From an uncultured Bacteroidia bacterium (GTDB taxonomy: Bacteria > Bacteroidota > Bacteroidia > Bacteroidales > UBA932), in NCBI GenBank assembly GCA_902788095.1, contig CADAIT010000001.1:62001-126000 (forward strand): a stretch of 64,000 nt of DNA, read 5' to 3'. Below, in pieces: positions 1 to 64,000 of the stretch. The translations under genes and the position numbers were made by a program. Below the pieces are notes generated by a model. That model was not told the origin of the DNA. It searched no databases and worked only from the letters and a program-made list of their open reading frames with translations. Within the stretch, counting starts at the first letter, position 1. The number at the start of each line of letters is the position of its first letter.

Positions 1-1177
1 CATACAGGTTGAAGTTGTTCAGGGGCTCTACCACGGCATTCACCAGCATGGCAGGGTGCTCCATGTCGGCCACAAAACCGTATCCGGTATTGCCGATGAA
101 GTTCTCGGCGGTCTGGTTGTAGGAGCATCCCCAGCCCGGGCCCAGTTTCCTGTCGTCCGAATACGGCCCCAGAATGGCGCCGCGATTGACGCAGCGGCTT
201 ACGGTTCCCATATTGTATCCGACAAGGCCGCCTTCCCGGCAAGCGGTTTTCACGCTGATATCGCCGTTGTTGGTACATCCCTTGGCGGCGGTGTCGCCGC
301 CCAACAGGCAAGCTGCGTCGGTACGGCCTGCAATGCCGCCCACGAACAGGTTGCTTCCGGACGAGAAACTGCCGTCCAAGGTAATGGACACATTGTTGGT
401 TACCCCTTCCAGAGTGACACCTATAGCCCGACCGACAATGCCGCCAACGGCAATATTGCCGGAAGGTGCGCCTGTGAAGACCACCTTATTGCCGCTTTCG
501 CCTACATTGAGGCGGCGGATGGTAGCCCCATTCACACAACCAAACAGGCCGGCATCCGGGTACTTGGCAAGGTCCACCGTCCAGGAAATGTTCTTGATGG
601 TGAACCGGGAACCATCCACATTGTGTTTCAGCGGAGAAGAAGCCGTGCCGACTGGCACCCATTCCTTGATGGAAGAAGCATCGATGTCGGCGGTGAACTT
701 GACTTCGCCGTCTATCAGGTACTGGTTGATGGAGTATCCGGCCTCGCCATTTACGGCCCGGGCAAAGCCCAGCAGGTCTTCTGCAGAACCGATTCCCCGT
801 TTGACGGTCCCGCTGCCGGCGGCCTGTTTCAGGGTGATTTCGGCCTTCTTTCCGTCCAGCGTGGAAACAGTGACCACACCTGTACGTTCGGCGGTCTCCT
901 TATTTTCCTCTACAGAGACCGTGAGGGTGGAGGCCTGCGTGGAAGAGCCCTTTCCGGAAGCGGTGGACATCTTAATCCATGCAACCGAACTCCGGGCATA
1001 CCAGTCGCTTGAAGACAGGACGGTAAATGCCTTGTTTTCGCCCAGTGCAATCACCTCTGCGGAGGTGGGTGTAACCGTGAATGTCGCCTCCGACGCCGGC
1101 TTCTCTTCCCCGCCGCATGCGACGAGGAAGAGGGCCGAAACCGTCAGAATAACACTTTTAAGCAAATACCTATTCAT
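1..1177 (-). CDS. BACON/GLUG-repeat surface lipoprotein (3' end cut by window edge)
   Basis: Translating the minus strand from 1177 gives MNRYLLKSVILTVSALFLVACG, a lipoprotein signal peptide with its lipobox cysteine near residue 21. A BACON-type beta-sandwich follows at about residues 28-120 (it includes SSSDWYARSS), then GLUG-like repeats from about 140 onward (VGGIVGRAIG, VGGIAGRTDA, EGGLVGYNMG). At least 392 codons are open to the window edge and no stop is seen. The start codon overlaps the stop of the susD gene by 8 nt (ATGAATAG), so translation is probably coupled to it. BACON domains are linked to carbohydrate or mucin binding, and a lipoprotein directly after SusD often acts as a surface glycan-binding protein. 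That role is inference. The frame was read by hand. Confidence 0.8.
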   Translation of the reverse strand, partial: MNRYLLKSVILTVSALFLVACGGEEKPASEATFTVTPTSAEVIALGENKAFTVLSSSDWYARSSVAWIKMSTASGKGSSTQASTLTVSVEENKETAERTGVVTVSTLDGKKAEITLKQAAGSGTVKRGIGSAEDLLGFARAVNGEAGYSINQYLIDGEVKFTADIDASSIKEWVPVGTASSPLKHNVDGSRFTIKNISWTVDLAKYPDAGLFGCVNGATIRRLNVGESGNKVVFTGAPSGNIAVGGIVGRAIGVTLEGVTNNVSITLDGSFSSGSNLFVGGIAGRTDAACLLGGDTAAKGCTNNGDISVKTACREGGLVGYNMGTVSRCVNRGAILGPYSDDRKLGPGWGCSYNQTAENFIGNTGYGFVADMEHPAMLVNAVVEPLNNFNLY

Positions 1178-3011
1178 TGGAAGTAGAATCATAACCGTCA
1201 TTCCAGCCCGGATTCTGCGTCAGGGCGCCACCGGTGATAGAACGCTCGCTAACCGGAATGGGCCACAGGTAGTCGCGGCCTTCCACCCAGTCGTAATCCT
1301 CGCTGGCAAAGTAAGTGAGATAGCCGTGATCCCCTTCGGAAAGTGTATAGTTCGAGCCCAGTTCAATCTGGTTGGTGGCCTTCACGGAAGTGGTGGGTTT
1401 CTCCCCTTCGTACAACAAGATATCCATCTTGCCGTCACCGTCCATGTCAAACTCGCCAAGGCTGGGGAAATAGCAACCGCCAAAACCGCCTACGCTCTTG
1501 GGAGTAAGCCACTTGCCTTCACCCCAGCGCAGCAGGTCCCACTGACGGAAGCCCTCTGCGATGAGTTCTACGGCACGCTCACGGCGAATTTCCAGAATAG
1601 CAGCCTTCTGACTACCCTTGGCATGGGGATAGTATTCCTCCATCAGCGGATCCACGGTGGCGGGAACGGTGCCCATGGCGGGCATGCCCACGCGGGCGCG
1701 GATGACGTCAATGGTAGCAACCACATCGGGGTCGGTAAGTTCTCCCAATTCAGCCTTCGCTTCTGCGTAGTTCAGCAACACCTCGGCATAACGGAAAAGC
1801 GGGTAGTCCGTGGTGGAGGTGGTAGCCGTTTCATGGGAAGAATCGGAAATATATTTGATGATACGATAGCCATTGAAGGTACGGTCAAAGGCCAATTCTT
1901 CGTGTTCAGTACCGTCTAAAGCCTTGTAGGAAGGGCTATGCAGGGTCTGGGCCATACGCGGGTCGCGGTTGGTGAAAGCCTCCTGGTAAGACAGGGTCTC
2001 CCAGCCGGCGCGGTCCTGAATGGGCGTACCGTCGCTCTGCAGGTAATGGTTCACCATGCGGGTGGTGGCACTCATTCTCTTGGATTTGAAGTCGAACTGG
2101 ATGCCGTGACGCACCAGGGCATCCACGCTGTAACGGCGGGAAAGAATGGTTTCGTCCGCTTCTGCATCTTCAAGGATAAAGTATTCGCGATAGCTGGCAT
2201 CCACCGGCTTTCTGGCCAGCCCCATCGTGTTGCCCTTGTACAGGGAACGCTTGCCCAGGAGTTTGCCGGCAGCGTCGACCGCCTCACGGAGGAAATACTC
2301 GGAAGAGATGGTCACATCGTCAAAGGTTTGCTCGTCCTGGGGAACATAAGGCGTACCGGCGTGGTACTTGCGGAAGGTTCCTTCAAACAGGGCGATGCGG
2401 GCCTTCAGGGCCAAAGCGGCATCCTTGGAAACATGATACACCGGCGCGGAAGACCATTTTTCCGGCAACAGTTCATAGGCCTTGTCCAGGTCCTGCATAC
2501 ACTTGAGCATCACATAACCACGCGGGTCACGGGGTTTCTTGAGGTCTTCGGTATCGCCGGAACCAATAACATGGTCGTACCAGGGCATATCGCCGTATAC
2601 CCGCACTTTCTTGTAATAATACAGTGCGCGGAAGAAATAGGCCACGCCGTCGTACATGTTCTTGACGGACACATCCTTACAGCGATTGTTCTCCAACATG
2701 TAATTGATGTCCCTGAGCGGAGCCCAGGTGCCGGAACTCCAGGTGCTGCTGGGATTGCGGGTGCCTTTCTGGATGCCCGACAGGCTGGTTGCGCTTACGA
2801 TGTCATCGGCCGTCAGTTCAGCGATGTCTTCGGCCGAACTGAAGTTCCGTTGATAAAAACGGTTGGTCCAAAGGTCAAGCTCTGCCTTTGAAGAAAAAAA
2901 CGTACCTGGAGACAAATTCGTCTCGGGAGTCTTGGTCAGGAAATCCTGGCAGGACACAGCACCAAAAGCGGCTGCCAGTACAGATATCAAGAGTATAATC
3001 TTCTTTTTCAT
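1170..3011 (-). CDS. RagB/SusD family nutrient-uptake lipoprotein
   Basis: 613 aa. The start MKKKIILLISVLAAAFGAVSC is a lipoprotein signal peptide with the lipobox ending at Cys21. The body has SusD-family features: an early helical repeat region (SSAEDIAELTADDIVS, then YYYKKVRVYGDMPWYD near residues 130-145) and the C-terminal signature region with PLFRYAEVLLNYAEAKAELG and ERAVELIAEGFRQWDLLRW. SusD proteins sit on the outer-membrane surface as a lid over the SusC channel and capture oligomeric substrate. The gene lies 6 nt after susC and overlaps the next lipoprotein gene, so the three are one transcription unit. The substrate cannot be told from this protein alone. Confidence 0.93.
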   Translation of the reverse strand: MKKKIILLISVLAAAFGAVSCQDFLTKTPETNLSPGTFFSSKAELDLWTNRFYQRNFSSAEDIAELTADDIVSATSLSGIQKGTRNPSSTWSSGTWAPLRDINYMLENNRCKDVSVKNMYDGVAYFFRALYYYKKVRVYGDMPWYDHVIGSGDTEDLKKPRDPRGYVMLKCMQDLDKAYELLPEKWSSAPVYHVSKDAALALKARIALFEGTFRKYHAGTPYVPQDEQTFDDVTISSEYFLREAVDAAGKLLGKRSLYKGNTMGLARKPVDASYREYFILEDAEADETILSRRYSVDALVRHGIQFDFKSKRMSATTRMVNHYLQSDGTPIQDRAGWETLSYQEAFTNRDPRMAQTLHSPSYKALDGTEHEELAFDRTFNGYRIIKYISDSSHETATTSTTDYPLFRYAEVLLNYAEAKAELGELTDPDVVATIDVIRARVGMPAMGTVPATVDPLMEEYYPHAKGSQKAAILEIRRERAVELIAEGFRQWDLLRWGEGKWLTPKSVGGFGGCYFPSLGEFDMDGDGKMDILLYEGEKPTTSVKATNQIELGSNYTLSEGDHGYLTYFASEDYDWVEGRDYLWPIPVSERSITGGALTQNPGWNDGYDSTSNE

Positions 3012-3017
3012 AAGCCA

Positions 3018-6000
3018 CTAGAATGTAATGTCCACACCAAAGGAGAATGTTCTGGAATAAGGATAAGTGATGTCTCGCGTATCGCCTCCGGCAGTTGCCA
3101 CCTCCGGATCCACGTACTTGGAAATCTTGGTGAGCGGAGACAGATAGAACAGATTCTCACCGGAGAAGTAGAAACGCACTTTCTCCACCACCTTGTTCTT
3201 CTTCAGCGGGAGCGTATAGCCCACGGTGAGGTTTTTCAGACGCAGATAGGCTGCGTTCTGCAGATAGTAGTCGTTTGTCTTGTAGTTGGCAATCAGACGG
3301 CCCCTCATGCGCGGGAAATACGCTTTGGAGTTGTCAGCACCCTCGGCCGGATCCCAGCACAGGGTCTCGAATCCCTTGGGAATGAAGGAGGGACGCTGGT
3401 AGCCGTAAGGGCCCCAGAAATAGCTGCTGTAGGCACTTGGAGCCCAGTCCAGCTTGCCTACCCCCTGGAAGAAGATGCTGATGTCCAGACCGGCCCAGCT
3501 GAAGTCCGTCTTGAGGGCATAGTTGTAACGCGGACGGCTGTTGCCGATGACTTCGCGGTCACCGGGATCGTCCAGGGTGTTCTTGCCGGTGTTGATGGTA
3601 CCGGACCCGTCCAGGTCCTTGTACTTTAAGTCACCGGCCATCAGGTGGTTATACGGAGCCGCAGAATTGTAAATGTCGGCATTCACCACTTTGGAGTCGA
3701 TCGCCGCCTCATAGGCTGCAGCCTCTTCGTCGGTAGCAAAGAAACCGTCCGTACGATAGCCCCAGATATCACCCAGGCGCTTGCCCACAAAGTGGTCACT
3801 GATGAGTTTGTCGGGGTTTTCGTAACGGGTAATGTAGCTCACATTGTCGCCCAGGGTGGCAGTAACACCATAGTAGAGCGGTTTGCCGGCCACCATCACA
3901 TTGTCTTTCCAGCTCAGGGCCAGCTCATAACCATAAGTGCGCAGGTCGGCCGCATTCTCCTTCGGGGCATCGGCGCCATACACAGAAGGGAGGGTCATGG
4001 CCGTTGTGAGCATGTTCTTGGTGTCACGGATGAAAAAGTCGGCGTTCAACGTGAGGCGGTTGCGGAAGAAGCCCAAATCCAGGCCGATATTCTTGGAAAT
4101 CACGGTTTCCCAGGTCAGGTTGCTGGAAACAGGAGCCGAGACATAGGCATAGTCCGCCTTTTTATTGTCAAAGGTATAAGAAAGCGGCTCGGTGGATATT
4201 TTGTCCCAGTAGTAGTAGTTGCTCACCTGCTGGTTGCCCAGAGTACCATAAGACAAACGAAGTTTCGCATTGGATACTACAGGACGAATTTTCTCCCAGA
4301 AGGGTTCCTCGGAGATTCTCCAACCGGCCGATGCGGAAGGGAAGAAGCCCCAGCGGTGACCCTTGGGGAAACGGGAGGAGCCGTCGTAACGGCCGCTCAG
4401 TTCCAGGAGGTAGCGGCCCTTCCAGTCGTAGTTGACACGGGCGAAGAAGCCCAGCGTCCGGTAGGCGGAATTGGATCCCTCAAGGGCTTCAATGCCCACC
4501 AGGTGACCCTCTTCGTCCTTCTTGGCCGCAGTTATGTCGATATAGGAAAGGGTTTCACTGAGGGAGCCCGCCTGCTTTACGGTGAGCTGGGTGGAATGAT
4601 AGTCGTCGTAGTTGGCACCCAGGGTAGCCGCCAGGTGGTGACCGTTTCCGAAGGTATTGTCATAGGAGAAGTAGGCATTGGCCACGCTGCCGTCCTGCAT
4701 ATAGCGGACCTCCTGGTAGAAGTCGTACACGGAGCCGTTGGAGAAGTTGCCGCCCGTAAGGCCGTTACCTTCGTACATGCGTTTGTTCACGTTGTCGTAG
4801 GAATTGGCGGTGGGAACGCTGCGGTAGCCGGCAATGCGGTCTCTGCGGCGATAAGTGTAGTCGGCAATGAACTTGAGGCCCTTCACAATATCGATCGTGA
4901 AACGGTTGGTCCAGGTCCAATAGTTATTGGTATTGGAATTGTGGTTGCGTCCGTCCATGAATACGCCGCCGCGGCCGCTCATGAGCGGAGAGGTGGCTTC
5001 GGCCATGAAACCGGGGACCATGGCAATGGTGCCGTCCGGGTTGAACGGGACCAGATTGGGGCCCACATTCTGGGTGATGTTCCACATGATACCCTGACCG
5101 GCAGAGTTTTGCGTTTTGTTCAGCTGGGTACTGCCGTCCAGTTCCCAGAAACCTCCCCAGTCATATTTGGTGCGCTCCAGGGAAACGTTGGTGGAATACG
5201 TGAGCCAATTGGTAATCTTGGCGTCCAGTTTGGTACGCAGGGAGGCGCCGTTGTAGGTGTCCTGAGCCAAGCCGCCAAAGAAACCGTTTCTCCAGAGCCA
5301 ACGGCCTGAGGCATAGTATTTTACCTTATCGTTACCGCCACGGACGGCAACATTGTGCTCGGTCTCGGGACGCACCTTGTTGAACAGGTAGTTGTACCAG
5401 TCGAAGTTGCCCAGGTACACATAAGTGTTGGTTCCGGTCGCATCAGGCACCACCCAGGGGCGCTCGGGGTTCTCGGTGACGTCGTTCCGGCGCTCGTAGA
5501 GCATCTGCATCTGTTCGGAGGAATAGGTCCAGGCGCCGTACCCTTTGAAGGTCTCGTAGAACTTATTGGTGAGACTTACGTAGTCGTAACCGCTGGTGAT
5601 GAAGTCCGTAGAGGTGGTGTTGTCGGAGATGGAGAAACGGCCGTTGTACGTAACGCGGGCCTTTCCCTCGCTACCGCTCTTGGTAGTGATGAGAATCACG
5701 CCTGCCGATGCCTTGGCACCATAAATGGCGCAGGCAGATGCATCTTTGAGCACAGAGATGCTCTCAATGTCGTTGGGATTCACCAGGGTAAGGGAGCTCT
5801 CGATACCGTCCACCAGGATGAGCGGGGAACCGCTGTTGATGGAGAGTTTACCGCGGATGTTCACGCTGTAGTTGGTACCGTCGATGGAACCGGAAGAAGT
5901 GGTAAGCACCAGTGAAGGGTCGGCGCCCTGCAGGGCCATGGCCGTGTTGGTGACAGGACGGGAGTTGAGTTCCTTGCCGTCAATGACGGACACGGCACCG

Positions 6001-6350
6001 GTGAGGTTTACCCTTTTCTGGGTACCGTAACCCACCACTACAAGCTCTTCCAGGACATTGTCGCTTTCCAGGACAACGGAAAGAGGCATGGGCTCCGTAC
6101 CGGTGAGATGCAGCACTTTGTCGGCCATCCCCATGAAGGAGACAGTGATTTGAGCGGGATAGCTGACGTTGCCGATGGAGAATGCGCCGTCGGCGTCTGT
6201 CAGTGCATACTGAGTAGTTCCGGTCACCTGGACGGAAGCCCCGATAAGGGGCTCCCCGTCGGTGTCCGTCACCACGCCGCGGAGGCTGCTCTGCGCCAGC
6301 GCAACGGCCGGGATGAGCAGCACGAGGAATGCTAATAGAAATCGTTTCAT
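3018..6350 (-). CDS. SusC/RagA family TonB-dependent outer-membrane transporter (no STN domain)
   Basis: 1110 aa. A cleavable signal peptide (MKRFLLAFLVLLIPAVALAQ) is followed by a carboxypeptidase-regulatory-like beta-sandwich at about residues 22-95 (LRGVVTDTDGEPLIGASVQV). The TonB-dependent plug is at about 100-230 (LEELVVVGYGTQKR, ESISVLKDASACAIYGAKAS, GVILITTKSG), and the rest is a beta-barrel ending in FSFGVDITF, a typical aromatic-terminated last strand. It lacks an N-terminal STN domain, unlike the SusC at 42163-45459, so it is not expected to signal to a FecR. It pairs with the SusD gene 6 nt downstream and is preceded by two GLUG lipoprotein genes in the same direction. Confidence 0.95.
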   Translation of the reverse strand: MKRFLLAFLVLLIPAVALAQSSLRGVVTDTDGEPLIGASVQVTGTTQYALTDADGAFSIGNVSYPAQITVSFMGMADKVLHLTGTEPMPLSVVLESDNVLEELVVVGYGTQKRVNLTGAVSVIDGKELNSRPVTNTAMALQGADPSLVLTTSSGSIDGTNYSVNIRGKLSINSGSPLILVDGIESSLTLVNPNDIESISVLKDASACAIYGAKASAGVILITTKSGSEGKARVTYNGRFSISDNTTSTDFITSGYDYVSLTNKFYETFKGYGAWTYSSEQMQMLYERRNDVTENPERPWVVPDATGTNTYVYLGNFDWYNYLFNKVRPETEHNVAVRGGNDKVKYYASGRWLWRNGFFGGLAQDTYNGASLRTKLDAKITNWLTYSTNVSLERTKYDWGGFWELDGSTQLNKTQNSAGQGIMWNITQNVGPNLVPFNPDGTIAMVPGFMAEATSPLMSGRGGVFMDGRNHNSNTNNYWTWTNRFTIDIVKGLKFIADYTYRRRDRIAGYRSVPTANSYDNVNKRMYEGNGLTGGNFSNGSVYDFYQEVRYMQDGSVANAYFSYDNTFGNGHHLAATLGANYDDYHSTQLTVKQAGSLSETLSYIDITAAKKDEEGHLVGIEALEGSNSAYRTLGFFARVNYDWKGRYLLELSGRYDGSSRFPKGHRWGFFPSASAGWRISEEPFWEKIRPVVSNAKLRLSYGTLGNQQVSNYYYWDKISTEPLSYTFDNKKADYAYVSAPVSSNLTWETVISKNIGLDLGFFRNRLTLNADFFIRDTKNMLTTAMTLPSVYGADAPKENAADLRTYGYELALSWKDNVMVAGKPLYYGVTATLGDNVSYITRYENPDKLISDHFVGKRLGDIWGYRTDGFFATDEEAAAYEAAIDSKVVNADIYNSAAPYNHLMAGDLKYKDLDGSGTINTGKNTLDDPGDREVIGNSRPRYNYALKTDFSWAGLDISIFFQGVGKLDWAPSAYSSYFWGPYGYQRPSFIPKGFETLCWDPAEGADNSKAYFPRMRGRLIANYKTNDYYLQNAAYLRLKNLTVGYTLPLKKNKVVEKVRFYFSGENLFYLSPLTKISKYVDPEVATAGGDTRDITYPYSRTFSFGVDITF

Positions 6351-6368
6351 CGAATAAATTTTATGTTA

Positions 6369-8930
6369 TTATTTGTAGTATTCTTCACCAAGAGCAATCA
6401 AAGCCCCCGGAACAGGATAATCCACCCCGGCAGGGATGGCCCAGCCAAGAGCTGAAGTATAAGTAGATCCAACCGTCAACGAGAAATTATTACCATTGAA
6501 TGTCGTACATGTACCGCTGCTCTTGATGTCAACCGCTGTTTTCTGTTCATAATTAGCCTTCACTGTGCCTGTGGAAATGTCAGACGAATCGCCTGCGACA
6601 AAATAATCAAAGCGAAGCTCCGCCTTATTGCTGACCACACCAACGAATCCGCCCTTCTTGGCAGACCCGGGGACAGAACTCACCAGCGTATAAGAATTTC
6701 TGATACGGGCACGGTTGCTGTTTGAAGCATCACCGGTAATCCAGCCTGCAAAACCGCCTACATATTCTCCACCGGCAGTTATGGTTACATCCAGGACACC
6801 ACAGTTGTCAATCGCGACATACTGTCCTGCCGTCGTGGTTATATTACCTACAGCACCACCTGTTCGGCAAGCATTGGAAGTGCGTTCTGTAGTTACGTTC
6901 ATGTTGGCCAGACAGTCATAAACGTAGGTTCTGGAGGAGGCATGATTATTATTGAGCTGGATAAACCCGGTCAGTCCCCCGACATCATAGGTCGATGTTT
7001 TTACAGTACCTTCTGCATAGCACACACTCACGACATTTCCATTCTGTAATTTGCCGGCTATACCGCCCACGCAATTGGCCGAGCCCGTGATGTCCGCGCT
7101 ATTTCTGCAGGAGGTGATAAAGCAAATATTTGTTTCGGTTCCATTATTAGTGGTCGATCCGGAGAAACCGACAATTCCTCCTACCATCGAGGTCCCGGTC
7201 ACATTGCCTGTATTTACACAAGAAAGAATGGTTCCCTTGGCCAAGTTTCCGGCAATGCCGCCAGTCTGATTGACTAGAGAATTGGTTACCACAGCGCCAT
7301 TGGTGCAGCCATTTACCTCACCAGTGCTGTCGAACTTGCCAACAATACCGCCACGGGCAACTCCCGAAGCGGTTCCGGTAAACTGTATGGTTCCGGAAGT
7401 AGCGCAGGACTTGATGGAGGAGTTTTCGCCGGCATATCCTACTACACCGCCCTGGTTGTTCGCATCAGCGCCACTATCTGCAGTGGTGACAATAATATTT
7501 TTTACACTGCAATCCTTTACCGTTGCATCGCCTTTGACATGGGCGATGAAGCCTACGGAATTGCGGCCGGTAACCTGTCCGCCCTCGAGCGAACAGTTCT
7601 CAATCGTTGTCGTACCGATGCAGCGTCCGGTAAGGATGCCGGTAGTATTGGTTCCGGTTACAGCGGCATTGGCTACCTTGATATTTTTAAGTGTGGCATT
7701 GTTCACATAGGCGAAAAGGCCCACACTGTCATCTACATCACCGGAGACAGTGAATTTCTCCAGTTTTTTGTTGTTGCCGTCGTACGTTCCCTGGAAAGGG
7801 GTAGCGTCGGCAAGCATAGCGTTATAGATGCCAATGGAGGGAAGCGCCTCATTACCAAAGTCGATATCGGCAGTCTGCTTGTAATAAACAGCCGTGGAAC
7901 CGAAGAAGGTTCCTTCTCCGGAGACGCCGCCTTCCGTGGGGAAGGTGCTCTCCATCTTGGTCTTGATGGCCTTGAAGTCGTCGGCCGTAGCAATCAGGTA
8001 GGGATTGGCCTCGGAGCCGTCGCCACCGGAAAAGAAGCCCTTGGCCTTGAAATTCATGTGCTTGCGCATGCTGCGGGTGACAGTCATCGCAGAGTTGCGG
8101 GTCTTGAACTCGAAGGGCTCATATTCCACGGAACCGACTGTTTTTCCGTACACCAGTTTTACGGTCATGGCGTCAAACTCATCCGTTCCGGTAACCGGCA
8201 GGAAGAAATAGACACTCTTGGGCGTAGATGAAAGCGTAACGGGTGCAGCCAGCTCGCAGGTTACGAATTTGTTTCCGTCCAAAGCGCCGATGGAAGGGAT
8301 CCCTTCAGAGAAACTGACCGTGGCAGAGCCCGTAATATAGACCTCTGAGTTGCTCAGTTCCACCTTTGTAAGGGTTTCTCCCTGGGCATTGTCCGTATAG
8401 GCACGGATCTCGTAGATGGCACCCAGATTCTTGAGCTCAATGCTGGTCTCGGCGGTGGCATCGGCAGGGACGACGGCGGCCATCGGGTTCATGATGCCCG
8501 TCAGGGATTCGAAGGCGGCGGGCATGGTGAACTGCACATGGTCGGTATCCCAGACAAAGTTGCCGGCCGGGAAGAACACGTGCATGGGGTTGCCGTTTTT
8601 CTCCAGCGGTTCCGCCACCGGCTCAAACTTGGTTTCTACCGCATTGTATGCATAGAGGGCCGTCTCACCGTCGGAACGGATAATTTTCACCTGGTCTCCA
8701 TCGGTCCAGGACAGGCTGCCGCTGACATCATCCAGATCGGCCTTGGTCGCTTCCATGTCCGCACCGAAGCCGGTCAGGTACTTGACCGGATCGTATTCAA
8801 CCGTCTCTTCCGGAACTTTCTCCTCCGGAACAACAGGACGGGGATCTTCATTCGCCTGTTCTTTATTGCAGGCAACGCCCAATACGGCAAGCAGCGCCGT
8901 AAAAGCGACAAATCTCATAATCTTTTTCAT
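6369..8930 (-). CDS. Fimbrillin-like/GLUG-repeat surface lipoprotein
   Basis: 853 aa. The signal peptide is MKKIMRFVAFTALLAVLGVAC with the lipobox at Cys21. Residues about 45-300 form a fimbrillin-like module (DPVKYLTGFGADMEATKAD, SLSWTDGDQVKI, then MHVFFPAGNFVW), closely related in layout to the N-termini of the three lipoproteins upstream. From about 330 to 840 the protein is a string of GLUG-type repeats, each with a pattern like GGIVGxxxxSxxxxCxNxGxV (examples: VGGIVGFSGST, GGIAGNLAKGTIL, GGIAGKLQNGNVV). Such repeats are expected to build an elongated beta-helix. No catalytic domain is seen, so a binding or structural role at the cell surface is likely. It follows a 45-aa peptide gene after 6 nt and precedes susC. 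Confidence 0.87.
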   Translation of the reverse strand: MKKIMRFVAFTALLAVLGVACNKEQANEDPRPVVPEEKVPEETVEYDPVKYLTGFGADMEATKADLDDVSGSLSWTDGDQVKIIRSDGETALYAYNAVETKFEPVAEPLEKNGNPMHVFFPAGNFVWDTDHVQFTMPAAFESLTGIMNPMAAVVPADATAETSIELKNLGAIYEIRAYTDNAQGETLTKVELSNSEVYITGSATVSFSEGIPSIGALDGNKFVTCELAAPVTLSSTPKSVYFFLPVTGTDEFDAMTVKLVYGKTVGSVEYEPFEFKTRNSAMTVTRSMRKHMNFKAKGFFSGGDGSEANPYLIATADDFKAIKTKMESTFPTEGGVSGEGTFFGSTAVYYKQTADIDFGNEALPSIGIYNAMLADATPFQGTYDGNNKKLEKFTVSGDVDDSVGLFAYVNNATLKNIKVANAAVTGTNTTGILTGRCIGTTTIENCSLEGGQVTGRNSVGFIAHVKGDATVKDCSVKNIIVTTADSGADANNQGGVVGYAGENSSIKSCATSGTIQFTGTASGVARGGIVGKFDSTGEVNGCTNGAVVTNSLVNQTGGIAGNLAKGTILSCVNTGNVTGTSMVGGIVGFSGSTTNNGTETNICFITSCRNSADITGSANCVGGIAGKLQNGNVVSVCYAEGTVKTSTYDVGGLTGFIQLNNNHASSRTYVYDCLANMNVTTERTSNACRTGGAVGNITTTAGQYVAIDNCGVLDVTITAGGEYVGGFAGWITGDASNSNRARIRNSYTLVSSVPGSAKKGGFVGVVSNKAELRFDYFVAGDSSDISTGTVKANYEQKTAVDIKSSGTCTTFNGNNFSLTVGSTYTSALGWAIPAGVDYPVPGALIALGEEYYK

Positions 8931-8936
8931 AGCCTG

Positions 8937-9074
8937 CTACCAGTTAGAATCATCATCTTCGGAGTTGCCGTAGCCTTCTCCGCTAAAAACATGTTTTCTG
9001 GAGCCCGAAAGAAGGGTACTCTCAGTCTGCACCGAAACGGGCTCGCAGAGAGGAGTCATGTATATTTTTTTCAT
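8937..9074 (-). CDS. Small peptide (45 aa) preceding a fimbrillin-like lipoprotein
   Basis: Read by hand from the minus strand: 45 codons starting MKKIYMTPLCEPVSVQTEST, then LLSGSRKHVF and an acidic/glycine-rich tail ending DDDSNW. It shares a layout with the small peptides at 11320-11478 and 33088-33243: a charged start, Tyr, a nearby Pro, a glutamate-containing stretch, then a hydrophobic pair followed by a small-residue Ser motif (LLSGS, ILAGS, LICAS), then a variable tail. Its stop is 6 nt before the next lipoprotein start. No signal peptide or known domain is visible. Function unknown; the pattern resembles a leader-plus-cargo peptide, but that is inference. Confidence 0.7.
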   Translation of the reverse strand: MKKIYMTPLCEPVSVQTESTLLSGSRKHVFSGEGYGNSEDDDSNW

Positions 9075-9098
9075 GCTTGTTTTCCTATGTTTAGAGGT

Positions 9099-11318
9099 TT
9101 AAGGTGCAACGTAAGTACAGTTGGTGATTTTAGCCTTGTGTTCATCGTCTTTCCACCAGCCGATGAAATGGGCGCTGATGAAGTTGAGAGATGTAACAGC
9201 CTGTTCAGCCGGGCTGCCGCCATTGTATTTGAACAATCTGCCGCTCACCGTGACACCGTCAATTTTATCGAACGTATTCAAGTTGGCGCCGACAAGGCCG
9301 TAAAAGTCGCGGCCGCTGCCGTCCGTTGCGAAATTGGAGGTGACATTTCCGTAATTGCCGCCACCTTGGATATAGGCGCCGGCACCCTGGATAAGGGCAA
9401 CCATGCCACCTGTAGTGGTCTTGTTATTGGTTGTGGTTACATTGCCACGGTTCTCACAGTTCACAAGGGCGGAATTAATACCCTGCATACAAACCAAGCC
9501 ACCGATACGGGCGTTGACGAAATTGTTTTTGATTTCAGCATAATTGACGCAGCCAGTCAGGACAGTTCCAATATTGGCAGCGGCCACCAATCCCGATGCA
9601 CGGCCGCAGGAGATGTCAATAGTTGATGCCTTCACAGTGCATTTTTCAATGCTCACCCTGGCTTCGCTGTCATCGGCGTTGACCGTGGAGAAACCAAGCA
9701 GCCCTGCAGCCTGAACGGCAGTCGCGCCGGCTTTGGTATTTGCTCCGCTGTCACCGGTAATGTTCAGGGTAACCTCGCAGTTCTTGATAAACGTATTGTA
9801 TCCCGGTTTCGCAAAGGCGAATCCGGCAATGCCGCCCAGCGCCAGACGCTTGTTGTCGGTAGCCGTTCCGGTACTGGTCATCTTGCCCGAGATGGTGATA
9901 TTCTCTACAAGAGAACCAAAGGAGAGGGTTCCGGCCAGGATGCCGGCATCTGCGCTAGCCCCATCACCGGCCCCATAGCTTGCATCCACATTGGTGAACT
10001 TGAGGTTCATGACCGTGGCTTCGCGAAGGGCTCCGAAAAAACCATAGGTTTTGCCGTTGGCCAGGGTGACGGTGGGCTTGAAGTTGTTAATCACATGGTT
10101 CTTGCCGTCAAATGTACCGCGGAATTGCTTTCCGGGACTGGAAGCCCTGATATCATTGCCCGTATTGGCTGTTCCACTGGGATCAAAGCCGATGGGCTTC
10201 CAGTCCACACCGTCCAAATCCACATCCGTGGTGAGCTCGTAATGGGTACAGGTGGCAGAGAAAGCGGAGGGCTTGCCGGAAGAATAGCCGCTGCTCGGCT
10301 CCGAGGAAACCGAAAGTTCCGCCAGTTTCTGAAGGTCTTCCAGGGAAGAAAGCTGGTAAGGAGACGTCACGGAACCGTCGCCGCCGGAGAAGAAGCCGGT
10401 GAGCACTACCCCGTGCACCGGAAGCACTTTGCCACGGGTCATGGTGTAGGCAGCATTGCGTTTCATGCTCTGATAAGGCTCATACTCATGAACGGACAGG
10501 ACGTCTTCCCACATGCCCTTGCCGTACACGAACTGCAGTTCCATGTCCGTCAGCGTGCCGGCGGGGACAAAAACGAAGTACTCCACATCGGCCGAATTGG
10601 AGAGCTTATGGCTGGCATAGCTGGCCGCCTCATAACAAGGGACGTCGTTGTCCTCCGCGTCCTTCACCGTGAGGGGGCCCAACTGAGGCAGCGAAGTTGC
10701 GGTGGTACCGTTCCAGGTAACCGTGCCGGTTCCGGAAAGGGAAAGGCCGGAATTCACCACTCTCACCTTGGTGAGGGTTTCACCGTTGGCGCGGGAGGCC
10801 TTGGCCTTTACCCAAACCACCGAACCCAACTGCTTGAACAGGCAGGTACGCGAGGATGCGCCGCCGGCAATCTGTCCGGCGGGCAGGATACCCGCCATGG
10901 GGAGTTTGTTGCCGGAATCTGCGGCGATGGCGGAAGGAATGGTAATGGATACCGTACCTGCATCGACCGTGAAGAATTCGGCCGGGAAATAGGCGTAAGC
11001 CAGTCCGTCAGTCACCTCCACGGGGGTGCTCACCGGGACAAAACCGCTTCCGTCCCATTGATATTCGGCGGAAGAGCCGCCTGTAGGTTCATAGACCAGC
11101 ACCTTGTCGCCCGTATTCCAGGTAACGGCGCCGGTGGAAGTGTTGATATCCGCCTTGGTCACCTCTTCAACGGAAACGCCAAAGCTCGTAAGGTACTTGG
11201 AAGCATCCCACTCCTGTTTGTCGGAGGGAATGTCCACAGGAACATTCTGCTCCTTGGCACAAGAGGCAAGTAGGGAAATGCCCGCCAGGAAGGTCATCAG
11301 TTTTACTGTCGTTTTCAT
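9099..11318 (-). CDS. Fimbrillin-like/GLUG-repeat surface lipoprotein
   Basis: 739 aa. The start MKTTVKLMTFLAGISLLASC is a lipoprotein signal with its lipobox at Cys20. Residues about 35-300 are a fimbrillin-like module (DASKYLTSFGVSVEEVTKAD, GAVTWNTGDKVLVYEP, LAYAYFPAEFF, NKLPMAGILPAGQIAGG). Residues about 310-735 are GLUG-type repeats (GFFGALREATVMNLKF, LGGIAGFAFAKPG, GGLVCMQGINSALVNC). No enzyme motif is seen. The start codon is 1 nt after the stop of the 52-aa peptide gene, so the two are probably translationally coupled. Position inside the SusCD operon suggests a surface adhesin or substrate-binding scaffold. Confidence 0.87.
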   Translation of the reverse strand: MKTTVKLMTFLAGISLLASCAKEQNVPVDIPSDKQEWDASKYLTSFGVSVEEVTKADINTSTGAVTWNTGDKVLVYEPTGGSSAEYQWDGSGFVPVSTPVEVTDGLAYAYFPAEFFTVDAGTVSITIPSAIAADSGNKLPMAGILPAGQIAGGASSRTCLFKQLGSVVWVKAKASRANGETLTKVRVVNSGLSLSGTGTVTWNGTTATSLPQLGPLTVKDAEDNDVPCYEAASYASHKLSNSADVEYFVFVPAGTLTDMELQFVYGKGMWEDVLSVHEYEPYQSMKRNAAYTMTRGKVLPVHGVVLTGFFSGGDGSVTSPYQLSSLEDLQKLAELSVSSEPSSGYSSGKPSAFSATCTHYELTTDVDLDGVDWKPIGFDPSGTANTGNDIRASSPGKQFRGTFDGKNHVINNFKPTVTLANGKTYGFFGALREATVMNLKFTNVDASYGAGDGASADAGILAGTLSFGSLVENITISGKMTSTGTATDNKRLALGGIAGFAFAKPGYNTFIKNCEVTLNITGDSGANTKAGATAVQAAGLLGFSTVNADDSEARVSIEKCTVKASTIDISCGRASGLVAAANIGTVLTGCVNYAEIKNNFVNARIGGLVCMQGINSALVNCENRGNVTTTNNKTTTGGMVALIQGAGAYIQGGGNYGNVTSNFATDGSGRDFYGLVGANLNTFDKIDGVTVSGRLFKYNGGSPAEQAVTSLNFISAHFIGWWKDDEHKAKITNCTYVAP

Positions 11319-11319
11319 A

Positions 11320-11478
11320 CTAGATCAACCCTCCCCAATTCATGAAGTCATCACTCAGAATGTCAAGAGGATCCACGTTGGATTCCAATCCGGTTGAGCC
11401 GGCAAGAATCTGCTGGGGCCCCATCAGTTTCAGGGTCTCGGCCGTCGGAGCCAGATAAAGTTCTTTCTCTGTTTTCAT
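11320..11478 (-). CDS. Small peptide (52 aa) preceding a fimbrillin-like lipoprotein
   Basis: Read by hand from the minus strand: MKTEKELYLAPTAETLKLMG, then PQQILAGSTGLESNVD and a tail ending DDFMNWGGLI. It has the Tyr-x-x-Pro start and the hydrophobic-Ala-Gly-Ser motif (ILAGS) that the 45-aa and 51-aa peptides share. Both this peptide and the 45-aa one end in an acidic tail with a late Asn-Trp. It lies 38 nt after the fimbrillin/EEP gene and 1 nt before the next lipoprotein gene. No known family can be assigned by eye. Confidence 0.7.
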   Translation of the reverse strand: MKTEKELYLAPTAETLKLMGPQQILAGSTGLESNVDPLDILSDDFMNWGGLI

Positions 11479-11516
11479 GGTGTTATGTGATTTTGGTTGT
11501 TAATAGTTATTTCATG

Positions 11517-14500
11517 TTAAAGGGCAATGTCCACCAGGATGGGACGATGGTCCGACGGGCTCTTGAAAGTGGAAATACCCGTCTCCACAATATTGTACGT
11601 CCAGATATCGTTTACAATGATGACACGTTTAATTTTTGACATGAGCCCGGGAGAGACATAAACGTGATCTTTCCGGTCTTTGGCGTTCTTGGTGGTAGAG
11701 CAGAATGTATCCGCTTCACCGGCATTCCAGAACTCATAGACGGCATCCTTGAGGTCGGTCTTTTCCAGGAGGTACCGCTGGGGGGCAAATGCAATATTGG
11801 ACGGCGTGGCACCCGTGAACCAGCAGTCCTGGGGAGAATTGCTGTTGAAGTCTCCAATCAGCACCCAGTTATTTTCGGAAGCGTATGTGCTCTTGTTCAC
11901 CGTATGGTTAAGGAGGTAGGTCATCTCGGCCAGACGCGTGTTGTCCGCCGCAATTTGTTCGTCCGTCGTGTGATTGCCCACGCTGGATTTGTGCGGATAA
12001 GGATGCGTCGTCACGATATTGAGTTTGGTCCCGTTCACCGTTATCTGGAAATGGCCGGCTCCGTGAGTGAGGTTGTCAGTCAATTCCTGAACCCGGGTAA
12101 TTTTGTACTTGGAGGTGACTTCCTGCGGATAGTCGTCCGTGCGGCCGCTTCTTGCAGCATAACTGTGACCATAACGCGCCGCAAGGGCCGCCCAGGTGCC
12201 GGCACGTACCGGTCTATCACTGGTATTGGATATATAGGTGTCCGAACCTGTCTGGAAAACGCTCTCGGCCTCGCACCAGACGCAGATGTCCGGATTGTAC
12301 TTATTTACAAAGGCCATGAAGTTGTCGTAGTTGTTGCCCTGGTCCCACCACATGCCGTTCTGGATGTTCCAGTACAGGATGCGGAGGTTTCCTTTCTTCT
12401 CGGTCCCGGGCACTTTCGTAACCATGATATTGTCTACCCACATGCCCACGGTTGCGCCGGAGGCCGTCACACTGCGGAAATCCACCGTGGTGGCGTCTGT
12501 GGCTCCCAGGATGGTCACTTCCACCCGGTGCCAGGTCTTCGCAGCGTCAGCAGAACTTGCAGGAGTCATCAGATTGTCATTGAAGACGGCCTCTGCATAG
12601 GTGTTTTTGTACTGATAAGCTTTGGTAACCTTGGCTGCACCGTCAATAGTGCAGGAATCGAAATGACCGCCGTTGTGAATCTGGAACTGGATGCCCTTGG
12701 TGTTGCCTGTCTGCATGCATACATCAAAGCTGAGCTTCACGTCACAGGTGCCCTGGACGTTCTTGAAGAAAGGCGTCTTCATGACACCGCGCTTGGTTTC
12801 TGCCGTGCCGAGCGACAGTACGCCCTGGTACTCCTGGCCACGATAGAGGATAATCCAGTCGTGGAGGTTACGGCTGGTGAAGTAGGAGTCCGTGAGAACA
12901 TGGGAGCTGGCCACCGTGGCATCTTTCACATCATTCCATGTGTCAGACTGCATGTAGCCGGTTCCGGCCACATTGTATGCAACCTTGGTGTAGGCACGGG
13001 CATAACCGTCGCGGGAGCGTCCATCGGTTGTGCCGATGGACGAAGCATCCGGGGCATAGCCAAAACTGCTGCTGCCGCCCATGATGTTGCCGCCCCATAC
13101 AAAGTTGTCGAACCCTTCGAAGAAAAGGACGTTTTCGTCGGGCGTAAAGGTCAAATCCTGCGCGTATACGCCGCCGGCGGCAATTGTGCCGGGGCTCAGG
13201 GTCTTGTGCATCACCAGGTGCTTGTCCGTGACGGCCGTAATTTCGAGACCGGAAGTGAAGGTCCCGGGCGCGATGAAGATGGGAATCTCGGCACCCAGCG
13301 GCACAAAATTACCGTTGTAGGTGCAGTTGACGACCGCCTCTGACAGGGACTCCTTGGGAGAGAAAGCGCCGGAAGTGTAGGAATAGTCGGCCCGGCCGCT
13401 GAGGGTTTCTCCGCCAAGGGCACGGACTTTCACGGAGGCCAGCTTCACGGAACCCAGCATTTTGAGGTTTATCAGGGCGACGGCCTCCTTGAAAGAGAGA
13501 ACGTTGCCGGTGGCTGCCGTGTAGCGGGCGTAGCGCGGGTAGTTCTTGAAATCGGCCTTGGTGGTTCCATAGAACTGGGAGAAGGGCAGCACCACATCCT
13601 TGGTAGGCAGGGTACCGTAGAGGTCCTGGCTCTCGTCCGTGACCAGATAGGCCTCGTACTTGTCGCCGGCGGCCTGGGCCACCTGGATGTAGTTCTCCCC
13701 TCCCTTGTTGGTGAGGATGTCGTACTTGGTGCCGTTCACATAGACGGAATATCCGCTGAAACTGTCTCCGGCATACCCCAGGGCTTCCCGGATGGCGCTG
13801 CCCTCCGCGGGAATTTCCACAAAGAAAAGCACTTTGCCTCCTTCTACGGAAATGGGGTCGCCTTTGGCCGAAATGCCCGTATTGTACCCGTCCACATTCC
13901 AGGCAATGGGCAGGATTTTGTTCCTCTCCAATGCCAGGGTGCTGCTTCTGGTAATTTGCGTGAAAGGCTTGAAATGGGCCGCTTCCTCCTTGAAGTTCAC
14001 CGTGAGGGTGAGGCCCTCCATGCTGCCGGCCGGGGCAAAGAGGAAGAACTCGGCCGGCGTGGAAGTGCTGAGCTTTTTGGTGCTGGCCACCTCGATGCTT
14101 TTTCCACCGTCCAGTGCAGAAAGCGAAGGCGTGGCGCCGCTCCAGGTCACCTGGGCCTTGCCGGTGAGTGCCAGGGACGTATTTTCCATTACCACGCCGG
14201 ACAGCGTTTCTTCCTTGCCGGCCACGGCGGTCAGTTTTACCCAGATGATGGATCCCAGGCTCTTGAACGCGCCTTCCCGGCGTTCTTTCCCGGAAGGAAT
14301 GCCGCCGGCGGGGATGTATCCGCCCATGGGAAGTTTGTTGCCGGGATCGGCCGTCACGGACTCCGGCATGGTGAGGGTTACCTTTCCGGCCGATATGCTG
14401 TAGGCATCGGCAGGATAATAGGCATAGGCCTCGTTGGCTCCTATCTCGAGCGGCGTTGCTTCCGGCTCGAAATAGGTCCCGTTGTAGTTGTACCGGGCTG

Positions 14501-14750
14501 TATTTCCGCTTGCCGGTACATACACCAGCACCTTGTCTCCGCTGTTCCAGGTGATGGCGCCGTTGGAGAAGTTGATAGTGGCTTTGGTGTCTGTTTGTTC
14601 GGCCTGCTCGGTGTGCATGCTGAAACCGGTCAGATAGCGGCCCTCATCCCAGTCGGCCCACTTGTCCTCAGGACCGGGTTTGGCCGCTTCTTTTGTGCAA
14701 GCTGCCACAAGAAGCACAGCCAAAGAAATAAATACAGCAATCTTTTTCAT
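11517..14750 (-). CDS. Fimbrillin-like lipoprotein with C-terminal endonuclease/exonuclease/phosphatase (EEP) domain
   Basis: 1077 aa. Lipoprotein signal MKKIAVFISLAVLLVAAC (lipobox Cys18). Residues about 30-270 are a fimbrillin-like module (GAITWNSGDKVLVYVP, NKLPMGGYIPAGGIPSG). A second beta-rich region is at about 290-545, and a jelly-roll-like segment at about 550-785 starts VLFFEGFDNFVWGG. The EEP domain is at about 790-1077. It contains LRILYWNIQNGMW (first metal-binding Asn), CVWCEAES (metal Glu), LIGDFNSNS (Asp/Asn) and PSDHRPILVDIAL (catalytic Asp-His). EEP enzymes cleave phosphoester bonds, for example in phospholipid head groups, inositol phosphates or nucleic acids. The domain is very like the stand-alone EEP protein at 35901-36848 in the other locus. 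The natural substrate is unknown. Confidence 0.86.
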   Translation of the reverse strand: MKKIAVFISLAVLLVAACTKEAAKPGPEDKWADWDEGRYLTGFSMHTEQAEQTDTKATINFSNGAITWNSGDKVLVYVPASGNTARYNYNGTYFEPEATPLEIGANEAYAYYPADAYSISAGKVTLTMPESVTADPGNKLPMGGYIPAGGIPSGKERREGAFKSLGSIIWVKLTAVAGKEETLSGVVMENTSLALTGKAQVTWSGATPSLSALDGGKSIEVASTKKLSTSTPAEFFLFAPAGSMEGLTLTVNFKEEAAHFKPFTQITRSSTLALERNKILPIAWNVDGYNTGISAKGDPISVEGGKVLFFVEIPAEGSAIREALGYAGDSFSGYSVYVNGTKYDILTNKGGENYIQVAQAAGDKYEAYLVTDESQDLYGTLPTKDVVLPFSQFYGTTKADFKNYPRYARYTAATGNVLSFKEAVALINLKMLGSVKLASVKVRALGGETLSGRADYSYTSGAFSPKESLSEAVVNCTYNGNFVPLGAEIPIFIAPGTFTSGLEITAVTDKHLVMHKTLSPGTIAAGGVYAQDLTFTPDENVLFFEGFDNFVWGGNIMGGSSSFGYAPDASSIGTTDGRSRDGYARAYTKVAYNVAGTGYMQSDTWNDVKDATVASSHVLTDSYFTSRNLHDWIILYRGQEYQGVLSLGTAETKRGVMKTPFFKNVQGTCDVKLSFDVCMQTGNTKGIQFQIHNGGHFDSCTIDGAAKVTKAYQYKNTYAEAVFNDNLMTPASSADAAKTWHRVEVTILGATDATTVDFRSVTASGATVGMWVDNIMVTKVPGTEKKGNLRILYWNIQNGMWWDQGNNYDNFMAFVNKYNPDICVWCEAESVFQTGSDTYISNTSDRPVRAGTWAALAARYGHSYAARSGRTDDYPQEVTSKYKITRVQELTDNLTHGAGHFQITVNGTKLNIVTTHPYPHKSSVGNHTTDEQIAADNTRLAEMTYLLNHTVNKSTYASENNWVLIGDFNSNSPQDCWFTGATPSNIAFAPQRYLLEKTDLKDAVYEFWNAGEADTFCSTTKNAKDRKDHVYVSPGLMSKIKRVIIVNDIWTYNIVETGISTFKSPSDHRPILVDIAL

Positions 14751-14753
14751 AAA

Positions 14754-17700
14754 CTATTCTGCAAAGGTTATGTTCGTTGTGTTAAGCGAGGTATTGCTTG
14801 CGTTCTTTTCTCCGACATACTGGAAGTAGTTGCCGGCCGTAAGGGTGACGGGCGTCTGACCGTACTGGCCGATTTTACCGCTCACGGAGCAGCCGCTGAA
14901 GGTGGCGGTGTTCTGTGCGCAACGGCCATAAAGGACGCCGTTGTAGGTCTGGTCGCCGGACGGATTCACCGCATTGGAGATGATGCTGGCGCCCAGGCTG
15001 GAGCAGTTCTTGATTTGCACGGTATTGTGATTCACCAGGCACACGACGCCGGCGACGGAACAACCGGCCGTTGACACCAGGTCTCCCCGGTTGATACAGC
15101 CATCCAGCGTAGAATTCTGCCCTGCAATGCAGGTAATGTTGCCCAGGCGGTAATTGGTATTGGTGCCGCTGTGGAGCACATTCCCGGTATTCTCACAGTT
15201 TTTCAGGTGGCCATAGCGGTTGAGGGCGGCTGCAATGGCCGACGTACGGCCCGCCGTGCTATAAATATTGGCGGTGTTACGGCAGGAGGTAAGCGTTGTG
15301 AGCACCTGGTTGTTGGCGTTGGTCACAAAGCCTGCAATACCGCCCAGGTGCGTTCCGTTGCCACCGTTTCCGGTGTTGGCGCCGCAGGAATAAGGACTGG
15401 CTTCCGTGCCTATCTGGCCCGCGTTGAGCAGGTTCTTCAGGCTGGCGTCGGAGGAAGGCATGACCATTCCCGCCATGGAGCCGGTAAACACGCGGCCTGC
15501 GGCCGTATTGTTGGCAATGGAAGAAGTGGCGCCGCCTGTGATGGGCGCGTAGTTCTTCACATTGTCCACGGTGGCGCCCTGGATGAGGCCCGCCAGCACG
15601 CCGAATACGCCGGAAACGCCTGTAGAAACGTTCAGGGAGCAGCTGCTGTCGAAGGTGAGGTCCTTCACCGTGGCGCCGTCGCCAATGACCCCGAAGAAGC
15701 CCCAGCACTTGGCCGCGGTGGTAGGAGCAAAGCTCATGTGGAGGTTCTTGATGCTGTGGTTGGCACCGTCGAAGGTTCCCTTGAAGGTGTATCCGCTCAG
15801 GGTCAGGCTGGTGGCCGTCCAGGTGGACATGGTGGCATTGCCGATGGGCGTCCATTCGCTCACGGAGGAGCAGTCGATGTCGGCCGTAAGGGTGACGGCG
15901 GCGGTATAAGCTGTTTCGTCGCCGCTGTTTACCCGGGATGCGAAGTCCAGCAGTTCCGTCGCGTTGGAAATGTTGATGACATAATCCGGCGTGGGATCTA
16001 CCTCGGCGCTCATATCCGTTACCTCATAAGGCTTGGCGATGGCATAGCGTGCCGCCTTGAGGGCCAGCGGCGCATTGTACTGCGTCACCGGGGTGCCCAC
16101 ATTGGGATAATAGGTATTGCCGTCCAGCAGTTCACCGCCGTGGTTGGGGCCGATGATGCTCTCGAACACGGTACAGGAAGCACCGTAGCGGGCCAGGCCC
16201 AGGTCCATGTGATAGCCGTCACGGCTGAGGCCCATGCTGTTGTTGGCCCAGCTGGTGCGCAGGTTCTGCAGCATGGCGCCCGTGGAAATGACGCCGTCGA
16301 AGCCACATTCGGTCACAGCCTTCTTGCCTTGGGCGGCAATGACCGGCCACATGGTGTCCGTATCCGTGAAGGGCTTGGAGACATTCTGGGCCTTGCTCAG
16401 GTCGTGATAGGCCTGGGAAAGAATGTAGTGGAACTCCGGGGAACCGCCCAGCGCCGTCTGCGTGGCCTTGAGCTTGGCCATGAGTTCGCTGACGGCCGTC
16501 TTTTCCGCCGCAGTCCAGCCCCAGGCCAATTGCCGGCCCGTATGTTCCTGAATGGTGATGATGTCCCATTTGGCGCTGCTGGCCACTACCTCCAGGCTCT
16601 TGCCGGAGACGTCGGTCCAACTTGTCTCACCGGGATTGCACATATAGCAGTGGAAATCCGTTGCCGTGCCGTAACCGCTGTTGTACTCCGGAACCGTGCG
16701 GCCGCCGTAGTACATGTGCACCATCTGTACGTCGTCAATCCCGGCAGCGGCCAGGATACCCGGCAGGTGCTCTACGGCATCCTTGGTAAAGCTGTTGCCG
16801 ATGAAGAAGATGCGCAGGTTGGCCGGCACGTCGAAGGCAGGGTCGGCCGGGGCGGCGCCGGTAGCGATGTCAATGGTGATGGTGTTGTAGCCCGTACCGT
16901 TGCTGTTCTGCTGAACGCCAAGGTAGCCCACTTTATTAGATTCGGTGTAGACATCCCAAACGGTGGTACCACTATTGTAGGCTCCCACGCGGCCGGAAGC
17001 ATAGCCGCCGTTGAACACCGCGGCCTGGTTCACGTAACCGAAGAAGACACCGCGGCTGGCGTGGTCCGTGACAATCTCGCCGTAGTTCTCCAGGTTTTTG
17101 TAGGTACCGGCGTTGGGCAGACACATGATGCCGCCCGCGGGCGCGTTGGTGGTGGAAGTGATGTTGCCGTAGTTCTTGCAGGCAGACATGCTGGAATTGT
17201 TGGTAATGAAGCACACAATGCCGCCCAGGCGCCCGGCGCCGGAAGTGGGCATGGTATTGAGCTGGTCACCATGGTTCTCACAGTCGTTGATATCCGTATT
17301 GCGGTTGGCGGCGCCCAGGATACCGGCCGTACGGCCTGCCTGGGAGGTGAGGCCTCCGTAGTTGTTGCAGGAGGCGATGACAATCCGCTTGGTGCTCTCG
17401 GCAGAAGCATTGGCAAAGCCCACGATGCCCGCCGCGTGGATGGCATTGGCGTTGCCCACCGTATTGGCCGTATTGGTGACGGTAATCTCTCCCCTGTTGT
17501 GCACGCTGTCAACGGTGACATCCTTGGTGTTGGCATAACAGGCGCCCACCAGGGCCATGTGTACCAATCCGGCAGCACCGCCATTGTAGGTCATGGGGGC
17601 ATAACTGGTGACATCCCTTACCTCTGCACCGTCCACCACGCCTGCAATCATGCCGGCACTGAGGGAGACGGAACCCGATACCGTAAGGGAGCAGTTGTCC

Positions 17701-18887
17701 TCGATCACGAAGTTCTGTACGACAGCGCCCGGTGCCAGGTAGCCGAACATGCCGTAATGCTTGCCGGCGACGGTTTCATTGCACACCAAGTGCAGGTTCT
17801 TGATATGGTAGGCGTTGCCGTCGAACTTGCCCGAGAAGGGGTTTCCGCTGCTGATGGAAGGCACTGAAGAAACCCAGGGAGCGGTAACATAACCTACAGG
17901 GACAAAATCACTTACACCATTAAAATCAATGTCGTTCAGCAAATTGACCCACCCTTCGGCATTCTCCCATTCCGCGGTGGATTCACCGGCGTTGACCGCG
18001 GCGGCGAAAGCCATGAAATCGCTTGCCGTAGCAATGCCTTTGGGCTGTTTGCCATTCACATCCAGCGTGATGGGAAGCACTTTGTTCCGTGCCAAGGCGA
18101 GGGTGCCGGTACGGGCATATTTGACCTCCGACTTATATCCGGCCACTTCCTGCAGGCTGAGGGTGAGCTTCAGGTTTTCCTGGTCTCCGGCAGGGACAAA
18201 GAGGTAGAATTCGGCCGGAACAGCGGTTGTGAGGGACTTGGAACAGGTCACTTCAATGGCCTTTTCTCCGTCCAGCGCCGCCATGGAGGGGGTTTCTCCG
18301 CTCCAGCTTACCACGGCGCTTCCCGTGAGGGCCAGCGAGCTGTTCTCCATGCGCACCTTGGTAACGGTGCCCTCCTTGCCTTCCACGGCCAGGAGCTTGA
18401 GCCAAATCATGGAACCCAGGCTCTTGAAGCTGCCCTCGCGGCGGGACTTGCCTCCCGCGATCTGTCCCGCGGGAATGATTCCGCCCATCGGCAGTTTATT
18501 GCCGGGATCTGCGGTGACCGAAACGGGCATGGACAGGGTCACCGTTCCGGCGCTGATGGAAAAGGCACTGGCGGGATAATATACATAGGCCAGCGCGTCC
18601 CCTACCTCCAGCGGCGTGGAATCTGCAGGGACAAACACGCCCGCCTCGTATTTATATTCGGCCGACTGTGACGTTTCCGGGACGTACACCAGTACACGGT
18701 CGTCGTCGTTCCAAGTGACAGCGCCCGTGGAGAAATCGATGTTGGCTTTGGTTGTGACAGTTTCCACCTTCATGGAAAAACTGCCGAGGTACCGGGCTTC
18801 CTCCCGGGTCACGGTATTCTCTTCCTGCTCTGCGCAGCCAAGGAGGAAGGCCGCGGTAATGGATAGAAACAAGCAAATTTTCTTCAT
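14754..18887 (-). CDS. Giant lipoprotein: fimbrillin-like, GLUG repeats, SGNH-type hydrolase (DUF4886-like), GLUG repeats
   Basis: 1377 aa. The start MKKICLFLSITAAFLLGC is a lipoprotein signal (Cys18). A fimbrillin-like module spans about 30-275 (GAVTWNDDDRVLVYVP, NKLPMGGIIPAGQIAGG). The first GLUG block is at about 285-660 and a second at about 970-1370. Between them, at about 690-955, is a DUF4886-like SGNH hydrolase: LRIFFIGNSFTKDAVEHLPG (Gly-Asn-Ser block I), WDIITIQEHTGRQLAWGW, and RDGYHMDLGLARYG carrying the Asp-x-x-His pair. SGNH enzymes are usually esterases that remove acyl groups from glycans. The enzyme thus sits inside two repeat arms that probably form beta-helices. It is 18 nt after the GDPD gene and 3 nt before the EEP lipoprotein. 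Confidence 0.85.
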   Translation of the reverse strand: MKKICLFLSITAAFLLGCAEQEENTVTREEARYLGSFSMKVETVTTKANIDFSTGAVTWNDDDRVLVYVPETSQSAEYKYEAGVFVPADSTPLEVGDALAYVYYPASAFSISAGTVTLSMPVSVTADPGNKLPMGGIIPAGQIAGGKSRREGSFKSLGSMIWLKLLAVEGKEGTVTKVRMENSSLALTGSAVVSWSGETPSMAALDGEKAIEVTCSKSLTTAVPAEFYLFVPAGDQENLKLTLSLQEVAGYKSEVKYARTGTLALARNKVLPITLDVNGKQPKGIATASDFMAFAAAVNAGESTAEWENAEGWVNLLNDIDFNGVSDFVPVGYVTAPWVSSVPSISSGNPFSGKFDGNAYHIKNLHLVCNETVAGKHYGMFGYLAPGAVVQNFVIEDNCSLTVSGSVSLSAGMIAGVVDGAEVRDVTSYAPMTYNGGAAGLVHMALVGACYANTKDVTVDSVHNRGEITVTNTANTVGNANAIHAAGIVGFANASAESTKRIVIASCNNYGGLTSQAGRTAGILGAANRNTDINDCENHGDQLNTMPTSGAGRLGGIVCFITNNSSMSACKNYGNITSTTNAPAGGIMCLPNAGTYKNLENYGEIVTDHASRGVFFGYVNQAAVFNGGYASGRVGAYNSGTTVWDVYTESNKVGYLGVQQNSNGTGYNTITIDIATGAAPADPAFDVPANLRIFFIGNSFTKDAVEHLPGILAAAGIDDVQMVHMYYGGRTVPEYNSGYGTATDFHCYMCNPGETSWTDVSGKSLEVVASSAKWDIITIQEHTGRQLAWGWTAAEKTAVSELMAKLKATQTALGGSPEFHYILSQAYHDLSKAQNVSKPFTDTDTMWPVIAAQGKKAVTECGFDGVISTGAMLQNLRTSWANNSMGLSRDGYHMDLGLARYGASCTVFESIIGPNHGGELLDGNTYYPNVGTPVTQYNAPLALKAARYAIAKPYEVTDMSAEVDPTPDYVINISNATELLDFASRVNSGDETAYTAAVTLTADIDCSSVSEWTPIGNATMSTWTATSLTLSGYTFKGTFDGANHSIKNLHMSFAPTTAAKCWGFFGVIGDGATVKDLTFDSSCSLNVSTGVSGVFGVLAGLIQGATVDNVKNYAPITGGATSSIANNTAAGRVFTGSMAGMVMPSSDASLKNLLNAGQIGTEASPYSCGANTGNGGNGTHLGGIAGFVTNANNQVLTTLTSCRNTANIYSTAGRTSAIAAALNRYGHLKNCENTGNVLHSGTNTNYRLGNITCIAGQNSTLDGCINRGDLVSTAGCSVAGVVCLVNHNTVQIKNCSSLGASIISNAVNPSGDQTYNGVLYGRCAQNTATFSGCSVSGKIGQYGQTPVTLTAGNYFQYVGEKNASNTSLNTTNITFAE

Positions 18888-18905
18888 GGTGTAACCTGTT
18901 TTATA

Positions 18906-19874
18906 TTATAAGGTATGGTGTCCGGTGGCTTTCAGCCAGGCAATAAGCAGTTCCGGACGGTCTGTCTGTATAAGGGAAACTCCCTTGTCTATGTACTGCT
19001 GATAAACTTCCCCGGGGTCCTTCGCCTGGAAAGCGGCGTCATCGTCGTTCCCTTCTCCTCCGCAAAGGCTGCCCCAAATGGTATTCACCCAGATTTTGGA
19101 GCCCTGGGCCTTGATTTTCCGGCAAGCGTCTTCGAAGGCGCCGTCTTCATTGCTCTGCCAGCATACTTCGTAGGCCATGGGCACGACATTCTGGTCCAGG
19201 TAGCTTTGGAAGAGTTTTATTCCGGCGGGCCTCTGGATATCCACCACGGGCATATACATCATGTTGTGCGTATAGGCAGCCTCGCGCGCCGCAACCGTTT
19301 CGATGCTTTTCTTGCCCTTGATGAGCACCTGGTCCGTAACGCCCAGTTCCTCCGTAAGGGCAAGGACCTCGTCGTAGTAATCGTACCCTTTGTCGATATT
19401 GACGCAGATGCGGTCCTTGGTGCACAGGAGCGCCTCCCGAAGGGTGGGCATTCTCAGAGAGTCGATGGCAACCCCGTGCGCCCGTTTGAGGCTGAGCATT
19501 TTGATTTCCTCAAGGGTAAGGTCGCTGACCTTTGCGCTTTTTCCGGGCTGCTCGCTGAAAACGCGGCTGAAGTTGGTGGTGCGGAGGACGTTGCTGTCAT
19601 GGCACAGCACCAGCACGCTGTCCTTGGTACGATGGATGTCAATTTCCACGATGTCCGCCTCCATGGCGATGACACTTTCAATGGCGGGGATGGAGTTTTC
19701 CGGCCAGTTGCGCCAGTCGCCCCGGTGAACGGCTACGACCACATACTTGGAGGAAGGATTGTGCATGTGGGCCGCGATGGCCGCCGCACGGGATTCCAAA
19801 CTCGTGGAGCTCGTGGGTGCGGCACATGACAATACGGTCAGGACGGTCAGGACCGCCGTAAAAAATCTTTTCAT
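18906..19874 (-). CDS. Glycerophosphodiester phosphodiesterase-family lipoprotein (GDPD)
   Basis: 322 aa. Signal MKRFFTAVLTVLTVLSC has a lipobox at Cys17, so the enzyme is probably membrane-anchored on the periplasmic or outer face. Family motifs are VVAVHRGDWRNWPENSIPAI (catalytic His and Glu), DIVEIDIHRTKDSVLVLCHD (metal-binding Glu/Asp and second catalytic His), and a C-terminal GVSLIQTDRPELLIAWL barrel strand. GDPD enzymes hydrolyse glycerophosphodiesters to glycerol-3-phosphate and an alcohol. It is the first gene after a strong promoter and leads the whole leftward operon that holds SusCD, an EEP enzyme and an SGNH hydrolase. The exact substrate is not known. Confidence 0.92.
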   Translation of the reverse strand: MKRFFTAVLTVLTVLSCAAPTSSTSLESRAAAIAAHMHNPSSKYVVVAVHRGDWRNWPENSIPAIESVIAMEADIVEIDIHRTKDSVLVLCHDSNVLRTTNFSRVFSEQPGKSAKVSDLTLEEIKMLSLKRAHGVAIDSLRMPTLREALLCTKDRICVNIDKGYDYYDEVLALTEELGVTDQVLIKGKKSIETVAAREAAYTHNMMYMPVVDIQRPAGIKLFQSYLDQNVVPMAYEVCWQSNEDGAFEDACRKIKAQGSKIWVNTIWGSLCGGEGNDDDAAFQAKDPGEVYQQYIDKGVSLIQTDRPELLIAWLKATGHHTL

Positions 19875-19992
19875 GAAAAAGCGTTTGTTTGGATGAAGAC
19901 ACGCAAAGACACGCGGACTCCGGTTTGGAGCCGCGTCGCAGGACGTTATGGAAAGGTTTAGATTATCGGATAGTTTTGTACCCCCCCCAACG

Positions 19993-20023
19993 CAAATTTA
20001 GGGAGTGTATTTAATTGGTCAAA
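19993..20023 (-). promoter_or_regulatory. Bacteroidota-type promoter of the GDPD/GLUG/SusCD operon
   Basis: On the minus strand TTTG (20023-20020) is followed by 19 nt and TAAATTTG (20000-19993), an exact match to the Bacteroidota TTTG-N19-TAnnTTTG arrangement. Transcription should begin 5-8 nt further on, inside a run of eight G on the transcript strand (19988-19981). Confidence 0.75.
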
Positions 20024-20120
20024 GTATGTACTACCCTTAATATACATAATCTTTGTGTTACTATCATGCAAATATAATAAAAATTCTGAAAAACAACCAC
20101 GAATTTCCCGTCTTAATAAT

Positions 20121-20147
20121 AAAAAAGGAACCTATAAAATAGATTCC
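20121..20147 (-). terminator. Intrinsic terminator after the CYTH gene
   Basis: On the minus strand GGAATCTAT, loop TTT, ATAGGTTCC forms a 9-bp stem with one wobble pair and is followed by TTTTTT (20126-20121). It ends the nadD-CYTH transcript before the next leftward promoter. Confidence 0.75.
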
Positions 20148-20178
20148 AGGCACAAAAACACGGTTTATTAGGCGGTGT

Positions 20179-20670
20179 TTATACCAAATTATCAAGCGTT
20201 TCACGCCACAATTTAAACGGATTCCGCAGCAGGTGGGAATTGTAGAAACGCCGGTCTCCGGTGACTTCCCTGCCCAGCCAGTCTGGGCGCTCAAAAGGCT
20301 CATCGGGCCGTTCCAGTTCAATCTCCGCCATCACCAGCCCCTCATTCTCTCCATAAAACACATCCACTTCGAAGAACTTCTCCCCGTCCGGTACGATGTA
20401 CCGCGTTTTTTCGATGGAGCCGCCGCGGCACAGCAGAAAGAGCTCCCGGGCATCTTCCAAGGAGATTTCACGCTCCCATTCATAGCGGGAAATACCGTTC
20501 AGGGACGGGCCCTTGATGGTCAGGAATCCCTGTTTGTCACGGATGCGCACACGTACGGTATTGCCGCCGTCGTGGGCGACATACCCCTGCCTGATTTCGT
20601 AGGAGCGAATGGCCAGGTCCTTGAAACTGAGGTCCTTGACCAGGAATTTACGTTCGGTCTCTATATGCAT
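20179..20670 (-). CDS. CYTH-domain protein (triphosphate tunnel metalloenzyme family)
   Basis: 163 aa if it starts at 20670 with MHIETERKFLVKDLSF; its ATG overlaps the nadD stop in TAATG. The opening E-x-E-R-K (HIETERKFLV) is the CYTH signature that binds triphosphate and metal. It continues with alternating charged residues lining a beta-tunnel (RVRIRDKQGFLTIKG, YEWEREIS, FEVDVFYGENEGLVMAEIEL). Members hydrolyse inorganic triphosphate or other triphosphates. A longer frame open upstream to 20781 overlaps nadD and lacks family similarity, so the shorter start is chosen. It is the second gene of a two-gene operon with nadD. Confidence 0.87.
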   Translation of the reverse strand: MHIETERKFLVKDLSFKDLAIRSYEIRQGYVAHDGGNTVRVRIRDKQGFLTIKGPSLNGISRYEWEREISLEDARELFLLCRGGSIEKTRYIVPDGEKFFEVDVFYGENEGLVMAEIELERPDEPFERPDWLGREVTGDRRFYNSHLLRNPFKLWRETLDNLV

Positions 20671-21227
20671 TACATCAGCCACTTGGACATGTCTTTGCCG
20701 GCAGCCAGCCCTTCCCGGATTTCCGTGGAGGAAATGGTGACCAGCGGCGCCCTGAGGAGGACAATCCGCGCTCCGGGGCATTTTTTCTTCAAACGGGCGC
20801 AGGCATGGCCGCGATGATAGCCCTTCCGCGGGAATACAGCCACGCCGAATTCCGTGAGAATGCGCTCATAGTAGCGCCAGCCGTCGAATACCGCCAGGTT
20901 GTCCGCCCCTATGACCAGGGTGAAACGGTTCTGCGGCTCCCGCTGCTGCAGCACCTCCAAGGTGCGGATGGTGTACTGCGGCGGGGTCATGTGGAGCTCC
21001 ACGTCCTCCACCTGGACGTCCAGGTCCGGATGGCGCGCGACGGCCTCCAGGGCGGCATCGAAGCGGTCTTTCCCCGCCGGAAGACTGTGCCGGTCCTTGA
21101 ACGGATTCTGCGGCGTCACCACCAGGTACACCTTGTCGAAGCCGCCCTTCCTGGTGAGGAAGCGGATAATGGCTTCGTGGCCCTTATGGAGCGGATTGAA
21201 CGACCCGCTGTACACGGCTATCTTCAT
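20670..21227 (-). CDS. nadD: Nicotinate-nucleotide adenylyltransferase
   Basis: 185 aa from MKIAVYSGSFNPLHKGHEAI, which holds the nucleotidyltransferase GSFNPLHKGH motif (both His contact ATP). The C-terminal LVTISSTEIREGLAAGKDMS carries the SSTxIR motif typical of NadD. The enzyme makes nicotinate adenine dinucleotide from nicotinate mononucleotide in NAD synthesis. A start 13 codons earlier (21266) is possible but would begin inside the gmk promoter. A TATCTTTG box lies just upstream, so the transcript may be nearly leaderless. Its stop overlaps the CYTH start by one base. Confidence 0.9.
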   Translation of the reverse strand: MKIAVYSGSFNPLHKGHEAIIRFLTRKGGFDKVYLVVTPQNPFKDRHSLPAGKDRFDAALEAVARHPDLDVQVEDVELHMTPPQYTIRTLEVLQQREPQNRFTLVIGADNLAVFDGWRYYERILTEFGVAVFPRKGYHRGHACARLKKKCPGARIVLLRAPLVTISSTEIREGLAAGKDMSKWLM

Positions 21228-21230
21228 ACA

Positions 21231-21263
21231 TTGCCAAAGATACGAATATTTTTCGTATATTTG
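21231..21263 (+). promoter_or_regulatory. Promoter of gmk
   Basis: TATATTTG at 21256-21263 matches the TAnnTTTG box, with TTG at 21231-21233 as a loosely spaced (22 nt) upstream element. Expected start is about 21270, some 17 nt before gmk. Confidence 0.55.
21235..21242 (-). promoter_or_regulatory. Putative divergent promoter box of nadD
   Basis: The minus strand reads TATCTTTG, matching TAnnTTTG, 8 nt before the nadD ATG. No clear TTG element lies upstream. It mirrors the gmk box across a TACGAA/TTCGTA inverted repeat (21241-21257). Confidence 0.45.
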
Positions 21264-21286
21264 CATGATTCAAACGCGCAGTTAAC

Positions 21287-21853
21287 ATGTCCGGCAAAGT
21301 ACTTATCTTCTCGGCGCCCTCCGGTTCGGGCAAAAGCACCATCGTCAATCATATCCTGAGCCTGCGAGCGGATATCGAGTTTTCCATATCGGCCACTTCC
21401 CGCCTGCCCCGCGGAACGGAACAGGACGGCGTGGAATACCTTTTTTACAGTGCCGACACCTTTCGACGCCTGGTGCAGGAAGACAAGTTCGTGGAATTCG
21501 AAGAAGTGTATCCGGACCGCTTTTACGGCACCCTCAAAAGCGAAGTGAACCGCATCTGGTCAAAAGGGCACGTGATTATCTTCGACGTTGATGTAAAAGG
21601 TGGCGTCTCGCTCAAAAAATACTTCGGCGACGCCGCCCTCTCCGTTTTTATCCAGGCACCGTCTGTGGAGGAGCTCCGCAGGCGGCTTGTCGCCCGCGCC
21701 ACCGACACGCCGGAAGCCATCGAACAGCGCGTGGCCAAGGCGGAGGAGGAAATGACCTATGCTCCGCGTTTTGACCGCGTGCTGGTGAACGACGACCTGC
21801 AGACGGCTTTCCGCGAGGCCGAGGCCATGGTGGATGCTTTCTTGAAGGCATAG
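21287..21853 (+). CDS. gmk: Guanylate kinase
   Basis: 188 aa, a normal length. The P-loop is at residues 9-18 (SAPSGSGKST). The GMP-binding region includes SATSRLPRGTEQDGVEYLF and FVEFEEVYPDRFYGT, and the lid region includes RRRLVARATDTPEAIEQR. It phosphorylates GMP to GDP with ATP. It is transcribed divergently from nadD from a symmetric shared promoter region. The fba promoter begins inside its last codons. Confidence 0.95.
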   Translation: MSGKVLIFSAPSGSGKSTIVNHILSLRADIEFSISATSRLPRGTEQDGVEYLFYSADTFRRLVQEDKFVEFEEVYPDRFYGTLKSEVNRIWSKGHVIIFDVDVKGGVSLKKYFGDAALSVFIQAPSVEELRRRLVARATDTPEAIEQRVAKAEEEMTYAPRFDRVLVNDDLQTAFREAEAMVDAFLKA

Positions 21854-21856
21854 ACC

Positions 21857-21887
21857 TTTGAAAATATTTTAAAAATGCGTAAATTCG
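21857..21887 (+). promoter_or_regulatory. Promoter of fba
   Basis: TTTG (21857-21860), 19 nt, then TAAATTCG (21880-21887), one mismatch from TAnnTTTG. Predicted start is about 21894, giving a leader of about 30 nt. Confidence 0.65.
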
Positions 21888-21924
21888 CAGGCTGTTAGAA
21901 ATTTTACTAATTCAATAAAAAACT

Positions 21925-22926
21925 ATGGTTTCTTACAAAGAACTGGGCCTTGTCAATACCCGCGAAATGTTCGCCAAGGCCGTCAAAGGCGGTTACGCCA
22001 TCCCCGCATTCAATTTCAACAATATGGAGCAGCTCCAGGCCATTATCATGGCTGCTGCGGAGACCAAGAGTCCTGTGATTCTCCAGGTTTCCAAGGGTGC
22101 CCGTAACTACGCCAACTCCACCCTCCTCCGCTACATGGCGGAAGGCGCCGTCGCATACGCCAAGGAACTGGGTTGGGAGCATCCGCAGATTTGCCTCCAC
22201 CTGGACCACGGCGACAGCTTCGAGCTGTGCAAGGACTGCGTGGACATGGGCTTCAGCTCCGTGATGATTGACGCTTCCTCCCTCCCGTACGAGGAGAATA
22301 TCGCCCTCTCCAAGAAAGTGGCCGACTATGCCCACCAGTATGATGTCACCGTCGAGGCAGAACTCGGCGTGCTGGCCGGCGTAGAAGATGAGGTTTCCGC
22401 CGAGGAATCCCACTACACCCGTCCGGAAGAAGTGATTGACTTCTCCACCCGCACCGGTTGCGACTCCCTCGCCATCTCCGTCGGCACCAGCCACGGCGCT
22501 TACAAGTTCAAGCCCGAGCAGTGCACCCGCGACCCCAAAACCGGCAAGCTGGTACCTCCGCCCCTCGCTTTCGACGTCCTGCACGAGATTGAGAAGAAGC
22601 TTCCCGGCTTCCCTATCGTCCTTCACGGTTCCAGCTCCGTTCCGCAGGAATACGTGGACATGTGCAACCAGTATGGCGGCAATCTGCCCAATGCCATCGG
22701 CATTCCCGAGGAGCAGTTGCGTGAGGCCGCCAAGAGCGCCGTCTGCAAAATCAACATCGACTCCGACAGCCGCCTGGCCATGACCGCTGCCATCCGCAAG
22801 CACCTGGCCGAGAATCCCAGCCACTTCGATCCTCGCCAGTACCTGAAACCGGCCCGCGAGGAAATGAAGAAGATGTACATCCACAAGATTGTGAACGTAC
22901 TGGGCTCCGACGGCAAGGCCGAATAA
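21925..22926 (+). CDS. fba: Class II fructose-bisphosphate aldolase
   Basis: 333 aa. Class II aldolase motifs are present: GGYAIPAFNFNNMEQLQAII near the start, ICLHLDHGDSFELCKDCVD (catalytic Asp and zinc His), VEAELGVLAGVEDEV (zinc Glu), ISVGTSHGAYKF (zinc His) and IVLHGSSSVPQEYV (third zinc His), then CKINIDSDSRLAMTAAI for phosphate binding. The enzyme splits fructose-1,6-bisphosphate into dihydroxyacetone phosphate and glyceraldehyde-3-phosphate in glycolysis. It is a single-gene unit with its own promoter and terminator. Confidence 0.96.
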   Translation: MVSYKELGLVNTREMFAKAVKGGYAIPAFNFNNMEQLQAIIMAAAETKSPVILQVSKGARNYANSTLLRYMAEGAVAYAKELGWEHPQICLHLDHGDSFELCKDCVDMGFSSVMIDASSLPYEENIALSKKVADYAHQYDVTVEAELGVLAGVEDEVSAEESHYTRPEEVIDFSTRTGCDSLAISVGTSHGAYKFKPEQCTRDPKTGKLVPPPLAFDVLHEIEKKLPGFPIVLHGSSSVPQEYVDMCNQYGGNLPNAIGIPEEQLREAAKSAVCKINIDSDSRLAMTAAIRKHLAENPSHFDPRQYLKPAREEMKKMYIHKIVNVLGSDGKAE

Positions 22927-22947
22927 TCCGCTTTAACGCATATCACG

Positions 22948-22980
22948 GAACGGGTACCGCTGGGTGCCCGTTCTTTTTTT
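22948..22980 (+). terminator. Intrinsic terminator of fba
   Basis: GAACGGGTACC, loop GCTG, GGTGCCCGTTC forms an 11-bp stem with one wobble pair, followed by seven T (22974-22980). Confidence 0.9.
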
Positions 22981-23118
22981 GCCGCGTTTGCAGCTGGACT
23001 GCCCTACAGCGCCGTTTTTTTGCAATCGCGGCGGGAAAAACGGTCCTTTTCGGGAAAAAGCTTGCCGCGATTGCAGCTGGACTGCCCCACAGCGCCGTTT
23101 TTTTGCAATCGCGGCGGG
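22981..23118. repeat. Two 55-bp palindromic repeats between fba and the copper ATPase gene
   Basis: Copies at 22981-23035 and 23064-23118 differ at 2 of 55 positions and are separated by 28 nt. In the second copy the ends GCCGCGATTGCA and TGCAATCGCGGC are perfect 12-bp inverted arms; the first copy has one mismatch. Each copy holds GCCGTTTTTTTGC before its right arm. They may act as terminators for the leftward gene ending at 23121 or be a mobile palindromic unit. Confidence 0.85.
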
Positions 23119-23120
23119 GA

Positions 23121-26052
<2,932 letters not shown>

Positions 26053-26063
26053 CAATTTTTCCT

Positions 26064-26071
26064 TATATTTG
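26064..26071 (+). promoter_or_regulatory. Promoter box of the FNT-family gene
   Basis: TATATTTG matches TAnnTTTG. A start near 26078 would give a leader of about 12 nt before the ATG at 26090 and argues against the earlier in-frame ATG at 26069. Confidence 0.5.
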
Positions 26072-26089
26072 GAAAACCAAAACACACTC

Positions 26090-26674
26090 ATGAACCTCAC
26101 AGACAGACAATCCATCATGGCCGGCATCCTCATCGGCCTGGGAGCATGCGGTTTCCTGGCCCTCGGCGGGCTTACCGGCGCCATCATTTTTGCGTTCGGC
26201 CTCATCGGCGTAGTTCTCACGGGCATTCCGCTCTATACCGGCCGCGCTGGTGTCATGACCAGCATCCCGGGTATTATCAAGGTGTGGTGGTGGAATGTTG
26301 TGGGCGCCATGGCAGTGGGCCTCGTCGTCGCCGCCATCGGTGGAAGTCTGGCCGAAAGTGCCTATAACACTGTCGCGGCCCATGTGGCGCAAGGCCCCTG
26401 GCGCAGTTTCCTCCGTGCCGTCGGCTGCGGCCTGGTCATTGATCTTTCCGTCTGGTTCTATCGCAGCAGCAAATCGCTGGTTCCCGTTCTCTTCGGCATC
26501 CCGCTGTTCATCGTCTGCGGATTCTACCACTCCATCGCCGATGTCGTTTACATCTTTGGCGCCTGGAAGTGGGATATCGATCTCCTCTGGTTCTACCCCA
26601 TCATCGTCATCGGCAACTACGTCGGCTGCAACGTCCGCCGCTGGCTCCTGCCCGAAACCAATCCTTCCGCATAA
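26090..26674 (+). CDS. Compact formate/nitrite transporter (FNT)-family membrane protein
   Basis: 194 aa from MNLTDRQSIMAGILIGLGAC, with about six hydrophobic segments. Similarity to the FNT fold is seen in GIPLYTGRAGVMTSIPG (compare the Leu-Phe-Thr-Gly loop), FLRAVGCGLVIDLSVWFYR (compare the conserved Gly-x-x-Cys-Asn region) and FIVCGFYHSIADVVYIF (compare Gly-Phe-Glu-His-Ser-Val-Ala-Asn). FNT proteins form pentameric channels for small anions such as formate or nitrite. This one is shorter than the usual 260-280 aa. Substrate cannot be assigned. The ATG at 26090 is preferred over 26069 because a promoter box covers the earlier one. Confidence 0.72.
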   Translation: MNLTDRQSIMAGILIGLGACGFLALGGLTGAIIFAFGLIGVVLTGIPLYTGRAGVMTSIPGIIKVWWWNVVGAMAVGLVVAAIGGSLAESAYNTVAAHVAQGPWRSFLRAVGCGLVIDLSVWFYRSSKSLVPVLFGIPLFIVCGFYHSIADVVYIFGAWKWDIDLLWFYPIIVIGNYVGCNVRRWLLPETNPSA

Positions 26675-26714
26675 TCTCGCTCGAAGCTAACTCTCTGAAG
26701 CATAGCATATTATA

Positions 26715-26750
26715 AAAGTCTCTTTAGGCCGATGAGCCTAAAGAGACTTT
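26715..26750. terminator. Bidirectional intrinsic terminator between the FNT gene and the OPA transporter gene
   Basis: AAAGTCTCTTTAGGC, loop CGATGA, GCCTAAAGAGACTTT is a perfect 15-bp stem between two convergent genes, with A and T runs at its ends serving both strands. Confidence 0.92.
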
Positions 26751-26770
26751 CTTATTACTTTGATAATCAA

Positions 26771-28033
26771 CTACTTGCGCCGCACCGAGAGCGTCCAGAC
26801 TAAGAGTGTAAAAAGCACGGAGAGGATGGCCGCGCCCAACCAGAACCATGAGACTACGGAAAAGTCATAACCGACTCCTTCGGTCTTCCCTGCCTGAATG
26901 GTCATTCCGCTAACCAGATCCTGAAGGGCGGCGCCAACGTAACTGGCGATACCAACCACGCCCAAGGCGGCACCGGAAGCCTTCTTCGATGCAATATCCA
27001 CGGCCATCAAGCCACCAAGATAACAGATCAGCGCGCCGATAGCCAGGCCAAACACCACCATGGAGATAATCATACAGACATGAGTTGCCGGGCCGAAAAG
27101 GAAGAGGCCCAGGCCGATGACGTTCATCACGCCGAAAATCACGGCAGGAGCATTGCGGCTGCCTTTGAAGAACCAGTCGGACACAAAGCCTGATACAATG
27201 GTCCCGATGATACCGCAGATGGAACTGATAGAAATGATGGAACTGGCTTCGAGCGTCGTGTAATCCCTTTGGGCTTCCAAATAGAAAACGCCCCAACTGT
27301 TTACAGCATAACGGGAAATATACATAAAAGCGCTGGCTAAGGCAAGCATCCAGATGGCGGGATTACGCAGCACCTCTTTTTGATGCTCCCAGACAGATTT
27401 TTCTTCTTCTTTGGCGTGTTGTGCAGCATCAGGAGCGGGAAGGCCGCAACTTTGAGGGGAATCTCTCAGGAGCAATGCCAGCATGGCAGCGCCTGCCAGG
27501 CCAAGCAGACCGGCAGCGCGAAAACCCCATTGCCACCCCGCAGCAGAAACGACCGCCGCGACAAGAATAAATGTGAGCGCCTCGCCGATATTATGGCTCG
27601 CCGACCAAACTCCGTAAAAACGGCCTCGCTGCTTGTCCGGAATCCACCGGGATTGGGCAACCACACCTGCCGGGGCCCCCATGGACTGAACCCAGCCGTT
27701 AATGGCCCACAGGGCAATGAATACTCCGGACGGCACACTGAATCCAAGGATCAGATTCACCAGTGCGGCGGCCAGCAGGCCCAGCGACATGAAACGTCTG
27801 ACATTCACCCGATCAGCCAGGAAACCGTTTACAAACTTGCCCACTGCATAAGTGATGAACAAGGCCGATCCAATGATTCCAAGCTCTGTCTCGGTAAGTG
27901 TTCCCGAGTCCACGATAGGCTTTTTAACCACATTCAGGCTAAGCCGGCATACATAGTATATTCCATAGCCTACGGTGGCAGAGAGGAACACCTGCCACCG
28001 AAGCCGGGTATATCTTTTATCTTCTGATGTCAT
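26771..28033 (-). CDS. Major facilitator transporter of the organophosphate:phosphate antiporter (OPA) type
   Basis: 420 aa with about 12 membrane helices. The N-terminus WQVFLSATVGYGIYYVCRLSLNVVKKPIV resembles GlpT/UhpT-type carriers, where the Tyr-Tyr-x-x-Arg arginine binds phosphate. An MFS loop (GKFVNGFLADRVNVRRFMSLG) lies between helices 2 and 3. A GWVQSMGAPAGVVAQSRWIP segment matches the OPA pattern. OPA carriers import glycerol-3-phosphate or hexose phosphate in exchange for phosphate. It is 6 nt after the GH3 gene, so it probably imports a product of the locus. Which organophosphate is taken is unknown, and sensor-like (UhpC) members exist. Confidence 0.8.
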   Translation of the reverse strand: MTSEDKRYTRLRWQVFLSATVGYGIYYVCRLSLNVVKKPIVDSGTLTETELGIIGSALFITYAVGKFVNGFLADRVNVRRFMSLGLLAAALVNLILGFSVPSGVFIALWAINGWVQSMGAPAGVVAQSRWIPDKQRGRFYGVWSASHNIGEALTFILVAAVVSAAGWQWGFRAAGLLGLAGAAMLALLLRDSPQSCGLPAPDAAQHAKEEEKSVWEHQKEVLRNPAIWMLALASAFMYISRYAVNSWGVFYLEAQRDYTTLEASSIISISSICGIIGTIVSGFVSDWFFKGSRNAPAVIFGVMNVIGLGLFLFGPATHVCMIISMVVFGLAIGALICYLGGLMAVDIASKKASGAALGVVGIASYVGAALQDLVSGMTIQAGKTEGVGYDFSVVSWFWLGAAILSVLFTLLVWTLSVRRK

Positions 28034-28039
28034 CGATCT

Positions 28040-30028
28040 TTATTCTGTTATTGTCACAATTACACTGCCACGAATGTCCGTGGCCGATGCTCCCGCTTCC
28101 AGCGTAAAGGTTCCGGGCACCACCCGCCAGCCGTGGAGAGAGCTGTCGTACCAGGCGAAAGCCTCCCGAGGCAGGTGAAGGACCACTTTCTGTGTCTGGC
28201 CCTTTCCTATGAATACTTTCCGGAAAGCCTTGAGTTCGCGTTCCGGACGAGGCACAAGCGGATGGTCCTCGTGAACAAAAAGCTGTACGGTTTCCGCTCC
28301 ATCCATTTTTCCTGTGTTTCGAATCTCCAACGTCACATCAAAACCGTCGCCGGAAGGCTGGACCGTCAGCGGTCCGTACGAGAACTCCGTATAGGAGAGC
28401 CCATAACCGAAAGGATACAGCGGAAGCACACTCTTGTATCCTCTATATCCCACGAAAACGCCTTCTGCATATACGGAAGGTTTCACGGAATGTCCGCGTT
28501 TGGAAACGGGGTCGGCCGGCAGGTAGTATGGCTGGGAAGGATTATCTTCCAGGGCGCGGGGAAAAGACATAGGCAAACGGCCGGATGGATTGATACGGCC
28601 ATACAGGATCTCTGCCAAAGCTTTTCCGCCTTCCTGCCCGGGATACCAAGCCCATAGGATGGCATTAGCCTTGCTCTCCAGGCGCGAGAGATCGGCCGCG
28701 CCACCGGCGTTCACCACCAGAACCACTTTATGGCCCTTTGCCAGGGCTTCATCCACCAGTGCCTCCTGTCCATCCGGAAGGGAGAAGCTGCGGTCACTGT
28801 TCTCTTTCTCTGTATTACTGTCAAAGCCCAGTGCCAGGATCTCCACCGGAGCATCCTCCTGAATCCTGGCCCCAATTTGATTCAGGCCATCCCTGAGAGA
28901 GACAGCATAAAGAGGATCCACGGCACCACTTCCTCCACCACAAGGGATACTGTCGGCCCGCGGACCGGAAAGAGCAATCTTCTGACGTCGGTCCAAAGGA
29001 AGGATACCATCGTTTTTCAGAAGGACGATGCTCTCTCCCGCCAACTGATAGGCCACTTCGCGGGAGTAGGGGTTGTCTTCCGGGATAGAGGAATCCAGCT
29101 GATCACGATCCAGGAAACCAAAAGCCAGATAGGTTTGCAGGATATGCTGCACCTTGGCATCCAATTGCGCCTCGGTCACCACTCCCCTTTCCAGCAGGGG
29201 CGACAAAGTCTCTTCGTTGAAGCAAAAGCCACGGGGCATCTCTAGGTCTACACCGTCCTGCATAAGGAGCACGGGAGAATAAGTCGACGTCCAGTCACTC
29301 ATCGTAAAGCCCTGGAAATTCCATTTTCCCCGGAGAGTTTCGCCGATAAGATAGGGATTCTCTGCACTGTGAACGCCGTTCACCAGGTTGTAACTGGTCA
29401 TCACAGAAGCCACATGGCCGCGCTCCACGGCAGCCTTGAAGGCAGGGAAATAGATTTCGTTTATGGTGCGTTCGTCTGCAATGGAATTGGTATGATGACG
29501 GTCGTACTCCAGATTATTGAGGGCGAAGTGCTTGACAGTTGCCATCACGCCCTGTGACTGAACTCCCTGAATATAGGCGACAGCCGTCTCGGCAGCCAGG
29601 AAAGGATCCTCGCCAAAATACTCGAAGTTTCTGCCGCAGAGCGGGCTGCGATATATATTAACTCCAGGGCCCAATAATACATGGACTCCGCGGGCGCGGG
29701 CATCCTGGCCCAGGGCAATGCCCATCTTATTTACCAGTTCCGGGTTCCAAGAAGCAGCCGCAGCAACACCGCAGGCAAAGAGTGTACTGCGCGTATTGTT
29801 TCGTACGCCCTGGGGGCCGTCGGCCAGACGGACTTCGGGAATGCCCAGCCGCTCGATGGGAGCTATATGGAAGCCATCCCGGAAACCTGCAACGAAGGTG
29901 ATTTTTTCCTGAAGGGTCATCTGTGCCGTCAAGGCCGCGGCGCGTTCACGATGGGCCGGAGTAATCTCCTGGGCAAAGACAGGAAGCACCGCTGCTGTGA
30001 ACAGTGCGAAAAGAATCCATTTTTTCAT
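28040..30028 (-). CDS. Glycoside hydrolase family 3 beta-glucosidase-like enzyme
   Basis: 662 aa with a signal peptide MKKWILFALFTAAVLPVFAQ (no lipobox, so probably periplasmic). The GH3 N-terminal barrel has ADGPQGVRNN, GPGVNIYRSPLCGRNFEYFG, GVMATVKHFALNN and the nucleophile motif GFTMSDWTSTYS (Asp near residue 245). The C-terminal alpha/beta domain has QLAGESIVLLKNDGILPL and GNP-like GRLPMSFPR. An Fn3-like domain ends the protein (VTLEIRNTGKMDGAETVQLF). GH3 enzymes release terminal beta-linked glucose or related sugars. Its start overlaps the SGNH hydrolase stop by 4 nt. Confidence 0.92.
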   Translation of the reverse strand: MKKWILFALFTAAVLPVFAQEITPAHRERAAALTAQMTLQEKITFVAGFRDGFHIAPIERLGIPEVRLADGPQGVRNNTRSTLFACGVAAAASWNPELVNKMGIALGQDARARGVHVLLGPGVNIYRSPLCGRNFEYFGEDPFLAAETAVAYIQGVQSQGVMATVKHFALNNLEYDRHHTNSIADERTINEIYFPAFKAAVERGHVASVMTSYNLVNGVHSAENPYLIGETLRGKWNFQGFTMSDWTSTYSPVLLMQDGVDLEMPRGFCFNEETLSPLLERGVVTEAQLDAKVQHILQTYLAFGFLDRDQLDSSIPEDNPYSREVAYQLAGESIVLLKNDGILPLDRRQKIALSGPRADSIPCGGGSGAVDPLYAVSLRDGLNQIGARIQEDAPVEILALGFDSNTEKENSDRSFSLPDGQEALVDEALAKGHKVVLVVNAGGAADLSRLESKANAILWAWYPGQEGGKALAEILYGRINPSGRLPMSFPRALEDNPSQPYYLPADPVSKRGHSVKPSVYAEGVFVGYRGYKSVLPLYPFGYGLSYTEFSYGPLTVQPSGDGFDVTLEIRNTGKMDGAETVQLFVHEDHPLVPRPERELKAFRKVFIGKGQTQKVVLHLPREAFAWYDSSLHGWRVVPGTFTLEAGASATDIRGSVIVTITE

Positions 30029-31107
30029 CGGATACCGTATTTTTTCAGAATCTTGAGAACGGGCTTACGGACACTCCGTGCCCAGAGGGTATAGCCATAG
30101 TCGCCGGGATGCGTACCGTCCACGGACGTGTAGTGATCGGGCGAAGTGGCATTGGTGGTAGTGATATAGTATACGTCCTTGTATTTCCGGCAGGCTTCTT
30201 TCATCAGTTTAGACGCCAGCTCCATACGCTCACGCTCGTATGCATCGGCCTTTTTATTGAAGTTGCGGCGCTCCCGATAGATGGTTTGCTGGAAAATCAG
30301 CGGTTTGCCAGGATGGGCAGCCTGCATGGCTTCAATGAAAGGAAACAGACGTTCACGGATCTCGTCAGGAGTAGGGTTGGAAAAGGTGTCGAAGAGGAAA
30401 GCGTCCACATCGGGGGCATCGGCCAAAGCTGCAGCAAAATAGTCCTGCAGGCGGCAACGGCCGCTAACCCCCAAGTTCAGGAACTGGATACCGGTTTCGC
30501 GCGAAAGGATGGAGGCGTAAGCCATTCCTGCCTTGGAAGTGGAGGCTCCCTGGGTGAAACTGGAGCCGAAAACGGCCACTCTGTGACGGAAAGGCTGCTG
30601 GAGAGGCTCCAGGAGACGGCCCTCTTCCACACCCACCTTCACCGAGGACAATTCGCTTCTGAGAGGCAGATACAGGAGGCACTCCTTAACCCCCTCTTCC
30701 ATATCCTGGATGAGTTTCACAGGTTTGTCAAGGGCATTGTCATTCTGCAGGCCGGCTGCAGCCCACAGCCACTTCCCGTCTTCCTTGATATAGAGATCAA
30801 AGCCACGTCCGGCAAAACCGGTGGTCCCGCCACCGAAGTACGGACGCACATAAACAGGCAGCACCCGGATGGAAGGGGAATCCGTACGGAAAGCCACAGC
30901 CGTGCCGGAAGGCTCCAGCAGGAGGCGCACTTCCTCGGTCGTAAAACCTTTGTAACGGGCCGTATCCATCCGGTGATAGGGGTTGGGGGTATCCGGAAAC
31001 ACCTGCCCGGTAAGGGTCAGATCCGACGCCTCCACATATTTATACTCCTGGGCCGATAAACTCCAGACAAAGGTCAGGGCCAGCCCGGCAAGAATCAGTC
31101 GTTTCAT
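30025..31107 (-). CDS. SGNH/GDSL-type esterase
   Basis: 360 aa with signal peptide MKRLILAGLALTFVWSLSAQ. An N-terminal beta domain (about 25-175) precedes the SGNH fold: RVAVFGSSFTQGASTSKAGM (nucleophile Ser), FLNLGVSGRCRLQDYF (Gly), DAFLFDTFSNPTPDEI (Asn block), and SVDGTHPGDYGYTLWA (Asp-x-x-His pair). Such two-domain enzymes often remove acetyl groups from plant or microbial glycans. It begins the short SGNH-GH3-OPA unit after a terminator at 31121-31155 and overlaps the GH3 gene by 4 nt. Confidence 0.87.
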   Translation of the reverse strand: MKRLILAGLALTFVWSLSAQEYKYVEASDLTLTGQVFPDTPNPYHRMDTARYKGFTTEEVRLLLEPSGTAVAFRTDSPSIRVLPVYVRPYFGGGTTGFAGRGFDLYIKEDGKWLWAAAGLQNDNALDKPVKLIQDMEEGVKECLLYLPLRSELSSVKVGVEEGRLLEPLQQPFRHRVAVFGSSFTQGASTSKAGMAYASILSRETGIQFLNLGVSGRCRLQDYFAAALADAPDVDAFLFDTFSNPTPDEIRERLFPFIEAMQAAHPGKPLIFQQTIYRERRNFNKKADAYERERMELASKLMKEACRKYKDVYYITTTNATSPDHYTSVDGTHPGDYGYTLWARSVRKPVLKILKKYGIR

Positions 31108-31120
31108 ATCTGAACTATTT

Positions 31121-31155
31121 AAAAAGGGGCCGGCCCACTAACCCAGACCGGCCCC
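31121..31155 (-). terminator. Intrinsic terminator inside the second locus
   Basis: The minus strand forms GGGGCCGG, 14-nt loop, CCGGCCCC, then TTTTT (31125-31121), right after the stop of the fimbrillin/NHL gene. It should separate the surface-protein genes from the esterase/glucosidase/transporter genes, or reduce their expression by partial read-through. Confidence 0.85.
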
Positions 31156-31180
31156 GAACACGAATTATCAACCAACAAGA

Positions 31181-33070
31181 TTATTCAATGGTGACTTTAC
31201 GAAGAGTATAACGCCAGTCAAAGAAATAGAACACCTTGCTGTTCTCCGGATCGAAGATGATATCCTGCGGCGTATTTGTTATTTGACAAGTAGGACCTAA
31301 GGCTGTTGTATAAGAAGATCCACCACCAAGAATAGTCGTCACCGTGGCATCTGACCATCCGGAGGACCCCTTGGTGATACGGCGGACGGCATAACTGTCA
31401 ACCATATAAAGAGCGCCGTCAGGGCCCAGCACGATACCGTTCATATTGGAAGAGAACGTTGCATTGGCAGGGGCGCCGTCATAGGTGACAGCCCAAGATG
31501 TAGCCTTGACAGCCTTTCCGATAGTGGTAACAACGCTACCGTCCGGTGCAATGACATAAATCTTATAAGCAGAGCCAGATGTGCCTTTTGAACTACCCAC
31601 AGTGACAATGGCGTTACCATCCCCATCGAAGACCAAAGCGATAGGCCAGTTGGTATCATCTCCATGATCCAGCGTGGAGAAATCGAAGAACTCTGATTTC
31701 GTACCCGTCGGGCCGCCGGTGAATTTATAAATCTTGGAATCATTACGGCTGGCGACATAGGCATCGTCACCCTTGAAACGGATGCACATAGGGCTGTTGC
31801 CGACAGAAGAGGTAACGGTAGCCACTTCATTGGTCGAAGGATTCCAAGTACGGATCTGAGCATTTCCTTTATCAATGAAGTAGAACAAGCCATCCTTCAT
31901 ACAGCCCTGCCAAGGTGCGTTGCCGCCCAGAGTTACTGCAGAAGTAACGTCCTTGGTACTCTTGTTAAACTTCCTGAGCACCTTACTTCCGTTGGACTCC
32001 GTCAGCAATAAATTGGTATTATCCAGCCAGGCAAGGCCGCGTACTTGATTCAGTTTGGCGGCGGTCCCCGTGCCATTTACAGTGCCATTGGATCCATCCG
32101 TTCCTGCCACGACTTCCACTCTGTACTTCGTCAGCGTCCTGACCGGCATGGGTTTGATGTGACCACGCTCGATGATCACGTTCTCTGCATAGAAACCGGC
32201 GCCGGGGGCCATCGTTCCATCGGCAAAGATCATTCTCACTTCCAGTCTGGGATAAATGTGATTACCGGAGCCGTCTGTCTCGGGACCCACCGGAAGCGGG
32301 ACGTATACAACGAGACCGTCATCGGAAGCACGCTGGGCAGCGGTTGCAGAAGCGATATTCTCAGTAATGGAATATTCATCCGTATGAGCATACGCCTGAA
32401 CATAAGGCGTTTCCGTACCAAAACCTCCCTGGGCCGTTTCCCAGTTGATGGTCTTGTTCATCGTCCGGCAAATTTTGTATGTCTTCTTTCCTTCACCCAA
32501 GAGCGTCGCATCCGTTACCGGAGCAGTTACCACCACTTTGGCAGCCTTGGGGGGCACGTTCTTGAAAGTGAGTTTCAGGACACCACCCAGGTGTTTGAAC
32601 TCCAGGGGTTGTCCGGACTCTACTTTGGCCAGCATGGGAGCTTCCACATTGCCGTCAAACCAAGTGTAAGAATCCTTCAGAACCAGCTTAAGAGAGCCAT
32701 CCTCTTCGCAGGGATACTTGGTGGTCCCAGTAGTGTTGACTTTGGCAGGATAATAGGCGAAAGAGTTATTTCCGTATACTATCACATCTTCGGAAGCATT
32801 GGTAAAAGTAGCACTTCCAGCCGTATCATCCCCCTTATATGTAAATGTGGAGAATCCATTTGCATTGTTGCTTCGGACAACCATGTTGTTGTTCTTCTTC
32901 CACATGAACACACCTCCGACAAAAGCTGTTTTCGTTGCATCATCATCGGAGATAGTAGCCGTGAGGCTCTGGACGGGAGCCTTCTGGTTTTCCGGGAAAT
33001 CCTGTACCTTACTGCAGGAAATGGCAGAAATGCCCAAAACGACAAGGGCAAAATTCTTGATTCTTTTCAT
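31181..33070 (-). CDS. Fimbrillin-like lipoprotein with NHL-type beta-propeller
   Basis: 629 aa from MKRIKNFALVVLGISAISC, a lipoprotein signal with its lipobox at Cys19. An in-frame ATG 12 codons earlier has no signal-like start and overlaps the peptide gene region, while GGAGG lies just before the chosen ATG. The fimbrillin-like module is at about 30-310 (VFMWKKNNNMVVRS, NSFAYYPAKVN, HLGGVLKLTFKNVPP). An NHL-like propeller is at about 330-629 (VRGLAWLDNTNLLLTES, SPMCIRFKGDDAYVAS, GIVLGPDGALYMVDSYAVRR). No catalytic motif is seen, so ligand binding at the surface is likely. It follows a 51-aa peptide gene. Confidence 0.85.
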   Translation of the reverse strand: MKRIKNFALVVLGISAISCSKVQDFPENQKAPVQSLTATISDDDATKTAFVGGVFMWKKNNNMVVRSNNANGFSTFTYKGDDTAGSATFTNASEDVIVYGNNSFAYYPAKVNTTGTTKYPCEEDGSLKLVLKDSYTWFDGNVEAPMLAKVESGQPLEFKHLGGVLKLTFKNVPPKAAKVVVTAPVTDATLLGEGKKTYKICRTMNKTINWETAQGGFGTETPYVQAYAHTDEYSITENIASATAAQRASDDGLVVYVPLPVGPETDGSGNHIYPRLEVRMIFADGTMAPGAGFYAENVIIERGHIKPMPVRTLTKYRVEVVAGTDGSNGTVNGTGTAAKLNQVRGLAWLDNTNLLLTESNGSKVLRKFNKSTKDVTSAVTLGGNAPWQGCMKDGLFYFIDKGNAQIRTWNPSTNEVATVTSSVGNSPMCIRFKGDDAYVASRNDSKIYKFTGGPTGTKSEFFDFSTLDHGDDTNWPIALVFDGDGNAIVTVGSSKGTSGSAYKIYVIAPDGSVVTTIGKAVKATSWAVTYDGAPANATFSSNMNGIVLGPDGALYMVDSYAVRRITKGSSGWSDATVTTILGGGSSYTTALGPTCQITNTPQDIIFDPENSKVFYFFDWRYTLRKVTIE

Positions 33071-33087
33071 TGTGCGTCCTCCCATCA

Positions 33088-33243
33088 TTACAATAACCCT
33101 TTCCACAGGCCTTCAGTGTCAATGACAAAGCCTTCCAGACCCTGAGTCTCATCGGAAGTCAGGTCTGAGGCGCAGATCAGTTGTTCCTGCTGCAGCTCTA
33201 TCTGCTGAGAAAGAGGCTGCTCATATAATTCTTTCTTTTTCAT
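33088..33243 (-). CDS. Small peptide (51 aa) preceding a fimbrillin-like lipoprotein
   Basis: Read by hand from the minus strand: MKKKELYEQPLSQQIELQQE, then QLICASDLTSDETQGLEGFV and a tail ending LWKGLL. It shares the Lys-rich start, Tyr-x-x-Pro, glutamate/glutamine stretch and small-residue Ser motif (LICAS) with the peptides at 8937-9074 and 11320-11478. It sits 21 nt after the fimbrillin/NHL/EEP gene and 17 nt before the next lipoprotein gene. Its function is unknown. Confidence 0.7.
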   Translation of the reverse strand: MKKKELYEQPLSQQIELQQEQLICASDLTSDETQGLEGFVIDTEGLWKGLL

Positions 33244-33264
33244 GAGTATTGAGTTATTAGTTGG

Positions 33265-35898
33265 TTATTTCAATGTAAAATCCACCATCAGCGGCCAGTG
33301 GTCGGAGGGGAAATACCCGTTATATTTATCGTCGATCACTTTGTATTTCAAGACATCCATATTGCCCTTGAAATACAGATAATCAATGCGGTGATACCAC
33401 TTGCTGCGCTGTTCATCATCATAGCTGTACGCATTGTAGGTTGCAACAGGGCCCTCTTTTACGCCCAGGTCTGCACTGCGATAATATGAATCGGTGAGTT
33501 GGGATTTGAACCAGTCGACATGAGCAGATTCCGTAGTACTGCTGTTCATATCCCCACCGAGAATTACAGCGAAGTTTCCATCGGCATTCAGCGAAGCAAT
33601 CCGGTTGCAGATGAGTTCGGCAGACTTGGTTCTGATGGTGACGGCCTCTTCCTCAGAGATAGAAGTCCCGGAGCTTTTCACCTCCAAGTGCGTATTCAAA
33701 TACAGCACTTTGTAACCCGATGCACGGTCTTCCAGTTTCACCCATTGGCAAAGGCGCTTGCGGCCGGGATCAGTGGACACCCATCCCGGATATGGCGAGC
33801 TGGGTACATCCGGCGTTGATGACAGATAGAAACAGCCTTTACCCAGTTCAACGAATTTTGCCGTATTCCATGCGAGGCAAGGCTCCTCCGGCGTTTCGAA
33901 GAAGGTGTATTCCGGAAGATTGGCTTTCAGATATGTCCTCTGGGCCGGACGGCTCTCCTGGAAACCGACAACCTCGAATCCATAGTCCTTGATGAGCTGC
34001 ACTACACCCGTACGCCGGGAAGTCCAGCTTCGCTCTTCGGTATCCTTATCGGTTTCAAAGCGGATATTGAAAGTCGCGGCGCGGATCTTGGGACTTGAAG
34101 GAACGACAGGCGTTTCTGTATTACCCAGATAGAGTTCCCGGATTTGGCCCAGTCCCTGATCGGTAATATACAATACCGTCCCTGTACTGTTCAGAAGGAG
34201 ACCGCCCAACTGGCGGAACGTGGCACTGGTTCCTACGCCATCGGTACCGGGAGTACTGGCAGCACACTGGGAGCCGCCCGCCACAGTTGTCACGACAGCA
34301 TCGGCATAGCCGGAGGCTCCTTTCCGGATACGACGGATTTTGTACGAATCGGCCACATAGATATCACCGTTGGGTGCAATGGCAAGATCGGCCAGGTTGG
34401 CAGAGAATTTAGCGGTTAGCGGAGATCCTGCCGTTCCGTCATCAAAGGCTTTTGCATTCAGAATACCGGCGACAGCCTCAAAAGAACCCGTAGTAGGATT
34501 CACTTTGATTAACTGGCAACCATTTGTAACTACCATCAGATTGCCGTCGGCATCGAAGGCCATGGCATTGGGCCATTTCCCCAGGTTTACCGTAAGTGAA
34601 GGAGAAGCCGTAAAATCGCCTCCGGAATACTTGTAAATCGTATTCAAGTCACGGACGGCCACCCAGCCATTTCCTTCGCCGTCAAAAGCCACATCCATCA
34701 CACTCTTTCCGCTCCAACCCGTCTGGGCAGCAATCTGTGTGATTGCCTTGGTATCCGGATTAAAGGTATAAACCTTTGCCTTGGCTTTCTCTGCGAACCA
34801 TACCAGCCCGTCTTTTGCGACGCCCAGCCAGGGGACATGACTGGCATCACCGTATGTATACGGATCGGACAGTGTCCCGGTCTCCACATCCCAGATTCGG
34901 ACGGTCTGCGCCTGCTCCAGCACGAAGGCCTTTTTATCCGGAACAATCCATCCCAATCCACGGACGGCACCCAGGACGGCATCGGCTTTATCCCCGCCCT
35001 TTTTGCTGCCAACCGCGTTGGTAACCGTACCGTTTCCAAATAGGGTAGTCACCTGCCCCGGGGTCTTCAGCTCCGGATAATCCAACTCATGCATTGGCTT
35101 GATGGTCGCCCGTTCAATCCTGATATCCGTTGCCTCAACCATGGTCCCCGAAATGAGATTTCCGGAACCGTCCACCAGATAAGCCTTAATCTTCGGATAG
35201 ACATGCCCGTTGCCGGGGCCTACCGGAAGCGGAACATAGAAGACCTTGGCCGATGAAGAGCCGGGTGTAAAGGACAGGCCGATGCAACCGTCCTCCCCCG
35301 CCACTGCCTGGACGAAAGGTTTTTCCAGGACGAAACGTCCTTCCCATCCCTGGACTGGCAGGTTTTCCGTAATCGCATAACCGGGGGTACATACAATCAG
35401 ACGGGCCGCTGCAGAAGGGATGTTGGTCAAAGACACTTTGAGTACTCCACCCAGGTGCGAGAAGGCCAGCTTCTGTCCGGTCAGGACAGGCGCCATCATG
35501 GGAGCCTCCACATTTCCGTCGGACCAATAATACTGGTCTTTCAAGGTCAAGGTGAGCGTACTTCCTATCTGATGGATATTCCCAGCGGCCAAAGAAGGAT
35601 ACAAGGCATAACCCGCTTCACCGAATACAATGGAGGAAGAAGGAGATTCCGTCTGTGAGAAGACAGCCGCTCCGCTTGTGTTTGCTCCACCGTATCGCAT
35701 GTCCAGCGTCGATCCATCCTGCAGTGCCACACGGATACGGTCACCAGTGCGCCACTGGAACACCGCACCGTCAAAACCGGTTTTCGTAACAGCTTCTGAG
35801 AATACGGCCGTCAGCTCCACTTTTGAATCCTGTACAAGCGGTTCGCCGTGACATGACGCCAGCAGCAATATGGGAAGCAGATAGAAAAAACGTTTCAT
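33265..35898 (-). CDS. Fimbrillin-like/NHL propeller/EEP-phosphatase fusion lipoprotein
   Basis: 877 aa. The signal MKRFFYLLPILLLASC has a lipobox at Cys16. The fimbrillin-like module spans about 20-270 (AVFQWRTGDRIRVAL, HLGGVLKVSLTNIPS). The NHL-type propeller spans about 285-600 (VRGLGWIVPDKKAFVLE, DLAIAPNGDIYVADSYKIRR). The EEP domain spans about 610-877 with RAATFNIRFETD, VVGFQESRPAQ (metal Glu), VILGGDMNSSTTE, RIDYLYFKGN and FPSDHWPLMVDF (catalytic Asp-His). It thus joins binding and phosphoesterase parts in one surface protein. Its EEP is less like the one at 35901-36848 than that one is to the EEP in region 1, so the two neighbours are not a recent duplication. Confidence 0.86.
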   Translation of the reverse strand: MKRFFYLLPILLLASCHGEPLVQDSKVELTAVFSEAVTKTGFDGAVFQWRTGDRIRVALQDGSTLDMRYGGANTSGAAVFSQTESPSSSIVFGEAGYALYPSLAAGNIHQIGSTLTLTLKDQYYWSDGNVEAPMMAPVLTGQKLAFSHLGGVLKVSLTNIPSAAARLIVCTPGYAITENLPVQGWEGRFVLEKPFVQAVAGEDGCIGLSFTPGSSSAKVFYVPLPVGPGNGHVYPKIKAYLVDGSGNLISGTMVEATDIRIERATIKPMHELDYPELKTPGQVTTLFGNGTVTNAVGSKKGGDKADAVLGAVRGLGWIVPDKKAFVLEQAQTVRIWDVETGTLSDPYTYGDASHVPWLGVAKDGLVWFAEKAKAKVYTFNPDTKAITQIAAQTGWSGKSVMDVAFDGEGNGWVAVRDLNTIYKYSGGDFTASPSLTVNLGKWPNAMAFDADGNLMVVTNGCQLIKVNPTTGSFEAVAGILNAKAFDDGTAGSPLTAKFSANLADLAIAPNGDIYVADSYKIRRIRKGASGYADAVVTTVAGGSQCAASTPGTDGVGTSATFRQLGGLLLNSTGTVLYITDQGLGQIRELYLGNTETPVVPSSPKIRAATFNIRFETDKDTEERSWTSRRTGVVQLIKDYGFEVVGFQESRPAQRTYLKANLPEYTFFETPEEPCLAWNTAKFVELGKGCFYLSSTPDVPSSPYPGWVSTDPGRKRLCQWVKLEDRASGYKVLYLNTHLEVKSSGTSISEEEAVTIRTKSAELICNRIASLNADGNFAVILGGDMNSSTTESAHVDWFKSQLTDSYYRSADLGVKEGPVATYNAYSYDDEQRSKWYHRIDYLYFKGNMDVLKYKVIDDKYNGYFPSDHWPLMVDFTLK

Positions 35899-35900
35899 AA

Positions 35901-36848
35901 TCAGAATTCAAAGTCCACTATGATAGGCATATGGTCGGAGGGATGGCAGAAGCCCCTGATATTGGCATCGCGAACCGGCTTTGTGTACCCGTCACCCACA
36001 ATCCGTGCATCCGTTATCGTGGGGAACAAATCCGGCGTGCAGAAAACGTAATCGTAACGGGTATTGTCGACGGTAGAGATTATCACATCCTCCGGATTCC
36101 AGCGTTTGATGATATCCCAGTACGGAGTATGGTCATGCATGTAATCCTGCGCCTGGAATTTCGGATCATCGGCAGGAAGACCGTAAAGAGCATTGTCTGT
36201 ACGGGAAAGGGAATTGAAATCTCCCATCATGAGCCAGTTTCCTTCCGTCGCATTTCCAATCGTGTGCTTGCAAACGTACTCCACTTCCATCTTGCGATAG
36301 GCATCTCCGCCATGGGCAGCCGTGGAGGCTTCCTGGTCCTCTGCACCGAAAGCGTAGGGATGAGGCCAGGTATGCAGAGCAACGATATTGAGCACGCGTT
36401 TTCCGGCCTGGACCTGGGCCCAGAGAGCGCCGTGCGAGACCACGCTGTCAGGTTCGGCACCGACCATCTGTGCCATTCCATGTATAGGGGTCCTGGAAGT
36501 GACCACCTGCGGATAATTATCCCGCATGCCGCCCACATACACGTATTTGTGGCCATAGCGGGCTGCCAGTTCCGGCCAGTGGTCCACCAGATACTTCTGC
36601 TCCACAGGCATTTTGTCACGTGTCCCGTCATAATAGATGGTTCGCGCTTCGCACCAGACACAGACATCCGGATTCTGGGCTTTTACCCAATCCACAAAAC
36701 TGTTGTAATTCTCTCCCTGCCCCGACCACATTCCATTCTGGATATTCCAGAAGAGAAGACGGAAAGGTTCCCCGGCCTTCTGCCGGGGACCTATCTGACT
36801 GCATGCCGCAAGCATCAGGGTCGCGGCCAAAACAAGGACTCTTTTCAT
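35901..36848 (-). CDS. Endonuclease/exonuclease/phosphatase-family lipoprotein
   Basis: 315 aa, signal MKRVLVLAATLMLAAC (lipobox Cys16). The whole mature protein is an EEP domain: FRLLFWNIQNGMWSGQG, PDVCVWCEARTIYYDG, MMGDFNSLSRTD, RYDYVFCTPDLF and HPSDHMPIIVDFEF. The catalytic His and Asp and the metal-binding Asn and Glu are present. Residue patterns such as NIQNGMW, CVWCEA and LAARYGHKY recur almost unchanged in the C-terminal domain of the protein at 11517-14750. EEP lipoproteins can hydrolyse phosphodiesters in lipids, glycans or nucleotides. The start overlaps the upstream stop by 4 nt (ATGA). Confidence 0.88.
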   Translation of the reverse strand: MKRVLVLAATLMLAACSQIGPRQKAGEPFRLLFWNIQNGMWSGQGENYNSFVDWVKAQNPDVCVWCEARTIYYDGTRDKMPVEQKYLVDHWPELAARYGHKYVYVGGMRDNYPQVVTSRTPIHGMAQMVGAEPDSVVSHGALWAQVQAGKRVLNIVALHTWPHPYAFGAEDQEASTAAHGGDAYRKMEVEYVCKHTIGNATEGNWLMMGDFNSLSRTDNALYGLPADDPKFQAQDYMHDHTPYWDIIKRWNPEDVIISTVDNTRYDYVFCTPDLFPTITDARIVGDGYTKPVRDANIRGFCHPSDHMPIIVDFEF

Positions 36849-38089
36849 CGGATGCTCACTTTACGGATCAGGCAGTTCTGGGAATCGCAGATGTAGAGGG
36901 TACTCTCATCGTACACCAGGATGCCGTCCACTTCGTTGAACTTGGCATTGAGGCCTTTTCCATCGGCATATCCCTTGGTGCCGCCCAAAATGGTTTCAAC
37001 CGTACCCTTGGAGTAGTCGCCATTCTCGTCCGGAGTAAGTTTCCGCACACAATGATATGCAGCATCGCCCACATAGATGGTGCCGTCGGGAGCGATGTCG
37101 AATCCCTGGCAGGAGCGTACCGTAGCCTTTAGTGGATCGCCGTCTCCGTCGTCCTTCTCGTCTTTTTTCTCGCCCGTACCCATAATCACAGTCTGAGTAC
37201 CGTCGGGAGCTACAGAAACCAGTTTATAACCATTCCAGAGAGCTGCAATCAGATTCCCCTTGGGATCGAAGCCGATGAAAGAAGGACCGCCCGTTTCAAA
37301 TGTGGCGTATTCACTCTTTTCCATGGTCCCGGCGGCAAACTTGTACACTTTCTGTGCATTGCGGCAAGGAACATAGATATTTCCGGAAGCATCGATGGCC
37401 ACGTTCATCGGGTTATTCAGACCGGAAGCCATCACTTCGTTTTTCTTCGTGCCCGGATTGAAGCGATACAGTTTGCCTTTCGCCTTATCGTTGTACCAAT
37501 AATTACCCTGGGCATCGAATGCGCCCTGCCATATGGCAGCGCCGCTTTCGTCAACAGATGCTTCACTGGTCACAGTCATATCGGGAGCGATGTGACGGAT
37601 CTTGTTCCCGCCACGGTCCGTGAACCAAAGCGTTCCATCGGCAGCCTTGTTAATGCCTGTGGGCATATAAGTGGCAGCTCCGGTACCCACGCCATCGATG
37701 CACTTGCGTACGCCCTGCTGGCCCACGATCGTAGAAACCAGGTACTCGTGGTCGGGAATCTTCAGGTAATTGAACTGGACACCCTCGGCCTTGCCGGCAG
37801 GGGCTTCCACCGAGAACTCGTATTGGCCGGGCTCATGGTCGGGAAGGATGACCAGCAAACGGTTGGAATAGGCTTCCAATACCCTGGCACGTTCTCCGCC
37901 CAGCATCACGATGTTCTTTTCGGGATCGGTGGAGAAATTGTTGCCCAAAAGGGTGACCAAATCTCCCGGATATCCATTCTTGGGATCTACCGATACCAAG
38001 CGGACGTCCGTAACGCGAGCCACGTAAGAATTCTTATGGCAGGCTGTCATCAAAAGCAGCGGAAGCAGAAAATATAGGATCTTTTTCAT
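36845..38089 (-). CDS. IPT/TIG-domain and NHL-propeller lipoprotein (putative surface binding protein)
   Basis: 414 aa, signal MKKILYFLLPLLLMTAC (lipobox Cys17). One IPT/TIG immunoglobulin-like domain is at about 28-110 (DPKNGYPGDLVTLLGNNFST), followed by NHL-type repeats at about 115-414 (PTGINKAADGTLWFTDRGGN, PMNVAIDASGNIYVPCRNAQ, GFDIAPDGTIYVGDAAYHCV). TIG/NHL lipoproteins occupy the place of surface glycan-binding proteins in many SusCD loci, so a binding role is inferred from position. It overlaps the EEP gene by 4 nt and follows a larger paralogue after 3 nt. Confidence 0.85.
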   Translation of the reverse strand: MKKILYFLLPLLLMTACHKNSYVARVTDVRLVSVDPKNGYPGDLVTLLGNNFSTDPEKNIVMLGGERARVLEAYSNRLLVILPDHEPGQYEFSVEAPAGKAEGVQFNYLKIPDHEYLVSTIVGQQGVRKCIDGVGTGAATYMPTGINKAADGTLWFTDRGGNKIRHIAPDMTVTSEASVDESGAAIWQGAFDAQGNYWYNDKAKGKLYRFNPGTKKNEVMASGLNNPMNVAIDASGNIYVPCRNAQKVYKFAAGTMEKSEYATFETGGPSFIGFDPKGNLIAALWNGYKLVSVAPDGTQTVIMGTGEKKDEKDDGDGDPLKATVRSCQGFDIAPDGTIYVGDAAYHCVRKLTPDENGDYSKGTVETILGGTKGYADGKGLNAKFNEVDGILVYDESTLYICDSQNCLIRKVSIR

Positions 38090-38092
38090 GGC

Positions 38093-39883
38093 TTATTCAA
38101 TAACGATTTCACGAATGAGGAAAGCATTGTATTCTGTTACAATAAGGCGTTTTCCGCTGGGATCCATGCGGATTTCACCCGGAGAGTTGAACCGGGCTTC
38201 GGCGCCCTTGCCGTCTACCTTGCCGCTCTGACCTGAAGTGCCCGCCACGGTGCTGATAACAGCATCTTCGTAGCCTTTCTCGCCACGGGCTATGAGCTTG
38301 ATGACCTTGAAGGAGTCATCGGCCAGATAGATATTGCCATCCTTATCCAAAGTGAGGCCGAAGAGGTTGGCTCCGAACTTGGCTGTCAGCGGTTTTCCGG
38401 GTTCGCCGGGATCATCGGCCTTGCCACTGCGGATACCGGCAATCACGAACTTGGTGCCGTCGGGTTTCACGCCGATAATCTGGCAGCCATTGGTACTGAC
38501 AATCAGGTTTCCTTCGGGATCGAATTCCATGGCAAGAGGACCGTCGTCGAAAGTAACGAAGGACTGCAAGGTGGAAAGGTCATCACCGGTAGCTTTGAAG
38601 ATAGCCTTGGAGCCGTCGCGGACCAGCACATAGGCATTGCCTGCAGCATCGAACGCAACATCCATGGGGGATGTACCTGTAAACGACGCAGCGACCACCT
38701 CAGCGACATCGGTCTTATAATTATAGCGGATGATCTTGTTGTTACCCTTGCTGGCATAGTAGAACCAGTCTCCCTTCATTGCTCCGCGCCAACCGGCGTT
38801 GGAAATGGAAGTTGTTTTCTTACTCGAAGTAACATCCCATGTGTTCAGATCCATGAAACGCATGGCATTGTTGCCATTATCCAAAATGGCCAGACGGCCG
38901 TCGGACAGGAATGCGACGCCACGGGGCTGACGGAACTTGGCAACGGTAGGGCCGCCGTCCACGATAGTTACGGCATCGGCGGCGCGGCCGGCGGTGCCGG
39001 ACATGGTCTTTACCGTGTATGTATAGGTCTTGGCCACATACATGAAGACAGGGCCCTCAACGGTCTTTTCACCCACCGTGACGACAATGGGATAAGAACC
39101 CTTGGGATTCGAAGGAATCTTCACGCTGAGTTTGGTGGTGGTGGCCGACAGGACTTCGGCCGGCACGCCGTTGAAACTTACCTGGTTTTCGGCAGGAATC
39201 TCACTGAAGCAGATGCCCGCCACTTCCACGATATCACCCTCAGAGCCGGAATTGGGTGTGATGCTGAATACCGTCAGTTCCGGTTTCTTGTCATAAGTGA
39301 AATTAGGGCCGCTGACCGTTTCTCCATCAACGGAAACCACGAAAGGATACTGACCTTCCGGATTGTCGGGAAGAACGACCACCAAACGGGTATCGTTGGC
39401 AGAAACTATCTCGCACGGAAGATCGTTGATCTTTACGGTATTCCTCTCCTTCTTGTTGGAGAAAAGCTGTCCGCTGATGGTGATCTGGTCACCCTCGATA
39501 CCGGACGCAGGAGTATAGGAGAAGATAGCCAGTTTTTCTTCCTCCACAGGTTCTGCATAGCGGAAGGTGAGGCCGGTGAGCGTTTCGCCGCCGGTAGTCA
39601 CGCTGACGGCCACATTGCCCAGCTCATGTTCCGGCATCTTGAAATATATCCTGTCGATGGTGACAGAAGTCACACTGGCCTGGACGCCGTCTACGGAAAC
39701 GGTGGCGGGTTCAGTGAAGCCATAGCCGGAAATCACAGCCGAAGTGCCGGGATAGCCTGCCTTGGGAAGGAGGGACAGCACCTTGGGCTTTACCACTTCG
39801 GGAGCCACAGGGTCGTGTTGGCAGGAAGCGGAGACCATTGCAGCCGCAACTGCCAATAATATGTATTTCAGACTCTTTTTCAT
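38093..39883 (-). CDS. Three IPT/TIG domains plus NHL-propeller lipoprotein (putative surface binding protein)
   Basis: 596 aa, signal MKKSLKYILLAVAAAMVSASC (lipobox Cys21). Three IPT/TIG domains are at about 32-112 (SLLPKAGYPGTSAVISGYGF), 118-200 (SYTPASGIEGDQITISGQLF) and 203-285 (SITPNSGSEGDIVEVAGICF). The NHL-type propeller at about 295-596 includes PRGVAFLSDGRLAILDNGNN and GLTLDKDGNIYLADDSFKVI. The TIG domains would hold the propeller away from the membrane, as in known surface glycan-binding proteins. It is probably a paralogue of the 414-aa neighbour with extra TIG domains. Confidence 0.87.
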   Translation of the reverse strand: MKKSLKYILLAVAAAMVSASCQHDPVAPEVVKPKVLSLLPKAGYPGTSAVISGYGFTEPATVSVDGVQASVTSVTIDRIYFKMPEHELGNVAVSVTTGGETLTGLTFRYAEPVEEEKLAIFSYTPASGIEGDQITISGQLFSNKKERNTVKINDLPCEIVSANDTRLVVVLPDNPEGQYPFVVSVDGETVSGPNFTYDKKPELTVFSITPNSGSEGDIVEVAGICFSEIPAENQVSFNGVPAEVLSATTTKLSVKIPSNPKGSYPIVVTVGEKTVEGPVFMYVAKTYTYTVKTMSGTAGRAADAVTIVDGGPTVAKFRQPRGVAFLSDGRLAILDNGNNAMRFMDLNTWDVTSSKKTTSISNAGWRGAMKGDWFYYASKGNNKIIRYNYKTDVAEVVAASFTGTSPMDVAFDAAGNAYVLVRDGSKAIFKATGDDLSTLQSFVTFDDGPLAMEFDPEGNLIVSTNGCQIIGVKPDGTKFVIAGIRSGKADDPGEPGKPLTAKFGANLFGLTLDKDGNIYLADDSFKVIKLIARGEKGYEDAVISTVAGTSGQSGKVDGKGAEARFNSPGEIRMDPSGKRLIVTEYNAFLIREIVIE

Positions 39884-39885
39884 AA

Positions 39886-40845
39886 TTACGGTTCATTGAC
39901 GGTTACCATCCAGGTGTTGACGACAGGGCGCTGGGCACCGTCGGAAGCACGGTTGCGGAGTTGATAGATATTGGCCGATGGATGACGGATCACCAATTGT
40001 GCGCTGCCGCCGCCGTCCAGGTTGGAAGCCCAGCTGCAGCCCAGGCTCTTCATTATTTCACCCATCTCCCAATAAAGCATGCCGTCTGACCAGAGCGCCT
40101 GGCGGCCGTCTACGATCATAAAGAACAGGGTATTCCCGTCCTCGGTATATCCTACGACATTACGGGGATGACGGTTGGTGGAATAACCGGAGAAGTCGCC
40201 CGGGACCTCACCGTTGCTCAGGACAATTACGCCGCTGCCTGTCACATCCCTGAGATCCGATGCCATTTGACGGTAGGTGACGGTATCGCGGATAACCGGC
40301 TTCCCGTCGAAATCCAGGCCGAAGAAACTGATGGCCTGATCGGTCAGGGTGGGAGAATACACAAAGGTATTCTTGAGGACACGACCGTTTCTGTGGATGG
40401 GGCCGCGGATCTTTCCGTTGGACGTATCCCAGAAGTCGGCGTTTACCACGGCGACCACGCGACGTCCGGGCTTGTCCACATATTCAATCATGTCGGAAGG
40501 GGTCTGGCGGCTGCCGATTACATAGGAATCCAAATCATACGGCATTCCCACCTTCATTTTCACGCCAGGCGTATTCAGTTTGATGCGCAGGATGAAAACG
40601 TGCTCCACTTTTGCCAGTGAAGTCTGCAGATGGATATCCGTTTCGTCCACGCCGGCAGCGATCATGAAAGTCGTGTCGGCATAGACATGACCTACCGAGG
40701 CGGCCAGTGCCACCTGTTTTCCCAATTCCGTCCTGGGGACATAGGAGGTATCCGGAATATCTTCCGGTCCGGCAGGCAGTTTCTTGCAGGCCAGGACTGA
40801 CGGCAGCAGCAAGAGAGTCAGCAGTATATATGTTTTCTTCTTCAT
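39886..40845 (-). CDS. Phosphodiester glycosidase-family (NAGPA) lipoprotein
   Basis: 319 aa from MKKKTYILLTLLLLPSVLAC (lipobox Cys20). A start 12 codons earlier falls inside susD and lacks the signal, so it is rejected. The domain has RRVVAVVNADFWD, GVIVLSNGEVPGD, VVGYTEDGNTLFFMIVDGRQ and SWASNLDGGGSAQLVI. The last two match the NAGPA/exopolysaccharide glycosidase signature (Val-Asp-Gly-Arg and Asn-Leu-Asp-Gly-Gly-Gly-Ser). Family members cleave N-acetylglucosamine from a phosphodiester bond. In this locus it strengthens the case that the substrate carries phosphodiester-linked sugars. It begins 4 nt after susD. Confidence 0.87.
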   Translation of the reverse strand: MKKKTYILLTLLLLPSVLACKKLPAGPEDIPDTSYVPRTELGKQVALAASVGHVYADTTFMIAAGVDETDIHLQTSLAKVEHVFILRIKLNTPGVKMKVGMPYDLDSYVIGSRQTPSDMIEYVDKPGRRVVAVVNADFWDTSNGKIRGPIHRNGRVLKNTFVYSPTLTDQAISFFGLDFDGKPVIRDTVTYRQMASDLRDVTGSGVIVLSNGEVPGDFSGYSTNRHPRNVVGYTEDGNTLFFMIVDGRQALWSDGMLYWEMGEIMKSLGCSWASNLDGGGSAQLVIRHPSANIYQLRNRASDGAQRPVVNTWMVTVNEP

Positions 40846-40849
40846 AAGG

Positions 40850-42157
40850 CTATTCCTCCTCATTGTTATTGGGTGTTGCAACCCAGAGTGGGTTCTGTTT
40901 CAGCAGTTTGTTCAGGGTGAGTTCACGGGAAGGGATGGGCTGTACACTATACTTGTGGTCTACGCCCACTACCTTCTCGTACTTCCCGGTACGAACCAGA
41001 TCGAACCAACGGAATCCCTCACCAAACAGTTCCAGACGGCGCTCATTCAGGACAGCGTCCAGAAAAGCATCCTCATTGGCCGGTGACACATCGGGCAGGC
41101 CGCGGAAGCGTCTGAGTTCATTCAGACGGTCGATTCCCAGGGCAAGCCCCTTTCCTTCGGCACTGATCAGATACATCTCGGCGAGACGGGTGATATAGAT
41201 AGGATCGTGACCGGCATCGCCCATGCAGTATTTGTTTACTACATTGTTGCTGCCCTGGATATCTACAGACACCGTACGGCGCTTGTCAATGTGCTGGAAC
41301 ATGTCCATGGCCTCCTGCGTGGGGCAGAAAGTATAGCTGCCGCCCACCGGGGATTCCTTCGTATAATAATACGAGCCGATATTGTAGCTTCCCTCCTCCA
41401 GAAGGTTGGAGAAAGTGAAAATCTCTTCCTTGTTGGCCACACCGCGGAAGATATCCGTGAAATCGGCCAGTGCGAAACGGCCGCAGGTAATCAGTTCTTC
41501 GGCCAGTTCCGCGGCTTCGGCTTTCCTGCCCATGGCCAAATAGGTTCGGGCCAGAAGAGCCTTTGCAGCATCCTTGGACACGTAATTCTTGGTGGTGAAA
41601 TCGGGAGCCAGCTTCACGGCCTGCTGGAATTCAGATTCGACGAATTTCCAGGCATCGGCCTCCGGAGTCTGGGCAATATCCTCGGTGATAATCTTGTCCA
41701 CGATGGGAACGTCTCTCCAGCGGGCCACGATATTGTAGTAGTACAGGCCCCTGAAGAAATGGCCCACGCCCAGCATCTCGTTTTTCTTAACCGATTCCGG
41801 CAGTTTCTCGATGGAACGGATGAAGTTGTTGATCTGATACATGCCGGCATAGTAACCATTCCAAGGTCCGCCAACCATAGAGTTGTCAGGGCCGATGGCA
41901 CCTTGAATCACCAGAGCCGGTGTATTGGTAGATGTAGCACCCGGGCGGATGAGGTCACCGCCGATGATGTCAAACATGGCCCAGCCGTTGAATGTAGGTT
42001 TATACTGGGCAATGTTGTATACGCCAACCATCAGCATTTCGGCATCGTCTTCCGTAAGATTGTCACTGGAGACGGCATTATGCGGATACTGGTCCAGAAA
42101 CTTGCCACAAGAAACCAGGGCCAGTGCTGCTGCAATAATATAAATATACTTTTTCAT
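40850..42157 (-). CDS. RagB/SusD family nutrient-uptake lipoprotein
   Basis: 435 aa, signal MKKYIYIIAAALALVSC (lipobox Cys17). SusD-type features include KFLDQYPHNAVSSDNLTEDD at the mature start, the TPR-like GVGHFFRGLYYYNIVARWRD, YVSKDAAKALLARTYLAMGR, and the C-terminal IYITRLAEMYLISAEGKGLA and ERRLELFGEGFRWFDLVRTG. It is shorter than the SusD at 1170-3011 and not closely similar. It forms a surface lid with the SusC encoded 5 nt upstream. Confidence 0.94.
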   Translation of the reverse strand: MKKYIYIIAAALALVSCGKFLDQYPHNAVSSDNLTEDDAEMLMVGVYNIAQYKPTFNGWAMFDIIGGDLIRPGATSTNTPALVIQGAIGPDNSMVGGPWNGYYAGMYQINNFIRSIEKLPESVKKNEMLGVGHFFRGLYYYNIVARWRDVPIVDKIITEDIAQTPEADAWKFVESEFQQAVKLAPDFTTKNYVSKDAAKALLARTYLAMGRKAEAAELAEELITCGRFALADFTDIFRGVANKEEIFTFSNLLEEGSYNIGSYYYTKESPVGGSYTFCPTQEAMDMFQHIDKRRTVSVDIQGSNNVVNKYCMGDAGHDPIYITRLAEMYLISAEGKGLALGIDRLNELRRFRGLPDVSPANEDAFLDAVLNERRLELFGEGFRWFDLVRTGKYEKVVGVDHKYSVQPIPSRELTLNKLLKQNPLWVATPNNNEEE

Positions 42158-42162
42158 GACGC

Positions 42163-45100
42163 TCAGAATTTAAGATTGACGCCGAAGGTAAAAGAGCGGG
42201 GCTGGGGAATCCACATGCAGTCCAGGCCCATCTTGGTAGCATCCAGCGAGGTGTTCACCTCCGGATCCAGGAAACGGAATGGAGCCAGCAGCCACACATT
42301 GTCACCCTGGACATAGACACGCAGTTTTTCAACACCAATCCGCTTGGTCAGGTTTGCAGGAAGGGTATAACCCACGGTGACCGTACGCAGACGCAGATAG
42401 GAAGCGTCGTGAAGGAAGCGCGTGTTTTTGAACATGGTGGAGTTCCAGGTGTATCCATAAATGGCACGGGGCGTGGTATTGGTAGTTCCGGGACCGGTCC
42501 AGCGGGCCAGGGCTTCGGATTCCTGGGCAGGCCAGTTACCGTTACCCAGACGAAGGCCACCCGTCCAGTACTCATACAGTTTGGCACCGTACGAGAAAGT
42601 GAAGAAAATATTGAAATCGAAACCCTTATAGGTAAAGGAGTTATTCAGACCACCCGTGAATTTAGGGTTGGCCGATCCGACGAACTGGCTGTCATAGGCG
42701 CTGCTGATATCGCCGTCGGGCTCGCCATTGGGGCCGGAAACATCTTCATAGATGCAGTCACCGGCACGGACGCCGTAATTGTCGCGCAGATAAGTGGGGA
42801 CCTCATCATCGCTTTGATAGATGCCGGTCATCTTGATCATATAGAAGCTTCCCACTTCCTCACCAACTTTCAAGGCGTGATAGTCATCCGTCCTCAGAAT
42901 CTCATCCTCTCCGATAAGTCCAGTGAGACGGTTGCGGACGAAGGAAATGTTGAAATCACCTTTCCAGTGGAAGTCGTGCTTGCCAAGGTTTCCGCCGATG
43001 GCGAATTCGAGACCCTTATTGCGCATGGAGCCAATATTGCAGGTATAATTGGTAAAACCAGTGGTAGCTGCAGTAGGCTTGGAGTATAGCAGATTGCGGG
43101 TATCTTTCAAGAATGCATCGGCCGTAATGGTAAGGGCGCCGGAGAAGAATGAAAGATCTGTGCCGATATCATACTGGTCAGCCTTTTCCCATTCGAGGTC
43201 GCGGTTGCCCTGCGTCATCACAGCCAGACCGTTCTTGTTCATGTAATTGTAACCGCCGTTTGCCAGCGACTGGTAGGCATAGCTGCCGATACCGCCCTGG
43301 TTACCGGTGGCGCCGTAACTCACGCGGAGCTTGGCATTGGTTCCGGTGAATGTCCAGAAAGGTTCTTCGGTAATGTTCCAACCCAGTGAAACGGACGGGA
43401 AGAAACCGTAACGATGTTCCGGGGCGAACTTAGACGAACCATCATATCGGGCGTTCACAGTTGCCAGATAACGATTCTTCCAGTTAACGGTAGTGCGGAA
43501 CATAAAGGACTGCAGGCCCCAGGAGGAAAGGCCAGAGGTAACTTCCGGGAATTCTGCTGCAACGGAGTTCACGTCAAAGGACTTGGAGGGGAAACCCTGG
43601 CCCTTCTGGCGGGCAGTGGAATTATTATCCAACTGGAAGGAATGGCCCAGCATGACGTCCAACGAGAGGCCATCGAATGCATGGCTGTAGTCGAGGATGT
43701 TGTCTACGACGATGGACGTGAAGTTTTTGCGGGAATCGATGAGCACGCCTACAGAGTTGCCGTACATGTGCTCGGCAGAATACTGCACATGGTCTTCGGC
43801 TGCCATAAAGTCGCCACCGAAACTTGTCTTGAAATGCAGATCCTTGGAGAAATTCAGGCGGACAAAAGCGTTCCCGTACATACGGTAGCTTTTGTTGTAT
43901 ACATTCTGTTCATTGATAGCCTGGACAAGGTTGTAGTGAAGGAGCTCGGCATTGATGATGGTATAAGAGCCGTCCGGTTTGAAGGGAGTATCCCAAGGGC
44001 GGTGCTCAAGGCCATGCGTCAACATGGATGTGCCGATATTGCCATCGGGCACACGGTTGGCGTTGGTATAACTGAAATTCAATGAAGCACCCACGGAAAG
44101 CCAGGGACGTACATCGCTGTTGACATTGGCTTTAATGCCGTATTTCTGGTACAGGCTCCCCATGCCCACACCTTCATTCTGTTTGGCGTTGGCAGAAATA
44201 TAATAATTGCTGTTTTCGGAACCTCCGGAAACCGAAATATTGGTACTCCAGCTCTTGGCTACACGGAACACCATGTCCAGCCAGCTGAATTGCGGTTTGC
44301 CGGGATACGGATTCTCCAGACGGGCGATAGAACTGCCGGTCTGCATATTGTAATTGTCGATGGCCTCATTCTGCACTTCCAGGTACAGGTCGGCGTCTGC
44401 CACCTTCAGCTTGGAAAGGTTGGGCAGGTAACTCAGGCCGAAAGTTGCATCGGCCGACAGCTTGGGAGCGCCTTTCGCACCTTTCTTGGTGGTGATAATA
44501 ATGACGCCGTTGGTACCGCGGGAACCATAGATGGCCGCCGATGCGGCATCCTTCAGCACCTGCACCGATTCGATATCGGCAGGATTGATATCGGAAAGGC
44601 CGGTAAGGGATTCACCTCCCCATGCGCCGGTATCACCCGAGGTATTGCTCATGGGAACACCGTCAATCACATAGAGGGGTTCGTTTCCGGCAGTCAGGGA
44701 GCCGATACCACGGATACTCACACGGCTTTTTCCACCCGGGGTGCCGGAGGCCGCCGTCACATTTACACCGGGCACACGGCCCTGCAGCATGGCATCGGGA
44801 CTCAGCACCTGACGCTCGCCTTCCTCGGCCGGCTTATATGTTGCGATGGCCGATGTGATATCCCGGCGCTGCATGCTGCCGTAACCCACAACAACGGATT
44901 CTTCCAGCAGCGTGATATCATCCGACAGCATGATAATGAAGCCATCTGTCCGGGAGCCCAATGGAAAACGGACTTCCTTGTATCCCAGCATGCTCACAAG
45001 AAGGACATCGCCTTTCTGAGCCTGAATGGAAAAGGAGCCGTCGTTGTCGGACATGGCGACAGCCGACATACCTTCCACCTGAATAACGGCGCCGATGACA

Positions 45101-45459
45101 GGGCCATCTTTATCCTGGACCTTTCCCGAATAAACCTTCACTGCGCCCTTCTCTTTCTTGACAATCAGAATAATCTTGTCTTTGATACGGGCTTCACAAT
45201 TGGTTCCTTCCAGAAGGGAGGCCAGGACCTGCGAGAGTCTCTTTCCACTGGGAGCTGTTACTACTTTTTTCAGATCCAGCAGATTCTCATTGTATGCGAT
45301 GGAATAGCCGCTTTGCTGTTCAACTGCCGACAACGCTCCGGAAAGGGTCAGGCGACTTTTGGAAAAGTTGATGACCGGTTCCTCCTGCGCTTGGAGCAGG
45401 TTAGGGATGAGCAGGCCTATCAGCAGCATACAACATGTAAGCATAATAGTCTTTCTCAT
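42163..45459 (-). CDS. SusC/RagA family TonB-dependent transporter with STN signalling domain
   Basis: 1098 aa. After the signal peptide (cleavage near LLQAQ) an STN domain spans about 30-98 (FSKSRLTLSGALSAVEQQSG, LASLLEGTNCEARIKDKIIL). A carboxypeptidase-regulatory-like domain is at about 105-185, the plug at about 190-320 (LLEESVVVGYGSMQRRD, DGVPMSNTSGDTG, GTNGVIIITTKKG), and the barrel ends SFTFGVNLKF. STN domains touch the periplasmic part of FecR-type anti-sigma factors, and a FecR gene lies 36 nt upstream, so ligand uptake probably triggers expression of this locus. It is the main transporter of region 3. Confidence 0.95.
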   Translation of the reverse strand: MRKTIMLTCCMLLIGLLIPNLLQAQEEPVINFSKSRLTLSGALSAVEQQSGYSIAYNENLLDLKKVVTAPSGKRLSQVLASLLEGTNCEARIKDKIILIVKKEKGAVKVYSGKVQDKDGPVIGAVIQVEGMSAVAMSDNDGSFSIQAQKGDVLLVSMLGYKEVRFPLGSRTDGFIIMLSDDITLLEESVVVGYGSMQRRDITSAIATYKPAEEGERQVLSPDAMLQGRVPGVNVTAASGTPGGKSRVSIRGIGSLTAGNEPLYVIDGVPMSNTSGDTGAWGGESLTGLSDINPADIESVQVLKDAASAAIYGSRGTNGVIIITTKKGAKGAPKLSADATFGLSYLPNLSKLKVADADLYLEVQNEAIDNYNMQTGSSIARLENPYPGKPQFSWLDMVFRVAKSWSTNISVSGGSENSNYYISANAKQNEGVGMGSLYQKYGIKANVNSDVRPWLSVGASLNFSYTNANRVPDGNIGTSMLTHGLEHRPWDTPFKPDGSYTIINAELLHYNLVQAINEQNVYNKSYRMYGNAFVRLNFSKDLHFKTSFGGDFMAAEDHVQYSAEHMYGNSVGVLIDSRKNFTSIVVDNILDYSHAFDGLSLDVMLGHSFQLDNNSTARQKGQGFPSKSFDVNSVAAEFPEVTSGLSSWGLQSFMFRTTVNWKNRYLATVNARYDGSSKFAPEHRYGFFPSVSLGWNITEEPFWTFTGTNAKLRVSYGATGNQGGIGSYAYQSLANGGYNYMNKNGLAVMTQGNRDLEWEKADQYDIGTDLSFFSGALTITADAFLKDTRNLLYSKPTAATTGFTNYTCNIGSMRNKGLEFAIGGNLGKHDFHWKGDFNISFVRNRLTGLIGEDEILRTDDYHALKVGEEVGSFYMIKMTGIYQSDDEVPTYLRDNYGVRAGDCIYEDVSGPNGEPDGDISSAYDSQFVGSANPKFTGGLNNSFTYKGFDFNIFFTFSYGAKLYEYWTGGLRLGNGNWPAQESEALARWTGPGTTNTTPRAIYGYTWNSTMFKNTRFLHDASYLRLRTVTVGYTLPANLTKRIGVEKLRVYVQGDNVWLLAPFRFLDPEVNTSLDATKMGLDCMWIPQPRSFTFGVNLKF

Positions 45460-45495
45460 AGAAACGAGGATTGGTTATTAGATAATGATAAATGA

Positions 45496-46404
45496 TTAAC
45501 GGATGTAAATGGCATCATCAGTGCGGCTGTACCGCATGGACGGGACTACCGAACATATGGCGTCCAGCAATTCGTCCACGGTTTCTCCGTGGATAAAGCG
45601 TGCGCTGATCCTGGCCTTGTCATATTTGGAGGTGGTCAGGTAAACCTGGACGCCATAGTGGCGCTGGATAATCCTGATAATCTCATGGATAGACTCCGAA
45701 TGGAAACAAAGATTGCCCCCTTCCCAGGACATGGATTCAGAGGAATTGGCACGCCCATGGACAAGGGCGCCGGTGGAACGCTCCAGAGCGCAGTACTGTT
45801 CCGGCTCCAGTTCCACCACCCTTTCAGGCGCGTTCTTCGGCCAGGCCGCGATGGCGCCCCTGTTCAGGGTTGCGGTAACCATGGGATCGTCGAAATAGGC
45901 TTTCACATCAAAGCGGGTCCCATGCACCTTCACCACCAGGTCGGAGGTCTGCACATAAAAAGCATCCTCCTCAGAAGCAGTCACATCGAAAATAGCCTCC
46001 CCGGAAAGGAACACCGTGCGTTCCGATTGGAAAGTCTCCGGATAAATGAGTACCGACTGTGCATTCAACAGGACACGGGAATGGTCGGGAAGAATAACCT
46101 CGGCGGTTTCTCCGCAAGATGTGGAACGCTGGATATAATTGACGGCTGCGACCTGGTTCTGCGGCGCAGTACGGCGTGCATAGCGGACAGAAAAGACCGG
46201 TACCAGAATCAGGGCACAGACAGCCGCAACCGAGAAGATGACTCGGAGGTACTTTGTCCTGCGGATGCTCCGTTCCCTGGCAAGATAGGCTTCCAACGTC
46301 CGGGAGCGCTTCATCACCTCTTCAAAAGCGGCGTCCAGTTCCTCCGAAGACATGGAAAACGGTTCAATCTGATCCCACCCCGGGAAATGATCGAAAGGTG
46401 TCAT
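45496..46404 (-). CDS. FecR-family anti-sigma factor
   Basis: 302 aa. The N-terminal cytoplasmic part (about 1-48) would hold the sigma factor. A single membrane helix is at about 50-70 (LRVIFSVAAVCALILVPVF). The periplasmic FecR domain follows at about 95-205 (TSCGETAEVILPDHSRVLLN, FLSGEAIFDVTASEEDAFYV, VKVHGTRFDVKAYFDD), then a C-terminal DUF4974-like STN-contact region (SIHEIIRIIQRHYGVQVYLT). It should sequester the ECF sigma encoded just upstream until the STN domain of SusC signals. A terminator at 46432-46452 lies between the two genes. Confidence 0.93.
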   Translation of the reverse strand: MTPFDHFPGWDQIEPFSMSSEELDAAFEEVMKRSRTLEAYLARERSIRRTKYLRVIFSVAAVCALILVPVFSVRYARRTAPQNQVAAVNYIQRSTSCGETAEVILPDHSRVLLNAQSVLIYPETFQSERTVFLSGEAIFDVTASEEDAFYVQTSDLVVKVHGTRFDVKAYFDDPMVTATLNRGAIAAWPKNAPERVVELEPEQYCALERSTGALVHGRANSSESMSWEGGNLCFHSESIHEIIRIIQRHYGVQVYLTTSKYDKARISARFIHGETVDELLDAICSVVPSMRYSRTDDAIYIR

Positions 46405-46431
46405 AGTTTTAGCGTTTACGTAATAAAGACG

Positions 46432-46452
46432 AAAAAAGGGGCGTCAGCCCCT
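46432..46452 (-). terminator. Intrinsic terminator between the ECF sigma and fecR genes
   Basis: The minus strand reads AGGGGC, loop TGAC, GCCCCT, then TTTTT (46436-46432), 7 nt after the sigma stop. It is likely to limit transcription into fecR-susCD. Confidence 0.85.
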
Positions 46453-46458
46453 AAGAGA

Positions 46459-46980
46459 TTATAGAAAAAAAGCGATGCATGAAGTGATTTTACGCAATTC
46501 CTTCAGTGCAGCATTGATGTGATTCTCCACGGTTTTCTTGGAAATCCCCAGCTCTGCAGAGATCTCATCGTTGCTTTTCCCCTGTTTTCTGGACATGAGA
46601 AAGACCTGTTTCCGCTTCTGAGGCATCCGTTCCACCATACGGTCTATCTGATACTGGCGTTCGCGCGCAAAGTATTCTTCATCCAAATCATAGGATTGGG
46701 AGTCGTCGGTATGCTCTTCCAACGGAATCTTGACTTTATAGGTGCGGCCATAATCGATGGCGGCATTCCGGCACATCCGATAGAGATAGGCGCCAAGAGA
46801 ACGGATCTTGCCCAAAGATGAGCGGATGAGCCAGATTTTTACAAACAGATTCTGCGCAAGGTCCTTCGCCTCGTTTTCATCCTGAATAAGCGCAAGGAGA
46901 AATGATACGGCTTTGGGATAATAGTATTCGAACAGTTTCCGGAAGGATTCTTCATCCCCCTGGGAGAGCCGTTCAATCAT
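46459..46980 (-). CDS. ECF RNA polymerase sigma factor (FecI-like)
   Basis: 173 aa from MIERLSQGDEESFRKLFEYY. Region 2 is at about 10-75 (ALIQDENEAKDLAQNLFVKI) and region 4 at about 115-165 (RMPQKRKQVFLMSRKQGKSN, then DEISAELGISKKTVENHINA). An ATG seven codons upstream (47001) lies only 5 nt from the TAACTTTG promoter box, so it would be at or before the transcript start. GAAGGAAAG just before 46980 supports the later start. The factor should direct transcription of the SusCD locus when released from FecR. Confidence 0.93.
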   Translation of the reverse strand: MIERLSQGDEESFRKLFEYYYPKAVSFLLALIQDENEAKDLAQNLFVKIWLIRSSLGKIRSLGAYLYRMCRNAAIDYGRTYKVKIPLEEHTDDSQSYDLDEEYFARERQYQIDRMVERMPQKRKQVFLMSRKQGKSNDEISAELGISKKTVENHINAALKELRKITSCIAFFL

Positions 46981-47005
46981 CTTTCCTTCATCCGTAAGCA
47001 TGTAA

Positions 47006-47039
47006 CAAAGTTAACAATACTTTAATAATAACGAACAAA
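47006..47039 (-). promoter_or_regulatory. Promoter of the ECF sigma gene
   Basis: On the minus strand TTTG (47039-47036), 22 nt, then TAACTTTG (47013-47006). The upstream element overlaps the right arm of the dnaK terminator hairpin. Predicted start is about 46999. Confidence 0.55.
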
Positions 47040-47065
47040 ACGGCCTGGACACCCAAGCCGTTTTG
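47036..47065 (-). terminator. Intrinsic terminator of dnaK
   Basis: The minus strand forms CAAAACGGC, 12-nt loop, GCCGTTTTG, followed by TTCGTTATTATT, about 40 nt after the dnaK stop. Confidence 0.75.
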
Positions 47066-47103
47066 CTGACGAATTGAATTATTTTCGGGATGAGCTGCCT
47101 GAA

Positions 47104-49011
47104 TTACTGCTCGTCCGGGCCTTCGGGCTGGCCGCCGGGCTGAGGGCCGCCGTTGAACGGACCCTGAGGACCGCCGTTGAACGGACCCTGAGGACCGCCC
47201 TGAGGGCCGCCGGCCTGCTGACCGGCCTGGTACATCTTCTCGAAGGCCTTGTTCAGTGCCTCAGAATAGCGGTCGATGTCAGCGATGTTCTGGGCTTTGA
47301 CGGCTTCCTTCAGCAGGTTGCAGTTCTGCTCCACTTCGCTCTTGACGTCGGCGGGCACTTTGTCGCCGTTTTCCTTCAGGAACTTTTCGGCCTGGAAGGT
47401 GAGGGCGTCGGCGTTGTTGATCTTGTCAATGCGCTCCTTTTCGGCCTTGTCGGCGGCTTCGTTGGCCTTGGCTTCGTCCCGCATGCGCTGGATTTCGGCG
47501 TCGGAAAGGCCGCTGGAAGCCTCGATGCGGATGTGCTGCTCCTTGCCGGTCGCCTTATCCACGGCGCTCACGTTCAGGATGCCGTTGGCGTCGATGTCGA
47601 AGGTCACCTCGATCTGAGGCACGCCGCGGGGTGCGGGAGCAATGCCGTCCAGGTGGAAGATGCCGATCTGCTTGTTGTCCTTGGCCATGGGGCGCTCGCC
47701 CTGCAGGACGCGGATTTCGACACCGGGCTGGTTGTCGGCCGCCGTGGAGAAGATCTGGCTCTTCTTGGCGGGGATAGTGGTGTTGGACTCGATCAGTTTG
47801 GTCATGACACCGCCGAGGGTTTCGATACCCAGGCTCAGCGGGGTGACATCCAGCAGAAGCACGTCCTTCACGTCACCGGCCAGCACACCGCCCTGGATGG
47901 AGGCGCCGATGGCGACCACCTCGTCGGGGTTGACGCTCTTGTTGGGCTCTTTGCCGAAGAAGTTCTTCACCAGCTCCTGTACGTAAGGGATACGGGTGCT
48001 GCCGCCGACGAGGAGGACCTCGTCAATGTCGGAGGGATTCAGGTGAGCGTCGGCAAGTGCCTGACGGCAAGGAGCGATGCTGCGCTGGAACAGGGCGTCG
48101 GACAGCTGCTCGAACTTGGCGCGGGTCAGGGTCTTGGCCAGGTGCTTGGGCACGCCGTCCACCGGCATGATGTACGGAAGGTTGATTTCCGTGGAAGTCT
48201 GGCTGGAAAGTTCAATCTTGGCTTTCTCGGCAGCCTCTTTCAGACGCTGCAGGGCCATGGGGTCCTTCTTGAGGTCGATTCCGCCGTTCTCTGCGGCGAA
48301 CTCGGAGGCCAGCCAGTCGATGATGACCTGGTCGAAATCGTCACCGCCCAGGTGGGTGTCGCCGTTGGTGGAAAGCACCTCGAACACGCCGTCGCCCAGC
48401 TGGAGGATGGAGATATCGAAGGTACCGCCGCCCAGGTCATACACGGCCACTTTCATGTCCTTGTCTTTCTTGTCCAGGCCGTATGCCAACGCGGCCGCCG
48501 TGGGCTCGTTGATGATACGCTTGACATCCAGACCGGCAATGCGGCCGGCTTCCTTGGTGGCCTGACGCTGCGAGTCGGAGAAGTAGGCCGGAACGGTGAT
48601 GACCGCTTCCGTCACTTCCTGACGGAGGTATTCCTCGGCCGTCTTCTTCATCTTCTGCAGAATCATGGCGGAGATTTCCTGCGGCGTGTACAGTTTTCCG
48701 TTGATGTCCACGCGCGGCGTATTGTTCTCGCCGCGGACCACTTTGTAAGGGACACGGCTCACCTCGGTGTTCACCTGGTCGAAGGTTTCACCCATGAAAC
48801 GCTTGATGGAGAACACGGTGTTGTTGGGGTTGGTAATGGCCTGACGCTTGGCAGGAGAGCCGACTTTACGCTCGCCGCCGTCGGTGAAAGCCACTACGGA
48901 AGGGGTAGTACGCTGCCCCTCGTTGTTGATGATGACAGTAGGCTGATTGCCTTCCATCACTGCGACGCAGGAATTGGTGGTTCCCAGGTCGATACCGATA
49001 ATTTTACCCAT
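47104..49011 (-). CDS. dnaK: Chaperone protein DnaK (Hsp70)
   Basis: 635 aa. The N-terminal [20 protein letters not shown], the ATPase motifs [16 protein letters not shown] and [15 protein letters not shown], and the substrate-binding domain ([20 protein letters not shown]) are complete. The C-terminal lid is followed by a Gly/Pro/Gln-rich tail with a repeated GPQGPFNG unit. It folds nascent and stressed proteins in the cytoplasm with DnaJ and GrpE, which are not in this window. It appears to be a single-gene unit with a terminator at 47036-47065. The upstream region holds a dispersed hairpin repeat and a possible sigma-54-like element. Confidence 0.97.
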
Positions 49012-49054
49012 AGTCTATTTGTTTTTAATTTTTGTTCTTGTTTCCGCCTCCCGG

Positions 49055-49094
49055 GATTCTTCGCTCCGTCCAGCAGGACATCGCTCAGAATGAC
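49055..49094. repeat. Dispersed hairpin repeat, copy 1 (dnaK leader)
   Basis: GATTCTTCGC at the left and GCTCAGAATGAC at the right flank a small hairpin centre (GTCC-AGCA-GGAC). The same flanks occur at 61163-61196 and 61670-61694 with different centres. Confidence 0.75.
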
Positions 49095-49135
49095 CGGAAA
49101 GGCGCCGCCCCGAAAGGAGCGACGCCATGAAATTA

Positions 49136-49176
49136 TCGAACATCGTGCCAGTGTTTTTCTGCTGACAAAATGGCAG
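49136..49176 (-). promoter_or_regulatory. Possible alternative-sigma promoter and operator upstream of dnaK
   Basis: The minus strand holds TGGCAC (49150-49145) followed by GATGT TCGA, which resembles a sigma-54 -24 element with a poor -12 element. A near-palindrome CTGACAAAATGGCAG (49162-49176) lies just upstream. No TAnnTTTG box was found here. Tentative. Confidence 0.3.
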
Positions 49177-49187
49177 TTTATGGGACA

Positions 49188-50867
49188 TCAGAACCGCCAC
49201 CCGAAGGTGAGCAGGGCATCCCAGATGCGGGAACGGACTTCCAGTTCCGGCGTCAGCACGGAGTCGTCCACCCGTTTGGACAGGTAGTCGTTGTCGTAGG
49301 TGTAATAATTATAGGTAAGGATATAATTGACGGGAAGGAAGCGCACCTGCACCGCGGCATCCAGGAAGAACGCGCCAAAAGTGGCGCCCAGGCCCAGCGA
49401 CACATTGTGTTTGGCCTGCTTGATTCTCTCTGCACTGCTGAGCGGAGTGGTGGTCCAGTCTGCATTGAGCCAATTCCTCTGGGCCGACGTGACGAAGTTG
49501 TAGCCGGCACGGACGGACAGGAAAGGAAGCGGCTTCACCTCAAGCCCGGCACGGATTTGATGCCCTACGGTAAGGACGTTCCTGATCTCGTCGTTTGCGT
49601 CTGCCAGGTAGCTGGGCATGCTGGCATTGCTCCCGCCATATCGGGCACTGCCGTAATCCGTAAGTTCATAGTCTGCGCTCAGAACCGCCACGGTGCCGAA
49701 GGTATATGCCACGCCGGCATTCAGACGCCAGGGCTGACGGAGGCGGTACGTCCATTCATCCTCGGGACTGGTGGAGGGAGTCAGTGTTTTTCCGCTGAGT
49801 CTTACCTCCCCGGAGTAGGCCTGCCGCGAACGAAGGTTGGTCCAGGTGGGCGACTGGACGGCCAGGCCCAGGCGCAATCCGGCGGCGGGACGCCACAACA
49901 CACCGGCCTTCACATATACGCCGCTGCCCCGCAGGGAGTAATTGTGCTTCATCATGAGGCTGGCGAAACGGCCACTGGTGCCGTCCGTATATTCGATATC
50001 GGGGAATTCCTCCGCGTTTTCCGGCGCCTCCTGCCAATACTCGGACAGACTGTAGCTGAGCATGGAAAAGCCCATGTTGAAGCCCAAATACAGGATGTCG
50101 CTGTAGTTGGCCGACATGTTCAGGTACAAATCCTGTTTGTAGCCGCGCGTCTGCTGTCCATATTTCTGATAAAGGGGTGCAGCCAGCCAGCAGGTGTTGG
50201 ATGCGTCGCGGACCTCCGTTATCGCCTGGTATTTGTTGGCGCTTCCCGGAATGCCGTTGAACATGCCGCTGCGATAGGCGACCATGTCCATCCAGGCCGG
50301 CATACGGGACCGGTCGCTGCCGTCGTACCACCAGTCTTCCGTGCCCAAAACGTTTTCCGTATATCCGTCAGCGGAGGATGCCAGGGAAGCGGCAAACGAG
50401 TTGTCGGCATTTACGCCCGAACCTACCGTCTGGCCGGTGAAATTATTGGTGGCATTGGATACCAGGCCGAAGGAAAAACGCTTCCAACCCGTACGGCGAC
50501 CGTTTTCGGCATTGATGATAAAGCCGATATTGGGCAGTTTCACGCGGGCATACGAAGAATGGACGGCGTCGCCCAGGCCGATGGCCGAGGTAGCGTTGTT
50601 CGGCACTACGCCCGTGGCATTGACGCCGGAGATGCTCAGGCCGGGGGTAATGACCACCTGGGAATACCCTGCCACGGACGAACCGGCCGGATTCAGGCCG
50701 ATGGACCCGAGGTCTCCGCCGATGGCCGTGAGAGCGTTTCCCATACCGACACTCCGCGCGGTGCCCAGGTAACTGTTTTCAGAGAAATAGAGGGCATCCT
50801 GCCAATTCTGGGCAGCGGCCGTCACTGCAACGACCGCTCCCAACGCTAAAGTTATGATTCTTTTCAT
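49188..50867 (-). CDS. OmpP1/FadL-like outer-membrane beta-barrel protein
   Basis: 559 aa with signal peptide MKRIITLALGAVVAVTAAAQ. The mature start QDALYFSENSYLGTARSVGM and GNALTAIGGDLGSIGLNPAG match the Bacteroidota branch of the OmpP1/FadL family. These proteins carry hydrophobic compounds or form type IX-linked barrels. Alternating aromatic strands run to a terminal ALLTFGWRF with final Phe. Its ligand is unknown. It lies 14 nt after the Ser/Gly/Arg-rich lipoprotein gene and may be co-transcribed with it. Confidence 0.82.
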   Translation of the reverse strand: MKRIITLALGAVVAVTAAAQNWQDALYFSENSYLGTARSVGMGNALTAIGGDLGSIGLNPAGSSVAGYSQVVITPGLSISGVNATGVVPNNATSAIGLGDAVHSSYARVKLPNIGFIINAENGRRTGWKRFSFGLVSNATNNFTGQTVGSGVNADNSFAASLASSADGYTENVLGTEDWWYDGSDRSRMPAWMDMVAYRSGMFNGIPGSANKYQAITEVRDASNTCWLAAPLYQKYGQQTRGYKQDLYLNMSANYSDILYLGFNMGFSMLSYSLSEYWQEAPENAEEFPDIEYTDGTSGRFASLMMKHNYSLRGSGVYVKAGVLWRPAAGLRLGLAVQSPTWTNLRSRQAYSGEVRLSGKTLTPSTSPEDEWTYRLRQPWRLNAGVAYTFGTVAVLSADYELTDYGSARYGGSNASMPSYLADANDEIRNVLTVGHQIRAGLEVKPLPFLSVRAGYNFVTSAQRNWLNADWTTTPLSSAERIKQAKHNVSLGLGATFGAFFLDAAVQVRFLPVNYILTYNYYTYDNDYLSKRVDDSVLTPELEVRSRIWDALLTFGWRF

Positions 50868-50881
50868 ATTCTCAGTCTGAT

Positions 50882-52117
50882 TTATCGGCGGGAAGAACGG
50901 CTTCCTCCACCGCCGGAATAACCACCGCCGGAGCGGGAACCACCACCGGAATAGCCGCCGCCGGAATAACCGCCACTGGAGCGGGAACTGCCGGAGTAGC
51001 TGCCACCGCCGGAACGGGAGCTGCTGCCGGAACTGGAACGGCTGCCGGAGGAGCGATAAGTGGAACTGCCGGAAGAACGGTAACTGCCACTGGAGCGGGA
51101 ACTGCCGGACGAACGGTAGTTGGAACTTCCGGAAGAGCGATAGTTGCCGGAACGGGAGCTGCTGCCGGAAGAACGGTAACTGCTGGAGCGGGAACCACTG
51201 CCGGAAGAACGGCTGACGCCGCCGGAACGGGAGCTGCTGCCGGACGAACGGCTGACGCTGCCGGAACGGGAACTGCCGTCGGACGAACGGCCGACGCTGG
51301 CTGCAGAACGGCTTCCGCTACGGGACGTAACGGCGCTGCCGGCGCGGGACACCGAGGTGGCGCGGGAACTGCGGCTGCCCGTAAGCGTACGGCTGCCGGC
51401 GGTGCTGCCCGAAGAGAGGACGCGGCCTGTCCGGACCGTACGGGAACTGGCGCCTGCATGGGAAGAACTGCGAGGAGTCCCCACCCTGCCGGAAGTTATG
51501 CTGCGGCCTTCTGAACGGTAGGCACCTCCGCGGGCACCGTACGAGCCGGCATAAGGAGCGTTGTAATGACCGCGCCTGTACCAGACACCTCCCGCAGGGC
51601 CGTAATAGAAGCCCGGACCATAGCTGTACCACCGGTTCCAGTGCCAGTGGAAATGAGGGCCATGCCAGTAGAACGGACGATACCAGGGGTCCCAGTAGGT
51701 CCAGGAACCGTAATACCACGGAGACCTGAAATGCCAGGGGCGGTACCAATAATCCCAGGGATCCCAAAACCAGGGACGATACCAGGAATAGCCGTAATAC
51801 CAAGGGTCGTTGAGCCACACCGGGTCAACAACCACAAGGGTGGTCGTTTCCGTATTCAGCCGTAGCGGTTTGGTGGCAGGCACCACGAGGGTGTCGCCGT
51901 TACTGTTCACGATATAGGCTTGCGACTGCTTGCTTTCTGCAAGGAGATTATCCAGTTCCGACTCCGTTGCCGCCGTAATGGTTACGGGCGTGGCGGGAGC
52001 GACAGAAGGACGGGAGTACACCCCGTCGTCGTACACTTGGGTTTGGAGCTGGCTCGTGGAAGAGCAGCCCAGAGCGGCAAATACCGCGACGGCACAGGCC
52101 AAAAAACTCTTTTTCAT
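50882..52117 (-). CDS. Low-complexity lipoprotein: Trp/Tyr/Pro-rich middle and Ser/Gly/Arg-rich tail
   Basis: 411 aa. The signal MKKSFLACAVAVFAALGC has a lipobox at Cys18. Residues about 45-85 are ordinary (LDNLLAESKQSQAYIVNSNG). Residues about 98-185 are very rich in Trp, Tyr, Pro and His (NDPWYYGYSWYRPWFWDPWD). From about 210 to 411 the tail is made of Ser-Ser-Gly/Arg-Ser-Gly repeats (SSYRSSGSSSRSGNYRSSGS) ending GGSRSSRR. A strong ribosome-binding site AAGGAGG precedes the ATG. No domain is recognised. Such composition suggests a disordered, surface-exposed or envelope-associated protein. The DNA at 50890-51480 is strongly repetitive and open in several frames. Confidence 0.82.
   Translation of the reverse strand: MKKSFLACAVAVFAALGCSSTSQLQTQVYDDGVYSRPSVAPATPVTITAATESELDNLLAESKQSQAYIVNSNGDTLVVPATKPLRLNTETTTLVVVDPVWLNDPWYYGYSWYRPWFWDPWDYWYRPWHFRSPWYYGSWTYWDPWYRPFYWHGPHFHWHWNRWYSYGPGFYYGPAGGVWYRRGHYNAPYAGSYGARGGAYRSEGRSITSGRVGTPRSSSHAGASSRTVRTGRVLSSGSTAGSRTLTGSRSSRATSVSRAGSAVTSRSGSRSAASVGRSSDGSSRSGSVSRSSGSSSRSGGVSRSSGSGSRSSSYRSSGSSSRSGNYRSSGSSNYRSSGSSRSSGSYRSSGSSTYRSSGSRSSSGSSSRSGGGSYSGSSRSSGGYSGGGYSGGGSRSGGGYSGGGGSRSSRR
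50890..51480. repeat. Degenerate short repeats coding for the Ser/Gly/Arg tail
   Basis: Units around GCCGGAACGGGAGCTGCT, GCCGGAAGAACGG and similar 9-18-nt variants recur many times. They encode the SSGS/SRSG tail and could expand or contract by slippage. Confidence 0.75.
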
Positions 52118-52150
52118 CGTCAGTACCTCCTTTTATCCAATAAAAATAAG

Positions 52151-52158
52151 TATCTTTG
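52151..52158 (+). promoter_or_regulatory. Promoter box of the proS operon
   Basis: TATCTTTG matches TAnnTTTG. A start near 52165 would give a leader of about 100 nt before proS. No clear TTG element was seen upstream. Confidence 0.5.
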
Positions 52159-52263
52159 TGCCCTAAAAAGGCATTTGGGCGTGTACATGCAATTTTTATA
52201 CCTGCACAATCCCTTTGGTCCTGCAATATTACGCATAAAAACAAAAATAAACAAGCAAACAAT

Positions 52264-53742
52264 ATGGCAAAAGAGGTAACCAAACGGTCCGAGAACTACT
52301 CTCAGTGGTACAATGACCTGGTAGTCAAGGCAGATTTAGCCGAGCAGTCGGCCGTACGGGGCTGCATGGTCATCAAACCCTACGGCTATGCCATCTGGGA
52401 AAAAATGCAGCATATCCTGGACGGCATGTTCAAGGAAACCGGACACAAAAACGCATATTTTCCCCTTTTCATTCCCAAGAGCTTCTTCAGCCGGGAGGCG
52501 GAACACGTGGCCGGATTCGCCAAAGAGTGCGCCGTAGTCACCCATCACCGGCTCATGAACGACCCCGATGGAAACGGCATCGTCGTGGACCCGGAGGCCA
52601 AACTGGAGGAAGAACTCATCGTACGCCCCACCTCGGAAACCATTATCTGGAACACCTATAAAAACTGGGTGCACAGCTGGAGGGACCTCCCTATCCTCTG
52701 CAACCAATGGTGCAACGTGGTACGCTGGGAAATGCGTACGCGCCTGTTCCTGAGAACGGCCGAATTCCTGTGGCAGGAAGGCCACACCGCCCATGCCACC
52801 GCAGAGGAGGCCGAGGCCGAGAAAACCCGGATGGTAAACGTTTACGCAAAATTCGCCCGGGAGACCATGGCCCTGCCCGTGGTGGTGGGCCACAAGAGTC
52901 CCGGCGAACGCTTCGCCGGCGCCCTGGACACCATGACCATCGAGGCCCTGATGCAGGACGGAAAAGCCCTGCAGGCCGGCACCTCCCATTTCCTGGGCCA
53001 GAATTTCGCCAAGAGCTTCGACGTCACCTTCACCAATAAAGAAGGCAAGCAGGACTATGTCTGGGCCACATCCTGGGGCGTCAGCACCCGCCTGATGGGC
53101 GCCCTCATCATGGCCCACGGAGACGACAACGGTCTTGTTCTTCCCCCCGCCCTGGCACCCATCCAGGTGGTGATGGTCCCCATTTACAAGAGCGAGGAAG
53201 AGCACAATGCCGTACTGGACAAGATGTACGAAGTGAAAAAGGCGCTGGAGGCCAAGGGACACAGCGTGGAAATCGACGACCGCGACACCTTGCGCCCCGG
53301 CTTCAAGTTCGCCGAATGGGAACTCAAGGGCGTTCCGGTCCGCCTTGCCATGGGCCCGCGCGACCTTCAGAACGGCACCGTGGAGGTGGCCCGCCGCGAC
53401 ACCCTGGAAAAAATCTCCGAGCCGCTGGAAGGTCTCGAGGAACGCATCATCGGCCTGCTGGACGACATCCAGAAAAACATTTACAACAAGGCCCTGGCCT
53501 ACCGCGACGCTTCCATCCGCAAAGTGGACACCTGGGAAGAATTCAAGGAGGAGATTGAAAAGGGCGGCTTCCTGCTCTGCCATTGGGACGGCACCGCGGA
53601 AACCGAAGCCAAAATCCAGGAAGAAACCAAGGCGACCATCCGCTGCATCCCCGTGGACAGCGCCGTGTGCATGGAGGAAGGAAAATGCGTTTACACCGGC
53701 AAACCCTCTCACCAGAGAGTGCTTTTTGCCCGTTCCTATTAA
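52264..53742 (+). CDS. proS: Prolyl-tRNA synthetase (archaeal/eukaryotic type)
   Basis: 492 aa from [20 protein letters not shown]. The open frame begins earlier (52156) but the upstream residues do not fit the family and include promoter DNA. Class II motifs are visible: motif 2 [38 protein letters not shown], and the [19 protein letters not shown] segment before the anticodon-binding domain. The length and lack of an editing insertion fit the archaeal/eukaryotic-type ProRS found in Bacteroidota. It charges tRNA-Pro. It leads an operon with the DUF3078 gene and tilS. Confidence 0.94.
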
Positions 53743-53751
53743 TATTACCTT

Positions 53752-54858
53752 ATGAAGAAGATTTTTGTATCCCTTGCCCTGGCGGCCGTCACCGTACTGG
53801 CCGCCCGGGCACAGAACACCCAGGAGGCCGCCGCAGAGGCCGCCGCCGCCCTGAGCGCCGCAGACGAAGTGCCGGCAAAAGTTGAAAAACCCAAATACTG
53901 GACCAACACCATCCTCACCAACATCAACCTGGGCCAGACCTTCCTGAGCCAGTGGGCCGCGGGTGGTTACAACAACGTTTCCCTGGCCGCCAACGTGGAC
54001 GCCAGCTCCGCTTACGCCAAAGACAAACTCACCGGCCTCAACCGCATCCAGCTGGACTACGGTTTCCTCTGGAGCGCAGACAAACCCATCCTGCAAACCA
54101 ACAAGGACCGTATGTACCTCGAGTCCAAATGGGGATACGAAACGCCGGTCCGCAACCTGGCCTACTCCGCCAGCTTCGACTTCCTGAACCAGTTCGGTCG
54201 CAACTACGACTATAAGACGCCCGCTACCGAAAAAGACGCCGACGGCAATGTCATCGAGCCCACCTCGAAAGATTGGCTGAACGCGCGCCAACTTAAATCC
54301 GGCTTCCTGGCTCCCGCGTACATGAATCTGGGTATCGGTATCCTGTGGACCCCCGCGCCGTGGTTCTCCCTCAACTTCGCCCCCCTCACCGGCAGCGCCG
54401 TATTCGTGACCATTCCCCAGCTGCGCTACACCTATGGTATGGATTTGAACAATGCCGATGATTATGCGGCCGATGCCGCCGCGGCCGGAACAGACGTCCG
54501 GAAATTCGCGCAGGACAACGGCTACTACGATTCTTTCCGCGCCGTCCGTATGGAATTCGGTGCCCAGATCAAGGCCGACGCCTCCTGGGTGATTAACGAC
54601 AATTTCTCCTATACTACCCAGCTCACGCTCTTTTACAACTATCTGAAACCCGCTGTGGAACCGCGTATTACCTGGGACAACAAAGTATATTGGAAACTGG
54701 CCAAATTCTTTGCCCTCACCCTCTCCACGAATCTCATCTACGATCCGCTGGTGATGGTCCGCAAGACAAACGGAAGCACAACGCCTAACGCCAAGGGTGT
54801 CCAATTCAAGGAATTCCTGGAATTCGGCTTCACCTACAGCTTCTCGCGTCAGCGATAA
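53752..54858 (+). CDS. DUF3078 family outer-membrane-associated protein
   Basis: 368 aa with signal peptide MKKIFVSLALAAVTVLAARAQ. The conserved core YWTNTILTNINLGQTFLSQW, AAGGYNNVSLAANVDA and NRIQLDYGFLWSADKPILQT match DUF3078, a Bacteroidota family predicted to form a membrane beta-barrel. The protein ends EFLEFGFTYSFSRQR. The function is unknown. The stop overlaps the tilS start by one base (TAATG), and it follows proS by 9 nt. Confidence 0.85.
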   Translation: MKKIFVSLALAAVTVLAARAQNTQEAAAEAAAALSAADEVPAKVEKPKYWTNTILTNINLGQTFLSQWAAGGYNNVSLAANVDASSAYAKDKLTGLNRIQLDYGFLWSADKPILQTNKDRMYLESKWGYETPVRNLAYSASFDFLNQFGRNYDYKTPATEKDADGNVIEPTSKDWLNARQLKSGFLAPAYMNLGIGILWTPAPWFSLNFAPLTGSAVFVTIPQLRYTYGMDLNNADDYAADAAAAGTDVRKFAQDNGYYDSFRAVRMEFGAQIKADASWVINDNFSYTTQLTLFYNYLKPAVEPRITWDNKVYWKLAKFFALTLSTNLIYDPLVMVRKTNGSTTPNAKGVQFKEFLEFGFTYSFSRQR

Positions 54859-56135
54859 TGCTTTTACTTGCAGTCAGCGGAGGCATTGACTCCATGTGCC
54901 TTATGGAAAAGGTCCGCGAGGAAGGCGGGCCTTTTGCCGTTGCACACTGCAATTTCGGCCTGCGGGGCTCCGAGAGCGACGGAGACGAAGCTTTCGTCCG
55001 CGCACAAGCCGCCCGGCTCGGCGTTCCCTGCCATGTAAAACGCTTCGACACGGAAGCATACGCCCGGGAACGGGGAATTTCCATCGAGATGGCCGCCCGC
55101 CGGCTGCGCTACCAATGGTTTGGCCGCCTGTGCCGGGAATACGGCTATGAAGCGGTGGCCGTGGCACACAATGCCAACGATAACGCAGAAACACTGATAC
55201 TGAATTTGTTACGTGGAACCGGACTGAAGGGTATCACGGGCATGAAAGCGGAAGGGTTCATCCCGGAGCCGGACTTCGGGGACATTCCCCTGCTTCGGCC
55301 GCTGCTGGAAATGACGCGCGAAGAGATTGAGACATACGCCCGCGGGCGCGGCCTGTCCTGGCGCGAAGACAGCACCAATGCGCAAAGCGACTATAAGCGC
55401 AACAAACTCCGCAACCTGGTGTTCCCCGTCTTTGCCACCATCAACCCCTCGTTCATCCACACCCTGAACCGAAACATGGCCCGCTTCGCCGCAGAACTAG
55501 CTCTCGTCCTCAAAAACGGCCCAATTTCAGGACGAGAGGCCGAAAACCAAGGTGTCATCCTCAAAAACGGCCCAATTTCAGGACGAGAGGAGGCGCATGC
55601 CTCCAAACCCATGGCCACCCTCGGCCGTGCCCCGCAAGGGCAGTTATCCCCGGGGGGATTACAGGGGGAAAAATTATCCCGGAACGGGAGGGGCCCGCAG
55701 TCAGTGCCCGGAGGGCACGACGCATCGGGAGGGACGAGGAGCGAAGCGACGAAGGGTTTGGAGGTATGTGCCTCCTCTCGTGCGTATTCTATCACCGAGG
55801 AAATGTGGGACGGGACGGAGGCAGTGAAGCAGCCCGAGGGGGTGCTGATTCTGGATGCGGACAAGGCCGGCTTCCCGGAAGGGGCCCGTCCGGTCCCGGG
55901 CACATGGGAAAGCGGCGACTGGATTAAACCGCTGGGCGCACCCGGGCGCAAGAAACTGCAGGACTGGTTCACGGACCACCACATTCCGGCCGACGAAAAG
56001 CCGTTTGTACCCCTGCTCAAAAGCCCGGCGGACCCGCATCACGTACTGGCCGTCATCCCCTTCTGCATCGACCACGGCGTCCGCGTCACCGCCGCCACCC
56101 GCCGGATTCTTCGCATTTCCGCAAAAAATGGTTAA
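54858..56135 (+). CDS. tilS: tRNA(Ile)-lysidine synthetase with repeat-derived middle region
   Basis: 425 aa. The N-terminal ATPase has the PP-loop LLLAVSGGIDSMCLMEKV, HCNFGLRGSESDGDEAFVRA, VAVAHNANDNAETLILNLLR and LSWREDSTNAQSDYKRNKLR (to about residue 214). The C-terminal domain (about 325-425) has WESGDWIKPLGAPGRKKLQD, which fits the family. Residues about 215-308 are encoded by palindromic repeat DNA (55501-55780) and contain ILKNGPISGREE twice plus low-complexity Gly/Arg text. In relatives this part is the helical substrate-binding domain, which is not seen here. TilS makes lysidine at the wobble base of tRNA-Ile and is normally essential, so the reading frame has survived the insertion, or a second copy exists, or the gene is failing. 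Confidence 0.85.
   Translation: MLLLAVSGGIDSMCLMEKVREEGGPFAVAHCNFGLRGSESDGDEAFVRAQAARLGVPCHVKRFDTEAYARERGISIEMAARRLRYQWFGRLCREYGYEAVAVAHNANDNAETLILNLLRGTGLKGITGMKAEGFIPEPDFGDIPLLRPLLEMTREEIETYARGRGLSWREDSTNAQSDYKRNKLRNLVFPVFATINPSFIHTLNRNMARFAAELALVLKNGPISGREAENQGVILKNGPISGREEAHASKPMATLGRAPQGQLSPGGLQGEKLSRNGRGPQSVPGGHDASGGTRSEATKGLEVCASSRAYSITEEMWDGTEAVKQPEGVLILDADKAGFPEGARPVPGTWESGDWIKPLGAPGRKKLQDWFTDHHIPADEKPFVPLLKSPADPHHVLAVIPFCIDHGVRVTAATRRILRISAKNG
55501..55780. repeat. In-frame palindromic repeat element inside tilS
   Basis: Two hairpin units with an identical 32-nt core (55508-55539 and 55559-55590) lie 51 nt apart, so they repeat in the same frame. The first has perfect 10-bp arms CTCTCGTCCT/AGGACGAGAG. 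A larger inverted repeat pairs 55584-55610 with 55754-55780 (25 of 27 bases) and encloses about 143 nt that include GGAGCGAAGCGACGAAG, a motif related to the dispersed hairpin repeats elsewhere in the window. Confidence 0.82.
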
Positions 56136-56140
56136 CTTTG
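56133..56140 (+). promoter_or_regulatory. Promoter box of the gpmI operon
   Basis: TAACTTTG matches TAnnTTTG and overlaps the end of tilS. The expected transcript start is about 56147. No TTG element at proper spacing was seen. Confidence 0.5.
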
Positions 56141-56150
56141 CACCCCACGG

Positions 56151-56173
56151 AGGGGGCAAAAACGCCCCTTTTT
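56151..56173 (+). terminator. Terminator-like hairpin in the gpmI leader
   Basis: GGGGC (56153-56157), loop AAAAAC, GCCCC (56164-56168), extended by a G-T and an A-T pair and followed by T5. It may end the proS-tilS transcript or act as an attenuator, since it lies just after the predicted gpmI transcript start. Confidence 0.65.
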
Positions 56174-56204
56174 GCTCCTGACTTGATTACTATCGCAACA
56201 TTAT

Positions 56205-57725
56205 ATGAACAGAAAAGTACTTCTCATGATTTTGGACGGCTGGGGTGAAGGCCGTCACGACTATTCCAACGCCATCTGGACCCAGGGTACACCCAACATC
56301 GACGCCATCCGCGCCCAATACCCCTCCGGTCACCTGCAGGCCTGCGGTGAATTCGTGGGACTTCCGGACGGCCAGATGGGCAACTCGGAGGTAGGTCACA
56401 TGAACCTGGGCGCCGGCCGCGTGGTGTATCAGGACCTGGTGAAAATCAACATCGCCTGCCGCGAGCATAAATTACTGGAAAACAAAGAGATAAAAGCCGT
56501 TTATGACTATGTCAGGCAGAGCGGAAAGAAGCTGCATCTGATGGGCCTCACCTCCCACGGCGGCGTACACAGTTCGCTGGACCACGTTTACGAGTTCCTG
56601 CGCGTAGCCAAGGAGGAAGGACTGGACAAAGTATATGTCCACGCTTTCATGGACGGCCGTGACACGGACCCGCACAGCGGCCTGGGTTTCGTGAAAGAAC
56701 TGGAGGAGAAGATGGCCCTGACCACCGGCAAGGTGGCCTCCGTATGCGGCCGTTTCTATGCCATGGACCGCGACAAACGCTGGTCCCGCGTAAAAGAAGC
56801 CTATGATTTGCTGGTCGAAGGCAAGGGCGCCGCATTTGAAAGTGCCCAGGCCGGCATCCAGGCCAGCTACGACGCGGACGTGACGGACGAATTCATCAAG
56901 CCCATCGTCGTAAGCGAAAACGGCAAGCCCGTAGCCACCGTCGAGGAAGGCGACGCCGTCATTTTCTACAACTTCCGCAACGACCGCGCCCGCGAGCTCA
57001 CCGCCGTTCTCACCCAGCAGGACATGCCGGAAGAGGGCATGCACACCCTCCCGCTGTATTACTGCTGCCTCACCCCCTACGACGCCTCCTTCAAGGGCGT
57101 ACACATCCTGTTCGACAAGGAACTCGTCCAGGACACCCTGGGAGAAACCGTTTCCAAGGCCGGCAAGCACCAGCTCCGCATCGCTGAAACCGAGAAATAC
57201 GCCCATGTGACGTTCTTCTTCAACGGCGGCCGCGAGACCGTGTTCGAGAACGAAGACCGCATCCTGGTGAACAGCCCCAAGGTGCCCACCTATGACCTGC
57301 TGCCGCAGATGAGCGCTCCGGAAGTGGCCGAAAAACTCATCGCCCAAATCCGTACGGAGAAGCAGGACATGATTATCCTGAATTTCGCCAACGGTGACAT
57401 GGTGGGCCATACCGGCGTGTACAATTCCATTACGCAGGCCGTCACGTGCATCGACCGCCTGGTGAAAGAAGTGGTGGACGAGGCCGTCGCCCACGACTAT
57501 GTGGTGCTGCTCACGGCCGACCACGGCAATGCAGACTTTGCCGTGAACGCAGACGGAACGCCCAACACCGCGCACTCCCTGAACACGGTCCAGTTTGTGG
57601 TAATCAACGCAGGCGATGCCGTAAAAACCGTGAAGGACGGAGCGCTGTGCAACGTGGCGCCCACCATCCTGAAGCTTATGGGCATCCCCCAGCCTGCCGC
57701 CATGACTGCAGAGCCGCTTATTTAG
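56205..57725 (+). CDS. gpmI: 2,3-bisphosphoglycerate-independent phosphoglycerate mutase
   Basis: 506 aa, normal for the family. [20 protein letters not shown] starts the phosphatase half. The catalytic serine lies in [20 protein letters not shown], phosphotransferase residues in [10 protein letters not shown] and DRDKRWSRV, and the second metal site in [16 protein letters not shown]. It interconverts 3- and 2-phosphoglycerate in glycolysis and needs Mn. It is transcribed toward lpxD, which begins 2 nt after its stop. Confidence 0.96.
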
Positions 57726-57726
57726 T

Positions 57727-58716
57727 ATGGAATTTACCGCCCAGGATTTAGCCCGCTTACTGAAAGGTACGGTAGAAGGAGACGAGAACGCCACGGCCAC
57801 CCAGTTCGCCAAAATCGAACATGGAAGGCCGGGCACGCTCTCCTTTTTTGCCAATCCCCAGTATGAGTCCTATGTATATACCAGCAAGGCGTCCATTCTT
57901 ATCGTGGACAAAAGTTTTGTCCCCAAACAAGCCGTGACGCCCACGCTGGTGCGGGTAGATAATGCCTATTCCGCCGTCGCCGCCCTCCTGAAATACACGG
58001 CCGACAAAAAGAAGAAGGCCAAGCGGCACCGCAGCCTGCGCGCCCGCTGGTTCCTGAGCACCCGCTTCGGGAAACGGGTCTATCTGGGCGCATTTTCCTA
58101 CGTGGGACGACACACCCGCATCGGCGACAATACCATTATACATGAGCAGGTGTACATCGGCGACGACTGCACCATCGGCAAGAATTGCATCTTTTATCCC
58201 GGCGTGCGCATTTATCCGGGCATGGTGATTGGAGACAACGTCATCCTGCACAGCGGCGTAGTCATCGGGGCCGACGGATTCGGGAACGCTCCCCGGCCGG
58301 ACGGCAGCTGGGAGAAGATTGAGCACCTGGGCAACGTGGTTATCGGCAACGATGTGGAAATCGGCGCCAACACCACCGTGGACCGGGCGCAGATGGAATC
58401 CACCGTCATCGGCAACGGCGTACGCATTGACAACCTGTGCATGATTGCGCACAATGTCATTATCGGCGACCATACCGCCATGGCGGCCCAGACGGGGATT
58501 GCCGGATCGGCCGAAATCGGGAAATACTGCATTCTCGCCGGACAGGTGGGCATTGCCGGCCATGTCAAAATTGCCGACCATACCACCCTCATGGGGCAGA
58601 GCGGCGTCATCGGGAACATCAGGACGGAAGGACAGACGCTGCTGGGCTCCCCCGCCATTCCCGCCGGCGAATATATGAAAGCCTACGCCCTGTTCAGGCG
58701 GGCAGCCAAAGACTGA
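57727..58716 (+). CDS. lpxD: UDP-3-O-(3-hydroxyacyl)glucosamine N-acyltransferase
   Basis: 329 aa. The N-terminal domain (about 1-100) binds the uridine moiety. It is followed by many hexapeptide repeats of a left-handed beta-helix ([43 protein letters not shown]). The catalytic His lies in [20 protein letters not shown]. It adds the second acyl chain to the sugar in lipid A synthesis. It is the first lpx gene of a gpmI-lpxD-lpxC-lpxA-wbqC-like run with very short gaps. Confidence 0.93.
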
Positions 58717-58726
58717 ACCTCCGGGC

Positions 58727-59638
58727 ATGGGCAGGAACCAGCATACCGTAAAGAAAGCATACTATTTCCAAGGAAAAGGCATGCATACGGGCACCTATGC
58801 ACACATGAAGCTCATGCCCGCTCCTGCCCATTCCGGCATTCGGTTCCGCCGGACGGACCTCCGCTCCAAACCTGTCATCGAGGCCCTGGCGGAGAATGTG
58901 AGCAACACGGCCCGCAGCACCACCCTTTCCAGCCACGAAGCCGTGGTGGTCACCGTCGAGCACCTTCTGAGCGCCCTCGCCGGCATGGGCGTGGACAATG
59001 CGCTCATCGAGCTGGACAACATTGAAGTTCCCATCCTGGACGGCAGCGCCCGCCCTTTCATCATCCCCATTCTGAAGGACGGATTGGAGGACCAGGGCGT
59101 CCCGCGGCAGTATATCGACATACCGCAGACGCTGGAGGTCCACGACGAACGCTCCGGCTCCTGGATTCGGATAGAGCCCTCGGATGCGCCCGAGGCGGAC
59201 GTTACCGTAGATTTCAATTCCAACATTCTGGGCATCCAGAACGCCCGCTGGGACGAGCGGACAGACTACGCCCGTGAAATCGGCCCGTGCAGGACTTTCG
59301 TGTTCTTCCACGAAATCGAATACCTGTTCCGCAACAACCTCATCAAAGGGGGCGACGTGGACAACGCCATCGTCATTGTGGAGCATGCGGTAGATGAAGA
59401 GCAGCTGAGCAGCATCTCCAAGCTGTTCAACCTGCCGGGACTTCAAATAACGGACAAAGGCTACCTGAACAACCTGCAGCTGCACTTTCCGGACGAATGT
59501 GGCCGGCACAAGCTGCTGGACCTGCTGGGAGACCTCCGTCTTGTCGGCGGCTACATGAACGCACGGGTTACTGCCTACAAGCCTGGCCACAGTATCAACA
59601 CCCGGGCAGCCAAGGCTGTCAGGGCAATGTTAAAATAA
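58727..59638 (+). CDS. lpxC: UDP-3-O-acyl-N-acetylglucosamine deacetylase (LpxC, no FabZ fusion)
   Basis: 303 aa. The zinc ligands are visible: His in VTVEHLLSALAGMGVDNALI, His and Asp in ECGRHKLLDLLGDLRLVGG, and the later catalytic His in YKPGHSINTRAAKAVR. LpxC does the committed deacetylation in lipid A synthesis. In most Bacteroidota LpxC is fused to FabZ as a protein of about 460 aa. Here the gene stops after the LpxC half, and lpxA starts 7 nt later, so FabZ must be encoded elsewhere. Confidence 0.93.
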   Translation: MGRNQHTVKKAYYFQGKGMHTGTYAHMKLMPAPAHSGIRFRRTDLRSKPVIEALAENVSNTARSTTLSSHEAVVVTVEHLLSALAGMGVDNALIELDNIEVPILDGSARPFIIPILKDGLEDQGVPRQYIDIPQTLEVHDERSGSWIRIEPSDAPEADVTVDFNSNILGIQNARWDERTDYAREIGPCRTFVFFHEIEYLFRNNLIKGGDVDNAIVIVEHAVDEEQLSSISKLFNLPGLQITDKGYLNNLQLHFPDECGRHKLLDLLGDLRLVGGYMNARVTAYKPGHSINTRAAKAVRAMLK

Positions 59639-59645
59639 GAGCAGC

Positions 59646-60443
59646 ATGAACAAAATCCATCCCATGGCCTATGTGGACCCTGCTGCCAGACTGGGAGACC
59701 AGGTCGAAGTGGGTCCCTTCGCCTTCATCGATGCCGATACGGACATCGGCGACGGCTGCCGCATCCTGAACGGCGCCACTATCTACAACCATGTGAAGAT
59801 GGGCAGGGACTGCACCGTCTTTCCCGGCGCTGTGGTAGGAGGCATCCCGCAGGACCTCAAATACGAGGGGGAAGAGTCCTGGGTGCAGATCGGCGAGCGC
59901 GTAACCATCCGCGAATGCGCCACCATCAACCGCGGGACCGCGGCCAGCGGAAAAGGCGTTACCCGCATCGGCGACGACACCCTGATCATGTCGTACGCCC
60001 ACATCGCACACGACTGCCAGATTGGCCATCACTGCATTATCGTAAGCTATGCCGGACTGGCCGGAGAAACAGACGTCCACGACTGGGGCGTGATGGGCGG
60101 ACAATCCGGTTCCCACCAGTTTTCAAGGGTGGGCACACACGGTTTCGTGGCGGCTCAGGCCAAACTGACCAAGGATGTCCCCCCCTATACGCTGGCCGGC
60201 CGGGAACCCATTGTGTTCGAAGGCGTGAACCGGGTGGGTCTGCTGCGGCGCGGCTTCACCGAAGAACAGGTAAACGAAATCAAGGCCATTTACGACGTCA
60301 TCTACTTCCAGGGCATGAACGTAAGCCAGGCGGTAGCCCATATCGAGGCCAACTTCCCCGCCACGGAACAGCGCGATACCATCCTCCGTTTCATCCACGA
60401 ATCCAAACGCGGCATCATCCCCAAGCCGCGTCCTGTCCGGTAG
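59646..60443 (+). CDS. lpxA: Acyl-[acyl-carrier-protein]-UDP-N-acetylglucosamine O-acyltransferase
   Basis: 265 aa. The beta-helix hexapeptide repeats start at HPMAYVDPAARLGDQVEVGP. The catalytic His is in DTLIMSYAHIAHDCQIGHHC, and the lid region VFEGVNRVGLLRRGFTEEQV with the C-terminal helical domain is typical. It adds the first acyl chain to UDP-GlcNAc. The last base of its stop is the first base of the next gene (TAGTG). Confidence 0.95.
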   Translation: MNKIHPMAYVDPAARLGDQVEVGPFAFIDADTDIGDGCRILNGATIYNHVKMGRDCTVFPGAVVGGIPQDLKYEGEESWVQIGERVTIRECATINRGTAASGKGVTRIGDDTLIMSYAHIAHDCQIGHHCIIVSYAGLAGETDVHDWGVMGGQSGSHQFSRVGTHGFVAAQAKLTKDVPPYTLAGREPIVFEGVNRVGLLRRGFTEEQVNEIKAIYDVIYFQGMNVSQAVAHIEANFPATEQRDTILRFIHESKRGIIPKPRPVR

Positions 60444-61084
60444 TGCTGCTTTCAAGCGCATATTTTCCGCCTTTGAGCTGGCTGGCCCTTGCAGCCCGCG
60501 ATTTCACCTTGTCCCCGGACCGGATTCTCCCTTCCGCCGTGCAGCTGGAAGCCTGCGAGAACTATCAGAAGCAAAGCTACCGAAACCGCTGCTATATCCT
60601 GGCCGGCGACGGCGTGCAAATGCTCCAGGTTCCCGTGAAACATGCATCCAGCGCCATCAGGGATGTGCGGGTGGACTATTCCACACCCTGGGTGACGCGC
60701 ACGAAGCGGGCGCTGGATACGGCCTATGAAACGGCCGCTTACTACGCGTATTATCGGGACGATGTTTTTGCCGTCCTGGATGCCAGGCCCGAAACGCTGT
60801 GGGAATTGAACCTCGCCACCATCGGCCTGCTGCTGGAAAAAACAGGCATCGCCTGCACGCTCTCCCCCAGTTCTTCCTTTGCCGCACCGGACAGCCAGCC
60901 CGACGACTACCGCTTTGCCATCCACCCCAAGCATCCGGACAGCGTGCTGGAGATGCTGCGCCTGGAAAGACCTTACTATCAGGTTTTTCGTGACCGCATG
61001 GGCGGCTTTGTCCCGCGGCTGAGCGGCCTCGACCTCCTTTTCAACGAAGGGCCGGACAGCATTTCGTGGCTCAAGCGCCTGTAA
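60443..61084 (+). CDS. WbqC-family protein
   Basis: 213 aa from a GTG at 60443 that overlaps the lpxA stop. No in-frame ATG nearby precedes the conserved start region LLSSAYFPPLSWLALAARDF. The body has ESCENYQ-like EACENYQKQSYRNRCYILAG, WVTRTKRALDTAYETAAYYA and HPKHPDSVLEMLRLERPYYQ, patterns seen in the WbqC-like family. Members occur near lipopolysaccharide and glycan genes, but the activity is not settled. The longer open frame upstream of 60443 lies inside lpxA and is not used. Confidence 0.75.
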   Translation: MLLSSAYFPPLSWLALAARDFTLSPDRILPSAVQLEACENYQKQSYRNRCYILAGDGVQMLQVPVKHASSAIRDVRVDYSTPWVTRTKRALDTAYETAAYYAYYRDDVFAVLDARPETLWELNLATIGLLLEKTGIACTLSPSSSFAAPDSQPDDYRFAIHPKHPDSVLEMLRLERPYYQVFRDRMGGFVPRLSGLDLLFNEGPDSISWLKRL

Positions 61085-61086
61085 AG

Positions 61087-61118
61087 TTTGGAATTTTACA
61101 AGATTATTCCTATATTTG
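61087..61118 (+). promoter_or_regulatory. Promoter of rimP-nusA-infB
   Basis: TTTG (61087-61090), 20 nt, then TATATTTG (61111-61118), a full match to the Bacteroidota pattern. Start is expected at about 61125. Confidence 0.75.
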
Positions 61119-61131
61119 CACCTGTGAACGA

Positions 61132-61162
61132 GATAGAGGACGTCGGTCCCCTATCTTTTTTT
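61132..61162 (+). terminator. Terminator-like hairpin in the rimP leader
   Basis: GATAGAGG (61132-61139) pairs with CCCCTATC (61148-61155) with one mismatch, then seven T. It follows the predicted transcript start by about 7 nt and could be an attenuator or the end of the lpx transcript. Confidence 0.65.
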
Positions 61163-61196
61163 AGATTCTTCGCCCCCAGGAGGGGCACAGAATGAC
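61163..61196. repeat. Dispersed hairpin repeat, copy 2 (before rimP)
   Basis: AGATTCTTCGC and CACAGAATGACA flank a GCCCC/GGGGC stem. It lies between the leader hairpin and the rimP start and would fold in the mRNA. Confidence 0.75.
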
Positions 61197-61202
61197 AGGA
61201 GC

Positions 61203-61670
61203 ATGAACAAAGAACAAATCATACAGGCGGTAACGCCGGCCGTGGAGCAGCGGGGCTGCTTCCTGGTAGAAGTAAGCGTAAGCGCGGAGAACGACATTGA
61301 GATTGTCATCGAGAAGGAGGAGGGCATTGTGGACTGGGAGGACTGCGCTGCCATCGACCAAGTAATGCATGCCGCCTTTAGCCAGGACGACGAAGACTAT
61401 GCCCTTACGGTGTCATCGGCCGGACTGGACCGCCCGTTCAAGGTATTCAAGCAATTCCTGAAGGCCGTGGGAACACAGGTGGATGTCAAGTTCAAAGGCG
61501 GGAAACGCCTGGTCGCCACGCTGGAAAGCGCCACGGAAGAGAGCGTGACGCTCCGCTACACGGCCCTGGAGGCCGTAGAGGGGAAAAAGAAGAAGGAAAA
61601 AGTGGAGCATACGGATACCTGTCCCCTGTCGGAAATCAACAGCGTTACTCCGTACGTGGAGTTCAAGTAG
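61203..61670 (+). CDS. rimP: Ribosome maturation factor RimP
   Basis: 155 aa. RimP features include the N-terminal QRGCFLVEVSVSAENDIEIV and EEGIVDWEDCAAIDQVMHAA and the conserved VSSAGLDRPFKVFKQFLKAV with the C-terminal SH3-like region. It helps mature the 30S subunit. Its flanks each carry a copy of the dispersed hairpin repeat, the second beginning at its stop codon. It heads the rimP-nusA-infB operon. Confidence 0.92.
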   Translation: MNKEQIIQAVTPAVEQRGCFLVEVSVSAENDIEIVIEKEEGIVDWEDCAAIDQVMHAAFSQDDEDYALTVSSAGLDRPFKVFKQFLKAVGTQVDVKFKGGKRLVATLESATEESVTLRYTALEAVEGKKKKEKVEHTDTCPLSEINSVTPYVEFK

Positions 61671-61694
61671 ATTCTTCGCTGCGCTCAGAATGAC
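61670..61694. repeat. Dispersed hairpin repeat, copy 3 (rimP-nusA junction)
   Basis: GATTCTTCGC-TGC-GCTCAGAATGACA starts at the last base of the rimP stop codon. Same flanks as the copies at 49055 and 61163, with a minimal centre. Confidence 0.8.
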
Positions 61695-61717
61695 AATAAA
61701 GTAATACATACATAAAC

Positions 61718-62986
61718 ATGGCAAAAGAAAAAGAGAAAGAAGTAACCTTGATTGATGCCTTCAAGGACTTCAAGGAAGAAAAAAGCATCGACCGTCCGGT
61801 GATGCTCGGTGTACTGAAGGATGTATTCCTCACCCAGCTGGCCAAGACCTACGGCAGCGCGGACAACTTCGACGTCATCATCAACGTGGACAAAGGAGAC
61901 TGCGAAATCTACCAGAACTTCGAGGTCGTGGAAAAAGTGGAAGACCCTGTCACCCAAATCACCGTGGAGGAAATCGCCGCGGAGACCGGCGACGACGACT
62001 ACGAAATCGGCGACACCTTCACCCGCAAGCTCTCCCTGGCCTCCTTCGGCCGCCGCGGCATCCTGAACATCCGCCAGAACCTGCAGGGCCGTATCATGGA
62101 CATTGAGAAGGCCAATGTGTTCAAGAAGTACTCGGAGCGTGTCGGTGAAATTTTCACCGGCGAGATATATCAGACCTGGAAGAACGAAGTGCTCATCCTG
62201 GACGAGGAGGGCAACGAACTCCGCATGCCCAAAAGCGAGCAGATCCCCGGCGAGCGCTTCAAGAAGAGCGATTCGGTGCGCGCCATCATCAAGAGCGTGG
62301 AGATGAAGAACAACACCACGCCGTATATCGTGCTTTCCCGCACGTCCGACAGTTTCCTGGAGAAGCTCTTCGAAATGGAAGTCCCGGAAATCTACGACGG
62401 CCTCATCACCGTGAAGAAGGTTGTCCGCATCCCCGGCGAGCGTGCCAAGGTGGCGGTGGAATCCTATGACGACCGCATCGACCCCATCGGCGCATGTATC
62501 GGCGTGAAGGGTTCCCGCATCATGGGTATCGTACGCGAGCTGCGCAACGAGAACATCGACGTGATTCAGTGGAGCTCTAACCCGCAGCTGATGATTCAGC
62601 GTGCCCTCAACCCGGCCCGCATCTCCCGTATAGACCTGGGCAGCAGCCCCGAAGAGAAAATCAAAGTGTACATGCAGGCGGACGAAGTGAAGAAAGGTAT
62701 CGGCAAGGGCGGCGTGAACATCAAACTGGCCGGCATGCTGGTGGGCCGCGAGATTGAAGTCTGGCGCGAGCTGCCGCAGAACGAGGAAGAGGAGGACGAC
62801 GTGCTGCTGAGCGAGTTCACGGACGTAATCGACCCTTGGGTAATCGAGCGCCTGCAGAGCATCGGCTGCGACACGGCACGCAGCGTCATGGCGCTGGCTC
62901 CCGCCGACATCGCCTCCCGGGCAGACCTGGAAGACGAAACCGTGGAAGAAGTGCTCCGTATCCTGCACGAAGAGTTTGAAGACTAA
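61718..62986 (+). CDS. nusA: Transcription termination/antitermination factor NusA
   Basis: 422 aa. The N-terminal polymerase-binding part (about 1-130) leads to an S1 domain (about 135-205; SERVGEIFTGEIYQTWKNEV). Two KH domains follow (IDPIGACIGVKGSRIMGIVR and GIGKGGVNIKLAGMLVGREI, both with Gly-x-x-Gly). The protein ends in a helix-hairpin region (VIERLQSIGCDTARSVMALA) without the acidic repeats of E. coli. It controls pausing and termination. A terminator-like leader hairpin upstream of rimP is a natural candidate for its feedback. Confidence 0.95.
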   Translation: MAKEKEKEVTLIDAFKDFKEEKSIDRPVMLGVLKDVFLTQLAKTYGSADNFDVIINVDKGDCEIYQNFEVVEKVEDPVTQITVEEIAAETGDDDYEIGDTFTRKLSLASFGRRGILNIRQNLQGRIMDIEKANVFKKYSERVGEIFTGEIYQTWKNEVLILDEEGNELRMPKSEQIPGERFKKSDSVRAIIKSVEMKNNTTPYIVLSRTSDSFLEKLFEMEVPEIYDGLITVKKVVRIPGERAKVAVESYDDRIDPIGACIGVKGSRIMGIVRELRNENIDVIQWSSNPQLMIQRALNPARISRIDLGSSPEEKIKVYMQADEVKKGIGKGGVNIKLAGMLVGREIEVWRELPQNEEEEDDVLLSEFTDVIDPWVIERLQSIGCDTARSVMALAPADIASRADLEDETVEEVLRILHEEFED

Positions 62987-63010
62987 TTTAGAAAACATAG
63001 GGGGTTATAT

Positions 63011-64000
63011 ATGGCAGAAATCAGATTATCGAAACTTATCAAACAATTCAACATCGGGCTGGACACCCTGGTGGAGTTCCTCAATTCCAAAGGCGCCGGC
63101 ATCGAAGACGCCAATCCGAACCTGAAAATTTCCGACGAATACATGCCGGAACTGCACAAGAAGTTCGGCAAGGACTTGGAACTGAAGGAACAGGCGGAGA
63201 AAGTGGACGTAAAACTCACCGAAATCCTGGACAAGGCATCCAGGAAGCAGGAGGAGGAAGAAGACGAGTTCGAGCCCGAACGGATAACGGTCATCAAGAG
63301 CAACAACCTGTCCCGCACCGTGGTGGCGGAACCGGAACCCGTGGCCGAACCCGAGCCGGAGCCCGTCGTGGAACCGGAACCCGTGGCCGAACCCGAGCCG
63401 GAACCCGTCGTGGAACCGGAACCCGTGGCCGAGCCCGAACCGGAGCCGGACCCCATAGCGGAACCGGAACCCGAACCCGTGGAAGAGCCTGAACCGGAGC
63501 CTGTCGCCGAACCTGTCGCGGAAGCTGTCGCCGAGCCCGAACCGGCAGCAGAAATTGAACCCGTAGCCGAGCCGGAATCCGCCCCGACCCCAGCGGAAAC
63601 CCCTGCGGCCCAGGAAGGTGCTGCTCCTTTCAAGGTGCTGGGCAAGATAGACCTGTCCAAATTCGACCCCAAACGCACCAAAAAGCGCGAGCGCATCAAG
63701 AGCAGCGGCTCCCAGAAAGTGGACGTTACCAAGGTTCAGGCCGAAAAAGCGCCCAAGAAGAAGGAAGAAAACAAGAAAGCCAAGTCCGGCAAGAAGGGCG
63801 ACCGCTTCAAACCTGCCATGACAGAAGCCGAGCAGGAAGAAATGCAGAAGGAGATTCAGAAGCAGGTGAAGGAAACCTACGCCCGCATGAACGAGAACAA
63901 GAACAATTTCGGCGCCAAGCACCGCAAGGAAAAGCGCGAAATTGCCGCCATCCGTTCGCAGGAAGAGATGGAAGCCGCCGCCGCGGAGAACAAAATCCTG
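63011..64000 (+). CDS. infB: Translation initiation factor IF-2 (3' end cut by window edge)
   Basis: The first 330 codons are present. The N-terminal IF2 subdomain [20 protein letters not shown] and [16 protein letters not shown] is followed by a long Glu/Pro linker (about 107-195) and a charged Lys-rich segment ([19 protein letters not shown]). The GTPase domain lies beyond the edge. IF-2 brings initiator tRNA to the ribosome. It follows nusA by 24 nt in the usual rimP-nusA-infB order. Confidence 0.93.
63329..63454 (+). repeat. 42-bp tandem repeat in the infB linker
   Basis: Units start at 63329, 63371 and 63413. The first two are nearly identical and the third is degenerate. Each encodes a variant of [14 protein letters not shown]. 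Such repeats can change copy number without shifting frame. Confidence 0.8.

Follow-up and report, generated by a model that had tools for sequence, protein, structure and literature searches.

The window (the whole stretch of 64,000 nucleotides that was analysed, from a rumen bacterium) contains two neighbouring SusCD loci, which on balance appear to be related uptake systems for a phosphodiester-containing glycoconjugate, a phosphorylated product of which would be imported via an OPA transporter. The families that a sequence-only reading had listed were all confirmed in the window, and the enrichment of phosphoesterase families that it had reported at both SusCD loci proved to be real and even understated: locus 1 also carries NAGPA, a second EEP and an OPA, which had been missed because the window ends inside this locus. 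With this NAGPA, EEP lipoprotein and OPA located just outside the window, the two loci therefore have a matching core set, in which a SusC-SusD pair is joined by NAGPA, an OPA and two EEP proteins.

All genes described in this and the next paragraph lie on the minus strand. In locus 1, SusD (1170..3011; PF07980, 1.9e-42) and SusC (3018..6350; Plug and TonB_dep_Rec domains) are accompanied by two Fimbrillin-like and GLUG-type proteins assigned with our own HMM, which was built from genes of the window: one at 6369..8930, with a weak GLUG match under the cut-off, and a lipoprotein at 9099..11318, with a lipobox and no Pfam match. These are followed by a Fimbrillin-like lipoprotein with a C-terminal EEP domain of the EEPa family (11517..14750; PF03372, 24.7 bits against a cut-off of 24.5), which is 37% identical to the locus 2 EEP, a GLUG-type and DUF4886 lipoprotein (14754..18887; PF16227, 2e-27; GNSFT and DGYH motifs) that is SGNH-like if, as we assume, DUF4886 belongs among the SGNH families, and a GDPD and DUF4996 lipoprotein (18906..19874; 3i10, 5e-55), which scores above the Pfam cut-off and contains a lipobox and the HR, PENS and HD motifs. 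The ORF at 2-1201, where the window opens, covers the start of an 827-aa BACON lipoprotein (N-terminal part at 1..1201; complete at L004:16718-19201), whose C-terminal NAGPA domain, identified by Pfam, lies beyond the edge. Past this gene come, in order, a BACON/GLUG protein (L004:15104-16705), the EEP lipoprotein (L004:14148-15107) and the OPA transporter (L004:12770-14143), and about 5.2 kb of locus 1 extends to the left of the window. Pfam identified no glycosidase in the window part of locus 1 or its extension, and no regulator was seen among the scanned genes.

In locus 2, SusD (40850..42157; Pfam) adjoins a SusC with an N-terminal STN signalling domain (42163..45459), which is preceded by a FecR-type anti-sigma factor (45496..46404) and a FecI-type ECF sigma factor (46459..47001). 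On the other side of SusD lies the NAGPA (phosphodiester glycosidase) lipoprotein (39886..40881; 115 bits; lipobox), for which an internal ATG may be the true start. Next are two putative surface binding lipoproteins identified by Pfam and lipobox, one containing three IPT/TIG domains and NHL (38093..39883) and the other IPT/TIG and NHL (36845..38089), an EEP lipoprotein of the EEPa family with the signature WNIQNGMW (35901..36848; 18.8 bits, under the cut-off), a Fimbrillin-like and NHL lipoprotein with a C-terminal EEP domain termed EEPb (33265..35898; PF03372, 2.2e-10, 41.1 bits; motifs present), and a Fimbrillin-like and NHL-type lipoprotein (31181..33106; own HMM and lipobox, no Pfam match). 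A GxDLY and GDSL_3 SGNH esterase (30025..31107; Pfam and motifs) and a GH3 glycosidase (28040..30028; Pfam) are both predicted to be periplasmic from signal peptides recognised by eye, and the OPA-type organophosphate transporter (26771..28033) is an MFS protein by Pfam that matches GlpT (1pw4, 3.6e-51). Both loci have the SusC-SusD adjacency of a Sus-like polysaccharide utilisation locus; as to carbohydrate-active enzymes and a dedicated regulator, locus 2 has the GH3 and the STN-SusC, FecR and ECF sigma genes, and neither was seen in locus 1.

The residue set N-E-H-D-N-D-H, which we take to be catalytic in EEP enzymes, is invariant in all 49 EEP domains. Despite its sub-cut-off Pfam score, the EEP at 35901..36848 shows an EEP fold in a high-confidence structure model. 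The structures nearest to the EEPa model are the nucleases ExoIII, APE1 and LINE-1; EEPs can be phosphatases or nucleases. EEPb matches the mannosyl-6-phosphatase 4c1r (4.9e-17), presumably the product of BT3783 (locus tag). In loose motif tests, one of six EEPb motifs failed in two of five sequences, and one of four GDPD motifs failed in one of five homologues. NAGPA of both loci passes the Pfam cut-off and has the DGGGS motif and the NAGPA fold, with a pLDDT of only 64.5 for the locus 1 model. In sequence and fold, these proteins resemble NAGPA/DUF2233 phosphodiester glycosidases (3ohg and the vertebrate uncovering enzyme, 6pkg) but differ from them in that the putative glycosidases found here are lipoproteins of uptake loci. 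Among 110 distinct EEPa proteins (the best-annotated member of each 97% cluster), 59, some of them on short contigs, have no same-strand SusC or SusD within 12 kb; the 110 represent proteins rather than loci, some loci holding two, and at least two are EEPb cross-matches. In an Alistipes genome (L067), EEPa resides among purine-synthesis genes.

The locus OPAs are homologous to GlpT (1pw4) and SLC37A4 and resemble the GlpT/UhpT/SLC37 organophosphate:phosphate antiporters in their phosphate-site residues as well. The Arg, Lys and His residues of the GlpT phosphate site, at what we take to be their positions, are kept in all 11 locus-type OPAs (about seven distinct), whereas two are lost in the single core OPA paralogue examined. 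Unlike these antiporters, the locus OPAs are encoded in SusCD loci and score far under the glpT, uhpT and pgtP model cut-offs. With the glpT model (TIGR00712; cut-off 632.55), they score 216 and 197 bits; the best GlpT match of the genome, which adjoins genes for a glycerol kinase and a MIP channel, scores 558 bits and is itself under the cut-off, so the score gap is more telling than the cut-off. They were thus rejected as GlpT orthologues, the cut-off not being reached and a much better match being present elsewhere in the genome. The sequence-only reading had proposed that the OPA imports a sugar or glycerol phosphate; the family and phosphate-site residues agree with this, but the scores weaken the case for glycerol phosphate.

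Within the genome, 9 of the 17 EEP, NAGPA, GDPD and OPA matches listed fall in C1:56773-107001, which represents 2.3% of the genome (binomial P 4e-11, for a region picked post hoc in which operon neighbours are not independent). About 14 SusD genes were identified (15 matches, two of which are probably fragments of one gene). Of the other 12, not one lies within 15 kb of an EEP, GDPD or OPA on the same contig among the matches listed; one has a NAGPA within that distance. Because the genome is 83% complete, more may be missing.

The association extends to the 61 genomes of the genus, in which, among the matches listed, 13 of the 24 locus-type OPAs (at least 630 bits) are located near NAGPA, EEP or GDPD genes, compared with 0 of 34 core paralogues (450-522 bits); other OPA matches were left out of these counts. 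Among the 13 are the two OPAs described above and a G037 OPA belonging to a near-copy of locus 2, and the remaining 11 of 24 are near none of NAGPA, EEPa and GDPD among the matches listed. EEPa is near a NAGPA in 15 of 61 entries (of 63, leaving out the second pieces of two split genes), NAGPA near an EEPa in 11 of 117, and GDPD (31 DUF4996 entries) near EEPa, NAGPA or a locus-type OPA in 10, OPA being counted among the matches listed. Three other NAGPA loci (G028, G034 and G035) have a listed OPA. The cassettes are reshuffled: GDPD replaces NAGPA in one, and in another the set of functions is unchanged but the EEP is a different one.

Signal sequences are compatible with cutting at the surface, uptake by SusCD, trimming in the periplasm and import across the inner membrane. 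Gene content, conservation, the intactness of catalytic and phosphate-site residues and the linkage across the genus are direct observations; from the signal sequences we infer the locations, and the bonds cut, the carbon use and the induction are likewise inferred. The NAGPA, EEP and locus 1 GDPD lipoproteins, probably at the surface, would cut glycosyl-1-phosphate or glycerol/sugar phosphodiester bonds, the substrate probably being bound by the IPT/NHL or BACON/GLUG proteins, and the pieces would enter through SusCD. In locus 2, the periplasmic SGNH esterase and GH3 may strip acyl and glycosyl groups. The OPA antiporter would then carry the phosphorylated product into the cytoplasm, probably as carbon, because OPA exchange for phosphate yields no net phosphorus. 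Locus 2 is likely to be substrate-induced via STN-SusC, FecR and the ECF sigma factor, a set typical of substrate induction.

The main alternative, which we consider rather unlikely, is phosphate scavenging, in which SusCD imports organic phosphorus and the phosphoesterases free phosphate in a low-phosphate response. The Pus clusters of Flavobacterium johnsoniae are described as pairing SusCD-like proteins with phosphodiesterases or phosphatases, one cluster with a Ppk-like protein; all are reported to be induced by Pi depletion, and two are described as unlike CAZyme-bearing PULs (PMC8115612). The present loci share with them, as described there, the SusCD pair with phosphoesterases, found in both loci, and a Ppk link is seen in EEPa loci of Parabacteroides faecis (L064) and a Parabacteroides MAG (L069), with the gene order SusC-SusD-EEPa-polyphosphate kinase. 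They differ from Pus as described there in GH3, SGNH, NAGPA, OPA and the ECF-sigma/FecR switch. Filing them as Pus, for which CAZy-type enzymes should be absent, was rejected on the GH3 of locus 2 (none was found in locus 1). This GH3 and the SGNH esterase argue against scavenging, as do the regulatory set of locus 2 and the phosphate-neutral exchange, and neither a phosphate transporter nor a Pho regulator was seen among the scanned genes of either locus. Somewhat less probable is an ordinary glycan PUL, with EEP and NAGPA acting on minor phosphate decorations or having drifted in chemistry and the OPA being incidental. NAGPA is common (48 of 61 genomes), often without the other genes: EEPa, EEPb, OPA and GDPD were found at 0 of 19 NAGPA loci hand-picked from 106 entries not near EEPa. 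The yeast-mannan PULs of Bacteroides thetaiotaomicron include an EEP mannosyl-6-phosphatase, and EEPb, a relative of 4c1r in a SusCD locus, recalls them, 4c1r presumably acting on a decoration of mannan. Unlike those PULs, neither locus has a mannosidase by Pfam, and NAGPA, OPA and EEPa are extra. Against the ordinary-PUL reading stand the recurrence of OPA beside NAGPA, EEPa or GDPD among the matches listed, the intact phosphate-site residues and the reassembly of the genes in other orders.

There is a small chance that, instead of a polymer, the loci serve to use the head group of a phospholipid or an inositol phosphate (glycerophosphodiester or glycosyl-inositol-phosphate); enzymes that act on phospholipids or inositol compounds occur among the EEP families, and GDPD adjoins OPA in four genomes among the matches listed, but NAGPA, GH3 and the multi-domain binding proteins point to a glycan. 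Marginally less credible again is nucleic-acid scavenging with EEPa as an extracellular nuclease, since a nuclease-like fold does not by itself dictate what is cut, NAGPA, GH3, SGNH and OPA are present, and a nucleoside transporter, a nucleotidase and a second nuclease family are absent among the scanned genes of either locus.

For the favoured glycoconjugate uptake, the linkage of 13/24 versus 0/34, the intact residues and the signal sequences lend partial support to the earlier proposal of a phosphodiester-linked glycan or polymer, of which a teichoic-acid-like one is one candidate of several. Weighing against it are the nuclease-like EEPa model, the many EEPa, NAGPA, GDPD and OPA genes that lie apart from one another and the EEPa genes apart from SusCD, the poor GlpT matches and the lack of a Pfam glycosidase in locus 1; nor did the analysis reveal any gene diagnostic of a particular polymer. 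If one candidate is to be singled out, we favour, tentatively and against the odds, a teichoic-acid-like polymer from Gram-positive neighbours. It is equally tentative that these form a distinct class of phosphoglycan-utilisation loci of rumen Bacteroidales, in which sugar- or polyol-phosphate units of such a polymer enter still phosphorylated by OPA and NAGPA, GDPD and EEP modules are swapped to match the polymer. In open-licence literature, titles and abstract openings revealed no report on NAGPA, EEP or OPA in SusCD loci or on teichoic-acid PULs, and a search there for BT3783 yielded no paper that names it; a paper on SusE-like enzymes (PMC8211771) was, by its outline and abstract, not relevant to the loci.

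PULs have mostly been interpreted as sugar systems, with phosphate disregarded, and the comparison made here distinguishes two uses of SusCD-adjacent phosphoesterases, namely carbon harvest and phosphorus scavenging. If the glycoconjugate reading is true, it would help to show which organisms recycle polymers such as teichoic acids or phosphomannans in the rumen, and the combination of SusCD, NAGPA or GDPD, EEP and OPA would provide a marker set for finding such systems elsewhere.

The genome containing the window comprises 2.16 Mb in 28 contigs and is 83% complete, and its closest named records are mostly Bacteroidales MAGs from the rumen and gut. Both SusCD loci are encoded on the minus strand; the approximately 6.9 kb between them contain a class-II aldolase gene and a formate/nitrite-transporter-type gene, among others. 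Locus 2 (approximately 26771–47001) encodes, in order, an ECF sigma factor, FecR, STN-SusC, SusD, a phosphodiester glycosidase (NAGPA), an IPTx3+NHL protein, an IPT+NHL protein, an EEP lipoprotein (35901–36848; family EEPa), a fimbrillin-like+NHL+EEP fusion (33265–35898; C-terminal domain of family EEPb), a fimbrillin-like+NHL protein, a GxDLY/GDSL SGNH protein, GH3, and an organophosphate transporter (OPA). Locus 1, at the left edge of the window, begins at its 5' end with GDPD+DUF4996, followed by a DUF4886 protein, an EEP fusion, two fimbrillin/GLUG proteins, SusC, and SusD; its remainder, mostly beyond the window, encodes BACON+NAGPA, BACON+GLUG, an EEP lipoprotein, and OPA. Thus, a common core, consisting of SusC, SusD, NAGPA, two EEP proteins, and OPA, is present in both loci. 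The enzyme families named in the sequence-only reading were correct, but the list was short, because NAGPA, a second EEP, and OPA are also present in locus 1.

In total, 7 EEP (one below the family cut-off), 3 NAGPA, 3 GDPD, and 4 OPA matches were identified in the genome. Nine of these 17 lie inside C1:56773–107001, a region that makes up 2.3% of the genome (binomial P = 4e-11, for a region picked post hoc and with genes of one operon that are not independent). The genome contains approximately 14 SusD genes, and no EEP, GDPD, or OPA match was found within 15 kb of the 12 outside the two loci. Within this genome, the crowding of phosphoesterase families, earlier described as rare in ordinary glycan loci, is unusual. 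One of the 12 has a NAGPA gene within 15 kb; this third NAGPA belongs to another SusCD locus (L005:3434–17716, on G000:C3:90001–110000) and is accompanied by DUF5018, two GHL10+DUF4985, BACON, cyclophilin, and metallophosphatase genes, and neither EEPa nor OPA was seen in that locus.

Across the genus (61 genomes), NAGPA was found in 48, EEPa in 28 (E 1e-10), DUF4996-type GDPD in 27, and OPA-like proteins in at least 57. Two groups of the OPA matches listed were compared: a locus type (≥630 bits, n = 24) and core paralogues (450–522 bits, n = 34). NAGPA, EEPa, or GDPD was encoded on the same strand no more than 15 kb away for 13 of the 24 locus-type OPAs versus none of the 34 core paralogues (Fisher P = 7.9e-7), and 11 of 22 when the two copies from this genome were excluded. 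GDPD immediately precedes OPA in four cases, and inspection after the test revealed EEPb or GxDLY neighbours for 4 of the 11 locus-type OPAs that had failed it (L162, L164, L166, and L168). The linkage is looser when viewed from the other families: NAGPA is near 15 of 61 EEPa matches, EEPa near 11 of 117 NAGPA matches, and 10 of 31 GDPD matches are near EEPa, NAGPA, or locus-type OPA. A same-strand SusC or SusD gene was found no more than 12 kb from 51 of 110 distinct EEPa proteins, including 21 with NAGPA, 17 with EEPb, and 12 with OPA (counts of proteins, not loci). Neither was found in this range for the other 59, some of which are on short contigs and some beside unrelated genes, e.g. those for purine synthesis in Alistipes (L067). 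In the order-level sample, EEPa was present in 3 of 198 genomes, including this one, at E 1e-60 or better, a stricter threshold than the genus-level 1e-10.

Judged from sequence, locus 2 is conserved among diverged relatives: stretch L054 retains all modules from FecR to OPA (69–76% DNA identity), and L058 matches at 71–73%, with OPA as two ORFs. The genome of L058 (same contig as L009) has a second OPA beside EEPb (L168; GxDLY-OPA-EEPb-GH97+GDSL). A contig assigned to a Fibrobacter MAG (L049) is 99.7% identical to locus 2 and is probably mis-binned. L078 and L122 show a similar order with GDPD preceding OPA; no NAGPA was found within their 21-kb stretches, and genes of equal size and placement in L022 encode BACON and DUF5689 proteins. 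Their OPA, cut at the stretch end, shares 83–85% identity with that of the locus-1 type, a type likewise accompanied by GDPD; L094 has a locus-2-type OPA (77%) and no GDPD in the stretch. L157 carries SusC-SusD-GLUG-GLUG-NAGPA-GDSL-OPA-NAGPA-EEP, its EEP being matched by neither of our EEP models. L153:5993–11817 carries GH31-GDPD-OPA-aldo/keto reductase (276 aa), and an alpha-glycosyl glycerophosphate or a similar compound is a possible substrate of this type; GDPD-OPA-276-aa cassettes also occur in L154 and L156. Because these genes recombine frequently yet stay with OPA, the simplest reading is that all of them target the same type of chemistry.

The OPA encoded by locus 2 aligns with GlpT (1pw4) and is 52% identical to that of locus 1. 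Each of the 11 OPAs from EEPa loci included in the comparison (about seven distinct) retains equivalents of the GlpT residues that we take to be R45, K80, H165, and R269, as does the GlpT-like protein of this genome. In one paralogue (L128:7649–9001, on G000:C17), the only one of its kind compared, Q replaces R269 and P replaces H165; it is 43–48% identical to the two locus OPAs, belongs to a kind present in many genus genomes, and may carry cargo other than organophosphates. The proposal that OPA imports a sugar or glycerol phosphate agrees with the retained phosphate-site residues, but its glycerol phosphate part is weakened: the locus OPAs score poorly against the glpT model (216 and 197 bits), whereas the GlpT-like protein on C3, adjoining a MIP channel and glycerol kinase, scores 558 bits (below the 632.55 cut-off). 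As the cargo, glycerol phosphate is therefore no more probable than a sugar phosphate.

A lipobox marks NAGPA, both EEPs, GDPD, and the IPT/NHL and BACON/GLUG proteins as lipoproteins, probably located on the surface; SGNH and GH3, with ordinary signal peptides (read by eye), are probably periplasmic. Phosphodiester bonds would be cut at the surface, the pieces taken up by SusCD and trimmed in the periplasm, and a phosphorylated piece imported by OPA; STN-SusC, FecR, and the ECF sigma factor of locus 2 fit substrate induction. As candidate substrates, teichoic-acid-like polymers suit the enzyme families best: NAGPA would act on glycosyl-1-phosphate links, GDPD on glycerophosphodiesters, GH3/GH31/GH97 on glycosyl substituents, and SGNH on ester groups. 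For EEPa alone, its predicted nuclease-like fold makes DNA or RNA a possible substrate. In L016:5142–11056 (contig shared with L102), EEPa follows a sensor kinase and adjoins a type I phosphodiesterase/nucleotide pyrophosphatase-like protein, with no OPA in the stretch. In L044, L065, and L110, the SusCD loci that carry EEPa also encode BACON and DUF5689 proteins, with neither NAGPA nor OPA in the stretch, suggesting a separate EEPa system. EEPa may also serve phosphorus scavenging outside these loci, because the SusC-SusD-EEPa-polyphosphate kinase arrangement in Parabacteroides (SusD, EEPa, and the kinase at L064:8430–13197 and L069:8402–13158; SusC of L064 called as two ORFs) resembles the Flavobacterium Pus clusters tied to Pi-starvation (PMC8115612).

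The gene set of loci 1 and 2 is a real, conserved, and recombining module of SusCD uptake loci. Its proposed role in the uptake of a phosphodiester-linked glycan is plausible, with the balance tilting modestly in its favour. OPA antiporters exchange organophosphate for phosphate, and such a system would therefore serve the supply of carbon, not phosphorus.
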